NCBI GenBank assembly: GCA_013176395.1
Contig: JABMLP010000018.1
Location: forward strand, 1,116,001 to 1,180,000
From: Venturia oleaginea
Taxonomy: Eukaryota; Ascomycota; Dothideomycetes; Venturiales; Venturiaceae
Direction of reading: 5' to 3'
Length of the DNA: 64,000 nucleotides
In this document: positions 1-64,000 of the stretch, one piece after another
How positions within the stretch are numbered: position 1 is the first letter of the stretch
How the letters are laid out: each line of letters opens with the position of its first letter
The notes under the pieces: model-generated
Seen by the model: the letters and a program-made list of their open reading frames with translations, nothing else
Told to the model about the DNA's origin: nothing
Databases searched by the model: none
Position numbers and translations under genes: made by a program

Positions 1-3000
1 TGGATTCTTAGGGGTTTCCTGGGGAGCTTCAACAGTTCCTATATGCTCAATGTTATAACCGTGGGTTAAGAAGAAAGGCGATAGGCCCGTAGCTTGGTTT
101 GGTCTATTATCGAGGCATATTTGAGCAATAGGCAGGAGCTCGACCCAGTCGTTCTGACTAAATGTACAGAACTTACGTAGATAGGCTTCAACTTCTTGAT
201 TTCTTCTTTCCGTAGATCCATCAGTCTCAGGGTGATACGCTGTAGAGAGTCTTCTCTCTATCTTAAGAAGGTGACAAACTTCTTTCCAGAAAGCATTCAC
301 AAATCGCGTGTCCCTATCTGAGACTAGAGATCTAGGAAGCCAGTGTAATCTTACGTAGTTCTGCATAAATAGTTTTGCAAATCCTTCAGCTCCAAACTGT
401 TCTTTAGGCACTGGGAACAGGATAGTTCCTTTACCCAAGCGGTCAGTAATAACGCAGAGTCTTGTGCATCTTTGGCTCTCTGGTAATTCGACTATGAAGT
501 CTACTGAAATATCTTGCCAGATACGGCTAGGGACAGGAAGAGGTTTAAGTAAACCTTTCTTTTTGTCTCGCCAGACTGAAGTTCTTCCGCAGACGTCACA
601 ATTGCGTATAAACTGACGTATATCTTGAGCAAATCCCGGCCAGTAGAACTGTCTGGAGAGAATAGCAATAGTAGCTTCTCGTCCAGGATGCCCTGATAGG
701 ACTGAATCGTGTATTTCTTGAATTACTCCTGTTAAGAGAGGCTCGTAGGAGGGCAACCAGATTCGGTCTCTATAGTAGAGCTGGTTATTTTCGACTTTAC
801 AATCTCCTATAGAAGTAGGAACCTTTAGCTTAGATGGGAACTGCCTATCTTGCTTTAGAACGCTTTGGAAAATACGTCTATAGTCTAGATCTCCTTCGAG
901 TGCAGTTTCCCATCTATCCCTTAGATCACCTGAGAGAAAGGGATTTTGTATAAAGGGGATAGGTTCTTTGTCTACTTCTTGAGCATTTTCCTGGGCAGCT
1001 TCTTCTCTTGCAGGAGTCTTATCCTCTAGAACGTTAATCCAAAGCTTTGGAGGTAATAACGTCCTAGTTCTTTCAACGATTCTTGGGTCTTGAATATCCT
1101 TTGGAAGATCTTGATCCCTTCGAGTTAAGGCGTCTGGAACTACAGATTCAGAGCCTGGGCGATAGCCTAGTTTGAAGTTAAACTTAGCTAGTATCTGCGC
1201 CCATCTCATTTGCCTTTCATTTAGTTCCCTTTTTACCATAAACTTCTCAAGGTTCTTGTGATCTGTGAGGATAATGAATGGCTTACTTAGGCTAAGTAGC
1301 TCGCTAGTCCAATGGACTAGAGCTTTGACTATAGCCATAAGTTCTTTGTCGTGGATATCATAATTGCATTCGGCTGGCAAGTGCTTAGTAGAGAAGAAAG
1401 CACATGGTTTCCAGTTACCTAGCTCATCTTTTTGACTAAGTACTGCTCCGGAAGCCCAGCCTGAAGCATCAGGTTCTACTCGCGTAGGCTTATCTTCATC
1501 AAGTGCAGACAGGACAGGTTCTTTGCAAAACTCTGCCTTAAGTTTTTGAAAAGATTCTTCTTGCTCCTTTCCCCATAAAAATGGAGTATTCTTCTTTGTA
1601 AGGCGAACCAGAGGCTCCCTTATTGTTGAGTTATCTTTTACAAAGTCACGGTAGAAGTTTGTAAAGCCTAGGAAGCCACGTACTCCTCGTAGAGTAGTAG
1701 GACGTTCCCATTCTTTAATTGCTTTGATCTTCTCCGGATCCATGTGTAGGCCCGTTTCAGTATCTATAACGAAGCCTAGATACTTGACTCGTTTGGTATT
1801 AAACTCGCACTTCCGAATATCAAGGTATAACCCAGCGTTAAGGCAGCTTTGAAGTATCTTTTCAGTCTTTTCTTCATGGTCTTTAAGGTTCTTTGAAGAG
1901 TATATTACTATATCGTCTAGATAAGCTGAGCAGAACTCGTCTAGGTATCGTCGAAGGATATAGTTTATAGACCGTTGAAAAGACGCAGGTGCACCGGTTA
2001 AGCCAAAGGGAGTAACTAGCCATTCAAATAGACCATATCTAGTTCGAAAGGCAGTTTTGAACTCATCTCCCGTTGCGATTCGAATCTTGTGGAAGGCAGC
2101 ATTTACATCAAGCTTACTAAGATACTTAGCACGAGCTAAGGTTAGTAAAGTCTCTTTTACTAACGGTAGCGGGTACCTATCCTTTCGAGTAATTGCGTTT
2201 AAGGCTCGGTAGTCTACGCAAAAGCGTAAGCCCCCTCCTGGTTTCTTCACAAAGAGAACTGGAGACGCAGCAACTGATTTACTCTCTCGGATAAAGCCTT
2301 TATCTAGTAGCTCTGTAAGAGTCCTTCGCAAAACAAGGAGTTGTTCTCGACCCATACCATATAGAGGTCCCCAAGGAAGTGGTTTTCCTTCTTCTATAGG
2401 TATTTCGTGATCAATCCCAGGGCGATGCGGTGGTAGTCTCTCGGCCCTTTTAGGATCAAAGACAGCAGCGTACTTATGAAACCTCTTAGGTAGCAATTCC
2501 AGTATTTGCTCTGTTGTCAAAGGGACTTTCGGCTTCAAGGCAATATCAATATCTCGAAGAGTAACAGCAAATACTCTAGACGCGTCTTTGATTTTCTCAA
2601 GTGTAGAAGTGACAAGGCGGTGGAATCTTACGGGCGCTACTTGTTGTATATCAAGTTTGTCTTCAAATTTAGCATCGCGAATGCTAATCCCGTTTGCAAA
2701 GGTAAGAGTACCTTTAGATTCATTGATAACGGCTTTGGTGTCCTTGAGAAAAGGCCTGCCTAGTAGAAGATCCTCAAATTGTCCCGGGACTATATAAGCA
2801 AAAGCGTTGCATATAAGTCCCCCTAAATCTAGGTTCAACTTCGCAATTTTTGTCACTTGGGTCTGTCCTTCTTCCTTAAGAACCCCACCTATAGTACGCG
2901 GACTGATAGGGAGTACTTCAAGGTCCATCTGCGAAGCTTTCTCCTCGTTTATTGATGCGTAGCAGCTAGATCCATTATCAAGGAGAGTTTTAAGAGAGTA

Positions 3001-3153
3001 TATATCGTTCACTATAGTATTTGTGTAGAAAAGGCGGGAGAGCATCTTGGGTCTGAACTGCTTCCATTCTTTTTCTATCCGAGAACGGTGTGAATCAGTG
3101 TCTTTGTTCGAATTCAAAATACTATTTACTCTCTCAATTGACTCCTTTGACAA
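1..3153 (-). CDS. pol: Chromovirus pol polyprotein, partial (runs off the left edge)
   Basis: Mirror of the first 1051 codons of the pol frame at 6028-9813. It encodes the aspartic protease (variant D-N-G active site), reverse transcriptase with YLDD, RNase H, and the integrase zinc finger and catalytic core. The C-terminus and chromodomain would lie left of position 1. The frame appears open throughout, since I saw no disabling change relative to the intact copy. Because the 5' LTR and the start of gag are missing from this copy, it is unlikely to be expressed in the normal way. Confidence 0.8.
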   Translation of the reverse strand, partial: MSKESIERVNSILNSNKDTDSHRSRIEKEWKQFRPKMLSRLFYTNTIVNDIYSLKTLLDNGSSCYASINEEKASQMDLEVLPISPRTIGGVLKEEGQTQVTKIAKLNLDLGGLICNAFAYIVPGQFEDLLLGRPFLKDTKAVINESKGTLTFANGISIRDAKFEDKLDIQQVAPVRFHRLVTSTLEKIKDASRVFAVTLRDIDIALKPKVPLTTEQILELLPKRFHKYAAVFDPKRAERLPPHRPGIDHEIPIEEGKPLPWGPLYGMGREQLLVLRRTLTELLDKGFIRESKSVAASPVLFVKKPGGGLRFCVDYRALNAITRKDRYPLPLVKETLLTLARAKYLSKLDVNAAFHKIRIATGDEFKTAFRTRYGLFEWLVTPFGLTGAPASFQRSINYILRRYLDEFCSAYLDDIVIYSSKNLKDHEEKTEKILQSCLNAGLYLDIRKCEFNTKRVKYLGFVIDTETGLHMDPEKIKAIKEWERPTTLRGVRGFLGFTNFYRDFVKDNSTIREPLVRLTKKNTPFLWGKEQEESFQKLKAEFCKEPVLSALDEDKPTRVEPDASGWASGAVLSQKDELGNWKPCAFFSTKHLPAECNYDIHDKELMAIVKALVHWTSELLSLSKPFIILTDHKNLEKFMVKRELNERQMRWAQILAKFNFKLGYRPGSESVVPDALTRRDQDLPKDIQDPRIVERTRTLLPPKLWINVLEDKTPAREEAAQENAQEVDKEPIPFIQNPFLSGDLRDRWETALEGDLDYRRIFQSVLKQDRQFPSKLKVPTSIGDCKVENNQLYYRDRIWLPSYEPLLTGVIQEIHDSVLSGHPGREATIAILSRQFYWPGFAQDIRQFIRNCDVCGRTSVWRDKKKGLLKPLPVPSRIWQDISVDFIVELPESQRCTRLCVITDRLGKGTILFPVPKEQFGAEGFAKLFMQNYVRLHWLPRSLVSDRDTRFVNAFWKEVCHLLKIERRLSTAYHPETDGSTERRNQEVEAYLRKFCTFSQNDWVELLPIAQICLDNRPNQATGLSPFFLTHGYNIEHIGTVEAPQETPKNP

Positions 3154-3200
3154 TTTTGCTCTATCTACTCTACGCCTCCATCCACGACTTTGGATAGAGG

Positions 3201-3961
3201 CTACTCTTTTTCCGAGTAGTCCTCTTCTTCAACTTCTTCATTCTCCTCAGTGGTTCCTTTGGCCCTTTTTGAACCAAGTTGCGTGACTCTTTCTACCTCT
3301 GTATCCAACCAGCAGTCTTTCATTCTATGGCCGGCCTTCCCACAGCGTAAGCAGAGGTTATTTGCCTTCCTATATTCATAGGCTTTAGACGAAATTTTTA
3401 ACTTGTTTACGCGTGTAGGCTCCCGGTCCATAGCGTTCAGATTTTTAAAAGACTTCTCTTTATCTCTGAATCGTAACTTATCTTCTGAGGAAGAGAGCAT
3501 CTTTGCTGTAGTGATTTGCATACTTGTATTCAAAAGATCGGACACAAACTGCTGGTAGGAGGTACTCTGAGATTGGCCTATTCTCTGGTTTCGCAGCTCT
3601 TGATTTATTGCTTTGTGTAGAAATGCAATTTTAACAGCGTCAGGCCAAGTCATTCCTCCAGCATTAGCAAGAGTGGTTTCAAAACGGGGAAGAAAAGAGA
3701 AGAAGGGTTCTTTCTCTTTTTGTTTGATTGTGGACAGGCTTACAGTAGCTCTTTGTTGTTGTACTGGATCGCCATAGAAGTTGTCCATATACTGTAACAA
3801 TTTCTGTCCCGTTTTATCTTCCTCTGGAGCTGTCTTTACGTAGGCCAGAGTAGCCTGAGCTGCGGAGCCTCGTAGAGAAGAGAAGATGTAGGCAAATTGG
3901 TTCCTACTATCCCCTATAGATTCTGCGTCTATCTCCAACTTCATCCTTGCTTGTTGAAACC
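3201..3961 (-). pseudogene. gag: Gag, 5'-truncated
   Basis: Residues from about 88 to 340 of the chromovirus Gag, including the CCHC zinc knuckle (C-x2-C-x4-H-x4-C) near the C-terminus. The N-terminal 87 codons are missing because the copy ends at 3961. By accident the frame continues into the antisense strand of the adjoining LTR and stays open to about 4064. This gives a chimeric reading frame that begins within the 22-bp LTR repeats and has no evident biological meaning. Confidence 0.85.
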
Positions 3962-4030
3962 TGTTAAGGGATGGAATCCTTCTCTCTAGCTTATCCATGA
4001 CTGGATTTCCAATTGTTCTCTTGTTATTCT

Positions 4031-4131
4031 GCAAGCTGTCATGTTCTATTTTGCAAGCTGTCATGTTCTATTTTGCAAGCTGTCATGTTCTATTTCGCAA
4101 GCTGCCATGTTCTATTTTGCAAGCTGTCACG
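4031..4131 (+). repeat. 22-bp tandem repeats in the LTR U3 region
   Basis: Five consecutive copies, the last partial, of a 22-bp unit that begins GCAAGCTGTCATGTTCTATT. The third copy ends TTTC instead of TTTT and the fourth has GCC for GTC. The 3' LTR has four copies (9883-9961). Their place upstream of the TATA box suggests promoter elements; this is inference. Confidence 0.9.
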
Positions 4132-4178
4132 TTTCCATTTAAAGATACTTTCTAGAAGGATCTATTGTAAGAGGAGGA

Positions 4179-4233
4179 TTATATATACTAGCTATCCTTC
4201 CTGTACTTACACTTTCTTCTCTGTACTTAGATA
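4179..4233 (+). promoter_or_regulatory. LTR promoter TATA box and predicted self-primer
   Basis: TTATATATA lies at 4179-4187. About 36 bp after it, GTACTTAGATA (4223-4233) is the exact reverse complement of the 11 bases 4295-4305 just downstream of the LTR. In Tf1-type elements the first 11 nt of the mRNA fold back on the primer-binding site and prime reverse transcription. If transcription starts at 4223, this element has the same arrangement. Confidence 0.65.
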
Positions 4234-4294
4234 CTTGAAATATAAGCTGTCTTCCCTCACTTGCGAAACACCTTTGAGGGTTGAACTCTTACAT

Positions 4295-4305
4295 TATCTA
4301 AGTAC
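4295..4305 (+). other. Candidate self-primed primer-binding site
   Basis: TATCTAAGTAC, one base after the end of the 5' LTR. No TGG start or other tRNA 3'-end complement is visible here. The 11-base perfect complement to 4223-4233 makes self-priming the better explanation. Confidence 0.65.
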
Positions 4306-4350
4306 CTCAGTCTTACAAAGGAAGAAAGGCTCACAGAGAGCAAGCTCCAA

Positions 4351-4670
4351 AAAGGAATTTCAAGAAGAGGACACTTGTCCTAATCCAAGAAGCGAGGGCC
4401 AACCTCAAGGGCCAAACAGAAAGGAATTTCAAGAAGAGGACACTTGTCCTAACTCAAGAAGCAAGGGCCAACCTCAAAGGCCAACTTCAAGGGCCAACCT
4501 CAAGGGCCAAACAAAAAGGGAATTCAAGAGAATTCAAGCTGAGATTTTCTAGAAGGTGCTAGAATCTCCAAGAAGCAAGGGCCAACCGAAAGGGCCAATC
4601 CAAAAAGGGAATTCAAGAGAATTCAAACTGAGATTTTCTAGAAGGTGCTAGAATCTCCAAGAAGCAAGGG
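4351..4670 (+). repeat. Tandem repeats in chromovirus leader
   Basis: Two repeat families lie between the LTR and gag. The first has a 69-bp period (units from 4351 and 4420, sharing AAAGGAATTTCAAGAAGAGG). The second has an 89-bp period (units from 4513 and 4602, sharing AAAAAGGGAATTCAAGAG). Both contain short AAGCAAGGGCCAA-type blocks. They fall in the untranslated leader and could be packaging or translation signals; no function can be read from them. Confidence 0.85.
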
Positions 4671-4957
4671 CAGGTCATCCTAAGACAGCGTAGTCTTAGG
4701 AGTTGAAGCTGTAATAAGCTGAGGAAAGAAAGAGCTAGGGAGAGAGATTTAATACACTTGGCCTTCACAGTCCCTGGGAGCTCTGTCCTTAGTAATAAGG
4801 ATTGCAGAGCGGACTATAGTGTAAAAAATCCTTCTGGGATTCTATAGTCACCTTCCTATACTAATAGGCATTGACTCTATACTGCCTAGCAAATCTCTAG
4901 AGTAGAGCCTAGGAGTGTGTATAGTAGTGCTCTCTATTATCTCTCATAGGTGAAAAT

Positions 4958-5980
4958 ATGGAAGGAGAAGATCAGGAACAAAGAGTTCCTCAAGAACCCC
5001 AAGCCCTACAAGAAGCTATGGCAGCATTACAACATCAACTAGCCATTCAGAACGATGCTATTACGCGTATTCTTACAATCTTGCCTAACACTACTCGCTC
5101 TGAGAACGTAGTAGAAGGACAAGAGACTAAGAATTCACAAAAAGACAGAATACATAGGAAGAAAGCTGTACTTCCTAAGCTCCAAGAATTTGATGGCAAG
5201 CGTTCTGAATGGGCTCAGTGGTTTCAACAAGCAAGGATGAAGTTGGAGATAGACGCAGAATCTATAGGGGATAGTAGGAACCAATTTGCCTACATCTTCT
5301 CCTCTCTACGAGGCTCCGCAGCTCAGGCTACTCTGGCCTACGTAAAGACAGCTCCAGAGGAAGATAAAACGGGACAGAAATTGTTACAGTATATGGACAA
5401 CTTCTATGGCGATCCAGTACAACAACAAAGAGCTACTGTAAGCCTGTCCACAATCAAACAAAAAGAGAAAGAACCCTTCTTCTCTTTTCTTCCCCGTTTT
5501 GAAACCACTCTTGCTAATGCTGGAGGAATGACTTGGCCTGACGCTGTTAAAATTGCATTTCTCCACAAAGCAATAAATCAAGAGCTGCGAAACCAGAGAA
5601 TAGGCCAATCTCAGAGTACCTCCTACCAGCAGTTTGTGTCCGATCTTTTGAATACAAGTATGCAAATCACTACAGCAAAGATGCTCTCTTCCTCAGAAGA
5701 TAAGTTACGATTCAGAGATAAAGAGAAGTCTTTTAAAGATCTGAACGCTATGGACTGGGAGCCTACACGCGTAAACAAGTTAAAAATTTCGTCTAAAGCC
5801 TATGAATATAGGAAGGCAAATAACCTCTGCTTACGCTGTGGGAAGGCCGGCCATAGAATGAAAGACTGCTGGTTGGATACAGAGGTAGAAAGAGTCACGC
5901 AACTTGGTTCAAAAAGGGCCAAAGGAACCACTGAGGAGAATGAAGAAGTTGAAGAAGAGGACTACTCGGAAAAAGAGTAG
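4958..5980 (+). CDS. gag: Chromovirus Gag
   Basis: 340 residues. The N-terminal third is Gln/Glu-rich (MEGEDQEQRV...) and is followed by a Ty3-type capsid region (roughly residues 75-230, with FDGKRSEWAQWFQQARMKLE). A CCHC zinc knuckle runs from C291 to C304 (C-x2-C-x4-H-x4-C), and the tail is acidic. Gag forms the virus-like particle and binds the element RNA through the knuckle. ATG 4958 is the first good start after the leader. The stop is TAG 5978-5980. Pol lies in the -1 frame and overlaps this end by 28 nt. Residue Trp near 267 is Arg in the inverted copy at 1-3961. Confidence 0.92.
   Translation: MEGEDQEQRVPQEPQALQEAMAALQHQLAIQNDAITRILTILPNTTRSENVVEGQETKNSQKDRIHRKKAVLPKLQEFDGKRSEWAQWFQQARMKLEIDAESIGDSRNQFAYIFSSLRGSAAQATLAYVKTAPEEDKTGQKLLQYMDNFYGDPVQQQRATVSLSTIKQKEKEPFFSFLPRFETTLANAGGMTWPDAVKIAFLHKAINQELRNQRIGQSQSTSYQQFVSDLLNTSMQITTAKMLSSSEDKLRFRDKEKSFKDLNAMDWEPTRVNKLKISSKAYEYRKANNLCLRCGKAGHRMKDCWLDTEVERVTQLGSKRAKGTTEENEEVEEEDYSEKE
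5953..5980 (+). promoter_or_regulatory. Gag-pol overlap with candidate -1 frameshift site
   Basis: The pol frame is open from 5953 and overlaps gag by 28 nt. GGAAAAAGAGTAG (5968-5980) places a run of five A directly before the gag stop. In the gag frame this reads GAA AAA GAG TAG, so the A-site codon AAA can re-pair after a -1 slip. The P-site re-pairing is imperfect, so this is a candidate rather than a classic heptamer. No ATG opens the pol frame; its first near-cognate codon is TTG 6028. Confidence 0.6.
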
Positions 5981-6027
5981 CCTCTATCCAAAGTCGTGGA
6001 TGGAGGCGTAGAGTAGATAGAGCAAAA

Positions 6028-9000
6028 TTGTCAAAGGAGTCAATTGAGAGAGTAAATAGTATTTTGAATTCGAACAAAGACACTGATTCACACCGTTCTC
6101 GGATAGAAAAAGAATGGAAGCAGTTCAGACCCAAGATGCTCTCCCGCCTTTTCTACACAAATACTATAGTGAACGATATATACTCTCTTAAAACTCTCCT
6201 TGATAATGGATCTAGCTGCTACGCATCAATAAACGAGGAGAAAGCTTCGCAGATGGACCTTGAAGTACTCCCTATCAGTCCGCGTACTATAGGTGGGGTT
6301 CTTAAGGAAGAAGGACAGACCCAAGTGACAAAAATTGCGAAGTTGAACCTAGATTTAGGGGGACTTATATGCAACGCTTTTGCTTATATAGTCCCGGGAC
6401 AATTTGAGGATCTTCTACTAGGCAGGCCTTTTCTCAAGGACACCAAAGCCGTTATCAATGAATCTAAAGGTACTCTTACCTTTGCAAACGGGATTAGCAT
6501 TCGCGATGCTAAATTTGAAGACAAACTTGATATACAACAAGTAGCGCCCGTAAGATTCCACCGCCTTGTCACTTCTACACTTGAGAAAATCAAAGACGCG
6601 TCTAGAGTATTTGCTGTTACTCTTCGAGATATTGATATTGCCTTGAAGCCGAAAGTCCCTTTGACAACAGAGCAAATACTGGAATTGCTACCTAAGAGGT
6701 TTCATAAGTACGCTGCTGTCTTTGATCCTAAAAGGGCCGAGAGACTACCACCGCATCGCCCTGGGATTGATCACGAAATACCTATAGAAGAAGGAAAACC
6801 ACTTCCTTGGGGACCTCTATATGGTATGGGTCGAGAACAACTCCTTGTTTTGCGAAGGACTCTTACAGAGCTACTAGATAAAGGCTTTATCCGAGAGAGT
6901 AAATCAGTTGCTGCGTCTCCAGTTCTCTTTGTGAAGAAACCAGGAGGGGGCTTACGCTTTTGCGTAGACTACCGAGCCTTAAACGCAATTACTCGAAAGG
7001 ATAGGTACCCGCTACCGTTAGTAAAAGAGACTTTACTAACCTTAGCTCGTGCTAAGTATCTTAGTAAGCTTGATGTAAATGCTGCCTTCCACAAGATTCG
7101 AATCGCAACGGGAGATGAGTTCAAAACTGCCTTTCGAACTAGATATGGTCTATTTGAATGGCTAGTTACTCCCTTTGGCTTAACCGGTGCACCTGCGTCT
7201 TTTCAACGGTCTATAAACTATATCCTTCGACGATACCTAGACGAGTTCTGCTCAGCTTATCTAGACGATATAGTAATATACTCTTCAAAGAACCTTAAAG
7301 ACCATGAAGAAAAGACTGAAAAGATACTTCAAAGCTGCCTTAACGCTGGGTTATACCTTGATATTCGGAAGTGCGAGTTTAATACCAAACGAGTCAAGTA
7401 TCTAGGCTTCGTTATAGATACTGAAACGGGCCTACACATGGATCCGGAGAAGATCAAAGCAATTAAAGAATGGGAACGTCCTACTACTCTACGAGGAGTA
7501 CGTGGCTTCCTAGGCTTTACAAACTTCTACCGTGACTTTGTAAAAGATAACTCAACAATAAGGGAGCCTCTGGTTCGCCTTACAAAGAAGAATACTCCAT
7601 TTTTATGGGGAAAGGAGCAAGAAGAATCTTTTCAAAAACTTAAGGCAGAGTTTTGCAAAGAACCTGTCCTGTCTGCACTTGATGAAGATAAGCCTACGCG
7701 AGTAGAACCTGATGCTTCAGGCTGGGCTTCCGGAGCAGTACTTAGTCAAAAAGATGAGCTAGGTAACTGGAAACCATGTGCTTTCTTCTCTACTAAGCAC
7801 TTGCCAGCCGAATGCAATTATGATATCCACGACAAAGAACTTATGGCTATAGTCAAAGCTCTAGTCCATTGGACTAGCGAGCTACTAAGCCTAAGTAAGC
7901 CATTCATTATCCTCACAGATCACAAGAACCTTGAGAAGTTTATGGTAAAAAGGGAACTAAATGAAAGGCAAATGAGATGGGCGCAGATACTAGCTAAGTT
8001 TAACTTCAAACTAGGCTATCGCCCAGGCTCTGAATCTGTAGTTCCAGACGCCTTAACTCGAAGGGATCAAGATCTCCCAAAGGATATTCAAGACCCAAGA
8101 ATCGTTGAAAGAACTAGAACGTTATTACCTCCAAAGCTTTGGATTAACGTTCTAGAGGATAAGACTCCTGCAAGAGAAGAAGCTGCCCAGGAAAATGCTC
8201 AAGAAGTAGACAAAGAACCTATCCCCTTTATACAAAATCCCTTTCTCTCAGGTGATCTAAGGGATAGATGGGAAACTGCACTCGAAGGAGATCTAGACTA
8301 TAGACGTATTTTCCAAAGCGTTCTAAAGCAAGATAGGCAGTTCCCATCTAAGCTAAAGGTTCCTACTTCTATAGGAGATTGTAAAGTCGAAAATAACCAG
8401 CTCTACTATAGAGACCGAATCTGGTTGCCCTCCTACGAGCCTCTCTTAACAGGAGTAATTCAAGAAATACACGATTCAGTCCTATCAGGGCATCCTGGAC
8501 GAGAAGCTACTATTGCTATTCTCTCCAGACAGTTCTACTGGCCGGGATTTGCTCAAGATATACGTCAGTTTATACGCAATTGTGACGTCTGCGGAAGAAC
8601 TTCAGTCTGGCGAGACAAAAAGAAAGGTTTACTTAAACCTCTTCCTGTCCCTAGCCGTATCTGGCAAGATATTTCAGTAGACTTCATAGTCGAATTACCA
8701 GAGAGCCAAAGATGCACAAGACTCTGCGTTATTACTGACCGCTTGGGTAAAGGAACTATCCTGTTCCCAGTGCCTAAAGAACAGTTTGGAGCTGAAGGAT
8801 TTGCAAAACTATTTATGCAGAACTACGTAAGATTACACTGGCTTCCTAGATCTCTAGTCTCAGATAGGGACACGCGATTTGTGAATGCTTTCTGGAAAGA
8901 AGTTTGTCACCTTCTTAAGATAGAGAGAAGACTCTCTACAGCGTATCACCCTGAGACTGATGGATCTACGAAAGAAAGAAATCAAGAAGTTGAAGCCTAT

Positions 9001-9813
9001 CTACGTAAGTTCTGTACATTTAGTCAGAACGACTGGGTCGAGCTCCTGCCTATTGCTCAAATATGCCTCGATAATAGACCAAACCAAGCTACGGGCCTAT
9101 CGCCTTTCTTCTTAACCCACGGTTATAACATTGAGCATATAGGAACTGTTGAAGCTCCCCAGGAAACCCCTAAGAATCCAAAAGAAAAAGCACAAGATCT
9201 TATAGCAAAATTGAAGGACGCACAAGAATGGGCAGAAACGTCAATGGTATCAGCTCAGCAACAGCAAGAATACTACTCTAATAGAGATCGTGCTCCGGAT
9301 GACTCTTTTAAAGTGGGAGACAAAGTCTGGCTCAACCTAAAGAACGTAAAAACCCTACGTCCTTGTAAGAAACTAGACTGGATTCATGGGAAGTATACAG
9401 TTACACGAGTTATCAACTCAATGTCTTACGAGCTTGATACACCCAGAGGAATCCACAACCGATTTCATACGTCTTTACTTAGGAGAGCTGGCACAGATCC
9501 CCTACCTTCACAAATACAAGATAATACACAGCCGCCTCCTATAGTAACTGAACAAGGAGACGAGGAATACGGTATCGAGGCTATTCTAGCCGCAAGATGG
9601 CGCCGGCGAGGTCGACAACAAACGCGAGAAGTCTTAGTTAAGTGGGTAGGCTACGTTGATCCTACGTGGGAACCCCTTAGCGAACTCCAACAAACTACAG
9701 CTCTGGACGCTTTTGAAAGTGCCTACGGCAACGTTCTTGAAAACGACGGACCTATACTACGCCCTCAGAGACTACGCTCACATCGATCTACAAGAGAGGG
9801 GGGGAGGGGATAA
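6028..9813 (+). CDS. pol: Chromovirus Pol polyprotein with chromodomain
   Basis: About 1261 residues counted from TTG 6028. The real N-terminus is probably made by -1 frameshifting from gag. Domains in order: aspartic protease with LLDNGSS (D59-N-G, where DSG or DTG is usual); reverse transcriptase about 290-430 with YLDD at 411-414; RNase H with D562 in the EPDASG motif; integrase HHCC zinc finger H815, H822, C852, C855; integrase core D885, D946, E983; chromodomain from about 1181 to 1228 (ending VKWVGYVDPTWEPLSEL). It copies the element RNA into DNA and inserts it. Chromodomains of this class bind methylated histone H3 and steer insertion to heterochromatin. The stop TAA 9811-9813 touches the 3' LTR. 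Confidence 0.93.
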   Translation: MSKESIERVNSILNSNKDTDSHRSRIEKEWKQFRPKMLSRLFYTNTIVNDIYSLKTLLDNGSSCYASINEEKASQMDLEVLPISPRTIGGVLKEEGQTQVTKIAKLNLDLGGLICNAFAYIVPGQFEDLLLGRPFLKDTKAVINESKGTLTFANGISIRDAKFEDKLDIQQVAPVRFHRLVTSTLEKIKDASRVFAVTLRDIDIALKPKVPLTTEQILELLPKRFHKYAAVFDPKRAERLPPHRPGIDHEIPIEEGKPLPWGPLYGMGREQLLVLRRTLTELLDKGFIRESKSVAASPVLFVKKPGGGLRFCVDYRALNAITRKDRYPLPLVKETLLTLARAKYLSKLDVNAAFHKIRIATGDEFKTAFRTRYGLFEWLVTPFGLTGAPASFQRSINYILRRYLDEFCSAYLDDIVIYSSKNLKDHEEKTEKILQSCLNAGLYLDIRKCEFNTKRVKYLGFVIDTETGLHMDPEKIKAIKEWERPTTLRGVRGFLGFTNFYRDFVKDNSTIREPLVRLTKKNTPFLWGKEQEESFQKLKAEFCKEPVLSALDEDKPTRVEPDASGWASGAVLSQKDELGNWKPCAFFSTKHLPAECNYDIHDKELMAIVKALVHWTSELLSLSKPFIILTDHKNLEKFMVKRELNERQMRWAQILAKFNFKLGYRPGSESVVPDALTRRDQDLPKDIQDPRIVERTRTLLPPKLWINVLEDKTPAREEAAQENAQEVDKEPIPFIQNPFLSGDLRDRWETALEGDLDYRRIFQSVLKQDRQFPSKLKVPTSIGDCKVENNQLYYRDRIWLPSYEPLLTGVIQEIHDSVLSGHPGREATIAILSRQFYWPGFAQDIRQFIRNCDVCGRTSVWRDKKKGLLKPLPVPSRIWQDISVDFIVELPESQRCTRLCVITDRLGKGTILFPVPKEQFGAEGFAKLFMQNYVRLHWLPRSLVSDRDTRFVNAFWKEVCHLLKIERRLSTAYHPETDGSTKERNQEVEAYLRKFCTFSQNDWVELLPIAQICLDNRPNQATGLSPFFLTHGYNIEHIGTVEAPQETPKNPKEKAQDLIAKLKDAQEWAETSMVSAQQQQEYYSNRDRAPDDSFKVGDKVWLNLKNVKTLRPCKKLDWIHGKYTVTRVINSMSYELDTPRGIHNRFHTSLLRRAGTDPLPSQIQDNTQPPPIVTEQGDEEYGIEAILAARWRRRGRQQTREVLVKWVGYVDPTWEPLSELQQTTALDAFESAYGNVLENDGPILRPQRLRSHRSTREGGRG
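9792..9810 (+). other. Polypurine tract
   Basis: An unbroken run of 19 purines, AAGAGAGGGGGGGAGGGGA, ends one codon before the 3' LTR. It also encodes the last residues of Pol. It should prime plus-strand DNA synthesis. Confidence 0.85.
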
Positions 9814-10123
9814 TGTTAAGGGATGGAATCCTTCTCTCTAGCTTATCCATGACTGGATTTCCAATTGTTCTCTTGTTATTCTGCAAGCTGTCATGTTCTA
9901 TTTTGCAAGCTGTCATGTTCTATTTCGCAAGCTGCCATGTTCTATTTTGCAAGCTGTCACGTTTCCATTTAAAGATACTTTCTAGAAGGATCTATTGTAA
10001 GAGGAGGATTATATATACGAGCTATCCTTCCTGTATTTACACTTTCTTCTCTGTACTTAGATACTTGAAATATAAGCTGTCTTCCCTCACTTGCGAAACA
10101 CCTTTGAGGGTTGAACTCTTACA
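9814..10123 (+). repeat. 3' LTR of chromovirus
   Basis: 310 bp with TGTTAAGG...CTTACA ends. It has four 22-bp units instead of five. It differs from the 5' LTR at two bases just downstream of the TATA box (TATATACGAG for TATATACTAG, and CTGTATTT for CTGTACTT). It inserts into the gene fragment that follows at 10124. Confidence 0.92.
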
Positions 10124-10312
10124 CAAAGAAAGCATGCACGGCAAGAAGAAAATGAAATTGCACGAATGAATTTGGCTAAAGTTGCTCCAGTTGTTCACAC
10201 GATGGAACTGGCCTCAGATGAGGAATGGGTTGTTGTTGCTGAACCATATACGTCAGAGCATGCACCTCTAACGTTTCCTGTGTTTAAACGTAAGAAACTG
10301 ACGACGTTGTAG
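10124..10312 (+). pseudogene. C-terminal fragment of an interrupted gene, probably from a transposon
   Basis: The frame beginning at 10127 is open for 61 codons to TAG 10310-10312. It reads as a basic, Arg/Lys/Glu-rich stretch (RQEENEIARMNLAKVAPVV) and ends KRKKLTTL. Its upstream part is missing because the chromovirus LTR sits directly before it. I do not recognise the protein. The style suggests the tail of a transposase. It is followed by about 260 bp of AT-rich sequence with AATGACAC motifs repeated at 10417 and 10459. Confidence 0.45.
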
Positions 10313-10578
10313 TCGAAATATGGTTTGGTATCGATGGCCAAGATGTGGAGTTATTTTTGTTGTTTACTTCGCATTTTTAGCGTTATTGTTGGTCACGTGT
10401 GTTTATCGCAAATATGAAAATGACACTATTGACACTTGTATACTACTCAATTATGTAAATGACACCATTTGTGTGGATTGAATGGCCTTGGCATTATTGT
10501 TTTGGTGTCAAATGAGTGATTTGAGTGGATTTTGAGTGGATTTTGAGAAGTGAAGACTGTAGTGAAATTCGTTGTTGA

Positions 10579-11220
10579 GCTGATGGTTTTTGTTTGGGTA
10601 GAGCTGGATGCCCTAACACGGCATCGGGGGACCAATGGTGTGCCTTCACATCGACGAATATAGGCATTGATAGACAGGAATATGGCGTAGGTGTTCCCGT
10701 CGTAGCAGGCACGGATTTGGTCATCGTTTGTAAGTTCCATCTTCTCCTATCGTGCCGGCTAATTCGAAAGATGGTCGATTAACAAAGGGTAGACAAATAC
10801 GACGAAGCGACAAAACAATTTGGTCAAACGCTTTCGATTGATGGGAAGATCGTCTCAGAACAGTCGTTGGCTATTGGGAAGGGAAACCGGTTCAATACCG
10901 CTGTCGAGGTGCAAGCTGGTTTCTCGGGGACTATTCTCGCTCATAGTAAGTTCTTCCTGTCTTTTTCCTGGGAAGAAAGTGGGAACTTACTTGTTATAGC
11001 ATACACAAACAACACCTTCACGTTCGCAGCTGCGATTCCTGGATTTCCCAATACGCTCACCATACAGAAAGGCATCGTTGCTTCTAAGCCTGTGACTGTG
11101 GATGGAGGGAAGACATGGACGGTTGATCAGATCATGATTCCTGATAGTAAGTATGGGAGCTCTGGTTTCATCCCCGCCTAGAACCATTTCATCGTCATTG
11201 TGATCAAGTTGAAGACATAG
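10579..11220 (+). CDS. Unrecognised protein gene, four inferred exons, start unresolved
   Basis: Three good introns connect one reading frame. Exon A ends at 10729 (GTAAGT donor, acceptor TAG 10790-10792). Exon B is 10793-10945 (donor GTAAGT, acceptor ATAG 10996-10999). Exon C is 11000-11146. A short fourth exon, 11182-11220, would add NHFIVIVIKLKT, but its intron would be only 35 nt. Without it the protein ends at TAG 11179-11181. The product is beta-strand-like (DQWCAFTSTNIGID, TLSIDGKIVSEQS, YTNNTFTFAAAIPGFPNTLTIQKG). The frame opens at 10579 after a stop, and no ATG is in frame, so a first exon is missing or was not found. I do not recognise the family. It may be a 5'-truncated pseudogene. 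Confidence 0.5.
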
Positions 11221-11879
11221 AGTCATTTCATGCCGAGGATGGTGAGCGAGCTGGAGAAACAAAGGGATCAAAGCGGCGGATAGAATGAGATTGTGAAAAA
11301 CAAAGAAACAGGAAGGCCAGTCGATTCAAGCCGACTCACTAGCGTTTCCTCAAACAACGATAAACATGTTTGTTTCTTGATCAAGTCTCTTCCAAAGTAC
11401 ATAGAGGCGTCCCCGGTTGTTTCGAAATCTTCTCGCAGGTCATAAACATTCTCTTTAGTGGACGCGCAATCAACTCGTTGCTCTGTTTCCGATCTGCTTT
11501 CTGTTTTGCGGCCGGGTTAGCGTTCAGGCCGTATAAACTGCCTACCAACTCCAATATACCAATGACTCAATCTCACAAAAGAACATCGGATCCTTCGCAA
11601 TAATCAACTGAATACTTCTTCCACATCTATTCCTATCCGCACTATGAAAGCTTCCTCAATTGCGTTGTAGGCACTTATTAAATTCCGCTCTCTCCTCCGT
11701 TGATTCAGGGTAGATAAGTACTGTAGGAACTGCACGCCTAAATCAACATCAGCATCATCTTCCAGATCTATCACTCTTCCAAACTAAGCCTCTTCTTCAA
11801 CCTTTCCTCTCATCAAACATCAGTGCCAATATCAGCACCGACAGTACCGACCAGTCAGCCAATCAATCAATCGATCACA

Positions 11880-12245
11880 ATGCTTTTCTCAACCATCCTC
11901 GCCATCCTCTTTACCACCGCTTTCGCAACACCAATCCCTCAACCCCAACGCCAACAGGGCTCCTACGACGTAGGGGGTGCCTTTGGTAATCTTATCTCAG
12001 AGGGTGCACACCAAGCCGGTCACCTCACCGGAGATATCGGTATGTCAACTCAACAATCTCTCCCCTGCCTTGCATCAATACTGATCAAGTTTTTAGTCAA
12101 CGGTGTAGCGGCTGTTCCCAAGGCTGCAGCAGGAGGGTTGGCAGGTCTTATGGATGCCACGACGGGCATCATGAAGGGGACTGATAATGCGATCGGGTGG
12201 GGGAACCATGGTAGCCAGGGAACATCTGGTGAGAGAAGATTTTAG
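11880..12245 (+). CDS. Small secreted protein, Gly/Ala-rich
   Basis: Two exons, 11880-12039 and 12097-12245, with a 57-nt intron (GTATGT donor, TTTTTAG acceptor), give 102 residues. The N-terminus MLFSTILAILFTTAFATPIPQPQ is a clear signal peptide, probably cut near ATP. The mature part has no cysteines and carries Gly/Ala stretches (GGAFGNLISEGAHQAGHL, VAAVPKAAAGGLAGLMDATTGIMKG) that look amphipathic. ATG 11880 follows a TCACA context and is the natural start. The function is unknown. Size and secretion would be compatible with an effector or a surface-active protein, but nothing in the sequence proves that. Confidence 0.75.
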   Translation: MLFSTILAILFTTAFATPIPQPQRQQGSYDVGGAFGNLISEGAHQAGHLTGDIGMSTQQSLPCLASILIKFLVNGVAAVPKAAAGGLAGLMDATTGIMKGTDNAIGWGNHGSQGTSGERRF

Positions 12246-12613
12246 AGGCCTCCACCTGGGTGTTAGGTGATGATATGGTGATCTAGACGCATTGATGTCT
12301 GATGCCATGGTTACGGGTCGGTTTGGTGATTCGGGCTGTAGTTCGGATATTCTCTTCATCTGTTTCGTAAATTTATGAGAGCTGTGGTGTCGGAGACATT
12401 GGAGGCTTGGGAAGGTGAGGATTTCATCACGATAGTATTTGGGCTTGGAGAAGTTTGCGTATTATGAAATATTTGTTCTTAGTGTTATTATTTCTTTAGT
12501 CAGGTTCCAGTCGCACACTCCTATTCCAATTATTCTTCCTGCGATCTACGGATCATTAGCAAAGGTCACAAAAAACATGCCTGCGGATCATTAGTAAACA
12601 TTTACACAAATCA

Positions 12614-13887
12614 TCAGAGAAGGTCCATACCCATCACGTCAGCCATCCCCATGTCGTTATGTTCACCACCATTTCTCATCGGATGTGTCTTGAGATCATA
12701 CACACTCTTCATACTCAATACATCCCCTTTCTTCAGCTTGAGGTCCGGTGGACATGGGGTCATTGACACAATCGTCTCGTCGTTGTTGGAACCGCCCTTG
12801 CCGTACACGGCATTGGACTCGCAGATCTCCTTGTCATTGTTGAGCAGGATCATTTTAGACCCTCCATCGTGCAGATGCGGAGCTGCATTACATGTCAGTG
12901 TATCAAGAAGGCAGGTCAGAGGAAAGGGAAGTGCATACACGTAGAAACGATAGTGGTATCAGCCGTGATTGGGTATTTATCGCTTTCTGTGACAGCGACG
13001 CCATTCGGATCTAGCTTTATGACAATTGCTCCAGGGTATTTTCGGTCTGCAGGACATCCGGTCACGGATATCAGTGTTGCTGCTGCGTCCCGCATACTTT
13101 CTTTTCCCGGGACATATTCGAGGTCAAAGGTGAAGTAGACCGTCTGGTTCGCCTCATTGTAATTCACCAGATCAACCTGATTAATGATTTTATCCCCTTT
13201 CCCAAGATAATAGCCGGTGTTTGCGCTGCCATCACTTGAGGTAAACCTGACACTGGAGCCGAGTGAATCATCTCCGTGGGCGAGGAATTCAGATCCAAAC
13301 TCCAACGGGGAGGCTTTCTGTGCCTTGGCACATCTGTTGACTGGAAGATTTGAGTTTTTGGATAGATCGCGGTTGACAATGTGGTGAACATAAATGCCAC
13401 TCGCTGGACCGGCTTCCTTTCCATCCTCGAATCGAATTGACGTCTTGCCGGCTAAGACGGTGCAGTCTGAACACAAACCATCTGAGACGATGTCTAGGAA
13501 TGCTTGGCCCTTCGGGTCCAGCGATTTGGTCATGGATTCTGGTCGTGGTTCCTATAGGACATTAGCCTCGGTTGACAACCTGATAGGCTACCAACATACA
13601 TTTTTACCTGCCAAAGCATAGGGGCCGTAGGTTGCTAACAGTCTTTTGGCCGTCTTTCTCAACCGAGGCTGCGACTCCTCTACTTTTGAGAGTTGGGCTT
13701 TGGGAAGTGCAGCAATGATGGATTCGACTGAGAAGGTGGCATTGGACTTCTTCAATGCAGCGAGTAATGGTGATATCGGCGAATCGACAGACGCAGACGC
13801 AGACGCATGCGCATGTTCGTGTCTTGGTTGAACTGGATTTGCTGATACAACCGCCAATGGCAGGACAAAACAGAGAATGTTCTTCAT
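12614..13887 (-). CDS. Secreted SURNod19-like protein
   Basis: Three exons (13600-13887, 12939-13551, 12614-12882) give 389 residues. The introns are 48 and 56 nt, and their phases are fixed by keeping the frame (exon 1 ends AGKN, exon 2 starts EPRPES). MKNILCFVLPLAVVSANP is a signal peptide. The C-terminal half has HLHDGGSKMILLNNDKEICES, VSMTPCPPDLKLKKGDVLSMKSVYDL and a Met-rich GMADVMGMDL end, which resembles the stress-up-regulated Nod19 domain. An internal VHHIVNRD and several cysteines fit an extracellular fold that may bind metal. Residue 23 is His here and Gln in the right-arm copy (base 13819). The family call is from memory of motif style and needs a profile search. Confidence 0.6.
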
Positions 13888-14133
13888 TTTCAGATGTAGA
13901 GATGAGGTTGGTATAACGATTGATCTGCTAGTCTGAAGCAACAGCCATATTTATAAGATACATCTGAATTCGCAAGTCGGAGTCGATGGATCGGCCAGTC
14001 GGCTCTTTCCCTGAATGACAGTTCTACCTACATAGTACTTCCTATGTTGTTCCTGGCTTGTGGAGGTGGTTAGTGGTCTTGGCCTGGTCTTCGTGTTCGC
14101 TATCTTGTTCGCTTAGCGAGGGATGCGGGAAGT

Positions 14134-14205
14134 TGTTTATTATACTTATAGATTGATGCCAAACCCAAGATGTTTATTATACTTAGATTGATGCCAAACC
14201 CAAGA
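14134..14205. repeat. Two-copy tandem repeat of 37 and 35 bp
   Basis: Units 14134-14170 and 14171-14205 share TGTTTATTATACTTA and GATTGATGCCAAACCCAAGA; the second lacks two bases (TA). It lies in the divergent promoter region between the SURNod19-like gene and the poly(A)-polymerase gene. Confidence 0.85.
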
Positions 14206-14511
14206 TGGCACCTTGAAAAGCAAGTCGCTGAATAATGGAGGGAGGTCCGAGGTAGTACAGGTACTGGCAGGTAGACAAGAGAGACACCAGACAAATGGTT
14301 TGATATCACAAAACATGTCGGACACCTCGAGCCTCGGGATCAAGGAATGGCCTTGTACAAAGTAATATCGTACTTACGATAACGGATCGATTTTGTCCGT
14401 TTGTCGGTTCTTGGCAAATGAAGGCCATGGCATGGATCCCAACAGCTCGCGTACTGTGGTAGACTGCACTGCGATGCGACTGCTCAGGTACCGCATGCTC
14501 ATGACTGCACG

Positions 14512-16177
14512 TGACTAAGATATTCATGGGCCGGTATGATGATCACGTGACCGAAAGTTGAGCGGTACTAATGAGATGTCTTACCCGTGGACTACCCGTC
14601 AGACATTTCTCGAATCAGCAACACTTCACAGTCCCAACACCCCGTCGACCTTCGCCTCCACCTCTGCCGCAATCAAAGCGATTCGCACTGTGAGTAAAAT
14701 CAGTTCGCCCCATTGCGAAATCCGTCTTCTGACTAACCATCTCTAGCCATCACTTTCAGACGAAACACCACTCATCTGACATCATGACAGATTCTTATCG
14801 CGGCAGCCGCTATAATGGCGACTCCTACCAACCACGTCCTCGCTCACCTTCTCCGCGCCGCGACGACATGTATCGCTTTGGCGCCAGCAATTCACGAGCC
14901 GACCATTACAGTGTCTCCAACCATGGCCGTGGCGATTTCAGCTTTCGCAATGAATCCCACCAGACCCAGTGGCCGACCGGGCCACGAGCCGAGCACAATC
15001 GTCCCAACAGAAATCAAAATAGGAACAGGACTGGTCCAGGCAATCGCGGTGGCCGCGGAGCCAGATGGCAGCCTAGAGGATCGAAAGCTGCGAACGAGCG
15101 AAAAATTCTAAATACTGGCATGGATCGCGACATCACTCCAGAACGCCTGGAGGGAATGACACAAGGCGCACTAATATTCAACCCAGATCAAGAAGAGTCT
15201 GACTCAGAGATCCAAGAAGAAAGTGAGAAGCAAGATGACTCTGAAGAAGGACCCTCCAAGAAACGCATCAGGACAGCGCAAGTCGAGGCCGATGGCGACG
15301 AAAAACCAAAATGGTCCAATCCAGATCCCTACTACTCACTTCCACCCGTTCTTGAGGACGCAAACGCAAAGAAGAAGGATGTCGTTGAGCTCATCAGAAA
15401 GGCTAAGATCACTGCCGAAAAGGACAAGGAAGACGCCACAAATGCTGTTGCGCAGAACGACGATTTCATCTCTTTCGCCATGGACGAGGACGAAGAAGAT
15501 CACATTTCAATCTCGAGTGACGACAGCTCTGACATTGTTGAAATACAAGCTCCCGTCCAGGCCTCAGCCGCCTCCAATTCGGTCCCCCCATTCAGCCATC
15601 TTACCAACTTCCACCCACTTCTGGCAAATACACCGGCTGCTACAGGTGTCCGCCCGACCCCAAACGTCGACGTCCGACGCGAAACTGACACTTGGCCGCC
15701 CAAAACCAACCACGAGGCTGTCAATCGACCTCAACAACGAGATACTTCCTACAAGCAGCATGATACGAAGCGGAAACGCAACAACACAGTCAATGACCTG
15801 GCGCGAGACTGGGTTGAGAACAGATATGAGCATGCAGTTCCATGGCTCAGGGAGGACCACTCGGACCTCAAGTCTACCGCTGTCTGGCTTCACAAGGAGA
15901 TCTGCGACTTCTATGATTTTGTCAAACCAACGGAATACGAACACGCTATTCGCAAGAACTGTGTTGATCGTATTGCCCGTGCCTTGAGCAGGGACTACCC
16001 AGATTTCGATCTTCGCGCCTTTGGCTCTTACGCTTATGGCATATATCTTCCCACAGCTGATATGGATCTCGTTTTTATCTCTCGTCGTTACCAGCAAACA
16101 GGCATTCCAGATTTTCACCCAAGCTTTAAACAACTGAACAGGGTTCTGGCATCTTTGCGTAAGGCCGGCATCACAGC
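14512..16177. other. Segment missing from the right arm
   Basis: These 1666 bases are absent between right-arm positions 58889 and 58890. The joint reads ATGACTGCACG|CGACTATGG with no shared base at the break. It removes the proximal promoter and the first 464 codons of the poly(A)-polymerase gene. Confidence 0.95.
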
Positions 16178-16945
16178 CGACTATGGCTCTCAGGTTATCG
16201 CCAAAGCAAAGGTCCCCATCGTTAAGTTCGTGGATCGGTTGACCGGCTTGAAGGTTGATATATCTTTCGAGAACATCACCGGCATAACTGCACTCTCAAG
16301 CTTCGATGCGTGGAAAGCACAATATCCCCAATTCACGGTGCTGGTCACACTGATCAAACAGTTCCTTTTGATGCGAGACCTCAACGAGGTGCATACCGGT
16401 GGTCTTGGTGGATTTTCTGTCGCGTGTCTTGTCGTCAGCATGCTTCAACACTCGCCTGACATCCAGAGCGGAAATCCGCCAACTCTTGGTGCTTTGTTAT
16501 TACGCTTCCTCAAGTTATATGGAAGTGACTTCAATATGACATCCCTTGGTATTAGCGTCAATCCGCCCAAGTACATCCCAAAGGTACGTGAAGAGCCTCG
16601 GACACACAAATAACAATGTATAACAAGGTCCATACTAATTTTTCTCAGAATGTGTACAACAAGAGCTACGGAAGAGCCAAGTGGCTCATTCATGACCCCC
16701 ACAATGCAGATAATGACGTGTCCGGCGGATCGTCTCAGGCTGAGCTAATTGCAGACATGTTTTACGAGGCGTACCATATCCTCAGAGATCTCATGGAGCT
16801 CCTTGGTCATGCTGGACCAACTATACGCAAGGGCCGAAGTATCCTTCATCCTATCTTCGGTGGTAATTACCAGTCCTTCGTCGATCAGCGGGAGCAGCTC
16901 CAGGAGGTCTACGATCGAATGCAAGTGCAAGGATACTTCTCCTGA
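14784..16945 (+). CDS. Non-canonical poly(A) polymerase, Trf4/Trf5/Cid14 type
   Basis: Two exons, 14784-16583 and 16649-16945, with a 65-nt phase-0 intron (GTACGT, TACTAAT branch, TCTCAG), give 698 residues. The first 330 residues are low-complexity, with RS/RGG-like stretches (GNRGGRGARW) and acidic runs. The nucleotidyltransferase core has FGSYAYGIYLPTADMDL (G414-S415, catalytic D426 and D428) and a third acidic residue D492 in KVDISF. The PAP-associated domain follows (TGGLGGFSVACLVVSMLQ). Such enzymes add short A tails to nuclear RNAs in the TRAMP complex and hand them to the exosome. The start lies after a CATC context. This is the only complete copy in the window, since the right-arm copy is truncated. 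Confidence 0.88.
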
Positions 16946-18191
16946 TCGAGCTTCGCGTTGACAATTTGCATCGTTTTGAATGGTGTTCTTACGGGTTTGT
17001 ACCACGACTCGGACACAAGTCACACTTCACCGCGGTTGGGAGTGGGCCTTGTCCTTGGGGAAGGCGTTTGGGCGGCACAACTACTAACAACGGATATACC
17101 CTGTATGAACAGCGGATGGCAGCTTTTGATTTCTTGTTGTTTTATTGTAGTGGCATCCCAATGCTCGTAGGAATTCCATGGTCAGTCACAGCGCATCTGT
17201 GTTCTCTATTCAAGCTGACTTTTCACAGAATGGCGCAGACGATGTCTGGTAAGGTAATGATGGATGCAACATGCGGCCTCTGATTCACGTCAGCTGGGAG
17301 CCGTGACTGATCAGGTTTGTCTGATATTGCATTGTATCACGTCCTCACCCCAAGAGCTTGATTCTGCTGTAACATGTCTTAACACTGATTTAGGGTCTTC
17401 CCGAGTCCTTCAATCGTATACACTAGTGTAACAATATACGTCCACAGACTGTAAACAAAGTCGACCCTACTGACACTTTTCCTGAAGCGCCGCAGTCAAG
17501 GACAGCCTCGCTTGGGCTGCTGGACTAGCAATGTGCTATCACCTGTGATTATGGTCGAAGGAACAGTGTGCTCTTTTACAACGCTCCTTTGACTCGATCC
17601 ATCGCTTGCCTGCAATACTATAGGCTTCATGACTAACTTCCAGCAAACTGTGGACATCTGAGGGCAAATCTGAGGACACTTGAGAGAATGACTGTGGAAA
17701 ATTGCCACTCCATTTTCTCTTCAGACAATACCAAATATCCCTTGATATTTGTATGGTACTGAACTTGAACATCACTCGCTCGTCGGCTTCCGCAAGGGAG
17801 CTCTTGACTTGTGGGGCCTTTTCTCATCCTTACTTTCGCCTGCGCGGTGGGATTGGGAAGAGGATTGTTTCTACGCTACTATCGAATATAATGTATCTCC
17901 TTGGACATTTTATTAGCGAGTCAAGGCCATGTTTGAATGACTGTTATGCCCTTTGTACGGTGGCATTGCATTTTTGTCCCTGCATCTGCATCTTGCAGCC
18001 TAGACCCCACCACCTACAACACAACGCCTCCAGGCACCGGCCATTGAAAAGGCCTGTAATCGAAAGGGTCCCTCAACCGTGAAGTGGAATCATACAAGTA
18101 GCCCCAGAAAAGGCAACATAAAACGATCATCAGCCGAACCATAATCTCTTCTTTATTCTACCTATTCCATCAGCGCCGCGGCAAGAAAAAC
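16946..18191. other. Intergenic region without recognised gene
   Basis: About 1.25 kb between the poly(A)-polymerase stop and the macro-domain start. Only short reading frames without recognisable features are present. The last 100 bp before 18192 are C/T-rich, as in fungal promoters. Confidence 0.6.
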
Positions 18192-19040
18192 ATGAGTATC
18201 GACAATAATAACAACAATGGCATCCACAACCAAGACCAGACCACGACCAAGACCAGCGCCAAACTCCCAAGCATAACCCTCCTCTGCCGCTTCCAACGCG
18301 ACGCCCAAGCCTTCCAAGACGCAGTAACAAAGTACTTCCTCACCCTCCACTCCAAAACAACAATAAACATACAAAACTGTTATCTCGCCCTTCTCCCTCC
18401 GACCGAGAAATTCGACGCCATCGTTTCCCCAGCTAATAGCTACGCATTCATGGATGGAGCGTTCGATGATGCGATCAGTGTGTTGTTGAGTCCTAATCCC
18501 ATGGATGTCAGTGGGAGGGTGTATCAGTGGGTTACGCGGGAGGTGCAGAGGGTGTTGTATGGACGGTGGAGGGGGTATGCGCCTGTGGGGAGTTGTACTG
18601 TTATTGGGGTGGGGAGGGATGAGGGTTGGTTTGAGCTTGCGAAGACACGTAGGAAGGAAGGGGTGGTAGGGGAAGAGGAAGAAGGGAAAGAGCATAAACA
18701 CGGTTGTAAATTTGTTCTGGTGTGTCCTACGATCCGTGTTCCGAGGGAGGTGAGGTGGGATAAGGAGGTTGTTGTTGATTGTGTGTGGGCTATGCTTTGT
18801 GCCATTGATCATCATAATCGGAGTGCTCCTGATGCTGGGTCCCGGATTGAGAGTATCCTTATGACACCTCTCGCGACTGGTGTTGGAAGAGTCAGTGAGG
18901 CGAGGTGGGCCGCGCAATGCGTGTTAGCCATGAAATATTGGGTGGAAGCTGTGGAGCAGCCTGAGAAGTGGGGGCATTTGCAGTGGGCGGATGTTTATGG
19001 TGAGATTGCTGATTCGACCGATGGGTCGGTGGAGCTATGA
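18192..19040 (+). CDS. Macro-domain protein (ADP-ribose binding)
   Basis: Intronless, 282 residues. A 26-residue Asn/Thr-rich head (SIDNNNNNGIHNQDQ) precedes a macro domain with the diagnostic DAIVSPANSYAFMDGAFDDAISV, including N82 and the GAFDDAI loop. The strand/loop TRVPREVRWD and the C-terminal helix EARWAAQCVLAMKYW fit the fold. Macro domains bind or hydrolyse ADP-ribose attached to proteins or its derivatives. Which of these this one does cannot be read. An insertion of acidic residues (EGVVGEEEEGKEHKHG) lies about residue 158. The start is ATG 18192 in an AAACATGA context. The next gene is convergent (histidine kinase, minus strand) across 620 bp of unremarkable sequence. Confidence 0.82.
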   Translation: MSIDNNNNNGIHNQDQTTTKTSAKLPSITLLCRFQRDAQAFQDAVTKYFLTLHSKTTINIQNCYLALLPPTEKFDAIVSPANSYAFMDGAFDDAISVLLSPNPMDVSGRVYQWVTREVQRVLYGRWRGYAPVGSCTVIGVGRDEGWFELAKTRRKEGVVGEEEEGKEHKHGCKFVLVCPTIRVPREVRWDKEVVVDCVWAMLCAIDHHNRSAPDAGSRIESILMTPLATGVGRVSEARWAAQCVLAMKYWVEAVEQPEKWGHLQWADVYGEIADSTDGSVEL

Positions 19041-19660
19041 GGTTTATGTAAAGGAGAGTGTAAGAGGATGTGTAGCGTGTAGCTCAAGGTCAATTATGAT
19101 AGGACGAGCTGGATGCTGAAATCTTGGGCTTTTTATCCAAAGCAGCACGACTTTTCTGGGCGCGCAATATCAGGAGTGCTACTATACGAGTACAAGAAGC
19201 GTGATGAGAGGAGCGAAGAATCTCGTGGTGTTGGTTGTTCATAAACAAAAGTATTTCGTTCATCACAGCGTAGCGAGGCGTTCAACTCACTAACCTGTTT
19301 CTAATTGTCTGGAAGCCAAACATATCGTTGGTTTTAACTCCTTTAGCGCGATATTGACATCGATATTTTCCTGGCAGTTTCATCTCAAAACTTCATCAGG
19401 AGTTCACCGCAATCAATCTCGAATCGAAGATGTTGATTCGGATTTCAGGTGCTGTCGAAGGGTAGAGAATTGGGAACCCCACTGTGAATGCTATAATAGG
19501 TTGGATTGTCCCTTATTCGTGAAGCGGAGGTCAATCAACACTTATGAAGAACTCAAATCTATGAATTGGCTCCAGCGTGTGAAATCAATTAATCTAGGGC
19601 ATAGATACGATGGCCACCGGTTTGTCGCGATTTACAATTCCAATCCACCTCAGGTAATTG
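19041..19660. other. Convergent intergenic region
   Basis: 620 bp between the 3' ends of the macro-domain gene and the histidine kinase gene. I see no gene here; a 106-codon frame in it has no recognisable features. Confidence 0.6.
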
Positions 19661-22600
19661 TCACCAGCGTCTAGCCAACATCTCAATCTTAGGCAACAAC
19701 TCTGCAATGCGAAAAGGTTTCGCTATAGCATCATCCATTCCAGCCTCCCTTGCGATCATCATCTGCTCACTTCTGGCATTGGCTGACACCGCCATGATAG
19801 GCACGTGCGACACAATCTCGCCAGACTTTTGCAGTTCTCGAATTTCTCGGGCGCATTCCAGACCGTCCATAACTGTTTCCGTAAGTACTGTCGAATATTA
19901 GCGTTAGCGACGCTCAGTCAACGTACCAGGCATCTCGATATCCATAAGAACAACCGAAAGTTCCATACCAGTTGCGGTTTCGCCATGCCAGAATTTCGTT
20001 GTGCGTAAAAAGGACAGAGCTTCTTCACCGTGACCAGCAATATGAACAACATAGCCAGCCCTATCAAGCTGTTTCGAAAGTACTTTTTGCTACACTTTGT
20101 CAGTGAATCTCCACGATAAAACGCAGGGCAGTGAGGAGAACAGTACATTTACCAAGTTATCTTCGACAATCAAAACAGTTACTGGGTTTGAAGAAGATTC
20201 TGCAGAATATTGCGAGTCCGTGGACGATTCAGGTGGAACCTCTGATGAAAGTGTTATTGTTCGCATGCCCATGAAAAAAGAAAACTCAGACCCAACGTCC
20301 GGCTCAGATGATACTCCAATATTTCCGTTACTCATTTCAGTCAATGACCTGAAAAACATATGGTAAGTGTGACGCTTCAACAAATGTACGAAGACTCACT
20401 TTGAAATGAATAATCCGAGCCCGGATCCGCCGTAGACAACGTGGGTGCGGGGGCTGGCCTGAGTGAATTTCTTGAACAAACGGTCTTGCTCTTTGGCCGT
20501 GAGTCCACATCCTGTGTCTTTCACTGTGACCCAAAGAAAGACTTCTCGACCAGAACCCCAATCAGCATCATCAAACAAGTCCTGAGGTATTGTCTTGTGT
20601 TCTGCAAACTTGATATTGTCGCTCCAGTGATCGTTTGGACGTTCTGGATCTACACCCACAGTGACGAGAATCTCTCTTACAGGTCGCCCGCGAGTGAATT
20701 TGATCTACCATTTGCATCAGTCAATCATGAATCGACTGCTGGAAGAGCTGGAGACTCACTGCATTTGTGAGCAAGTTGATGAGGACCTGGCAAAGTCAGC
20801 GATAAGACAGAGCTAGTAAATGGGAAAGGTCTAACCTGGTTGAACCTTAAAGGATCAAACATGAGCCAATCCGCGCCCAGGTCTTGTAGCGACCGGTCTT
20901 GCACAAAGCTGAGCTGAATGCCTTCTTTGAGACATTCCATTTCGAACATTTTCATAGTACTTTGAACCACCTCCACGGGCTGCGATTGACTGGGGACGAT
21001 CGAAATCATGTTGCTGTCCAGCTTGGAAAGGGTGAGCACATCGTCGATCACATTTTTCTGGTGCAGACTGCAAGTGGTGATGGTCTGCGCAGAATCCATA
21101 CAGCTCCGCGTCTCGTCCCTGATCGCTTCCAGAATGTGCCGTGTAGCGGGTGGGAAACCGTGCCAACGAGAAAATGTCTCTATCTGCTTCAGGGATGAGA
21201 GAACAGCATCGGCACATTGTAGCACTGCAGACAGCGGATTTCTCATCTGGTTGCGCATGTTAGCAGATGATGCTGTAATCATATCCAAGCTTGGTGACCT
21301 CGTGAGATGTAACGTCTATAAAACTACGTTGCGTTAGTTATATATTGCATAAGGGTTATGGAAATCCAATACTTCTCTTTCTGCAGCTTGGCCTCAATAG
21401 CCTCCTCTATTCGTGTTCGTTGCAAATCCTCCATATCCTTATGTCGCGTTATATCGTTCACTATTCCAAAAACCCGCGTAACATTGCCTTTCGAGTCGAG
21501 CTCCGGTATAGCAATGGCTTCAACCCAACACTGTCTCTGAATGCCTTCAGCATTGCACCACGAATTCCGTGTCCTCCATTCCGCTACTGATCGCGATTTT
21601 TCCTCGAGAGGAATTCTCCATGCCTCGGACCCTTTCTGAACGTCTTCTGGATGCATGAAATTGGTCCAGTCAATATCCTCGAATGGGGCTGGGGGATGGC
21701 CAGTAATTTCGAAGAATTTTTCATTGCAATAGGCGAGTCTCTTGCACGGTTGTTAGAGTGCTGTTCATTTCTAACCAAAAAGAAAGCTTGCATTACCTGG
21801 TTTCCATCAAAGATATAGATGCCAATAGGCGCTCCACGATCAACATTAGCGACGTGAGGCGAACGCAGTTGGATTTCTCACCAAGCTCTGCAAAATGCGT
21901 GAACCGTTGTTCGCTTTCCTTCGCGCGCTCAAGGGCTTGTACCCGGCGTGTAGCTTCTATTTGGACCCTCTTCTGTGCCTATCGCTACGTTAGCAATGTA
22001 GTGTAATCTCTGGAAGCAATTGTACCCACGCTTATGTCGACAGTGTTGCCCGAGATACAAACTAGACTGCCGGTATCGTCCATTATGGGGACACAGGCAG
22101 TAATTATCCACAAAGCGTCATAATATTCAGGGCTCAATGATCTATCGGTTCCCGCGGGTTGGGAAGATTCCGTGTTCGGTCTCTTCCAACGGATTTCGAA
22201 GTACACCGAATTGCCTTGCACAAGAATATTCCACTTCGACATAACCAGTTCCGCGTCATTTGGGTGCACCAGGTCCATAAAAGAAAGATCCACATGGCCG
22301 TCGGCAGCTTTTGGATGGCCGCTCATTTCATAGTAGGCGTCCTTTTTTTTGTTAGCTGATTCGTAATGAGAACGACTATGAGTCGCCCACGTTTGCTCTG
22401 ATTAGCTGTCCACTCGGATCGTATTCAAATGTCCCAACCTGTGACATGTCCAACCTCTGCTGTAGACTGTCGAGCTTTGCAATAGATATATTTGCGTCTC
22501 TAAGCTTCTCTTGTAAAAGGTCCATGGAACCTGAAGTCAAAGAAGACCCACTTGGTGAAGGCATTACCCCTCCCGTTATCTGTCCCAATGGGGGCCATGG

Positions 22601-22882
22601 CGACATGCGTATCGCTTTCCACTTGTTCTCTATCTTGAAGGCAGTCCACGAACGATCTGCAAACTCGTAAACGTCCCGCCAATGGCTGACAGTCTGACAC
22701 CAAGCGCGAAAGAGCTTCGCCAGCTTTTCATCACTGTGCAGGAGCAGCCGTAGGCCGAAATCGTTATTGAAGGCGTCGTTGCAAACGTACAAGTGGAAGT
22801 TGACGGGCTTCTCAACGTCGATGGGAATGATGAAAGATGGCAAAGGATCAGCGTTGAAGTAGGAAGTGAGGGAAGGCAGCAT
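19661..22882 (-). CDS. Hybrid sensor histidine kinase (PAS-PAS-HisKA-HATPase-REC)
   Basis: Twelve exons on the minus strand: 22391-22882, 22030-22341, 21882-21978, 21797-21831, 21373-21740, 21299-21323, 20836-21246, 20760-20786, 20400-20704, 20153-20348, 19927-20089, 19661-19872. All introns are about 48-70 nt with GT..AG ends. They join into an uninterrupted frame of 880 residues. Two PAS-like regions are visible (VGTFEYDPSGQLIRANDAYYEMSGHP; APIGIYIFDGNQRLAYCNEKFFEITG), with a coiled stretch between. The H box is FIDVTSHEMRNPLSAV with H442. The N box is NLLTNAIKFT (about 584-593), and the G boxes DTGCGL and GGSGLGLF follow. The receiver domain has IVEDN, D806 in VLMDIEMP, and AKPF. It autophosphorylates on His, passes the phosphate to its own receiver, and so starts a phosphorelay. 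The left copy has Ile where the right copy has Thr (base 20256) in the linker before the receiver. Confidence 0.9.
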
Positions 22883-23215
22883 TGAGCTGATAGGGCGTTC
22901 TGCTTGATTACTGTTAGAAATGTAGTATAAGAGTAGGGCAAGATGAGTGTGGATTGTACAAGTCGATAGGTTGAGGCAGCTTTTCACTTGCAAGAGTAAA
23001 CATGGTCGATGTGAAGGGACGACCACCAGGTATGGTATGCTAATTGAAGCTGCAGTGCCGTTACGTCTTCACGCCGTACGTGTACGCAAGTCTATGTACG
23101 AATGCGAAGGGAGTACTACGGGTGCGAACAGAGGAAGCCTATGGGTGCGAAAAGAGGAAGCGGAACGAGTAGAACATGACTCGAGCTTAGCAAGGCATCT
23201 CGAAATCATCTCACC
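22883..23215. promoter_or_regulatory. Divergent promoter, histidine kinase / YggS-like gene
   Basis: 333 bp separate the start codons of two genes transcribed away from each other, so both promoters must share this stretch. No TATA box is evident. The 23089-23175 part has GTGCGAA repeated (TACGGGTGCGAA, TATGGGTGCGAA). Confidence 0.6.
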
Positions 23216-24106
23216 ATGACTTACTCGAGCATGAATCAACCATCTATCATGACGGAAGAAGACATGAACATCAATCCACAGCGAGCTTCCCAATTGCTGA
23301 ACAACCTCTCATCCGTCGTCGTCCGCGTCACAGCCGCCAACTCCTCACACCGCCCTGTCCGCGTGGTACTCGTCTCCAAATTGAAGCCTGCATCAGACAT
23401 CCTCGCCCTCCACTCGCAGACATCGCTACCGAGTCTGCTCTCGCAAGAAATCCTTACCCACTTCGGCGAAAACTACGTTCAAGAGCTCACGGAAAAGGCT
23501 GGTCTGTTGCCACGCAGCATAAGATGGCATTTCATTGGCGCCCTTCAATCAAAAAAAGCAAAGAATTTGGCTGCCCACATTCCGAATCTGTTCAGCGTTG
23601 ACAGTGTGGATTCAGAGAAGAAGGCCAATTTACTGGACAAAGGGAGGCAAAGCTTCTTGGATGCAAAAGACTCGGACAATGCAGATTCGTGGTACAGCCG
23701 CAGGCGGTTGGATGTAAAAGTCCAGGTCAACACATCGGGCGAGGATTCCAAAGCTGGGGTCCGGCCTGGTGCTGAGACGACTTCTCTATGTTCCTTCATC
23801 ATTGAGAATTGTCCGGCCTTAAACTTGAGCGGATTGATGACTATAGGCGCCATTGCTCGATCCAAAGCCACAACAGCAGAGACTGAGAATGAGGATTTTA
23901 TCACATTGCGCGAAGAACGAGATCGTGTGGCGAAAGAATTGGGAATGAAGGCCGAAGATTTGGAATTAAGTATGGGCATGAGCTCGGATTTTGAGGGCGC
24001 CATACGGCAGGGCAGCACCGAGGTGCGAATTGGCAGCACCATCTTCGGAGAGAGGCCGCCAAGGAAGGATGCTAAAATCAAGAACGATGCCGAGGCGGGG
24101 AAATGA
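23216..24106 (+). CDS. PLP homeostasis protein, YggS/PROSC/YBL036C family
   Basis: Intronless, 296 residues. It has the alanine-racemase-like TIM-barrel signatures of this family: VVLVSKLKPASDI with the PLP lysine K55, HFGENYVQEL, WHFIGALQSKKAKNL, VNTSGEDSKAGV, GLMTIG, and SMGMSSDFEGAIRQGSTEVRIGSTIFGER at the phosphate-binding end. These proteins bind pyridoxal phosphate and keep the free cofactor and related amino and keto acids in balance; no enzyme activity is established for them. It is longer than bacterial members (about 230 residues) through an N-terminal extension and an insert with DSDNADSWYSRRR. ATG 23216 in a CACCATGAC context is a good start. A further ATG 23251 is possible. Confidence 0.92.
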   Translation: MTYSSMNQPSIMTEEDMNINPQRASQLLNNLSSVVVRVTAANSSHRPVRVVLVSKLKPASDILALHSQTSLPSLLSQEILTHFGENYVQELTEKAGLLPRSIRWHFIGALQSKKAKNLAAHIPNLFSVDSVDSEKKANLLDKGRQSFLDAKDSDNADSWYSRRRLDVKVQVNTSGEDSKAGVRPGAETTSLCSFIIENCPALNLSGLMTIGAIARSKATTAETENEDFITLREERDRVAKELGMKAEDLELSMGMSSDFEGAIRQGSTEVRIGSTIFGERPPRKDAKIKNDAEAGK

Positions 24107-25218
24107 CACGGCGCAGCACATCCCAAAGCCTGATATCTCACATCGCAATCATCAGTCCTGACTTCAAAGTCACTATCGGGTTCTCCCGAAGTGCGAGATC
24201 GCGACTCCACAGCCCAGAAGAGACTTGTCCTTTCCCGGGAAGGCAATGGCATGTCACGTACATATTGCCCATTTCAAGTGCAGGGCACGAAAGAGTGACA
24301 ATCAGTCATATCGTGTTCGCGTATGCAGCTCGACTTTGTGTTTATGATGAAAAGGAGATTACAATCTCAGAACTATAGAACAATGCGTTCAATGATTTAG
24401 CCCTGCTTACGTATGTCGGAAACGGGGCATCGGGCATTCAGGCAGCCATCGCCTACATGGAGATAGATCTTAACAAATTTCTAGTAATTTGATCATGGAG
24501 AATTGCTGGATTTTAGAAACTCATATCGATTCTAGCGCCATATCGTGACTTAAGTCTTACTTGCCGGTAAGCGGTGCCCCTGTTCGTTTGAGATCCTCGA
24601 CATCGAGGACGACGGCGAAAAATTCCTGGTGAGATCCGAACCGCCAGAGATGCTTCGATAGCGATCCCCAATCGAAAGGGATCATGAATATTTCGGATAT
24701 GTCCAAAGGGCAAACATGGGACAATCCTACCCTGGCGGCACTGGATTAACGGAATCGCTCTGGTAGTAAGCATGCAATATCCTCAATAAGAACACATTGC
24801 CCATGACTGACTTGGATGCACGAGTCGAGCGACAAGTCGAATAAAAGTTCTTGACTATGGATTCAGATTTTCGCTTGTTGTCGTTTAATGCTTATGTTTC
24901 GCGTATAGAGAGGCCAGCATGGGCTGCGTGCCCTGGGCAGATCCGGGGAACCAGACCACCTATTCGCGTGGTTAAGATCTCACTTCCCGGCCCCGGGAAA
25001 GCAACATGATGTTGATGAGGAGAAGGCTTAAATGCTCTAGATGAATGAAAGTGTGATGGGTCATACGTTATGGGATACCACTTAGATTGAGCCGACGGTC
25101 TACGCAATTCTTTAAAGACTGCAGCCTTTGCACGATTTCGATCACACTCGCTCCCGTCGCATTCCTTCCTTTTGAATACATTTGAGTTTCTCCCCTTTAC
25201 GTATCACATTCGTTCACC
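24107..25218. other. Intergenic region without recognised gene
   Basis: 1.1 kb between the YggS-like gene and the hydrolase. I see no coding region, RNA gene or repeat in it. The last 80 bp are C/T-rich (TTGAGTTTCTCCCCTTTACG), as expected upstream of a fungal start codon. Confidence 0.55.
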
Positions 25219-26373
25219 ATGCGTGTCCAAATCCTTCTTCCCCTCAGTGCGGCCTCAGCACTCGCTCACCCACAAGCACCTGCAGCAAACCCAACAATAC
25301 CAACCTCAGGTCAAAACGATGACATGGGAGGAATCTTCGGCATGGGTTTCAGTCCATCACCTCCGGCCTGGCTCTCCTCACTCGGCTCTTCTCTCTCCTC
25401 TTTTGCCAGTTCCAGCGGTCTCTCCAGCTACTTCAGCAATATGGCCTCTGGCGTCGATGCCAACGCCATAATCGCCAAAATAGTACCGGCAGGTCCCGAA
25501 TACCCAAAAGGCAAAATGTCTATCGCGGATTTCTACGATCCAGGTTCTGGTCCTTATCCCGCTCATTTTATCACCGAAGCGACACTGGGCAATCATACCA
25601 TTTACAAGCCCAAAACACCCCCGCCAAGCAATGTCAAAATGCCCGTTTTGATATGGGGAAATGGCGGATGTACTTCTTCTGGAACACCATATGCAGCCTT
25701 CCTCACTGAGGTAGCAAGTCACGGATACCTCGCCATCGCTAATGGTCCTCCAGGCGGTGCCCCACCATCTCTCGACCTTCCCAAAGAAGCTGGTGGCGTC
25801 ATTCCCGGTCCCAATGGCGAAAAAGTGTATGCCAAAGAAATGGCAGCAGGAGCCGGCTTCGCCAAAATCAAGGATATGAACGATGCCATCGACTGGGTCG
25901 TCAAAGGCAACGCGGCAGCATACGGAAACATCGATATCAACAACTTCATCACTGCCGGTTCAAGTTGTGGTGGTCTCGAAGCTTACTCCACCGCCTACCA
26001 CAACGACCGCGTCAAACTCATCGGTGTCTACAACAGTGGTGTCATTGATGCTAAGAAGAAGTATCTCCTCAAAGAGCTTAAGGCTGGTGTCGCATACTTC
26101 CAAGGTGGACCGCAGGATCCGGGGTACGCTAACAGTGAGGCTGATTATGGGCTGTTGCCCGAGGGTTTACCGGCGTTCAAGGCATCGCTTGATTCGGGGC
26201 ACATGGGCACCTTTTTCACGAAGCAGGGTGGAAAGTACGGAAAGGTTTCTGTGGCACTTTTTGAGTGGTTTTTCCGTGGTGATCAGGCGGGGAAAAAGAT
26301 GTGGACTGATGCTGCAAGTGCTGGCAGTATGGTTTCTGAGAAGTGGAATGTTACGCATAAGAATTTTAACTAA
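25219..26373 (+). CDS. Secreted alpha/beta hydrolase
   Basis: Intronless, 384 residues. MRVQILLPLSAASALAHP is a signal peptide. A Ser/Gly-rich spacer (about 40-78) precedes the hydrolase fold. MPVLIWGNGGCTSSG supplies the oxyanion-hole strand. AGSSCGGLEA is the nucleophile elbow (G247-S-S249-C-G251). DSGHMGTFF with H328 is a likely catalytic His, and the acidic residue may be in GGPQDPGYAN. The product is expected outside the cell, acting on an ester or similar bond. The substrate cannot be told. The Cys next to the nucleophile (GSSCG) is a notable variant of GxSxG. The ATG sits in a CACCATGCG context. Both arms carry identical copies. Confidence 0.85.
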   Translation: MRVQILLPLSAASALAHPQAPAANPTIPTSGQNDDMGGIFGMGFSPSPPAWLSSLGSSLSSFASSSGLSSYFSNMASGVDANAIIAKIVPAGPEYPKGKMSIADFYDPGSGPYPAHFITEATLGNHTIYKPKTPPPSNVKMPVLIWGNGGCTSSGTPYAAFLTEVASHGYLAIANGPPGGAPPSLDLPKEAGGVIPGPNGEKVYAKEMAAGAGFAKIKDMNDAIDWVVKGNAAAYGNIDINNFITAGSSCGGLEAYSTAYHNDRVKLIGVYNSGVIDAKKKYLLKELKAGVAYFQGGPQDPGYANSEADYGLLPEGLPAFKASLDSGHMGTFFTKQGGKYGKVSVALFEWFFRGDQAGKKMWTDAASAGSMVSEKWNVTHKNFN

Positions 26374-27651
26374 GAGGCGCGGATGAATATTAGGAATGGG
26401 CAGTTAGGTCTATAGTTGGTATTGACATCTACCTTTGTAATGGCTTTATGAAATTGTTGATCCACGAGATGCTCAGCTTTATGCTACTTTTTCGAATAAC
26501 CGCACCTCTCGGTCTAATGGAGAGGCCATCGCATTGCGGCACGTTCTTCTGGTGCCATTTTCGTCTCAGCCTTGCTCCAACGCGCAGGTCATGTTCCTCT
26601 TCAGGTGTGGATTTCTCAAGCCTGAAGTTACCTACTTCGTCAGCTTCGATACTCTCAAAAGGAGAAGAAAATGTCCAACCGCATCTGCAACAAATACACT
26701 CAGGAGCTGCCGTTCCTTATCTCTCGTTTGTCAACAATGTGCCGTGCGACAATTAAACCTGTGGGGACGAGGACCACTCTTTTGCTGCTGCGCAACGCAC
26801 CATCATGATTGAATGTTGACGAAACCAACGTCTTGCATACTCAGTTCTCGACTAATGGATAGGGGCTTTCATGGGCAAAGAGACTCGGCTTCGAACCGAC
26901 ACATGGTGTCCAAAACTCTCCCGATCTCGACTATGGCCTGGAAATCGAGCAAGATCATGGGAGTGTCGCAATACCGTCGACCTGATCAAAACTGGCAATT
27001 GATGTTCATTGAAGACGCAACTCGAAATTGTTGTTGCCGCAAGTTGCAACATTAAATCCCCAACCGCACAAAAGACCAAGGCGCGAAAGGACGGCCGATC
27101 TAGATCCCGCTAGCCCAAATCCAGAAAGATACTGGTATATAAGCCTATCTACGGTACTCCTTTCCCGTGGCCTTCCCAAATGACAATCGGGCCTCCAAAA
27201 CCCAGGCCCACAAATCAAAATTGACGAATACCACCTGCAAGCTTCCGACATCACAATCTTGACAGCTTCAGAAAGCTTGCTGTCCCTCCCGCAGCCAATC
27301 CATCGCCGTTCAGCTCCCCTGGTCTCGCGGGGTATCTTGACATCTCATGGTTTGAAACTGTTTCTGGCGACGCCCACACGAGGGCCTCGATGTGACGACC
27401 CAATTGCAAGTGTGTCCGCGATCTCAGTGGAGACACCTTGGGCAGACTATAGATTGGGATGATGGCTGCGTGCGGCGCGGTTTTACTACCCAGTATCCCG
27501 GTTCTGCTGCTGCTAAAAGACGGATTGGCTGGCTCGTTCGTCTCCTTCTTTTTTCCATGGTTCTCATCAGATTTTGTGTCTTTACGGATCTGTATCATCC
27601 ATTTTTCCAATCTTCGTCTTTGGTTGGACGGTCCTCGCTGCTCTCGGTTCC
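26374..27651. other. Intergenic region without recognised gene
   Basis: 1.28 kb between the hydrolase stop and the cupredoxin start. I see short frames only. A tRNA-like B-box match at 26887-26900 was examined and not accepted. Confidence 0.55.
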
Positions 27652-28415
27652 ATGATGCGTTTCATATTCGCTCTCTCAGCTTTGCTATCGATAATTCTCG
27701 CGCAATCCAACAATCAATCTGGGAGCAGTAGCACACCGACGGAATCCACCTCCACGTCTCTCCAGACAGTCACAGTTGGCAAAGGTGGCTCAAATAAATT
27801 CGATCCAGAATCCCTAGTCGTCTCGCCCGGCTCACAAGTGGTCTTCGAATTCTATCCTGGTCACCATTCGGTAGTCCAAGGCTCATTCGACGAACCATGT
27901 TCTCCATCAAGTAATCTGGCCTTCTACAGCGGCTACGTTGATAGCGATAGTGGACCGGCTGTGAGTAACTTCTGCCCCCGATAACCACTCGATCCTGATC
28001 ATTCGATATAGCCCCTAGTCTTCACCGTAGCAGTCGACAACACAGATCCAATATGGTTCTACTGCGGTTCAGACTCACACTGTGAAGAAGGAATGGTTGG
28101 CGTTATAAACCCGTAAGTCATTACTTGATCTGGGGAGTGTCGAACGGGAGTGTGGTGTGTTTGTGTAACTTCAAAAGACCACCACTCACACCTCCCAGCT
28201 CCCTCAACAAAACCATCTCCGCGTACAAATCCGGAGCAACAGGTGCATCCAAAACAACTCTTCCAATAACGAACAACGTCCAAGGCGGTGTCCTCGCCTC
28301 AGCCCCCAGTACGACGACTTCTGCGACGGCGAAAGGAGAGGCTGCTACTCAGACATCATCACTTTTTGGTATGGTGTTGGCGCTGCTCGCCTCTCTTTGT
28401 ACAACATTTTATTAG
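27652..28415 (+). CDS. GPI-anchored cupredoxin-like cell-surface protein
   Basis: Three exons, 27652-27960, 28012-28112 and 28199-28415 (introns 51 and 86 nt), give 208 residues. MMRFIFALSALLSIILAQ is a signal peptide. The middle is a plastocyanin-like fold with candidate copper ligands: His in YPGHHSVVQGSF, then FYCGSDSHCEEGMVGVINP, which gives Cys, His and Met in the usual order. A Ser/Thr/Ala-rich stalk follows, then a hydrophobic tail SLFGMVLALLASLCTTFY typical of a GPI-anchor signal. Such extracellular serine-rich cupredoxin proteins are common in filamentous fungi, and most have no known function. The start could be ATG 27652 or 27655. Confidence 0.82.
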
Positions 28416-28860
28416 GGTTTTCTGAAAGCCAAAGTCCTAATTCTCTCACTGATCAGGACGTGTTCGAGAAATTGGACGGGTACGTTGGGGTTGAGACCCA
28501 GGTGCTTATCTTCAACCCATACAATCAATGTTGAGGTGTACAAATAATAGATAGGTTGAAAGATCCAGTTATTTTTGGGTGGTTTTGCGGCCAACCCATC
28601 GAATCTTGACGGTTTTTGGCTGGGTTGGATCTATTAGAATTTGAGGCCTCTGATTGGCTAGAACCGATTAGCCGCGTTGATTTCAGTCCATGAAATCCAA
28701 TCTAGGATTTTCAAGTATATTTTCTGTTTTCCAAGTCGTACCCGTCGCCATCATACTAATTACTGACAAAACCATACCATCTCGGCTCTCTGTTCTCCCT
28801 TTCGTGAGATCGATGGTATTTTTTCGCCGCGACATGTCTACAATTCAAATTTCTTGATTA

Positions 28861-29530
28861 ACGTATTCGATCACCCAACCCGTCAGATCACCCGACAGGT
28901 CAAAATTTGCCAAGACCCCAACTACTCTTCTTATTCTACTATGTCTCAACAATGTAATGACTTACTACTCCAACACGAAGGGAGAATTCAGCTTGCAACC
29001 CAAGCTTTGAATACCGGCCAACTCCGAAGCCAACGGGCTGCTGCGAGCGCCTTCAACGTTAAACAACAAACCCTCTCCGATCGCGTCAGAGGAGTCCCAT
29101 TTATCCTCGAAAGACCACCAAACGGTCGGAAACTTACCCTTACCGAAGAGCAAACGCTTGTCCGATATATCCTCGACCTCGATTCGCGAGGATTTGCGCC
29201 CCGGCTGTGTGAGGTGGCAGATATGTACTATAGAATATGGGACTGTAGCAGCGCAGGTAGCTGCAGAGGCGTCTGTAGCGCCTCAGGGATCGAAGAAGGC
29301 TCGTGGTAGTGGTGATCAAGAAACAGCCCGACCAACTCAACGGCGCTGTGGGAACTACGGCGCAACTGGGCATAATGCGCGAACTTGTAAAAAAGATATC
29401 GAGATAATCATCTGAATCAGATAGCAGCACGACGGACTTAGAATGTATTGTTAATAGCGATGAAATTGAAGAGTCGTAATATAAGATGGTCGTGCCAAGA
29501 AATTTTGATGGGTTGGGTGATCGAATACGT
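28861..29530 (+). mobile_element. pogo-like deletion derivative with TIRs and TA target site
   Basis: 670 bp bounded by 21-bp inverted termini that start ACGTATTCGATCACCCAACC. They are extended to about 24 bp with one mismatch, and flanked on both sides by TA (28859-28860 and 29531-29532). This is the Tc1/mariner-pogo signature. The inside encodes the N-terminal DNA-binding part and a C-terminal zinc-knuckle tail of a transposase, with the catalytic middle missing. It is therefore non-autonomous. Confidence 0.88.
28941..29309 (+). pseudogene. Remnant pogo-type transposase (HTH region)
   Basis: 122 residues from ATG 28941. QRAAASAFNVKQQTLSDRVRG is a psq-type helix-turn-helix, and RKLTLTEEQTLVRYILDLDSRGF is the start of a CENP-B-type DNA-binding domain. 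After about residue 96 the frame runs into unrelated sequence. The following 29240-29415 in another frame encodes a Gln/Ala-rich tail with RRCGNYGATGHNARTCKKD, a zinc knuckle whose second Cys has become Tyr. The DDE catalytic domain is deleted between the two. It cannot transpose on its own, though it may still bind the termini. Confidence 0.8.
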
Positions 29531-29596
29531 TATATCAGTACATGTTTATATATTGTAACTACCTTCTGCCACTCAGCGGCACATAACAGCTCGCCT

Positions 29597-31264
29597 CTAT
29601 AGCTTGCTCTTAACCTTGACACCATTCTCCTTGGCCAGGACTTGCTCCTTTGGCCCAGCGAGCGCATCGTATACAGTCAGGCCCAGAGTATCTTCTGGCA
29701 CTGTCTGAACGTGACCGTGGCCGATAAGGCCTCGCGCGTCAACCATACTCGGGTTCAGATCGGCAACAGATGACGCACCGATCAATCGCATGTTCATTTC
29801 CATCTCGTCCTGAAACAAAGTTAGCCAGGTAGTGTCTTGTAATGGAAACTGTGAGGACCAACCTTGAGCAATTGCATAGCTCGATCAACACCCGGTCCAC
29901 CATATGCAGACATGGCATACAAGAAAGGCCTTCCAATGCCAACGCCCTTAGCACCAAGACACAATGCCTTGATGATATCTGTTGCTCTCCTCACACCACC
30001 GTCAATATATATCTCAATCTTATCTTGCAAACCATGCTGTCTCAAAACAGGCATAACCTCTGCCAAAATCTCAATGCCAGATCGCGCAGTATCCAATTGT
30101 CTACCGCCGTGATTCGATAGAACAACACCTTGTACACCAACTTCAATAGCTCGGAGTACATCCTCCACTCTTTGCACACCTTTGAGTATAATTGGCATTT
30201 TGGTGATGCTGAGGAACCAGGGGATATCCTTCCAACTCAACGATGGATCGATGAAGGAGGAAATGGCGCGAGCGGCGCCTTGACTTCTGTCGACATTATC
30301 GCCGGATGTGTTTTGGACGTTTGATCCTACGTCGCTGAATTTGGAGCGCATGTCTTTCTCACGACGACCGAGTTGTGGCGCATCAACTGTAATGAAGAGA
30401 CCTTTGATTCCACGAGCTTCAGCATGTTGCACAATCTTCTTCGTGATAGCACGGTCCTTATTGACGTATAGCTGAAGCCATTGTGGTTGTCCACCCTCCG
30501 CTGCATCGCAGATCTCGTCAAACGAGCATGATGCTAACGTCGGTATCATCTGTACGACATTGTGTCTCCTTGCTCCTTTAGTAAGGACGACTTCTCCCTC
30601 TGGATTTCCCAATTTGCCGAGCGCAGTTGCTGTGACGTAGAATGGGATGGAGACTTTCGAGCCAAGCATAGTAGTGGAGAGATCGATTTTCTCGACATCG
30701 ACGAGGATTCGCGGTCGGAACCAGATCTTATGGAAGGCAGTGTGGTTCTCGCGCATTGTCTATTGCCATGATTAGCTCTTTCTGCGCCGAATTGCTGCTT
30801 TATGAGGATCCATGGATGCCTACAATCTCATCATCCGCACCACTTGAGTAATATGCCCAAGCAGACTTCTTCATGACCCGCCTAGCAACAGCCTCAAAGT
30901 CCATCAGATTATAACATTGTTCCAAAATCGGCATCCTCTTCACCCTCTCCAGCCTATCCTCCTCATCAGGGTCCACCTCTCTCTCCTCTTGCTTCACACT
31001 GCCCATATCGACCTCTCCCAAGTGGAACTTCTTATCCAAGTACTTGTCCAATGTATCTGGCGGGTGAATAGGTGCATATTCCTCTGTAGCATCTTTACCG
31101 GCATACTTCAGGATGATCTTGGGACCACCTGGATGTTCGGGCAGGAATTCGGTTACATCGTAGGCTTTACCGTGTATTATCACCCAGCAAGAGTCTTTGG
31201 AGCTGTGTTTCTCGATTTCCTGGCCGGGGAGTTTGTTGGACTGCCCTCCGCCGGAATGGTTCAT
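29597..31264 (-). CDS. CYB2: L-lactate dehydrogenase (cytochrome b2), CYB2-like
   Basis: Three exons (30824-31264, 29863-30759, 29597-29809; introns 64 and 53 nt) give 516 residues. An N-terminal cytochrome b5 domain has heme ligands H44 in EHPGG and H67 in APIH. The FMN-dependent alpha-hydroxy-acid dehydrogenase domain follows: PFYVTATALGKLG, WLQLYVNKDR, ITVDAPQLGRREKDMR, IILKG, LSNHGGRQLD with base H364, and DGGVRRATDI. It oxidises L-lactate, or a related 2-hydroxy acid, to the keto acid and passes electrons through heme to cytochrome c. The N-terminus MNHSGGGQSNK lacks an obvious mitochondrial presequence, unlike yeast Cyb2, so location is uncertain. ATG 31264 is chosen because it lies in a CAACCATGAAC context. 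Confidence 0.9.
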
Positions 31265-31819
31265 GGTTGCGGGTGTGATGAGCAGTGCTATACGCGATGG
31301 CAATTGATTGTGAAGTAGTTATTATCGTTGAGTTTCAAAGAGGAATACGGGAACAAGCGAAAGGATATACAGAAGACTGTCGCACCCGATCATCTCAAAA
31401 AATCAAAGCCCTCGGTTCCAAGGACACCAGGGGCAACGAGATGGCCCGAACGACCCCGCACATTTAAGCTCAGCCTAGAAATGTAAGATATCATCGGAAC
31501 AGTTCGAGATGACTTGATGACAAAGAGCGAGAAGCGAGAGCTGCATGATTGTGGTTTTGTCCTCATCATCCCCAAAGGCAGTTCCTCAATCCGAGTAGCT
31601 TGTGACTAGGCAGCTTAGAGTAAACATGCGGATGCGGGGAGTACTAGAACTATCAGAGTATGGTGGGGAATTCGGGCTTCGAAATATGTCACATCTGATT
31701 GGTTGAGGGAACTGCATTTTCATATACCCTATCATTCTCACTCATATTTTCACTAAATCACTTCGCTCTTCTCGCCAGGCATTATTCTCAAAACTACCAA
31801 GTCCAACCACTAATCCTTC
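31265..31819. other. Intergenic region upstream of the CYB2-like gene
   Basis: 555 bp between the lactate dehydrogenase start (minus strand) and the 3' end of the PTR2 pseudogene. No gene is evident. It should contain the CYB2-like promoter and the end of the transporter transcript. Confidence 0.55.
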
Positions 31820-33871
31820 TCATGAACAACATACTACTTTTTTTGGCGGCGGTGAAACACCACCACGAGCAAATTCGCCACCACGCTTCGCTTTCAGATC
31901 ACCTTCTTGCGCCTTTGTGCCCATGTGGCCAACTGGTAACATGTTGAGTCTATCTTCTTCCATGTCGAGTTCGCGGTAGAAGAAGAAGAAACAGACACCT
32001 GCGATCGCGGAGACCACAGCTATGGCGCCGTAGTTCCAGACGAGTAGAGGATCCGCGGACAAAGGGACAAATGCTTCACCTGATGTTGTGTTAGTATTGC
32101 TACCAGAATGCGAAAAGAAAGAAAGGCTTTCCGATGGCGGAAGAGATGGCAGTCATGAATAGAGCGAAGGCTGCGACGAGCGACCTCATATTCTTTGGTG
32201 CCTTGGAGAAACCGTATTCGAGCGATGTAATGGAAGCAAATATCTTGGAAATGGCAATGATGATATAGGATCCTGTCTGAGCCCAAACATTGATATCGAC
32301 ATTGGAACATTGTTCTCCATTCGCATTGCTTCCACTGGCATTGCTTCCGCAAGGACTGCGCTTGTAGATGTATGCTTGGATGACAGCTGCCCATACCATA
32401 GCCAAGGATGCGCAAGGGAATCCAGCAGTAATCTGCTTGATTGGGGTGAAATTTATGTTTGCTTCTCTTAAAGCTGGGTAGATCACCAAATCGCAGATTG
32501 GAATGAGGATGATGAGTGCGAAAGGGTCAAGATTGGAGATTATGTCGTTAGGAACACCATTCAATGACATAGTCGCAGCTTGCGAGGTGAGATTGTTGTT
32601 TATCTGATTGTAGCAGATCCAGTATAGCGGATACCAGAGGAAAACCGAGCAAGCAGCCCATCCACGAGCGACCTCGTTCACCCAGTTGTCGTCAAAGGTC
32701 ATCCATTTTGGTGCACTGGATTCGAGGTGCGATGGCTTTACGCCTTCCCAGAACGTGCCGTCGTGGAGGTGTCGATAGGTTTGCATGGGATTGACGTGGA
32801 TTCTCCCCTTCATGCCCAAAAGCATTAAGTTAACGGCTGGACCTAGGACACTGCCTTCTGGTGGTGTTCGCTTGTACCAATTTCGGCAGAAGAACATGAC
32901 CGGGAGTGCGCAGCAGAAGACAAGCGTCGGAATCAGGTAAGAAAGGTAGAATCCGACGTAACGCTCTGCGTAAACCATGCTGATTTGACCAATCAAGGCA
33001 CCCACGTTTATGAATAGGTAGAACCACTACGAAAAGTTAGAGTTGTATTTGACCTGATGGAGGATGACTAACATTGTAGATCCTAGCCGTGGTAACAGCA
33101 GGATCAATGAGTACGCGCTCGCCCGTTTTGGGCAATACTTTGATGTGCATCTTCTCGCGCGGGATTCGTTCTGCCATGAGTGGAGAGATGTTCGGCTTGA
33201 GGCCTCCAGTTCCAATACCCATGACAATAATGCCGATGATAAAGGCTGCCAGAGATCAATGCGTGTGTTTGAGCACCTCGGGAGCAGCTGACGCGGTAAG
33301 AATGACATGGCCGGCGATGGAGATACAGATGGAAATCCATATGGTGTTGAAGCGACCAAGATAGGTGTCTGCAATGTAAGCACCAAATAATGGCATAATA
33401 TAAGCCCAGAACTAACATTCGTTAATTTTGATATGATCAAATTTGATGGCATGTTTAACATACCTGGTTGAAGGTAGTCAAACCAGTGGAAGCCTGCTAC
33501 TCCAAACCCAAAGCTCCAGGCTTCGCGTTCTTCGCGCCCGGATCCAACGCCTTTCCAGTCGCAGTGCCGGGATTTGGCTGTTGAATGAAGTTCACGAAAC
33601 CCTGAACAGCGCCATAGTAAGACAATCTCTCCGTTAACTCGACGAGCGCGATGGTGTAGGCCTTGATGGGAATACGATCCGAGACTCTTCGAAGCGTCCT
33701 CAATTCTTCTTCGGTAATCTCGTCCGCAACATCATCTTCGAATTTGTTCTCTTGGGCAACGGATTTTCCTTCGAAGGTAGGTGGGATATTGGCATTGTGA
33801 GAGTCTGGACGTCTTTGGGGGTCGTCGTCGTTCACGCTGAGAGCTGTGTCGACGACTTTATCGGGCAGCGA
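31820..33871 (-). pseudogene. PTR2: PTR2-type peptide transporter, disabled
   Basis: Proton-coupled oligopeptide transporter (POT family) sequence in inferred exons 33464-33871, 33073-33411, 32132-33026 and 31820-32079. Family signatures remain: VELTERLSYYGAVQGFVNFI, FWAYIMPLFGAYIADTYLGRF, GIGTGGLKPNISPLMAEQ-like, YNWFYLFINVGALIG, and a C-terminal helix AIAVVSAIAGVCFFFF. It is broken in three ways. TAG 33497-33499 stands where family members have GQQ, and is consistent with CAG to TAG. TGA 33256-33258 interrupts the loop before SLAAFII. The donor of the last intron (32130-32131) reads GA instead of GT. Exon 1 is also missing: the first exon here follows an acceptor (CTAAC...TTCCAG), and the MULE-derived element begins within about 200 bp upstream. 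All lesions are shared by the right-arm copy. Confidence 0.85.
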
Positions 33872-34175
33872 CTGGAAGAGCGGTTAGTTAATGTAAAGCC
33901 ACCCGGCGATTGATTTAACTATTGGAATCGCAAAAAGTGATGAGAATAGAGTTAACGGTTAATTGCCGTATGAACACATACATCAAAAAATCTAGCCAAC
34001 ATATACATCCAATTGCTAGGACATACATTGAAAAAAATTGCTGATACATACATTGCTCTAATTGGTCAATTTCGTGTATCTTTCGCGAACACGCGTACGT
34101 GACTCTAAATTTTGTTTACCACATTTTGATATCTACATGTTTTACTTAATACAACTCAACACTACGCACTCAATT
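33872..34175. other. Junction between PTR2 remnant and MULE-derived gene
   Basis: AT-rich stretch with ACATACAT motifs repeated at 33978, 34020 and 34045. It holds the acceptor side of a PTR2 intron on one side and the leader of the MULE-derived gene on the other. No convincing terminal inverted repeat could be found. Confidence 0.5.
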
Positions 34176-35747
34176 ATGCCTCGCACATCGTCATTCGAAA
34201 GCCCTGGGCCTGAAGATAGGCCTCCCTATCCATCCCTCACCATTGGTATGCAATTTGGCTCCCTGGAAGACGGCGCAAATGCAGTCACAGATGCGATTAT
34301 TGAAGCCCACGAATCTTTCAAAGTGTTGAATGGAAACGGCAAATTTTGGGCAGCAGAATGTCGACAAAAGATAGCTGAGACTTGTGGTTTTAAGGTATTA
34401 TTCAGTCTCTCAATTCAGCCCTTTGCTAATACCTTAAAGGCGCGCATTGCCTTCATTGGCGACGACCCTCGACCAACTTTACGCATTTTCATACCTCATA
34501 CCTGTCCAGTCTCTACTCATTATGGTTGGCGACGTCCTCATAGTGTTGCATACCAAAAGCGCTTGAATGGAGACCTCATCACCAACGATAGAACCACTAA
34601 GCCAAAAGCCGTAAAGAGTAATGCTCGTATGAAGGCTGGCATCACTCTCTCATACAGCCAAGCCCATCGCACAAAGGCGGCTATTTTACGAGACCTTGAC
34701 GGAGACTCAAACATACAATTTCAGTTGATCAAACCAATGTTATCGTATCTTCGACAACGCGGCAATCTACTCGAAGGCAGCAGCTTCACTAACGACATCT
34801 ACCAAACAATTATAGAAGCCGGAACATACAATGGAGCCTTCTACAGATTCAAGAGAGCAGAGAATAATGTCTTCCTCGCCGCCGCAGTGCTACCAACGGT
34901 AGTCCTTGTGAGGCTTCATGAGTCTCCCGGCGCTGCAGGCTGGGTTGTAGACCTTGATAAAGGAGTCTGCGATTGCCTAGAATGGCAGGACTATCGTCTA
35001 CCATGTGCTCACGTTTTTGCGGCCATTCTAGCTCTCAAATACGACCTCAAAATTGTGTATACTGACGGCAATTCTACTATTTACGAGCGCAGTCAATACC
35101 GCAAAGCCTACAGCGGCTCACTACGCCCAGTTTTGATCAAGAATCTCATTTCAGATGGTCAAACTCTCCCTAGTGAGCCAAATCGTAAGCCAGGACGTCC
35201 GAAGCATCTTCGTATGCGCAAGCATAATGTGAATAGCCGTATTCGAAAGGACTCTCAACGCAAAGGAGCCACGGCCGCTGAACGATCAACCCAGGGTAAA
35301 AAATCATCAAAAGCAGCGTCTAAAACCGCTACCAAAGGCCGCCGGAAGCGTAATGAAACCATCGAAATCTCAGACGAGTCTTCATCATCTAGCGACTCGG
35401 GATCTGACGAAGAAGCGGCGGTATTTGATCACGATCTTGAAGCCGAAATGGATGCTACTTACGATGAGATTATATCTTCTCGTCAGGCCCAAAACACCGA
35501 GATTTCTGAAGATAAGGCCGCCTTTGACGATGCTGACGATGCTCTTGAAGAGCTCCTACAGATTAAGGCTACTCAGGTTAGTCAGAAAGAGCCATTACCA
35601 CCAAAAGTTACCAAGAAGCGCTCTCGCAATACAGCAGAAACTCAGACTTTAATGCTACAGGCTTCCAACAAACGCCCAAAACGTTCACAAGGCAATTGCC
35701 GTCACTGCGGCTCTCCAAATCACTCAGGAGCTGCTTGTACAAGGTGA
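34176..35747 (+). CDS. MULE-derived SWIM-domain protein lacking the DDE domain
   Basis: 523 residues from ATG 34176, in one exon without stops. Residues about 15-160 resemble the N-terminal DNA-binding region of Mutator-like transposases (FGSLEDGANAV...FKVL, then GITLSYSQAHRTKAAILRDLDGD). The sequence then passes after NLLEGSSFTNDIY almost directly to a SWIM zinc finger, C265-x-C267-x9-C277-x-H279. The 200 or more residues of DDE nuclease that normally lie between are absent. An AT-hook-like RKPGRPKHLR, a Ser/Asp/Glu-rich region and a C-terminal CCHC knuckle (CRHCGSPNHSGAAC) follow. It may be a non-autonomous element product or a co-opted DNA-binding protein; an open frame of this length argues against old decay. 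Confidence 0.78.
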   Translation: MPRTSSFESPGPEDRPPYPSLTIGMQFGSLEDGANAVTDAIIEAHESFKVLNGNGKFWAAECRQKIAETCGFKVLFSLSIQPFANTLKARIAFIGDDPRPTLRIFIPHTCPVSTHYGWRRPHSVAYQKRLNGDLITNDRTTKPKAVKSNARMKAGITLSYSQAHRTKAAILRDLDGDSNIQFQLIKPMLSYLRQRGNLLEGSSFTNDIYQTIIEAGTYNGAFYRFKRAENNVFLAAAVLPTVVLVRLHESPGAAGWVVDLDKGVCDCLEWQDYRLPCAHVFAAILALKYDLKIVYTDGNSTIYERSQYRKAYSGSLRPVLIKNLISDGQTLPSEPNRKPGRPKHLRMRKHNVNSRIRKDSQRKGATAAERSTQGKKSSKAASKTATKGRRKRNETIEISDESSSSSDSGSDEEAAVFDHDLEAEMDATYDEIISSRQAQNTEISEDKAAFDDADDALEELLQIKATQVSQKEPLPPKVTKKRSRNTAETQTLMLQASNKRPKRSQGNCRHCGSPNHSGAACTR

Positions 35748-35791
35748 GGGAAGTAGATAGGAAGAGCGTAGTTGACGGGGGTTGTAATAGA

Positions 35792-35818
35792 GGGAGGGAG
35801 GGAGGGAGGGAGGTTGGG
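35792..35818 (+). repeat. (GGGA)n run, G-quadruplex candidate
   Basis: Five GGG triplets separated by single A, then GGTTGGG. It lies 45 bp after the MULE-derived stop codon. The sequence would allow a G-quadruplex with one-base loops on this strand. Folding is inference. Confidence 0.8.
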
Positions 35819-36302
35819 AGGTTGTTGGAGTAGTTTAATAAATACGATGTTAGCTGACTCTGAATTGCTCAAAAATGCAATAAAAGCCTTCTATATACTA
35901 TTTACATGCGGTATTGTGACGGCATGGCATGGTGGCCATCTTTGTCACATGACAACGTTTCGCAGCCACACTGTGGCGAGAGGAACATCAACTCGCGCGC
36001 CCCGTAGTTACTTACTCTCTATCTGATATTCTCTCATCACACTGAGTAAATGGAATCTTAGTTCATTCTGTCTGGTTCAATGCTCGCCGTGACAGAAATC
36101 GTTATTTAGGAAACCTCGTCTTTGACGGGAATAAGTTTGAGGAACGATGTACAGTACGGCAAGAGATTGAAAACGTTCTGAAGTGTCGTCCAAGCGCCAT
36201 TAGCCATGTAAGACTAAGGGTATTGCGGTGGAGTAAAGTACATCAAAACCAACTTCCCGATATCTTTGCGTGAATATCCCTCCACTCTCCATATCAAAAA
36301 CC
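35819..36302. other. Convergent intergenic region
   Basis: 484 bp between the 3' ends of the MULE-derived gene and the small secreted protein gene. No gene is seen. Confidence 0.5.
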
Positions 36303-36659
36303 TTATATGTTGGGAATGCAATCGTAGACAGCGGTGACACCTAAATTGTTTTTACCGGGAGCGGTTAATATAGGGTGGTATGCTTTTGTAAAGTAGGCTG
36401 GAATTGGATCGTCAAAGCGCGGGACGACAATATAGCAGATCGATTCAGTTTTTACCCAACCACCGCCACCCCTTCGGCAGTTCCTTTGTCCGAAGGCGAG
36501 GAAGGATGGCCGGTAAGCCGGGTCATATCCTTCTCTAGAGGTTGCAATGCATTTCCAATCCGCATTGACTTGGAGAGCGAATAGAGCGAGAGCGATAGTT
36601 TGAGACTTCACTGTAGCGAGTTAGGGACATCAGGGTTGCGGGTGGCAGGACACTATACT
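36303..36659 (-). CDS. Small secreted cysteine-containing protein, start codon split by an intron
   Basis: 102 residues. The ATG is assembled by splicing: its A is base 36659 and its TG is 36610-36609. The 48-nt intron 36611-36658 has GTATAG at its 5' end, a CCTAACTC branch and a CTACAG acceptor. The joined context CCCAACCATGAAG is an excellent fungal start. MKSQTIALALFALQVNA is a signal peptide. The mature chain (about 85 residues) has four cysteines (WKC, RNC, SIC, YDC), a Gly-rich RRGGGGW turn and an aromatic-rich C-terminus. The family is not recognised. Size, secretion and cysteines fit a candidate effector, and it sits beside retroelement LTR sequence. A TATATAA box lies at 36865-36871. 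Confidence 0.75.
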
Positions 36660-36864
36660 GGTTGGGATTGAAGAGGGCTATCGAGAGAAGGAGGATAGAA
36701 GGTTGAGGTAGAATGTTAGGGTGGGTTGAAGGGTAATTATGGAGTTAGTTAAATTTTGAGGTGCCGTTGGCGTGAGGAAAATAGCGTGAGGAAAGTAGTT
36801 TGCGGTAGGAGCGGTTCGGAGAAAGTAGTTTGGCTTCAAGAGTGGGTCTGGTAAGCTGTCCATT

Positions 36865-36871
36865 ATATACC
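36865..36871 (-). promoter_or_regulatory. TATA box of the small secreted protein gene
   Basis: TATATAA on the minus strand, about 205 bp upstream of the joined start codon. The 5' leader is interrupted by the intron at 36611-36658. An ATG directly overlapping this box would open a 61-codon frame, but it should lie outside the transcript. Confidence 0.55.
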
Positions 36872-36901
36872 CAGCTCAAGTTCTCAGCTTCAAATGCACA
36901 T

Positions 36902-37271
36902 GAAGGAGATGCCAAGCCATTCACATGCTTGCCACAGAATCATTCCGAGGTTTGACAGGAGATGTCAAGCCATTCACAAGCTTGCCCTAGAGAGATAGGC
37001 AAAGCCTAGATGAAGGCCCAAGGGTCTAGCCCGTGACAGCGGGAAACAGAGTGGCCTACTTATCGATAGAGATTGATTGGTGCGATTATAAAAATTGTAA
37101 TTAAATTAAATAATCAGGATTTATTGTTGTATGTAGGGCTCTGATGTGCCTGTGCCAACATCCACTGTATTTACAAGGGGTATAAAACCATGTGTGTTAT
37201 GGGCATGGCCCATGGTTGGTGTAGGCTAAGAGCCTAAGCCTGATTGAGCCTAGTATAGAGAAAGAACCTCA
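36902..37271 (+). repeat. LTR-like sequence of a second retroelement, left arm
   Basis: It contains a 29-bp near-direct repeat (36905-36933 and 36958-36986, two mismatches), a TATAAAA box at 37181-37187, and ends at the palindrome boundary. In the mirror copy the same sequence runs on through 37795-37664 into a gag start, which makes an LTR the best reading. Its exact ends could not be fixed. Confidence 0.6.
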
Positions 37272-37663
37272 GGTTCGTAGTTGTCATGTTGCTCTCCATT
37301 GCTTAGCCATTGGATGACGCGTTGTTGTTTCTCTGTCGGAAGCCCGTTGAAGATGTTCGCGCATATTCCTTGATTGCTTCCAAGCTTCCCATTTTCAACA
37401 GTGATTTTTGTCTTGATCTGCCATCTGAACAGCGTGTAGTTGTCTCTTTTCCCGTCCCATTTAGGCCATGCAATAGCTTTTGCACCGGTGTTCCCATCAA
37501 CACTGACTGCGGTCAGAGCTGCCACCAATTGTTGTACGGTGTCAGGCGAATTTGCTCGAGCCATTGAGAGTTTGTCGATTCCTTGCGTAATGCTCGCGAT
37601 TGGGTCGTCGTCGGTAGTAGGGGTGTAGGTTGTAGGAGTTGATAGGGTACTGTTGCTACGCAT
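37250..37663 (-). pseudogene. Truncated retroelement Gag at the palindrome centre
   Basis: Open frame of 137 residues from ATG 37663. After a Thr/Ser-rich head it has AWPKWDGKRDNYTLFRWQIKTKI and LGSNQGICANIFNGLPTEKQQRVIQWLSNG, which resembles the N-terminal half of fungal LTR-retrotransposon Gag proteins. The genuine gag stops at 37272. The last codons up to TAG 37250-37252 are read from the inverted LTR of the left arm, so the 3' part of gag and all of pol are missing. Confidence 0.65.
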
Positions 37664-37795
37664 CAAGTACACCTAGGTTTGTAAAGAACTGAATCTATAT
37701 TACGGGACGGTAGCTGGAAAGACGCAGCATACTCGTAGCCAAAGATTGTTTGATTCAGTTAAAGAGTGAAGGTATCTACAAACAGAGAACCTCAA
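37272..37795. other. Asymmetric central spacer of the palindrome
   Basis: These 524 bases are the only part of the core without a mirror copy. Read on the minus strand they continue the LTR-like sequence of the right arm (downstream part of the LTR and leader) into a retroelement gag reading frame. That frame is cut at 37272, where the inverted LTR of the left arm begins. Both edges carry short palindromes: GAACCTCAGGTTC at 37264-37276 and AGAACCTCAATGAGGTTCT at 37786-37804. Confidence 0.93.
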
Positions 37796-38165
37796 TGAGG
37801 TTCTTTCTCTATACTAGGCTCAATCAGGCTTAGGCTCTTAGCCTACACCAACCATGGGCCATGCCCATAACACACATGGTTTTATACCCCTTGTAAATAC
37901 AGTGGATGTTGGCACAGGCACATCAGAGCCCTACATACAACAATAAATCCTGATTATTTAATTTAATTACAATTTTTATAATCGCACCAATCAATCTCTA
38001 TCGATAAGTAGGCCACTCTGTTTCCCGCTGTCACGGGCTAGACCCTTGGGCCTTCATCTAGGCTTTGCCTATCTCTCTAGGGCAAGCTTGTGAATGGCTT
38101 GACATCTCCTGTCAAACCTCGGAATGATTCTGTGGCAAGCATGTGAATGGCTTGGCATCTCCTTC
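37796..38165 (-). repeat. LTR-like sequence of a second retroelement, right arm
   Basis: Mirror of 36902-37271, with TATAAAA at 37880-37886 on the minus strand. Here it is continuous with the downstream LTR part and the gag in the spacer. Confidence 0.6.
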
Positions 38166-38407
38166 ATGTGCATTTGAAGCTGAGAACTTGAGCTGGGTAT
38201 ATAATGGACAGCTTACCAGACCCACTCTTGAAGCCAAACTACTTTCTCCGAACCGCTCCTACCGCAAACTACTTTCCTCACGCTATTTTCCTCACGCCAA
38301 CGGCACCTCAAAATTTAACTAACTCCATAATTACCCTTCAACCCACCCTAACATTCTACCTCAACCTTCTATCCTCCTTCTCTCGATAGCCCTCTTCAAT
38401 CCCAACC

Positions 38408-38764
38408 AGTATAGTGTCCTGCCACCCGCAACCCTGATGTCCCTAACTCGCTACAGTGAAGTCTCAAACTATCGCTCTCGCTCTATTCGCTCTCCAAGTC
38501 AATGCGGATTGGAAATGCATTGCAACCTCTAGAGAAGGATATGACCCGGCTTACCGGCCATCCTTCCTCGCCTTCGGACAAAGGAACTGCCGAAGGGGTG
38601 GCGGTGGTTGGGTAAAAACTGAATCGATCTGCTATATTGTCGTCCCGCGCTTTGACGATCCAATTCCAGCCTACTTTACAAAAGCATACCACCCTATATT
38701 AACCGCTCCCGGTAAAAACAATTTAGGTGTCACCGCTGTCTACGATTGCATTCCCAACATATAA
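38408..38764 (+). CDS. Small secreted cysteine-containing protein, right-arm copy
   Basis: Identical mirror of 36303-36659. Exon 1 ends with A at 38408, the intron is 38409-38456, and TG follows at 38457-38458. The product is the same 102-residue protein with signal peptide and four cysteines in the mature chain. Confidence 0.75.
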
Positions 38765-39248
38765 GGTTTTTGATATGGAGAGTGGAGGGATATTCACGCA
38801 AAGATATCGGGAAGTTGGTTTTGATGTACTTTACTCCACCGCAATACCCTTAGTCTTACATGGCTAATGGCGCTTGGACGACACTTCAGAACGTTTTCAA
38901 TCTCTTGCCGTACTGTACATCGTTCCTCAAACTTATTCCCGTCAAAGACGAGGTTTCCTAAATAACGATTTCTGTCACGGCGAGCATTGAACCAGACAGA
39001 ATGAACTAAGATTCCATTTACTCAGTGTGATGAGAGAATATCAGATAGAGAGTAAGTAACTACGGGGCGCGCGAGTTGATGTTCCTCTCGCCACAGTGTG
39101 GCTGCGAAACGTTGTCATGTGACAAAGATGGCCACCATGCCATGCCGTCACAATACCGCATGTAAATAGTATATAGAAGGCTTTTATTGCATTTTTGAGC
39201 AATTCAGAGTCAGCTAACATCGTATTTATTAAACTACTCCAACAACCT

Positions 39249-39275
39249 CCCAACCTCCCTCCCTCCCTCCCTCCC
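39249..39275 (-). repeat. (GGGA)n run, right-arm copy
   Basis: Mirror of 35792-35818; C-rich on the + strand. Confidence 0.8.
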
Positions 39276-39319
39276 TCTATTACAACCCCCGTCAACTACG
39301 CTCTTCCTATCTACTTCCC

Positions 39320-40891
39320 TCACCTTGTACAAGCAGCTCCTGAGTGATTTGGAGAGCCGCAGTGACGGCAATTGCCTTGTGAACGTTTTGGGCGTTTGTT
39401 GGAAGCCTGTAGCATTAAAGTCTGAGTTTCTGCTGTATTGCGAGAGCGCTTCTTGGTAACTTTTGGTGGTAATGGCTCTTTCTGACTAACCTGAGTAGCC
39501 TTAATCTGTAGGAGCTCTTCAAGAGCATCGTCAGCATCGTCAAAGGCGGCCTTATCTTCAGAAATCTCGGTGTTTTGGGCCTGACGAGAAGATATAATCT
39601 CATCGTAAGTAGCATCCATTTCGGCTTCAAGATCGTGATCAAATACCGCCGCTTCTTCGTCAGATCCCGAGTCGCTAGATGATGAAGACTCGTCTGAGAT
39701 TTCGATGGTTTCATTACGCTTCCGGCGGCCTTTGGTAGCGGTTTTAGACGCTGCTTTTGATGATTTTTTACCCTGGGTTGATCGTTCAGCGGCCGTGGCT
39801 CCTTTGCGTTGAGAGTCCTTTCGAATACGGCTATTCACATTATGCTTGCGCATACGAAGATGCTTCGGACGTCCTGGCTTACGATTTGGCTCACTAGGGA
39901 GAGTTTGACCATCTGAAATGAGATTCTTGATCAAAACTGGGCGTAGTGAGCCGCTGTAGGCTTTGCGGTATTGACTGCGCTCGTAAATAGTAGAATTGCC
40001 GTCAGTATACACAATTTTGAGGTCGTATTTGAGAGCTAGAATGGCCGCAAAAACGTGAGCACATGGTAGACGATAGTCCTGCCATTCTAGGCAATCGCAG
40101 ACTCCTTTATCAAGGTCTACAACCCAGCCTGCAGCGCCGGGAGACTCATGAAGCCTCACAAGGACTACCGTTGGTAGCACTGCGGCGGCGAGGAAGACAT
40201 TATTCTCTGCTCTCTTGAATCTGTAGAAGGCTCCATTGTATGTTCCGGCTTCTATAATTGTTTGGTAGATGTCGTTAGTGAAGCTGCTGCCTTCGAGTAG
40301 ATTGCCGCGTTGTCGAAGATACGATAACATTGGTTTGATCAACTGAAATTGTATGTTTGAGTCTCCGTCAAGGTCTCGTAAAATAGCCGCCTTTGTGCGA
40401 TGGGCTTGGCTGTATGAGAGAGTGATGCCAGCCTTCATACGAGCATTACTCTTTACGGCTTTTGGCTTAGTGGTTCTATCGTTGGTGATGAGGTCTCCAT
40501 TCAAGCGCTTTTGGTATGCAACACTATGAGGACGTCGCCAACCATAATGAGTAGAGACTGGACAGGTATGAGGTATGAAAATGCGTAAAGTTGGTCGAGG
40601 GTCGTCGCCAATGAAGGCAATGCGCGCCTTTAAGGTATTAGCAAAGGGCTGAATTGAGAGACTGAATAATACCTTAAAACCACAAGTCTCAGCTATCTTT
40701 TGTCGACATTCTGCTGCCCAAAATTTGCCGTTTCCATTCAACACTTTGAAAGATTCGTGGGCTTCAATAATCGCATCTGTGACTGCATTTGCGCCGTCTT
40801 CCAGGGAGCCAAATTGCATACCAATGGTGAGGGATGGATAGGGAGGCCTATCTTCAGGCCCAGGGCTTTCGAATGACGATGTGCGAGGCAT
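39320..40891 (-). CDS. MULE-derived SWIM-domain protein, right-arm copy
   Basis: Mirror of 34176-35747, with identical predicted protein: SWIM finger present, DDE domain absent. Confidence 0.78.
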   Translation of the reverse strand: MPRTSSFESPGPEDRPPYPSLTIGMQFGSLEDGANAVTDAIIEAHESFKVLNGNGKFWAAECRQKIAETCGFKVLFSLSIQPFANTLKARIAFIGDDPRPTLRIFIPHTCPVSTHYGWRRPHSVAYQKRLNGDLITNDRTTKPKAVKSNARMKAGITLSYSQAHRTKAAILRDLDGDSNIQFQLIKPMLSYLRQRGNLLEGSSFTNDIYQTIIEAGTYNGAFYRFKRAENNVFLAAAVLPTVVLVRLHESPGAAGWVVDLDKGVCDCLEWQDYRLPCAHVFAAILALKYDLKIVYTDGNSTIYERSQYRKAYSGSLRPVLIKNLISDGQTLPSEPNRKPGRPKHLRMRKHNVNSRIRKDSQRKGATAAERSTQGKKSSKAASKTATKGRRKRNETIEISDESSSSSDSGSDEEAAVFDHDLEAEMDATYDEIISSRQAQNTEISEDKAAFDDADDALEELLQIKATQVSQKEPLPPKVTKKRSRNTAETQTLMLQASNKRPKRSQGNCRHCGSPNHSGAACTR

Positions 40892-41195
40892 AATTGAGTG
40901 CGTAGTGTTGAGTTGTATTAAGTAAAACATGTAGATATCAAAATGTGGTAAACAAAATTTAGAGTCACGTACGCGTGTTCGCGAAAGATACACGAAATTG
41001 ACCAATTAGAGCAATGTATGTATCAGCAATTTTTTTCAATGTATGTCCTAGCAATTGGATGTATATGTTGGCTAGATTTTTTGATGTATGTGTTCATACG
41101 GCAATTAACCGTTAACTCTATTCTCATCACTTTTTGCGATTCCAATAGTTAAATCAATCGCCGGGTGGCTTTACATTAACTAACCGCTCTTCCAG

Positions 41196-43247
41196 TCGCT
41201 GCCCGATAAAGTCGTCGACACAGCTCTCAGCGTGAACGACGACGACCCCCAAAGACGTCCAGACTCTCACAATGCCAATATCCCACCTACCTTCGAAGGA
41301 AAATCCGTTGCCCAAGAGAACAAATTCGAAGATGATGTTGCGGACGAGATTACCGAAGAAGAATTGAGGACGCTTCGAAGAGTCTCGGATCGTATTCCCA
41401 TCAAGGCCTACACCATCGCGCTCGTCGAGTTAACGGAGAGATTGTCTTACTATGGCGCTGTTCAGGGTTTCGTGAACTTCATTCAACAGCCAAATCCCGG
41501 CACTGCGACTGGAAAGGCGTTGGATCCGGGCGCGAAGAACGCGAAGCCTGGAGCTTTGGGTTTGGAGTAGCAGGCTTCCACTGGTTTGACTACCTTCAAC
41601 CAGGTATGTTAAACATGCCATCAAATTTGATCATATCAAAATTAACGAATGTTAGTTCTGGGCTTATATTATGCCATTATTTGGTGCTTACATTGCAGAC
41701 ACCTATCTTGGTCGCTTCAACACCATATGGATTTCCATCTGTATCTCCATCGCCGGCCATGTCATTCTTACCGCGTCAGCTGCTCCCGAGGTGCTCAAAC
41801 ACACGCATTGATCTCTGGCAGCCTTTATCATCGGCATTATTGTCATGGGTATTGGAACTGGAGGCCTCAAGCCGAACATCTCTCCACTCATGGCAGAACG
41901 AATCCCGCGCGAGAAGATGCACATCAAAGTATTGCCCAAAACGGGCGAGCGCGTACTCATTGATCCTGCTGTTACCACGGCTAGGATCTACAATGTTAGT
42001 CATCCTCCATCAGGTCAAATACAACTCTAACTTTTCGTAGTGGTTCTACCTATTCATAAACGTGGGTGCCTTGATTGGTCAAATCAGCATGGTTTACGCA
42101 GAGCGTTACGTCGGATTCTACCTTTCTTACCTGATTCCGACGCTTGTCTTCTGCTGCGCACTCCCGGTCATGTTCTTCTGCCGAAATTGGTACAAGCGAA
42201 CACCACCAGAAGGCAGTGTCCTAGGTCCAGCCGTTAACTTAATGCTTTTGGGCATGAAGGGGAGAATCCACGTCAATCCCATGCAAACCTATCGACACCT
42301 CCACGACGGCACGTTCTGGGAAGGCGTAAAGCCATCGCACCTCGAATCCAGTGCACCAAAATGGATGACCTTTGACGACAACTGGGTGAACGAGGTCGCT
42401 CGTGGATGGGCTGCTTGCTCGGTTTTCCTCTGGTATCCGCTATACTGGATCTGCTACAATCAGATAAACAACAATCTCACCTCGCAAGCTGCGACTATGT
42501 CATTGAATGGTGTTCCTAACGACATAATCTCCAATCTTGACCCTTTCGCACTCATCATCCTCATTCCAATCTGCGATTTGGTGATCTACCCAGCTTTAAG
42601 AGAAGCAAACATAAATTTCACCCCAATCAAGCAGATTACTGCTGGATTCCCTTGCGCATCCTTGGCTATGGTATGGGCAGCTGTCATCCAAGCATACATC
42701 TACAAGCGCAGTCCTTGCGGAAGCAATGCCAGTGGAAGCAATGCGAATGGAGAACAATGTTCCAATGTCGATATCAATGTTTGGGCTCAGACAGGATCCT
42801 ATATCATCATTGCCATTTCCAAGATATTTGCTTCCATTACATCGCTCGAATACGGTTTCTCCAAGGCACCAAAGAATATGAGGTCGCTCGTCGCAGCCTT
42901 CGCTCTATTCATGACTGCCATCTCTTCCGCCATCGGAAAGCCTTTCTTTCTTTTCGCATTCTGGTAGCAATACTAACACAACATCAGGTGAAGCATTTGT
43001 CCCTTTGTCCGCGGATCCTCTACTCGTCTGGAACTACGGCGCCATAGCTGTGGTCTCCGCGATCGCAGGTGTCTGTTTCTTCTTCTTCTACCGCGAACTC
43101 GACATGGAAGAAGATAGACTCAACATGTTACCAGTTGGCCACATGGGCACAAAGGCGCAAGAAGGTGATCTGAAAGCGAAGCGTGGTGGCGAATTTGCTC
43201 GTGGTGGTGTTTCACCGCCGCCAAAAAAAGTAGTATGTTGTTCATGA
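41196..43247 (+). pseudogene. PTR2: PTR2-type peptide transporter, disabled, right-arm copy
   Basis: Mirror of 31820-33871. The exons are 41196-41603, 41656-41994, 42041-42935 and 42988-43247. The same TAG (41568-41570), TGA (41809-41811) and GA donor (42936-42937) are present, so the gene was already dead before the arms were duplicated, or conversion has equalised them. Confidence 0.85.
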
Positions 43248-43802
43248 GAAGGATTAGTGGTTGGACTTGGTAGTTTTGAGAATAATGCCTGGCGAGAAGA
43301 GCGAAGTGATTTAGTGAAAATATGAGTGAGAATGATAGGGTATATGAAAATGCAGTTCCCTCAACCAATCAGATGTGACATATTTCGAAGCCCGAATTCC
43401 CCACCATACTCTGATAGTTCTAGTACTCCCCGCATCCGCATGTTTACTCTAAGCTGCCTAGTCACAAGCTACTCGGATTGAGGAACTGCCTTTGGGGATG
43501 ATGAGGACAAAACCACAATCATGCAGCTCTCGCTTCTCGCTCTTTGTCATCAAGTCATCTCGAACTGTTCCGATGATATCTTACATTTCTAGGCTGAGCT
43601 TAAATGTGCGGGGTCGTTCGGGCCATCTCGTTGCCCCTGGTGTCCTTGGAACCGAGGGCTTTGATTTTTTGAGATGATCGGGTGCGACAGTCTTCTGTAT
43701 ATCCTTTCGCTTGTTCCCGTATTCCTCTTTGAAACTCAACGATAATAACTACTTCACAATCAATTGCCATCGCGTATAGCACTGCTCATCACACCCGCAA
43801 CC

Positions 43803-45470
43803 ATGAACCATTCCGGCGGAGGGCAGTCCAACAAACTCCCCGGCCAGGAAATCGAGAAACACAGCTCCAAAGACTCTTGCTGGGTGATAATACACGGTAA
43901 AGCCTACGATGTAACCGAATTCCTGCCCGAACATCCAGGTGGTCCCAAGATCATCCTGAAGTATGCCGGTAAAGATGCTACAGAGGAATATGCACCTATT
44001 CACCCGCCAGATACATTGGACAAGTACTTGGATAAGAAGTTCCACTTGGGAGAGGTCGATATGGGCAGTGTGAAGCAAGAGGAGAGAGAGGTGGACCCTG
44101 ATGAGGAGGATAGGCTGGAGAGGGTGAAGAGGATGCCGATTTTGGAACAATGTTATAATCTGATGGACTTTGAGGCTGTTGCTAGGCGGGTCATGAAGAA
44201 GTCTGCTTGGGCATATTACTCAAGTGGTGCGGATGATGAGATTGTAGGCATCCATGGATCCTCATAAAGCAGCAATTCGGCGCAGAAAGAGCTAATCATG
44301 GCAATAGACAATGCGCGAGAACCACACTGCCTTCCATAAGATCTGGTTCCGACCGCGAATCCTCGTCGATGTCGAGAAAATCGATCTCTCCACTACTATG
44401 CTTGGCTCGAAAGTCTCCATCCCATTCTACGTCACAGCAACTGCGCTCGGCAAATTGGGAAATCCAGAGGGAGAAGTCGTCCTTACTAAAGGAGCAAGGA
44501 GACACAATGTCGTACAGATGATACCGACGTTAGCATCATGCTCGTTTGACGAGATCTGCGATGCAGCGGAGGGTGGACAACCACAATGGCTTCAGCTATA
44601 CGTCAATAAGGACCGTGCTATCACGAAGAAGATTGTGCAACATGCTGAAGCTCGTGGAATCAAAGGTCTCTTCATTACAGTTGATGCGCCACAACTCGGT
44701 CGTCGTGAGAAAGACATGCGCTCCAAATTCAGCGACGTAGGATCAAACGTCCAAAACACATCCGGCGATAATGTCGACAGAAGTCAAGGCGCCGCTCGCG
44801 CCATTTCCTCCTTCATCGATCCATCGTTGAGTTGGAAGGATATCCCCTGGTTCCTCAGCATCACCAAAATGCCAATTATACTCAAAGGTGTGCAAAGAGT
44901 GGAGGATGTACTCCGAGCTATTGAAGTTGGTGTACAAGGTGTTGTTCTATCGAATCACGGCGGTAGACAATTGGATACTGCGCGATCTGGCATTGAGATT
45001 TTGGCAGAGGTTATGCCTGTTTTGAGACAGCATGGTTTGCAAGATAAGATTGAGATATATATTGACGGTGGTGTGAGGAGAGCAACAGATATCATCAAGG
45101 CATTGTGTCTTGGTGCTAAGGGCGTTGGCATTGGAAGGCCTTTCTTGTATGCCATGTCTGCATATGGTGGACCGGGTGTTGATCGAGCTATGCAATTGCT
45201 CAAGGTTGGTCCTCACAGTTTCCATTACAAGACACTACCTGGCTAACTTTGTTTCAGGACGAGATGGAAATGAACATGCGATTGATCGGTGCGTCATCTG
45301 TTGCCGATCTGAACCCGAGTATGGTTGACGCGCGAGGCCTTATCGGCCACGGTCACGTTCAGACAGTGCCAGAAGATACTCTGGGCCTGACTGTATACGA
45401 TGCGCTCGCTGGGCCAAAGGAGCAAGTCCTGGCCAAGGAGAATGGTGTCAAGGTTAAGAGCAAGCTATAG
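43803..45470 (+). CDS. CYB2: L-lactate dehydrogenase (cytochrome b2), right-arm copy
   Basis: Mirror of 29597-31264 with an identical 516-residue product. The exons are 43803-44243, 44308-45204 and 45258-45470. Confidence 0.9.
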
Positions 45471-45536
45471 AGGCGAGCTGTTATGTGCCGCTGAGTGGCA
45501 GAAGGTAGTTACAATATATAAACATGTACTGATATA

Positions 45537-46206
45537 ACGTATTCGATCACCCAACCCATCAAAATTTCTTGGCACGACCATCTTATATTACGACTCTTCA
45601 ATTTCATCGCTATTAACAATACATTCTAAGTCCGTCGTGCTGCTATCTGATTCAGATGATTATCTCGATATCTTTTTTACAAGTTCGCGCATTATGCCCA
45701 GTTGCGCCGTAGTTCCCACAGCGCCGTTGAGTTGGTCGGGCTGTTTCTTGATCACCACTACCACGAGCCTTCTTCGATCCCTGAGGCGCTACAGACGCCT
45801 CTGCAGCTACCTGCGCTGCTACAGTCCCATATTCTATAGTACATATCTGCCACCTCACACAGCCGGGGCGCAAATCCTCGCGAATCGAGGTCGAGGATAT
45901 ATCGGACAAGCGTTTGCTCTTCGGTAAGGGTAAGTTTCCGACCGTTTGGTGGTCTTTCGAGGATAAATGGGACTCCTCTGACGCGATCGGAGAGGGTTTG
46001 TTGTTTAACGTTGAAGGCGCTCGCAGCAGCCCGTTGGCTTCGGAGTTGGCCGGTATTCAAAGCTTGGGTTGCAAGCTGAATTCTCCCTTCGTGTTGGAGT
46101 AGTAAGTCATTACATTGTTGAGACATAGTAGAATAAGAAGAGTAGTTGGGGTCTTGGCAAATTTTGACCTGTCGGGTGATCTGACGGGTTGGGTGATCGA
46201 ATACGT
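45537..46206 (-). mobile_element. pogo-like deletion derivative, right-arm copy
   Basis: Mirror of 28861-29530, with the same terminal repeats and TA flanks. It includes the transposase remnant 45758-46126 (minus strand). Confidence 0.88.
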
Positions 46207-46651
46207 TAATCAAGAAATTTGAATTGTAGACATGTCGCGGCGAAAAAATACCATCGATCTCACGAAAGGGAGAACAGAGAGCCGAGATGGTATGGTTTTG
46301 TCAGTAATTAGTATGATGGCGACGGGTACGACTTGGAAAACAGAAAATATACTTGAAAATCCTAGATTGGATTTCATGGACTGAAATCAACGCGGCTAAT
46401 CGGTTCTAGCCAATCAGAGGCCTCAAATTCTAATAGATCCAACCCAGCCAAAAACCGTCAAGATTCGATGGGTTGGCCGCAAAACCACCCAAAAATAACT
46501 GGATCTTTCAACCTATCTATTATTTGTACACCTCAACATTGATTGTATGGGTTGAAGATAAGCACCTGGGTCTCAACCCCAACGTACCCGTCCAATTTCT
46601 CGAACACGTCCTGATCAGTGAGAGAATTAGGACTTTGGCTTTCAGAAAACC

Positions 46652-47415
46652 CTAATAAAATGTTGTACAAAGAGAGGCGAGCAGCGCCAACACCATACCA
46701 AAAAGTGATGATGTCTGAGTAGCAGCCTCTCCTTTCGCCGTCGCAGAAGTCGTCGTACTGGGGGCTGAGGCGAGGACACCGCCTTGGACGTTGTTCGTTA
46801 TTGGAAGAGTTGTTTTGGATGCACCTGTTGCTCCGGATTTGTACGCGGAGATGGTTTTGTTGAGGGAGCTGGGAGGTGTGAGTGGTGGTCTTTTGAAGTT
46901 ACACAAACACACCACACTCCCGTTCGACACTCCCCAGATCAAGTAATGACTTACGGGTTTATAACGCCAACCATTCCTTCTTCACAGTGTGAGTCTGAAC
47001 CGCAGTAGAACCATATTGGATCTGTGTTGTCGACTGCTACGGTGAAGACTAGGGGCTATATCGAATGATCAGGATCGAGTGGTTATCGGGGGCAGAAGTT
47101 ACTCACAGCCGGTCCACTATCGCTATCAACGTAGCCGCTGTAGAAGGCCAGATTACTTGATGGAGAACATGGTTCGTCGAATGAGCCTTGGACTACCGAA
47201 TGGTGACCAGGATAGAATTCGAAGACCACTTGTGAGCCGGGCGAGACGACTAGGGATTCTGGATCGAATTTATTTGAGCCACCTTTGCCAACTGTGACTG
47301 TCTGGAGAGACGTGGAGGTGGATTCCGTCGGTGTGCTACTGCTCCCAGATTGATTGTTGGATTGCGCGAGAATTATCGATAGCAAAGCTGAGAGAGCGAA
47401 TATGAAACGCATCAT
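46652..47415 (-). CDS. GPI-anchored cupredoxin-like protein, right-arm copy
   Basis: Mirror of 27652-28415. The exons are 47107-47415, 46955-47055 and 46652-46868. The predicted protein is identical. Confidence 0.82.
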
Positions 47416-48693
47416 GGAACCGAGAGCAGCGAGGACCGTCCAACCAAAGACGAAGATTGGAAAAATGGATGATACAGATCCGTAAAGACACAAAATCTGA
47501 TGAGAACCATGGAAAAAAGAAGGAGACGAACGAGCCAGCCAATCCGTCTTTTAGCAGCAGCAGAACCGGGATACTGGGTAGTAAAACCGCGCCGCACGCA
47601 GCCATCATCCCAATCTATAGTCTGCCCAAGGTGTCTCCACTGAGATCGCGGACACACTTGCAATTGGGTCGTCACATCGAGGCCCTCGTGTGGGCGTCGC
47701 CAGAAACAGTTTCAAACCATGAGATGTCAAGATACCCCGCGAGACCAGGGGAGCTGAACGGCGATGGATTGGCTGCGGGAGGGACAGCAAGCTTTCTGAA
47801 GCTGTCAAGATTGTGATGTCGGAAGCTTGCAGGTGGTATTCGTCAATTTTGATTTGTGGGCCTGGGTTTTGGAGGCCCGATTGTCATTTGGGAAGGCCAC
47901 GGGAAAGGAGTACCGTAGATAGGCTTATATACCAGTATCTTTCTGGATTTGGGCTAGCGGGATCTAGATCGGCCGTCCTTTCGCGCCTTGGTCTTTTGTG
48001 CGGTTGGGGATTTAATGTTGCAACTTGCGGCAACAACAATTTCGAGTTGCGTCTTCAATGAACATCAATTGCCAGTTTTGATCAGGTCGACGGTATTGCG
48101 ACACTCCCATGATCTTGCTCGATTTCCAGGCCATAGTCGAGATCGGGAGAGTTTTGGACACCATGTGTCGGTTCGAAGCCGAGTCTCTTTGCCCATGAAA
48201 GCCCCTATCCATTAGTCGAGAACTGAGTATGCAAGACGTTGGTTTCGTCAACATTCAATCATGATGGTGCGTTGCGCAGCAGCAAAAGAGTGGTCCTCGT
48301 CCCCACAGGTTTAATTGTCGCACGGCACATTGTTGACAAACGAGAGATAAGGAACGGCAGCTCCTGAGTGTATTTGTTGCAGATGCGGTTGGACATTTTC
48401 TTCTCCTTTTGAGAGTATCGAAGCTGACGAAGTAGGTAACTTCAGGCTTGAGAAATCCACACCTGAAGAGGAACATGACCTGCGCGTTGGAGCAAGGCTG
48501 AGACGAAAATGGCACCAGAAGAACGTGCCGCAATGCGATGGCCTCTCCATTAGACCGAGAGGTGCGGTTATTCGAAAAAGTAGCATAAAGCTGAGCATCT
48601 CGTGGATCAACAATTTCATAAAGCCATTACAAAGGTAGATGTCAATACCAACTATAGACCTAACTGCCCATTCCTAATATTCATCCGCGCCTC
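47416..48693. other. Intergenic region, mirror of 26374-27651
   Basis: No gene seen, as in the left arm. Confidence 0.55.
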
Positions 48694-49848
48694 TTAGTTA
48701 AAATTCTTATGCGTAACATTCCACTTCTCAGAAACCATACTGCCAGCACTTGCAGCATCAGTCCACATCTTTTTCCCCGCCTGATCACCACGGAAAAACC
48801 ACTCAAAAAGTGCCACAGAAACCTTTCCGTACTTTCCACCCTGCTTCGTGAAAAAGGTGCCCATGTGCCCCGAATCAAGCGATGCCTTGAACGCCGGTAA
48901 ACCCTCGGGCAACAGCCCATAATCAGCCTCACTGTTAGCGTACCCCGGATCCTGCGGTCCACCTTGGAAGTATGCGACACCAGCCTTAAGCTCTTTGAGG
49001 AGATACTTCTTCTTAGCATCAATGACACCACTGTTGTAGACACCGATGAGTTTGACGCGGTCGTTGTGGTAGGCGGTGGAGTAAGCTTCGAGACCACCAC
49101 AACTTGAACCGGCAGTGATGAAGTTGTTGATATCGATGTTTCCGTATGCTGCCGCGTTGCCTTTGACGACCCAGTCGATGGCATCGTTCATATCCTTGAT
49201 TTTGGCGAAGCCGGCTCCTGCTGCCATTTCTTTGGCATACACTTTTTCGCCATTGGGACCGGGAATGACGCCACCAGCTTCTTTGGGAAGGTCGAGAGAT
49301 GGTGGGGCACCGCCTGGAGGACCATTAGCGATGGCGAGGTATCCGTGACTTGCTACCTCAGTGAGGAAGGCTGCATATGGTGTTCCAGAAGAAGTACATC
49401 CGCCATTTCCCCATATCAAAACGGGCATTTTGACATTGCTTGGCGGGGGTGTTTTGGGCTTGTAAATGGTATGATTGCCCAGTGTCGCTTCGGTGATAAA
49501 ATGAGCGGGATAAGGACCAGAACCTGGATCGTAGAAATCCGCGATAGACATTTTGCCTTTTGGGTATTCGGGACCTGCCGGTACTATTTTGGCGATTATG
49601 GCGTTGGCATCGACGCCAGAGGCCATATTGCTGAAGTAGCTGGAGAGACCGCTGGAACTGGCAAAAGAGGAGAGAGAAGAGCCGAGTGAGGAGAGCCAGG
49701 CCGGAGGTGATGGACTGAAACCCATGCCGAAGATTCCTCCCATGTCATCGTTTTGACCTGAGGTTGGTATTGTTGGGTTTGCTGCAGGTGCTTGTGGGTG
49801 AGCGAGTGCTGAGGCCGCACTGAGGGGAAGAAGGATTTGGACACGCAT
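48694..49848 (-). CDS. Secreted alpha/beta hydrolase, right-arm copy
   Basis: Mirror of 25219-26373 with an identical 384-residue product (GSSCG elbow, candidate His 328). Confidence 0.85.
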   Translation of the reverse strand: MRVQILLPLSAASALAHPQAPAANPTIPTSGQNDDMGGIFGMGFSPSPPAWLSSLGSSLSSFASSSGLSSYFSNMASGVDANAIIAKIVPAGPEYPKGKMSIADFYDPGSGPYPAHFITEATLGNHTIYKPKTPPPSNVKMPVLIWGNGGCTSSGTPYAAFLTEVASHGYLAIANGPPGGAPPSLDLPKEAGGVIPGPNGEKVYAKEMAAGAGFAKIKDMNDAIDWVVKGNAAAYGNIDINNFITAGSSCGGLEAYSTAYHNDRVKLIGVYNSGVIDAKKKYLLKELKAGVAYFQGGPQDPGYANSEADYGLLPEGLPAFKASLDSGHMGTFFTKQGGKYGKVSVALFEWFFRGDQAGKKMWTDAASAGSMVSEKWNVTHKNFN

Positions 49849-50960
49849 GGTGAACGAATGTGATACGTAAAGGGGAGAAACTCAAATGTATTCAAAAGGA
49901 AGGAATGCGACGGGAGCGAGTGTGATCGAAATCGTGCAAAGGCTGCAGTCTTTAAAGAATTGCGTAGACCGTCGGCTCAATCTAAGTGGTATCCCATAAC
50001 GTATGACCCATCACACTTTCATTCATCTAGAGCATTTAAGCCTTCTCCTCATCAACATCATGTTGCTTTCCCGGGGCCGGGAAGTGAGATCTTAACCACG
50101 CGAATAGGTGGTCTGGTTCCCCGGATCTGCCCAGGGCACGCAGCCCATGCTGGCCTCTCTATACGCGAAACATAAGCATTAAACGACAACAAGCGAAAAT
50201 CTGAATCCATAGTCAAGAACTTTTATTCGACTTGTCGCTCGACTCGTGCATCCAAGTCAGTCATGGGCAATGTGTTCTTATTGAGGATATTGCATGCTTA
50301 CTACCAGAGCGATTCCGTTAATCCAGTGCCGCCAGGGTAGGATTGTCCCATGTTTGCCCTTTGGACATATCCGAAATATTCATGATCCCTTTCGATTGGG
50401 GATCGCTATCGAAGCATCTCTGGCGGTTCGGATCTCACCAGGAATTTTTCGCCGTCGTCCTCGATGTCGAGGATCTCAAACGAACAGGGGCACCGCTTAC
50501 CGGCAAGTAAGACTTAAGTCACGATATGGCGCTAGAATCGATATGAGTTTCTAAAATCCAGCAATTCTCCATGATCAAATTACTAGAAATTTGTTAAGAT
50601 CTATCTCCATGTAGGCGATGGCTGCCTGAATGCCCGATGCCCCGTTTCCGACATACGTAAGCAGGGCTAAATCATTGAACGCATTGTTCTATAGTTCTGA
50701 GATTGTAATCTCCTTTTCATCATAAACACAAAGTCGAGCTGCATACGCGAACACGATATGACTGATTGTCACTCTTTCGTGCCCTGCACTTGAAATGGGC
50801 AATATGTACGTGACATGCCATTGCCTTCCCGGGAAAGGACAAGTCTCTTCTGGGCTGTGGAGTCGCGATCTCGCACTTCGGGAGAACCCGATAGTGACTT
50901 TGAAGTCAGGACTGATGATTGCGATGTGAGATATCAGGCTTTGGGATGTGCTGCGCCGTG
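49849..50960. other. Intergenic region, mirror of 24107-25218
   Basis: No gene seen, as in the left arm. Confidence 0.55.
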
Positions 50961-51851
50961 TCATTTCCCCGCCTCGGCATCGTTCTTGATTTTAGCATCC
51001 TTCCTTGGCGGCCTCTCTCCGAAGATGGTGCTGCCAATTCGCACCTCGGTGCTGCCCTGCCGTATGGCGCCCTCAAAATCCGAGCTCATGCCCATACTTA
51101 ATTCCAAATCTTCGGCCTTCATTCCCAATTCTTTCGCCACACGATCTCGTTCTTCGCGCAATGTGATAAAATCCTCATTCTCAGTCTCTGCTGTTGTGGC
51201 TTTGGATCGAGCAATGGCGCCTATAGTCATCAATCCGCTCAAGTTTAAGGCCGGACAATTCTCAATGATGAAGGAACATAGAGAAGTCGTCTCAGCACCA
51301 GGCCGGACCCCAGCTTTGGAATCCTCGCCCGATGTGTTGACCTGGACTTTTACATCCAACCGCCTGCGGCTGTACCACGAATCTGCATTGTCCGAGTCTT
51401 TTGCATCCAAGAAGCTTTGCCTCCCTTTGTCCAGTAAATTGGCCTTCTTCTCTGAATCCACACTGTCAACGCTGAACAGATTCGGAATGTGGGCAGCCAA
51501 ATTCTTTGCTTTTTTTGATTGAAGGGCGCCAATGAAATGCCATCTTATGCTGCGTGGCAACAGACCAGCCTTTTCCGTGAGCTCTTGAACGTAGTTTTCG
51601 CCGAAGTGGGTAAGGATTTCTTGCGAGAGCAGACTCGGTAGCGATGTCTGCGAGTGGAGGGCGAGGATGTCTGATGCAGGCTTCAATTTGGAGACGAGTA
51701 CCACGCGGACAGGGCGGTGTGAGGAGTTGGCGGCTGTGACGCGGACGACGACGGATGAGAGGTTGTTCAGCAATTGGGAAGCTCGCTGTGGATTGATGTT
51801 CATGTCTTCTTCCGTCATGATAGATGGTTGATTCATGCTCGAGTAAGTCAT
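50961..51851 (-). CDS. PLP homeostasis protein, YggS/PROSC family, right-arm copy
   Basis: Mirror of 23216-24106 with an identical 296-residue product. It is divergent from the histidine kinase across the 333-bp promoter 51852-52184. Confidence 0.92.
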   Translation of the reverse strand: MTYSSMNQPSIMTEEDMNINPQRASQLLNNLSSVVVRVTAANSSHRPVRVVLVSKLKPASDILALHSQTSLPSLLSQEILTHFGENYVQELTEKAGLLPRSIRWHFIGALQSKKAKNLAAHIPNLFSVDSVDSEKKANLLDKGRQSFLDAKDSDNADSWYSRRRLDVKVQVNTSGEDSKAGVRPGAETTSLCSFIIENCPALNLSGLMTIGAIARSKATTAETENEDFITLREERDRVAKELGMKAEDLELSMGMSSDFEGAIRQGSTEVRIGSTIFGERPPRKDAKIKNDAEAGK

Positions 51852-52184
51852 GGTGAGATGATTTCGAGATGCCTTGCTAAGCTCGAGTCATGTTCTACTC
51901 GTTCCGCTTCCTCTTTTCGCACCCATAGGCTTCCTCTGTTCGCACCCGTAGTACTCCCTTCGCATTCGTACATAGACTTGCGTACACGTACGGCGTGAAG
52001 ACGTAACGGCACTGCAGCTTCAATTAGCATACCATACCTGGTGGTCGTCCCTTCACATCGACCATGTTTACTCTTGCAAGTGAAAAGCTGCCTCAACCTA
52101 TCGACTTGTACAATCCACACTCATCTTGCCCTACTCTTATACTACATTTCTAACAGTAATCAAGCAGAACGCCCTATCAGCTCA

Positions 52185-55100
52185 ATGCTGCCTTCCCTCA
52201 CTTCCTACTTCAACGCTGATCCTTTGCCATCTTTCATCATTCCCATCGACGTTGAGAAGCCCGTCAACTTCCACTTGTACGTTTGCAACGACGCCTTCAA
52301 TAACGATTTCGGCCTACGGCTGCTCCTGCACAGTGATGAAAAGCTGGCGAAGCTCTTTCGCGCTTGGTGTCAGACTGTCAGCCATTGGCGGGACGTTTAC
52401 GAGTTTGCAGATCGTTCGTGGACTGCCTTCAAGATAGAGAACAAGTGGAAAGCGATACGCATGTCGCCATGGCCCCCATTGGGACAGATAACGGGAGGGG
52501 TAATGCCTTCACCAAGTGGGTCTTCTTTGACTTCAGGTTCCATGGACCTTTTACAAGAGAAGCTTAGAGACGCAAATATATCTATTGCAAAGCTCGACAG
52601 TCTACAGCAGAGGTTGGACATGTCACAGGTTGGGACATTTGAATACGATCCGAGTGGACAGCTAATCAGAGCAAACGTGGGCGACTCATAGTCGTTCTCA
52701 TTACGAATCAGCTAACAAAAAAAAGGACGCCTACTATGAAATGAGCGGCCATCCAAAAGCTGCCGACGGCCATGTGGATCTTTCTTTTATGGACCTGGTG
52801 CACCCAAATGACGCGGAACTGGTTATGTCGAAGTGGAATATTCTTGTGCAAGGCAATTCGGTGTACTTCGAAATCCGTTGGAAGAGACCGAACACGGAAT
52901 CTTCCCAACCCGCGGGAACCGATAGATCATTGAGCCCTGAATATTATGACGCTTTGTGGATAATTACTGCCTGTGTCCCCATAATGGACGATACCGGCAG
53001 TCTAGTTTGTATCTCGGGCAACACTGTCGACATAAGCGTGGGTACAATTGCTTCCAGAGATTACACTACATTGCTAACGTAGCGATAGGCACAGAAGAGG
53101 GTCCAAATAGAAGCTACACGCCGGGTACAAGCCCTTGAGCGCGCGAAGGAAAGCGAACAACGGTTCACGCATTTTGCAGAGCTTGGTGAGAAATCCAACT
53201 GCGTTCGCCTCACGTCGCTAATGTTGATCGTGGAGCGCCTATTGGCATCTATATCTTTGATGGAAACCAGGTAATGCAAGCTTTCTTTTTGGTTAGAAAT
53301 GAACAGCACTCTAACAACCGTGCAAGAGACTCGCCTATTGCAATGAAAAATTCTTCGAAATTACTGGCCATCCCCCAGCCCCATTCGAGGATATTGACTG
53401 GACCAATTTCATGCATCCAGAAGACGTTCAGAAAGGGTCCGAGGCATGGAGAATTCCTCTCGAGGAAAAATCGCGATCAGTAGCGGAATGGAGGACACGG
53501 AATTCGTGGTGCAATGCTGAAGGCATTCAGAGACAGTGTTGGGTTGAAGCCATTGCTATACCGGAGCTCGACTCGAAAGGCAATGTTACGCGGGTTTTTG
53601 GAATAGTGAACGATATAACGCGACATAAGGATATGGAGGATTTGCAACGAACACGAATAGAGGAGGCTATTGAGGCCAAGCTGCAGAAAGAGAAGTATTG
53701 GATTTCCATAACCCTTATGCAATATATAACTAACGCAACGTAGTTTTATAGACGTTACATCTCACGAGGTCACCAAGCTTGGATATGATTACAGCATCAT
53801 CTGCTAACATGCGCAACCAGATGAGAAATCCGCTGTCTGCAGTGCTACAATGTGCCGATGCTGTTCTCTCATCCCTGAAGCAGATAGAGACATTTTCTCG
53901 TTGGCACGGTTTCCCACCCGCTACACGGCACATTCTGGAAGCGATCAGGGACGAGACGCGGAGCTGTATGGATTCTGCGCAGACCATCACCACTTGCAGT
54001 CTGCACCAGAAAAATGTGATCGACGATGTGCTCACCCTTTCCAAGCTGGACAGCAACATGATTTCGATCGTCCCCAGTCAATCGCAGCCCGTGGAGGTGG
54101 TTCAAAGTACTATGAAAATGTTCGAAATGGAATGTCTCAAAGAAGGCATTCAGCTCAGCTTTGTGCAAGACCGGTCGCTACAAGACCTGGGCGCGGATTG
54201 GCTCATGTTTGATCCTTTAAGGTTCAACCAGGTTAGACCTTTCCCATTTACTAGCTCTGTCTTATCGCTGACTTTGCCAGGTCCTCATCAACTTGCTCAC
54301 AAATGCAGTGAGTCTCCAGCTCTTCCAGCAGTCGATTCATGATTGACTGATGCAAATGGTAGATCAAATTCACTCGCGGGCGACCTGTAAGAGAGATTCT
54401 CGTCACTGTGGGTGTAGATCCAGAACGTCCAAACGATCACTGGAGCGACAATATCAAGTTTGCAGAACACAAGACAATACCTCAGGACTTGTTTGATGAT
54501 GCTGATTGGGGTTCTGGTCGAGAAGTCTTTCTTTGGGTCACAGTGAAAGACACAGGATGTGGACTCACGGCCAAAGAGCAAGACCGTTTGTTCAAGAAAT
54601 TCACTCAGGCCAGCCCCCGCACCCACGTTGTCTACGGCGGATCCGGGCTCGGATTATTCATTTCAAAGTGAGTCTTCGTACATTTGTTGAAGCGTCACAC
54701 TTACCATATGTTTTTCAGGTCATTGACTGAAATGAGTAACGGAAATATTGGAGTATCATCTGAGCCGGACGTTGGGTCTGAGTTTTCTTTTTTCATGGGC
54801 ATGCGAACAACAACACTTTCATCAGAGGTTCCACCTGAATCGTCCACGGACTCGCAATATTCTGCAGAATCTTCTTCAAACCCAGTAACTGTTTTGATTG
54901 TCGAAGATAACTTGGTAAATGTACTGTTCTCCTCACTGCCCTGCGTTTTATCGTGGAGATTCACTGACAAAGTGTAGCAAAAAGTACTTTCGAAACAGCT
55001 TGATAGGGCTGGCTATGTTGTTCATATTGCTGGTCACGGTGAAGAAGCTCTGTCCTTTTTACGCACAACGAAATTCTGGCATGGCGAAACCGCAACTGGT

Positions 55101-55406
55101 ATGGAACTTTCGGTTGTTCTTATGGATATCGAGATGCCTGGTACGTTGACTGAGCGTCGCTAACGCTAATATTCGACAGTACTTACGGAAACAGTTATGG
55201 ACGGTCTGGAATGCGCCCGAGAAATTCGAGAACTGCAAAAGTCTGGCGAGATTGTGTCGCACGTGCCTATCATGGCGGTGTCAGCCAATGCCAGAAGTGA
55301 GCAGATGATGATCGCAAGGGAGGCTGGAATGGATGATGCTATAGCGAAACCTTTTCGCATTGCAGAGTTGTTGCCTAAGATTGAGATGTTGGCTAGACGC
55401 TGGTGA
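52185..55406 (+). CDS. Hybrid sensor histidine kinase, right-arm copy
   Basis: Mirror of 19661-22882. The exons are 52185-52676, 52726-53037, 53089-53185, 53236-53270, 53327-53694, 53744-53768, 53821-54231, 54281-54307, 54363-54667, 54719-54914, 54978-55140 and 55195-55406. The 880-residue product differs from the left copy at one residue (Thr for Ile, base 54811) in the linker ahead of the receiver domain. All catalytic motifs are kept. Confidence 0.9.
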
Positions 55407-56026
55407 CAATTACCTGAGGTGGATTGGAATTGTAAATCGCGACAAACCGGTGGCCATCGTATCTATGCCCTAGATTAATTGATTTCACACGCTGGAGCCA
55501 ATTCATAGATTTGAGTTCTTCATAAGTGTTGATTGACCTCCGCTTCACGAATAAGGGACAATCCAACCTATTATAGCATTCACAGTGGGGTTCCCAATTC
55601 TCTACCCTTCGACAGCACCTGAAATCCGAATCAACATCTTCGATTCGAGATTGATTGCGGTGAACTCCTGATGAAGTTTTGAGATGAAACTGCCAGGAAA
55701 ATATCGATGTCAATATCGCGCTAAAGGAGTTAAAACCAACGATATGTTTGGCTTCCAGACAATTAGAAACAGGTTAGTGAGTTGAACGCCTCGCTACGCT
55801 GTGATGAACGAAATACTTTTGTTTATGAACAACCAACACCACGAGATTCTTCGCTCCTCTCATCACGCTTCTTGTACTCGTATAGTAGCACTCCTGATAT
55901 TGCGCGCCCAGAAAAGTCGTGCTGCTTTGGATAAAAAGCCCAAGATTTCAGCATCCAGCTCGTCCTATCATAATTGACCTTGAGCTACACGCTACACATC
56001 CTCTTACACTCTCCTTTACATAAACC
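55407..56026. other. Convergent intergenic region, mirror of 19041-19660
   Basis: No gene seen. Confidence 0.55.
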
Positions 56027-56875
56027 TCATAGCTCCACCGACCCATCGGTCGAATCAGCAATCTCACCATAAACATCCGCCCACTGCAAATGCCCCCACT
56101 TCTCAGGCTGCTCCACAGCTTCCACCCAATATTTCATGGCTAACACGCATTGCGCGGCCCACCTCGCCTCACTGACTCTTCCAACACCAGTCGCGAGAGG
56201 TGTCATAAGGATACTCTCAATCCGGGACCCAGCATCAGGAGCACTCCGATTATGATGATCAATGGCACAAAGCATAGCCCACACACAATCAACAACAACC
56301 TCCTTATCCCACCTCACCTCCCTCGGAACACGGATCGTAGGACACACCAGAACAAATTTACAACCGTGTTTATGCTCTTTCCCTTCTTCCTCTTCCCCTA
56401 CCACCCCTTCCTTCCTACGTGTCTTCGCAAGCTCAAACCAACCCTCATCCCTCCCCACCCCAATAACAGTACAACTCCCCACAGGCGCATACCCCCTCCA
56501 CCGTCCATACAACACCCTCTGCACCTCCCGCGTAACCCACTGATACACCCTCCCACTGACATCCATGGGATTAGGACTCAACAACACACTGATCGCATCA
56601 TCGAACGCTCCATCCATGAATGCGTAGCTATTAGCTGGGGAAACGATGGCGTCGAATTTCTCGGTCGGAGGGAGAAGGGCGAGATAACAGTTTTGTATGT
56701 TTATTGTTGTTTTGGAGTGGAGGGTGAGGAAGTACTTTGTTACTGCGTCTTGGAAGGCTTGGGCGTCGCGTTGGAAGCGGCAGAGGAGGGTTATGCTTGG
56801 GAGTTTGGCGCTGGTCTTGGTCGTGGTCTGGTCTTGGTTGTGGATGCCATTGTTGTTATTATTGTCGATACTCAT
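56027..56875 (-). CDS. Macro-domain protein, right-arm copy
   Basis: Mirror of 18192-19040 with an identical 282-residue product. Confidence 0.82.
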   Translation of the reverse strand: MSIDNNNNNGIHNQDQTTTKTSAKLPSITLLCRFQRDAQAFQDAVTKYFLTLHSKTTINIQNCYLALLPPTEKFDAIVSPANSYAFMDGAFDDAISVLLSPNPMDVSGRVYQWVTREVQRVLYGRWRGYAPVGSCTVIGVGRDEGWFELAKTRRKEGVVGEEEEGKEHKHGCKFVLVCPTIRVPREVRWDKEVVVDCVWAMLCAIDHHNRSAPDAGSRIESILMTPLATGVGRVSEARWAAQCVLAMKYWVEAVEQPEKWGHLQWADVYGEIADSTDGSVEL

Positions 56876-58121
56876 GTTTTTCTTGCCGCGGCGCTGATGG
56901 AATAGGTAGAATAAAGAAGAGATTATGGTTCGGCTGATGATCGTTTTATGTTGCCTTTTCTGGGGCTACTTGTATGATTCCACTTCACGGTTGAGGGACC
57001 CTTTCGATTACAGGCCTTTTCAATGGCCGGTGCCTGGAGGCGTTGTGTTGTAGGTGGTGGGGTCTAGGCTGCAAGATGCAGATGCAGGGACAAAAATGCA
57101 ATGCCACCGTACAAAGGGCATAACAGTCATTCAAACATGGCCTTGACTCGCTAATAAAATGTCCAAGGAGATACATTATATTCGATAGTAGCGTAGAAAC
57201 AATCCTCTTCCCAATCCCACCGCGCAGGCGAAAGTAAGGATGAGAAAAGGCCCCACAAGTCAAGAGCTCCCTTGCGGAAGCCGACGAGCGAGTGATGTTC
57301 AAGTTCAGTACCATACAAATATCAAGGGATATTTGGTATTGTCTGAAGAGAAAATGGAGTGGCAATTTTCCACAGTCATTCTCTCAAGTGTCCTCAGATT
57401 TGCCCTCAGATGTCCACAGTTTGCTGGAAGTTAGTCATGAAGCCTATAGTATTGCAGGCAAGCGATGGATCGAGTCAAAGGAGCGTTGTAAAAGAGCACA
57501 CTGTTCCTTCGACCATAATCACAGGTGATAGCACATTGCTAGTCCAGCAGCCCAAGCGAGGCTGTCCTTGACTGCGGCGCTTCAGGAAAAGTGTCAGTAG
57601 GGTCGACTTTGTTTACAGTCTGTGGACGTATATTGTTACACTAGTGTATACGATTGAAGGACTCGGGAAGACCCTAAATCAGTGTTAAGACATGTTACAG
57701 CAGAATCAAGCTCTTGGGGTGAGGACGTGATACAATGCAATATCAGACAAACCTGATCAGTCACGGCTCCCAGCTGACGTGAATCAGAGGCCGCATGTTG
57801 CATCCATCATTACCTTACCAGACATCGTCTGCGCCATTCTGTGAAAAGTCAGCTTGAATAGAGAACACAGATGCGCTGTGACTGACCATGGAATTCCTAC
57901 GAGCATTGGGATGCCACTACAATAAAACAACAAGAAATCAAAAGCTGCCATCCGCTGTTCATACAGGGTATATCCGTTGTTAGTAGTTGTGCCGCCCAAA
58001 CGCCTTCCCCAAGGACAAGGCCCACTCCCAACCGCGGTGAAGTGTGACTTGTGTCCGAGTCGTGGTACAAACCCGTAAGAACACCATTCAAAACGATGCA
58101 AATTGTCAACGCGAAGCTCGA
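56876..58121. other. Intergenic region, mirror of 16946-18191
   Basis: No gene seen. Confidence 0.55.
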
Positions 58122-58969
58122 TCAGGAGAAGTATCCTTGCACTTGCATTCGATCGTAGACCTCCTGGAGCTGCTCCCGCTGATCGACGAAGGACTGGTAA
58201 TTACCACCGAAGATAGGATGAAGGATACTTCGGCCCTTGCGTATAGTTGGTCCAGCATGACCAAGGAGCTCCATGAGATCTCTGAGGATATGGTACGCCT
58301 CGTAAAACATGTCTGCAATTAGCTCAGCCTGAGACGATCCGCCGGACACGTCATTATCTGCATTGTGGGGGTCATGAATGAGCCACTTGGCTCTTCCGTA
58401 GCTCTTGTTGTACACATTCTGAGAAAAATTAGTATGGACCTTGTTATACATTGTTATTTGTGTGTCCGAGGCTCTTCACGTACCTTTGGGATGTACTTGG
58501 GCGGATTGACGCTAATACCAAGGGATGTCATATTGAAGTCACTTCCATATAACTTGAGGAAGCGTAATAACAAAGCACCAAGAGTTGGCGGATTTCCGCT
58601 CTGGATGTCAGGCGAGTGTTGAAGCATGCTGACGACAAGACACGCGACAGAAAATCCACCAAGACCACCGGTATGCACCTCGTTGAGGTCTCGCATCAAA
58701 AGGAACTGTTTGATCAGTGTGACCAGCACCGTGAATTGGGGATATTGTGCTTTCCACGCATCGAAGCTTGAGAGTGCAGTTATGCCGGTGATGTTCTCGA
58801 AAGATATATCAACCTTCAAGCCGGTCAACCGATCCACGAACTTAACGATGGGGACCTTTGCTTTGGCGATAACCTGAGAGCCATAGTCGCGTGCAGTCAT
58901 GAGCATGCGGTACCTGAGCAGTCGCATCGCAGTGCAGTCTACCACAGTACGCGAGCTGTTGGGATCCAT
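58122..58969 (-). pseudogene. Truncated poly(A) polymerase with a new in-frame N-terminus
   Basis: Right-arm counterpart of the Trf4/Cid14-type gene. The 1666-bp deletion removes its promoter and the first 464 codons, including the GS motif and the catalytic D426 and D428; only the third Asp (D492 of the full protein) stays. Across the joint at 58889/58890 the frame is open from former promoter sequence. An ATG at 58969 starts 27-28 new residues (MDPNSSRTVVDCTAMRLLRY...) that run in frame into the remaining core. Exons 58484-58969 and 58122-58418 would encode about 260 residues with the PAP-associated domain. It cannot be a catalytically competent transferase. Whether it is expressed is unknown. 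Confidence 0.8.
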
Positions 58970-59195
58970 GCCATGGCCTTCATTTGCCAAGAACCGACAA
59001 ACGGACAAAATCGATCCGTTATCGTAAGTACGATATTACTTTGTACAAGGCCATTCCTTGATCCCGAGGCTCGAGGTGTCCGACATGTTTTGTGATATCA
59101 AACCATTTGTCTGGTGTCTCTCTTGTCTACCTGCCAGTACCTGTACTACCTCGGACCTCCCTCCATTATTCAGCGACTTGCTTTTCAAGGTGCCA

Positions 59196-59267
59196 TCTTG
59201 GGTTTGGCATCAATCTAAGTATAATAAACATCTTGGGTTTGGCATCAATCTATAAGTATAATAAACA
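59196..59267. repeat. Two-copy tandem repeat, right-arm copy
   Basis: Mirror of 14134-14205. Confidence 0.85.
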
Positions 59268-59513
59268 ACTTCCCGCATCCCTCGCTAAGCGAACAAGATA
59301 GCGAACACGAAGACCAGGCCAAGACCACTAACCACCTCCACAAGCCAGGAACAACATAGGAAGTACTATGTAGGTAGAACTGTCATTCAGGGAAAGAGCC
59401 GACTGGCCGATCCATCGACTCCGACTTGCGAATTCAGATGTATCTTATAAATATGGCTGTTGCTTCAGACTAGCAGATCAATCGTTATACCAACCTCATC
59501 TCTACATCTGAAA

Positions 59514-60787
59514 ATGAAGAACATTCTCTGTTTTGTCCTGCCATTGGCGGTTGTATCAGCAAATCCAGTTCAACCAAGACAAGAACATGCGCATGCGTCT
59601 GCGTCTGCGTCTGTCGATTCGCCGATATCACCATTACTCGCTGCATTGAAGAAGTCCAATGCCACCTTCTCAGTCGAATCCATCATTGCTGCACTTCCCA
59701 AAGCCCAACTCTCAAAAGTAGAGGAGTCGCAGCCTCGGTTGAGAAAGACGGCCAAAAGACTGTTAGCAACCTACGGCCCCTATGCTTTGGCAGGTAAAAA
59801 TGTATGTTGGTAGCCTATCAGGTTGTCAACCGAGGCTAATGTCCTATAGGAACCACGACCAGAATCCATGACCAAATCGCTGGACCCGAAGGGCCAAGCA
59901 TTCCTAGACATCGTCTCAGATGGTTTGTGTTCAGACTGCACCGTCTTAGCCGGCAAGACGTCAATTCGATTCGAGGATGGAAAGGAAGCCGGTCCAGCGA
60001 GTGGCATTTATGTTCACCACATTGTCAACCGCGATCTATCCAAAAACTCAAATCTTCCAGTCAACAGATGTGCCAAGGCACAGAAAGCCTCCCCGTTGGA
60101 GTTTGGATCTGAATTCCTCGCCCACGGAGATGATTCACTCGGCTCCAGTGTCAGGTTTACCTCAAGTGATGGCAGCGCAAACACCGGCTATTATCTTGGG
60201 AAAGGGGATAAAATCATTAATCAGGTTGATCTGGTGAATTACAATGAGGCGAACCAGACGGTCTACTTCACCTTTGACCTCGAATATGTCCCGGGAAAAG
60301 AAAGTATGCGGGACGCAGCAGCAACACTGATATCCGTGACCGGATGTCCTGCAGACCGAAAATACCCTGGAGCAATTGTCATAAAGCTAGATCCGAATGG
60401 CGTCGCTGTCACAGAAAGCGATAAATACCCAATCACGGCTGATACCACTATCGTTTCTACGTGTATGCACTTCCCTTTCCTCTGACCTGCCTTCTTGATA
60501 CACTGACATGTAATGCAGCTCCGCATCTGCACGATGGAGGGTCTAAAATGATCCTGCTCAACAATGACAAGGAGATCTGCGAGTCCAATGCCGTGTACGG
60601 CAAGGGCGGTTCCAACAACGACGAGACGATTGTGTCAATGACCCCATGTCCACCGGACCTCAAGCTGAAGAAAGGGGATGTATTGAGTATGAAGAGTGTG
60701 TATGATCTCAAGACACATCCGATGAGAAATGGTGGTGAACATAACGACATGGGGATGGCTGACGTGATGGGTATGGACCTTCTCTGA
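59514..60787 (+). CDS. Secreted SURNod19-like protein, right-arm copy
   Basis: Mirror of 12614-13887. The exons are 59514-59801, 59850-60462 and 60519-60787. It differs from the left copy at residue 23 (Gln for His, base 59582), just after the signal peptide. Confidence 0.6.
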
Positions 60788-61155
60788 TGATTTGTGTAAA
60801 TGTTTACTAATGATCCGCAGGCATGTTTTTTGTGACCTTTGCTAATGATCCGTAGATCGCAGGAAGAATAATTGGAATAGGAGTGTGCGACTGGAACCTG
60901 ACTAAAGAAATAATAACACTAAGAACAAATATTTCATAATACGCAAACTTCTCCAAGCCCAAATACTATCGTGATGAAATCCTCACCTTCCCAAGCCTCC
61001 AATGTCTCCGACACCACAGCTCTCATAAATTTACGAAACAGATGAAGAGAATATCCGAACTACAGCCCGAATCACCAAACCGACCCGTAACCATGGCATC
61101 AGACATCAATGCGTCTAGATCACCATATCATCACCTAACACCCAGGTGGAGGCCT

Positions 61156-61521
61156 CTAAAATCTTCTCTCACCAGATGTTCCCTGGCTACCATGGTTCCC
61201 CCACCCGATCGCATTATCAGTCCCCTTCATGATGCCCGTCGTGGCATCCATAAGACCTGCCAACCCTCCTGCTGCAGCCTTGGGAACAGCCGCTACACCG
61301 TTGACTAAAAACTTGATCAGTATTGATGCAAGGCAGGGGAGAGATTGTTGAGTTGACATACCGATATCTCCGGTGAGGTGACCGGCTTGGTGTGCACCCT
61401 CTGAGATAAGATTACCAAAGGCACCCCCTACGTCGTAGGAGCCCTGTTGGCGTTGGGGTTGAGGGATTGGTGTTGCGAAAGCGGTGGTAAAGAGGATGGC
61501 GAGGATGGTTGAGAAAAGCAT
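61156..61521 (-). CDS. Small secreted protein, Gly/Ala-rich, right-arm copy
   Basis: Mirror of 11880-12245. The exons are 61362-61521 and 61156-61304. The 102-residue product is identical. Confidence 0.75.
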   Translation of the reverse strand: MLFSTILAILFTTAFATPIPQPQRQQGSYDVGGAFGNLISEGAHQAGHLTGDIGMSTQQSLPCLASILIKFLVNGVAAVPKAAAGGLAGLMDATTGIMKGTDNAIGWGNHGSQGTSGERRF

Positions 61522-62180
61522 TGTGATCGATTGATTGATTGGCTGACTGGTCGGTACTGTCGGTGCTGATATTGGCACTGATGTTTGATGAGAGGAAAGG
61601 TTGAAGAAGAGGCTTAGTTTGGAAGAGTGATAGATCTGGAAGATGATGCTGATGTTGATTTAGGCGTGCAGTTCCTACAGTACTTATCTACCCTGAATCA
61701 ACGGAGGAGAGAGCGGAATTTAATAAGTGCCTACAACGCAATTGAGGAAGCTTTCATAGTGCGGATAGGAATAGATGTGGAAGAAGTATTCAGTTGATTA
61801 TTGCAAAGGATCCGATGTTCTTTTGTGAGATTGAGTCATTGGTATATTGGAGTTGGTAGGCAGTTTATACGGCCTGAACGCTAACCCGGCCGCAAAACAG
61901 AAAGCAGATCGGAAACAGAGCAACGAGTTGATTGCGCGTCCACTAAAGAGAATGTTTATGACCTGCGAGAAGATTTCGAAACAACCGGGGACGCCTCTAT
62001 GTACTTTGGAAGAGACTTGATCAAGAAACAAACATGTTTATCGTTGTTTGAGGAAACGCTAGTGAGTCGGCTTGAATCGACTGGCCTTCCTGTTTCTTTG
62101 TTTTTCACAATCTCATTCTATCCGCCGCTTTGATCCCTTTGTTTCTCCAGCTCGCTCACCATCCTCGGCATGAAATGACT
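61522..62180. other. Intergenic region, mirror of 11221-11879
   Basis: No gene seen in either arm. One arm difference lies here (A61805, T on the mirrored strand, against C11596), at a CpG site. Confidence 0.55.
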
Positions 62181-62822
62181 CTATGTCTTCAACTTGATCA
62201 CAATGACGATGAAATGGTTCTAGGCGGGGATGAAACCAGAGCTCCCATACTTACTATCAGGAATCATGATCTGATCAACCGTCCATGTCTTCCCTCCATC
62301 CACAGTCACAGGCTTAGAAGCAACGATGCCTTTCTGTATGGTGAGCGTATTGGGAAATCCAGGAATCGCAGCTGCGAACGTGAAGGTGTTGTTTGTGTAT
62401 GCTATAACAAGTAAGTTCCCACTTTCTTCCCAGGAAAAAGACAGGAAGAACTTACTATGAGCGAGAATAGTCCCCGAGAAACCAGCTTGCACCTCGACAG
62501 CGGTATTGAACCGGTTTCCCTTCCCAATAGCCAACGACTGTTCTGAGACGATCTTCCCATCAATCGAAAGCGTTTGACCAAATTGTTTTGTCGCTTCGTC
62601 GTATTTGTCTACCCTTTGTTAATCGACCATCTTTCGAATTAGCCGGCACGATAGGAGAAGATGGAACTTACAAACGATGACCAAATCCGTGCCTGCTACG
62701 ACGGGAACACCTACGCCATATTCCTGTCTATCAATGCCTATATTCGTCGATGTGAAGGCACACCATTGGTCCCCCGATGCCGTGTTAGGGCATCCAGCTC
62801 TACCCAAACAAAAACCATCAGC
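62181..62822 (-). CDS. Unrecognised protein gene, right-arm copy
   Basis: Mirror of 10579-11220, with the same splice signals and the same unresolved 5' end. Confidence 0.5.
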
Positions 62823-63088
62823 TCAACAACGAATTTCACTACAGTCTTCACTTCTCAAAATCCACTCAAAATCCACTCAAATCACTCATTTGACACCAAA
62901 ACAATAATGCCAAGGCCATTCAATCCACACAAATGGTGTCATTTACATAATTGAGTAGTATACAAGTGTCAATAGTGTCATTTTCATATTTGCGATAAAC
63001 ACACGTGACCAACAATAACGCTAAAAATGCGAAGTAAACAACAAAAATAACTCCACATCTTGGCCATCGATACCAAACCATATTTCGA

Positions 63089-63277
63089 CTACAACGTCGT
63101 CAGTTTCTTACGTTTAAACACAGGAAACGTTAGAGGTGCATGCTCTGACGTATATGGTTCAGCAACAACAACCCATTCCTCATCTGAGGCCAGTTCCATC
63201 GTGTGAACAACTGGAGCAACTTTAGCCAAATTCATTCGTGCAATTTCATTTTCTTCTTGCCGTGCATGCTTTCTTTG
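63089..63277 (-). pseudogene. C-terminal fragment of an interrupted gene, right-arm copy
   Basis: Mirror of 10124-10312, again directly next to the chromovirus LTR. Confidence 0.45.
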
Positions 63278-63587
63278 TGTAAGAGTTCAACCCTCAAAGG
63301 TGTTTCGCAAGTGAGGGAAGACAGCTTATATTTCAAGTATCTAAGTACAGAGAAGAAAGTGTAAATACAGGAAGGATAGCTCGTATATATAATCCTCCTC
63401 TTACAATAGATCCTTCTAGAAAGTATCTTTAAATGGAAACGTGACAGCTTGCAAAATAGAACATGGCAGCTTGCGAAATAGAACATGACAGCTTGCAAAA
63501 TAGAACATGACAGCTTGCAGAATAACAAGAGAACAATTGGAAATCCAGTCATGGATAAGCTAGAGAGAAGGATTCCATCCCTTAACA
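63278..63587 (-). repeat. 3' LTR of the mirrored chromovirus
   Basis: Mirror of 9814-10123: 310 bp, four 22-bp units, and the same two bases that separate the left 3' LTR from the left 5' LTR. Confidence 0.92.
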
Positions 63588-64000
63588 TTATCCCCTCCCC
63601 CCCTCTCTTGTAGATCGATGTGAGCGTAGTCTCTGAGGGCGTAGTATAGGTCCGTCGTTTTCAAGAACGTTGCCGTAGGCACTTTCAGAAGCGTCCAGAG
63701 CTGTAGTTTGTTGGAGTTCGCTAAGGGGTTCCCACGTAGGATCAACGTAGCCTACCCACTTAACTAAGACTTCTCGCGTTTGTTGTCGACCTCGCCGGCG
63801 CCATCTTGCGGCTAGAATAGCCTCGATACCGTATTCCTCGTCTCCTTGTTCAGTTACTATAGGAGGCGGCTGTGTATTATCTTGTATTTGTGAAGGTAGG
63901 GGATCTGTGCCAGCTCTCCTAAGTAAAGACGTATGAAATCGGTTGTGGATTCCTCTGGGTGTATCAAGCTCGTAAGACATTGAGTTGATAACTCGTGTAA
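63588..64000 (-). CDS. pol: Chromovirus pol, C-terminal part (runs off the right edge)
   Basis: Mirror of 9401-9813: the last 137 codons of Pol with the chromodomain and the polypurine tract. It has Ser where the left copy has Phe (base 63688) in the region after the chromodomain. The rest of the element lies beyond the window. Confidence 0.9.
   Translation of the reverse strand, partial: TRVINSMSYELDTPRGIHNRFHTSLLRRAGTDPLPSQIQDNTQPPPIVTEQGDEEYGIEAILAARWRRRGRQQTREVLVKWVGYVDPTWEPLSELQQTTALDASESAYGNVLENDGPILRPQRLRSHRSTREGGRG

Follow-up and report, generated by a model that had tools for sequence, protein, structure and literature searches.

Genes and Features at the Locus

The analysed window of 64,000 bp from Venturia oleaginea (C10:1116001-1180000, where C10 denotes contig JABMLP010000018.1) belongs to a genome of 46 Mb. 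Together with the fetched flanks, it contains three copies (A, B, and C, oriented +, -, and +) of one unit, which span C10:1087370-1185415 (98,046 bp). The unit consists of a 27-kb gene block (U) with the LTR retrotransposon X at its left and the element T1 at its right end (Table 1).

Among 55 open reading frames of at least 110 aa at window positions 9000-38000, 28 were scanned against Pfam, and matches were obtained at seven loci, one of which is weak (under the cut-off) and another a dispersed transposon-like ORF. The HisKA and second PAS_3 matches in the histidine-kinase region score just below their cut-offs. The TRF4-like protein matches those of Venturia nashicola at 85%, V. effusa at 82%, and the next named species at 44%; its frame is open in A and B, and copy C retains residues 463-609 only. 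Since the missing 1666-bp segment is found genome-wide only twice, in A and B, it was deleted from C, and the insertion of a repeat or transposon is ruled out. The loss affects most of the TRF4-like gene, the only close one of its kind in the genome. The peptide-transporter gene, present three times without differences, is a candidate for a dosage change.

Table 1. Features of the window (positions refer to the window unless marked C10).
Feature	Position	Strand	Basis or remark
Copy A, right end	1..3961	+	inverted match to 9180-5220; A reaches left to C10:1087370
T1 interior in copy A, cut after ...GAAACC	1..3961; T1 start C10:1115058, outside the window		alignment
A/B junction, T1 interior joined to exact TG terminus of another T copy's 5' LTR	3961..3962		no microhomology
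Copy B, inverted, 33,310 bp	3962..37271	-	flank-extended and three-way alignments
A/B spacer, 1,258 bp, T2 sequence	3962..5219		flank alignment, T-copy comparison
Chimeric Ty3/gypsy-type element T2/T1 in copy B	3962..10123	+	domains, LTR types, shared substitutions
Gene block U in copy B, 27.07 kb	10124..37194	-	three genomic copies by 3-kb probe
1666-bp segment of A and B, lost from C	14512..16177, placement ambiguous by a few bp		alignment, genome search
TRF4/Cid14-like non-canonical poly(A) polymerase gene, 609 aa	14784..16613	+	domain, protein search
PAS/histidine-kinase gene segments	20728..22401	-	PAS_3 above cut-off in 21327-21752
Alanine racemase N-terminal domain protein	23180..24103	+	Pfam
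BD-FAE hydrolase, weak match	25186..26370	+	Pfam, below curated cut-off
L-lactate dehydrogenase (cytochrome b2)	29824..31318	-	FMN_dh and Cyt-b5 matches in neighbouring frames, treated as a single gene
PTR2/POT-family peptide transporter frame	32103..33026	-	same sequence in all three copies
SWIM-domain ORF, dispersed family, transposon-like, no single-copy host gene	34062..35744	+	Pfam, genome search
Terminal 77 bp of X in copy B	37195..37271	-	cut at centre of LTR hairpin (GAACCTCA/TGAGGTTC)
B/C palindrome spacer, X sequence running on into copy C	37272..37795	+	X-copy comparison
Copy C	37796..64000, runs on to C10:1185415 beyond the window	+	self-BLAST, flank alignment
T1 in copy C, first part	63278..64000	-	full element (beyond the window) with 310-bp LTRs

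Two Palindromes From Three Copies

An earlier note on the window had described a giant near-perfect palindrome, which is indeed present in the assembly and larger than claimed, as that note covered copy B and most of C, and the pairing ends at 9401/64000 only because of the window edge. In a self-BLAST of the window, 16178-37271 pairs with 58889-37796 (21,094 bp, one mismatch) and 9401-14517 with 64000-58884 (5,117 bp, four mismatches); three of these four are explained by a three-way alignment of the copies, and the fourth, by difference, lies in a 6-bp overlap at the deletion. The 524-bp asymmetric spacer is as given in the note, which also counted correctly, inside the window, four B/C substitutions (window-B 20256, 13819, 11596, and 9713 in the three-way alignment) and a single 1666-bp segment gone from C at 58889/58890. 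With the flanks added, the arms of this palindrome extend to 33,310 bp (B) and 31,620 bp (C). Copies A and B form a second palindrome with arms of 32,055 and 32,052 bp, in which C10:1087907-1119961 of copy A, situated mostly left of the window, pairs with 1153271-1121220 of copy B.

A genome-wide search with a 3-kb probe of the unit yielded exactly three places, all on C10, which rules out a lone palindrome, given the third copy in the flanks, and, for that probe, a fourth copy or haplotig elsewhere. As both novel junctions occur once each, together with one left and one right flank, any linear path must by this reasoning pass through U three times. In the assembly, the locus is an interstitial inverted triplication with an inverted middle copy and single-copy flanks on both sides. 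It also has the DUP-TRP/INV-DUP arrangement of a triplicated inverted segment bordered by duplicated segments, these being 524 bp of the X end, found in A and C only, and the outer 1.2 kb of T, found in B (as T2) and C only. Chance is excluded as the source of near-identity over 20-30 kb. The broken dicentric chromosome considered previously is not borne out, because the third copy indicates an interstitial triplication and no healed dicentric. Neither TTAGGG nor CCCTAA occurs in the 500 bp at either end of the C10 contig.

Both Junctions Lie Within Retrotransposons

As had been supposed, retroelements are involved, with both junctions located inside them. At the A/B junction, the T1 of copy A has lost the last ~1.24 kb that copy C retains. 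Of 751 candidate T copies, 40 were scored, and among the 39 others the match starts exactly at window 3962 in 21, one base earlier in 11, and three to twelve bases before it in the remaining 7. No short inverted repeat is found at this junction. The element of copy B is a T2/T1 chimera, with an outer 5' LTR of the 332-bp type (3962-4293) and an inner 3' LTR (9814-10123) of T1's 310-bp type, equal to that of T1; it encodes RT, RNase H, and integrase zinc-binding domains, together with chromodomain, SH3, and integrase core matches below cut-off. It differs from C's T1 by 21 substitutions and a 22-bp insert and from A's shorter T1 by 11 substitutions, and 15 of 19 substitutions relative to T1 recur in at least one of two other T copies. 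However, it is no clean two-part chimera, as several sites between its T2-like stretches follow T1 against T3 (T positions 3250, 4229, 4340, 4915, and 4922, for example), and its T1-like end is marked by only three sites plus the LTR type. In the three-way alignment, B alone differs at 10 positions within columns 28073-31712 and at none in the preceding 28 kb (probability about 9e-10 if changes were evenly spread). A simple inverted switch within T1 is thus ruled out, as B carries no private change in U, yet its T has diverged.

The B/C junction lies inside X at a CTC homology with a terminal mismatch. The spacer and A's own X have one base in common that is absent from six other X copies, and a second such base of A's X sits in the adjoining arm; compared with those six copies, these two bases led us to reject a different X insertion as the source of the spacer. 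The outer ends of the triplication are native, as judged from the CACAT on both sides of A's X and the CTTTG target duplication on both sides of C's T1, the latter marking C's right end as the native locus. No scar of T2 is present in the T1 of copy C.

A second T-centred palindrome exists on contig C13, with inverted T copies 1.5 kb apart at its centre and 8 of its 10 arm substitutions within the innermost LTR, which suggests that such structures are repeatedly seeded or reshaped by young LTR elements. For the triplication on C10, a fusion of nearby inverted repeats is a further candidate course: T2 nested in T1 would provide inverted repeats of 4.9 kb, from which an inverted duplication may have arisen that was healed by a second rearrangement in X. 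The arms of A and B do join in inverted T copies, as on C13, and widely spaced inverted repeats yield inverted dimers and dicentrics in yeast, according to the available part of PMC10164571. We nevertheless regard this course as clearly improbable, since the unscarred T1 of copy C would require T2 on one chromatid or homologue only, and since all 12 sequenced yeast clones described in that part of PMC10164571 had a terminal deletion, whereas the right flank is kept here.

Differences Between the Copies

Columns 1-28072 of the three-way alignment comprise U and the inner part of T, and the arms in U differ at about 1 in 10,000 sites. Copy A is the odd one only at columns 868, 966-968, and 972, copy C at 17019, the 1666-bp deletion, 23456, 25679, and 27562, and copy B never. 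The A-odd sites therefore all lie on the left (window-B 36300-36404) and the C-odd sites on the right (from 20256 onward, including the 14512-16177 segment), flanking 16,046 bp (columns 973-17018) without any difference among the copies. Among 6,561 possible labelings, 9 give such a split by chance (7 of 729 when the cluster in A counts as a single event), and 8 of 2187 or 6 of 243 do so if the deletion is left out. Depending on the counting, p is about 0.001-0.025 for a test picked after the pattern was known and for eight ordered sites, of which three fall within a 105-bp stretch and could reflect a single event. In the T1 part, to which B contributes no information, A differs from C at three more columns (30675, 31973, and 32015), which fit the pattern without testing it. 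The 2:1 pattern is the prediction of an inverted dimer integrating into a native copy, as in the ODIRA model. Gene conversion, proposed in the earlier note to keep the arms alike, is probably not needed for copies that differ so little and whose few differences are ordered in this way.

Inverted duplications are a recognised class of assembly artefact, and the structure is known here from the assembly alone. An origin from chimeric or fold-back reads appears very improbable all the same, in agreement with the earlier argument from the asymmetric spacer and private differences: it would have to account for two independent junctions with unlike spacers, one of which starts exactly at an LTR terminus and carries foreign T alleles, for private changes in A and C, the foreign T in B, and unique flanks on both sides, with no other contig detected by the 3-kb U probe. 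A fold-back would leave mirror-identical arms devoid of private variation and of a link to both flanks, which is not what the assembly shows.

Alternatively, the assembler may have mis-threaded a chromosome with one copy (A-left plus C-right) and a free palindromic inverted-dimer circle of ~66 kb carrying the other two. The 16,046 bp common to all copies would allow mis-phasing through the middle, two of the six pairings of three left with three right halves would by reasoning yield the native chromosome and a circle of 65,889 bp, and the odd alleles are A-left plus C-right, exactly the native molecule in that reading. Reads across 37272-37795, as the earlier note had suggested, cannot separate the two structures because this junction exists in both. 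We consider the circle improbable, since the assembler ran one contig across both palindromes, which normally requires spanning reads, and since upkeep at near-chromosomal copy number would be required. If it did exist, an ODIRA-type intermediate would be stably kept with the peptide transporter and the lactate dehydrogenase, and no intact close TRF4-like gene would exist outside it; the native chromosome, having lost its TRF4-like gene by the 1666-bp deletion, would rely on the circle.

Proposed Origin of the Triplication

The reading that we prefer, and to which we give an even chance, is an interstitial inverted triplication by replication template switching via an extrachromosomal intermediate, with later erosion of the palindrome centres; a template-switch or fold-back origin had already been listed in the earlier note and is supported here. 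On each side of U, in an ancestor with one X-U-T1 unit, nascent strands would have jumped to the opposite template, releasing a hairpin-ended or inverted-dimer molecule, which may have recombined into a native copy by a crossover inside U to give forward, backward, and forward copies. For inverted amplicons in humans in which two homologues are mixed 2:1, a plasmid intermediate has been proposed (available part of PMC4689423).

ODIRA calls for a replication origin in the amplified segment and for inverted repeats within about 100 bp of one another, and since the spacers of 524 and 1,258 bp exceed this distance, we infer that the centres were made asymmetric afterwards by retrotransposons. At A/B, a T2 copy would have landed in the T1 of copy A, oriented like the T1 of copy B; T2 and the latter would then have been direct repeats, whose recombination would have removed the original centre and left the T2/T1 chimera. 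The 524-bp spacer at B/C may stem from a deletion within X, at an imperfect homology of about 3 bp. Deletion of palindrome arms via repeats turned direct only after triplication is described in the available part of PMC4689423, and the same erosion route in that of PMC10766186. The erosion steps, which the template-switch account requires, have left no independent trace, and this counts against it, as does the TRF4-like loss in C, which makes more sense as late decay of a copy made redundant than as an ancient state of the native allele.

A single break-induced replication event with iterative template switching, which we regard as unlikely, would have taken another course: from a break or a half-integrated T2 cDNA in T1, T2 would invade T1 in inverted orientation and U would be copied leftwards, until a microhomology switch inside X turned copying forward through U, T1, and the right arm. 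This one event would cover the exact zero-homology LTR end, the T2/T1 chimera, the T2-free T1 of C, and the poor microhomology in X, and similarly low junction homologies (mostly 0-4 bp, one of 47 bp) are given for human DUP-TRP/INV-DUP in the accessible rows of PMC10766186. However, it predicts private changes in all three copies, whereas B has none in U, and sites at which A is odd lie on the left and those at which C is odd on the right.

In the available literature, yeast cultures under selection, patients, and cancer genomes are the sources of inverted triplications, whose settling and decay in nature are hardly shown. The Venturia locus represents a natural triplication with both junctions kept, whose allele pattern could tell an extrachromosomal intermediate from one-pass template switching. 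A retrotransposon has probably widened one of its palindrome centres, a proposed stabilising step.

Comparison With Known Systems

The yeast genes SUL1, GAP1, and DUR3 encode nutrient permeases, and the unit here likewise includes a permease gene, PTR2. The ODIRA triplications of these yeast genes also consist of three copies with an inverted middle and palindromic junctions, as described in the accessible parts of PMC10766183, PMC4689423, and PMC10766186; the dimer-integration model predicts an allele split of the kind that the eight ordered differences at the Venturia locus suggest. In contrast, the yeast spacers are tens of bp long, compared to 524 and 1,258 bp here, both Venturia junctions lie inside retrotransposons, one of them with a second element, and the yeast cases followed chemostat selection, whereas the Venturia locus was found in an assembled filamentous-fungus genome. 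The fused inverted repeats and dicentrics of yeast (available part of PMC10164571) also have inverted repeat pairs at palindrome centres, but the Venturia locus is without terminal deletion, its contig running on at both sides.

Human DUP-TRP/INV-DUP rearrangements at PLP1 and MECP2 similarly show copy-number steps around an inverted triplicate with little or no junction homology, as far as the accessible part of PMC10766186 describes them. The corresponding steps in Venturia are the doubling of 524 bp of X on the left and of about 1.2 kb of the T family on the right, with U tripled, and differ from the human ones in that the right DUP part is a foreign element copy. The DUP parts of the human cases are also far longer. 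The palindromes of mammalian X/Y and willow sex chromosomes are gene-bearing as well, with mammalian arms over 99% alike, but are described in the available sources as maintained by conversion, which is probably not needed in Venturia; a third copy is present there as well.

In the literature on fungal inverted triplications, fungal and lichen palindromes, and Venturia, mostly outside subscription journals, no title or opening of an abstract describes such a structure. The kind of rearrangement is known from yeast and human disease; here it occurs in a wild filamentous fungus, with both junctions in retrotransposons, which have apparently reshaped it.

Results

Self-comparison of the window bore out the palindrome with a 524-bp spacer at window 37272-37795 that the earlier note had described. 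It does not stand alone, as its arms, B and C, are two of three copies once the flanks are included. The window spans C10:1116001-1180000 (C10 being contig JABMLP010000018.1) in an assembly of 46.08 Mb and 61 contigs. When ten 10-kb pieces were added on each side (C10:1016001-1280000 in total), self-comparison of this region gave a three-copy block of 98,046 bp at C10:1087370-1185415 in the order A forward, B backward, C forward. A further palindrome links A with B; its arms measure 32,055 and 32,052 bp and its spacer 1,258 bp. A 3-kb unit probe matched the genome at the three copies on C10 only. In formal terms, this inverted triplication is a DUP-TRP/INV-DUP whose DUP parts are very short.

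The unit consists of a gene block of 27.07 kb (U) flanked by two LTR retrotransposons, X and T1 (Table). Since X left of A and T1 in C are complete and carry matching 5-mers on both sides, the native flanks are A's left end and C's right end. Window 9000-38000 contains 55 open frames that are 110 aa or longer, and the Pfam scan covered 28 of them. The PTR2 frame shows no difference among A, B and C, and its other scored genomic matches reach at most 53% identity. The TRF4-like protein is 85% identical to its V. nashicola match and 82% to that in V. effusa, and by this single protein the organism is a relative of Venturia; in C only residues 463-609 of its gene are left, and the sole further genomic match is a 26% relative. 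Dozens of relatives of the SWIM-domain ORF occur across the genome at >90% identity, some inside longer frames; this is a transposon-like family of young age with a member in the triplicated unit. Window 35913-36095 (about 180 bp, also inside the unit) is a small dispersed repeat with dozens of genomic matches at 98-100%. Genome-wide, the T (the family of T1), X and SWIM families have many copies >90% alike, those of T and X mostly 99-100%; judged from these sequences and the few substitutions among A, B and C, repeat-induced point mutation seems inactive in this genome.

Table. Elements and predicted genes of the unit, and the second palindromic locus
Feature	Location	Characteristics
X, complete	C10:1082408-1087983, left of A	175-bp LTRs; CACAT both sides; many genomic copies
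T1, complete	in C	Ty3/gypsy-type; 310-bp LTRs; CTTTG both sides; chromodomain match just below cut-off
TRF4-like poly(A) polymerase	in B	Pfam
PAS/histidine kinase	in B	Pfam
Alanine-racemase-like protein	in B	Pfam
Hydrolase	in B	Pfam, match under cut-off
Cytochrome-b2 L-lactate dehydrogenase	in B	Pfam
PTR2 peptide transporter	in B	Pfam
SWIM-domain ORF	window 34062-35744, in B	Pfam; dispersed family
C13 palindrome	C13:98504-140795; arms 98504-118896 and 120424-140795	20.4-kb arms; two inverted T copies at centre, 1.5-kb spacer

Columns 1-28072 of the three-way alignment (U and inner T) hold eight differences: A is odd at columns 868, 966-968 and 972, C at 17019, 23456, 25679 and 27562 and by a 1666-bp deletion, and B at none, while columns 973-17018 (16,046 bp) are free of differences. 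In a test devised after the pattern was seen, the chance of all A-odd sites lying left of all C-odd ones with zero B-odd is 9/6561 (0.0014), or 7/729 (0.0096) with the A cluster counted once; the same formula without the deletion gives 8/2187 or 6/243. Recombination between an inverted dimer, whose two copies are alike, and a single native copy that differs from them would be expected to give such a split, because integration of the dimer places native alleles at A's left and C's right. An assembly artefact is unlikely, as private changes occur in A and C, and any linear path through both junctions and both flanks has to cross U three times. A free 66-kb palindromic circle beside a single-copy chromosome would yield the identical assembly graph and allele split, since the identical 16-kb middle allows the halves to be re-paired (two of six pairings), but the single contig that crosses both palindromes speaks against the circle; because of the truncation in C, this arrangement would leave the native chromosome without its TRF4-like gene.

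At the B/C junction, the B arm includes 77 bp of X and breaks off at the centre of an LTR hairpin, and C restarts 601 bp from the end of X, the homology being CTC only, with a terminal mismatch. One base of the spacer and a second in the adjoining arm are common with X of A and absent from six other X copies. At the A/B junction (window 3961/3962), A's T1 is broken internally after GAAACC and the TG terminus of an LTR follows; with 40 of 751 candidates scored, the match to 39 other T copies starts exactly at window 3962 in 21, one base earlier in 11 and 3-12 bases earlier in seven. This LTR measures 332 bp, whereas the other LTR of B, the one left to T1 in A and the pair of T1 in C all measure 310 bp. 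A five-copy alignment shows 19 sites at which B's T departs from T1; at 15 of these it agrees with at least one of two other T copies. The last shared site lies at T position 5014 and the last private one at 5241, beyond which B's T is T1-like (three sites plus LTR type). Several intervening sites match T1 against the other copies, so a second element, T2, may in places be unlike the compared copy T3 or the C13 copy. The 10 B-only differences all fall in T (columns 28073-31712), with none in the preceding 28 kb of the region comparable in A, B and C. From the shared sites, the LTR types and this confinement, the best reading of B's T is a T2/T1 chimera. The exact LTR end points to T2 insertion or end-joining, and the chimera to homologous recombination of T2 with T1. 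One-pass break-induced replication with a T2 cDNA would account for the junctions equally well or better, but leaves the allele split unexplained.

The C13 arms differ by 10 substitutions, two outside the innermost LTRs and eight within, where 22-bp and 1-bp length differences also occur. The right T has LTRs of 332 and 311 bp, the left T two of 332 bp, and flanking 5-mers are unmatched at both. The arms contain X, T and a repeated stretch recurring at C10:1074723-1080108. A 3-kb piece of the arm recurs nearly identically at C37:43619-46618, and this third copy could reflect a former triplication here too. Elsewhere, T LTR ends on the same strand at C34:153162, 163173 and 173185 (spaced 10,011 and 10,012 bp) probably mark a tandemly repeated 10-kb unit, and close inverted T LTR pairs (C60:62334/63015, C53:8091/8771, C45:234493/235004, C59:1837611/1838148) are possible centres of further palindromes. 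Right of the triplication, the T copy at C10:1261075-1267216 may also be recombinant, as its flanking 5-mers differ, without target duplication. The 60 bases preceding the T LTR are identical between loci on C53 (L033) and C12 (L034), which is a shared segmental duplication or a redundant contig.

Discussion

The most likely origin is template switching and integration, followed by erosion. Template switches on either side of U would give an inverted intermediate, which would integrate by recombination within U; afterwards, T2 would insert into T1 of A, and recombination between T2 and B's T1, then direct repeats, would delete the original centre. A comparable system is ODIRA, a template-switch model with an extrachromosomal inverted-dimer intermediate. 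On the basis of human amplicons with a 2:1 homologue mixture, PMC4689423 argues for a plasmid as intermediate. The ODIRA rule given in PMC10766183 places the repeats within about 100 bp, whereas the present spacers (524 and 1,258 bp) break it. Since PMC4689423 and PMC10766186 describe arm deletion between repeats made direct only by triplication, and stabilisation of palindromes by larger spacing, this failure would be expected if the erosion that we infer occurred. The triplication works like an ODIRA product, yet is not classed as one.
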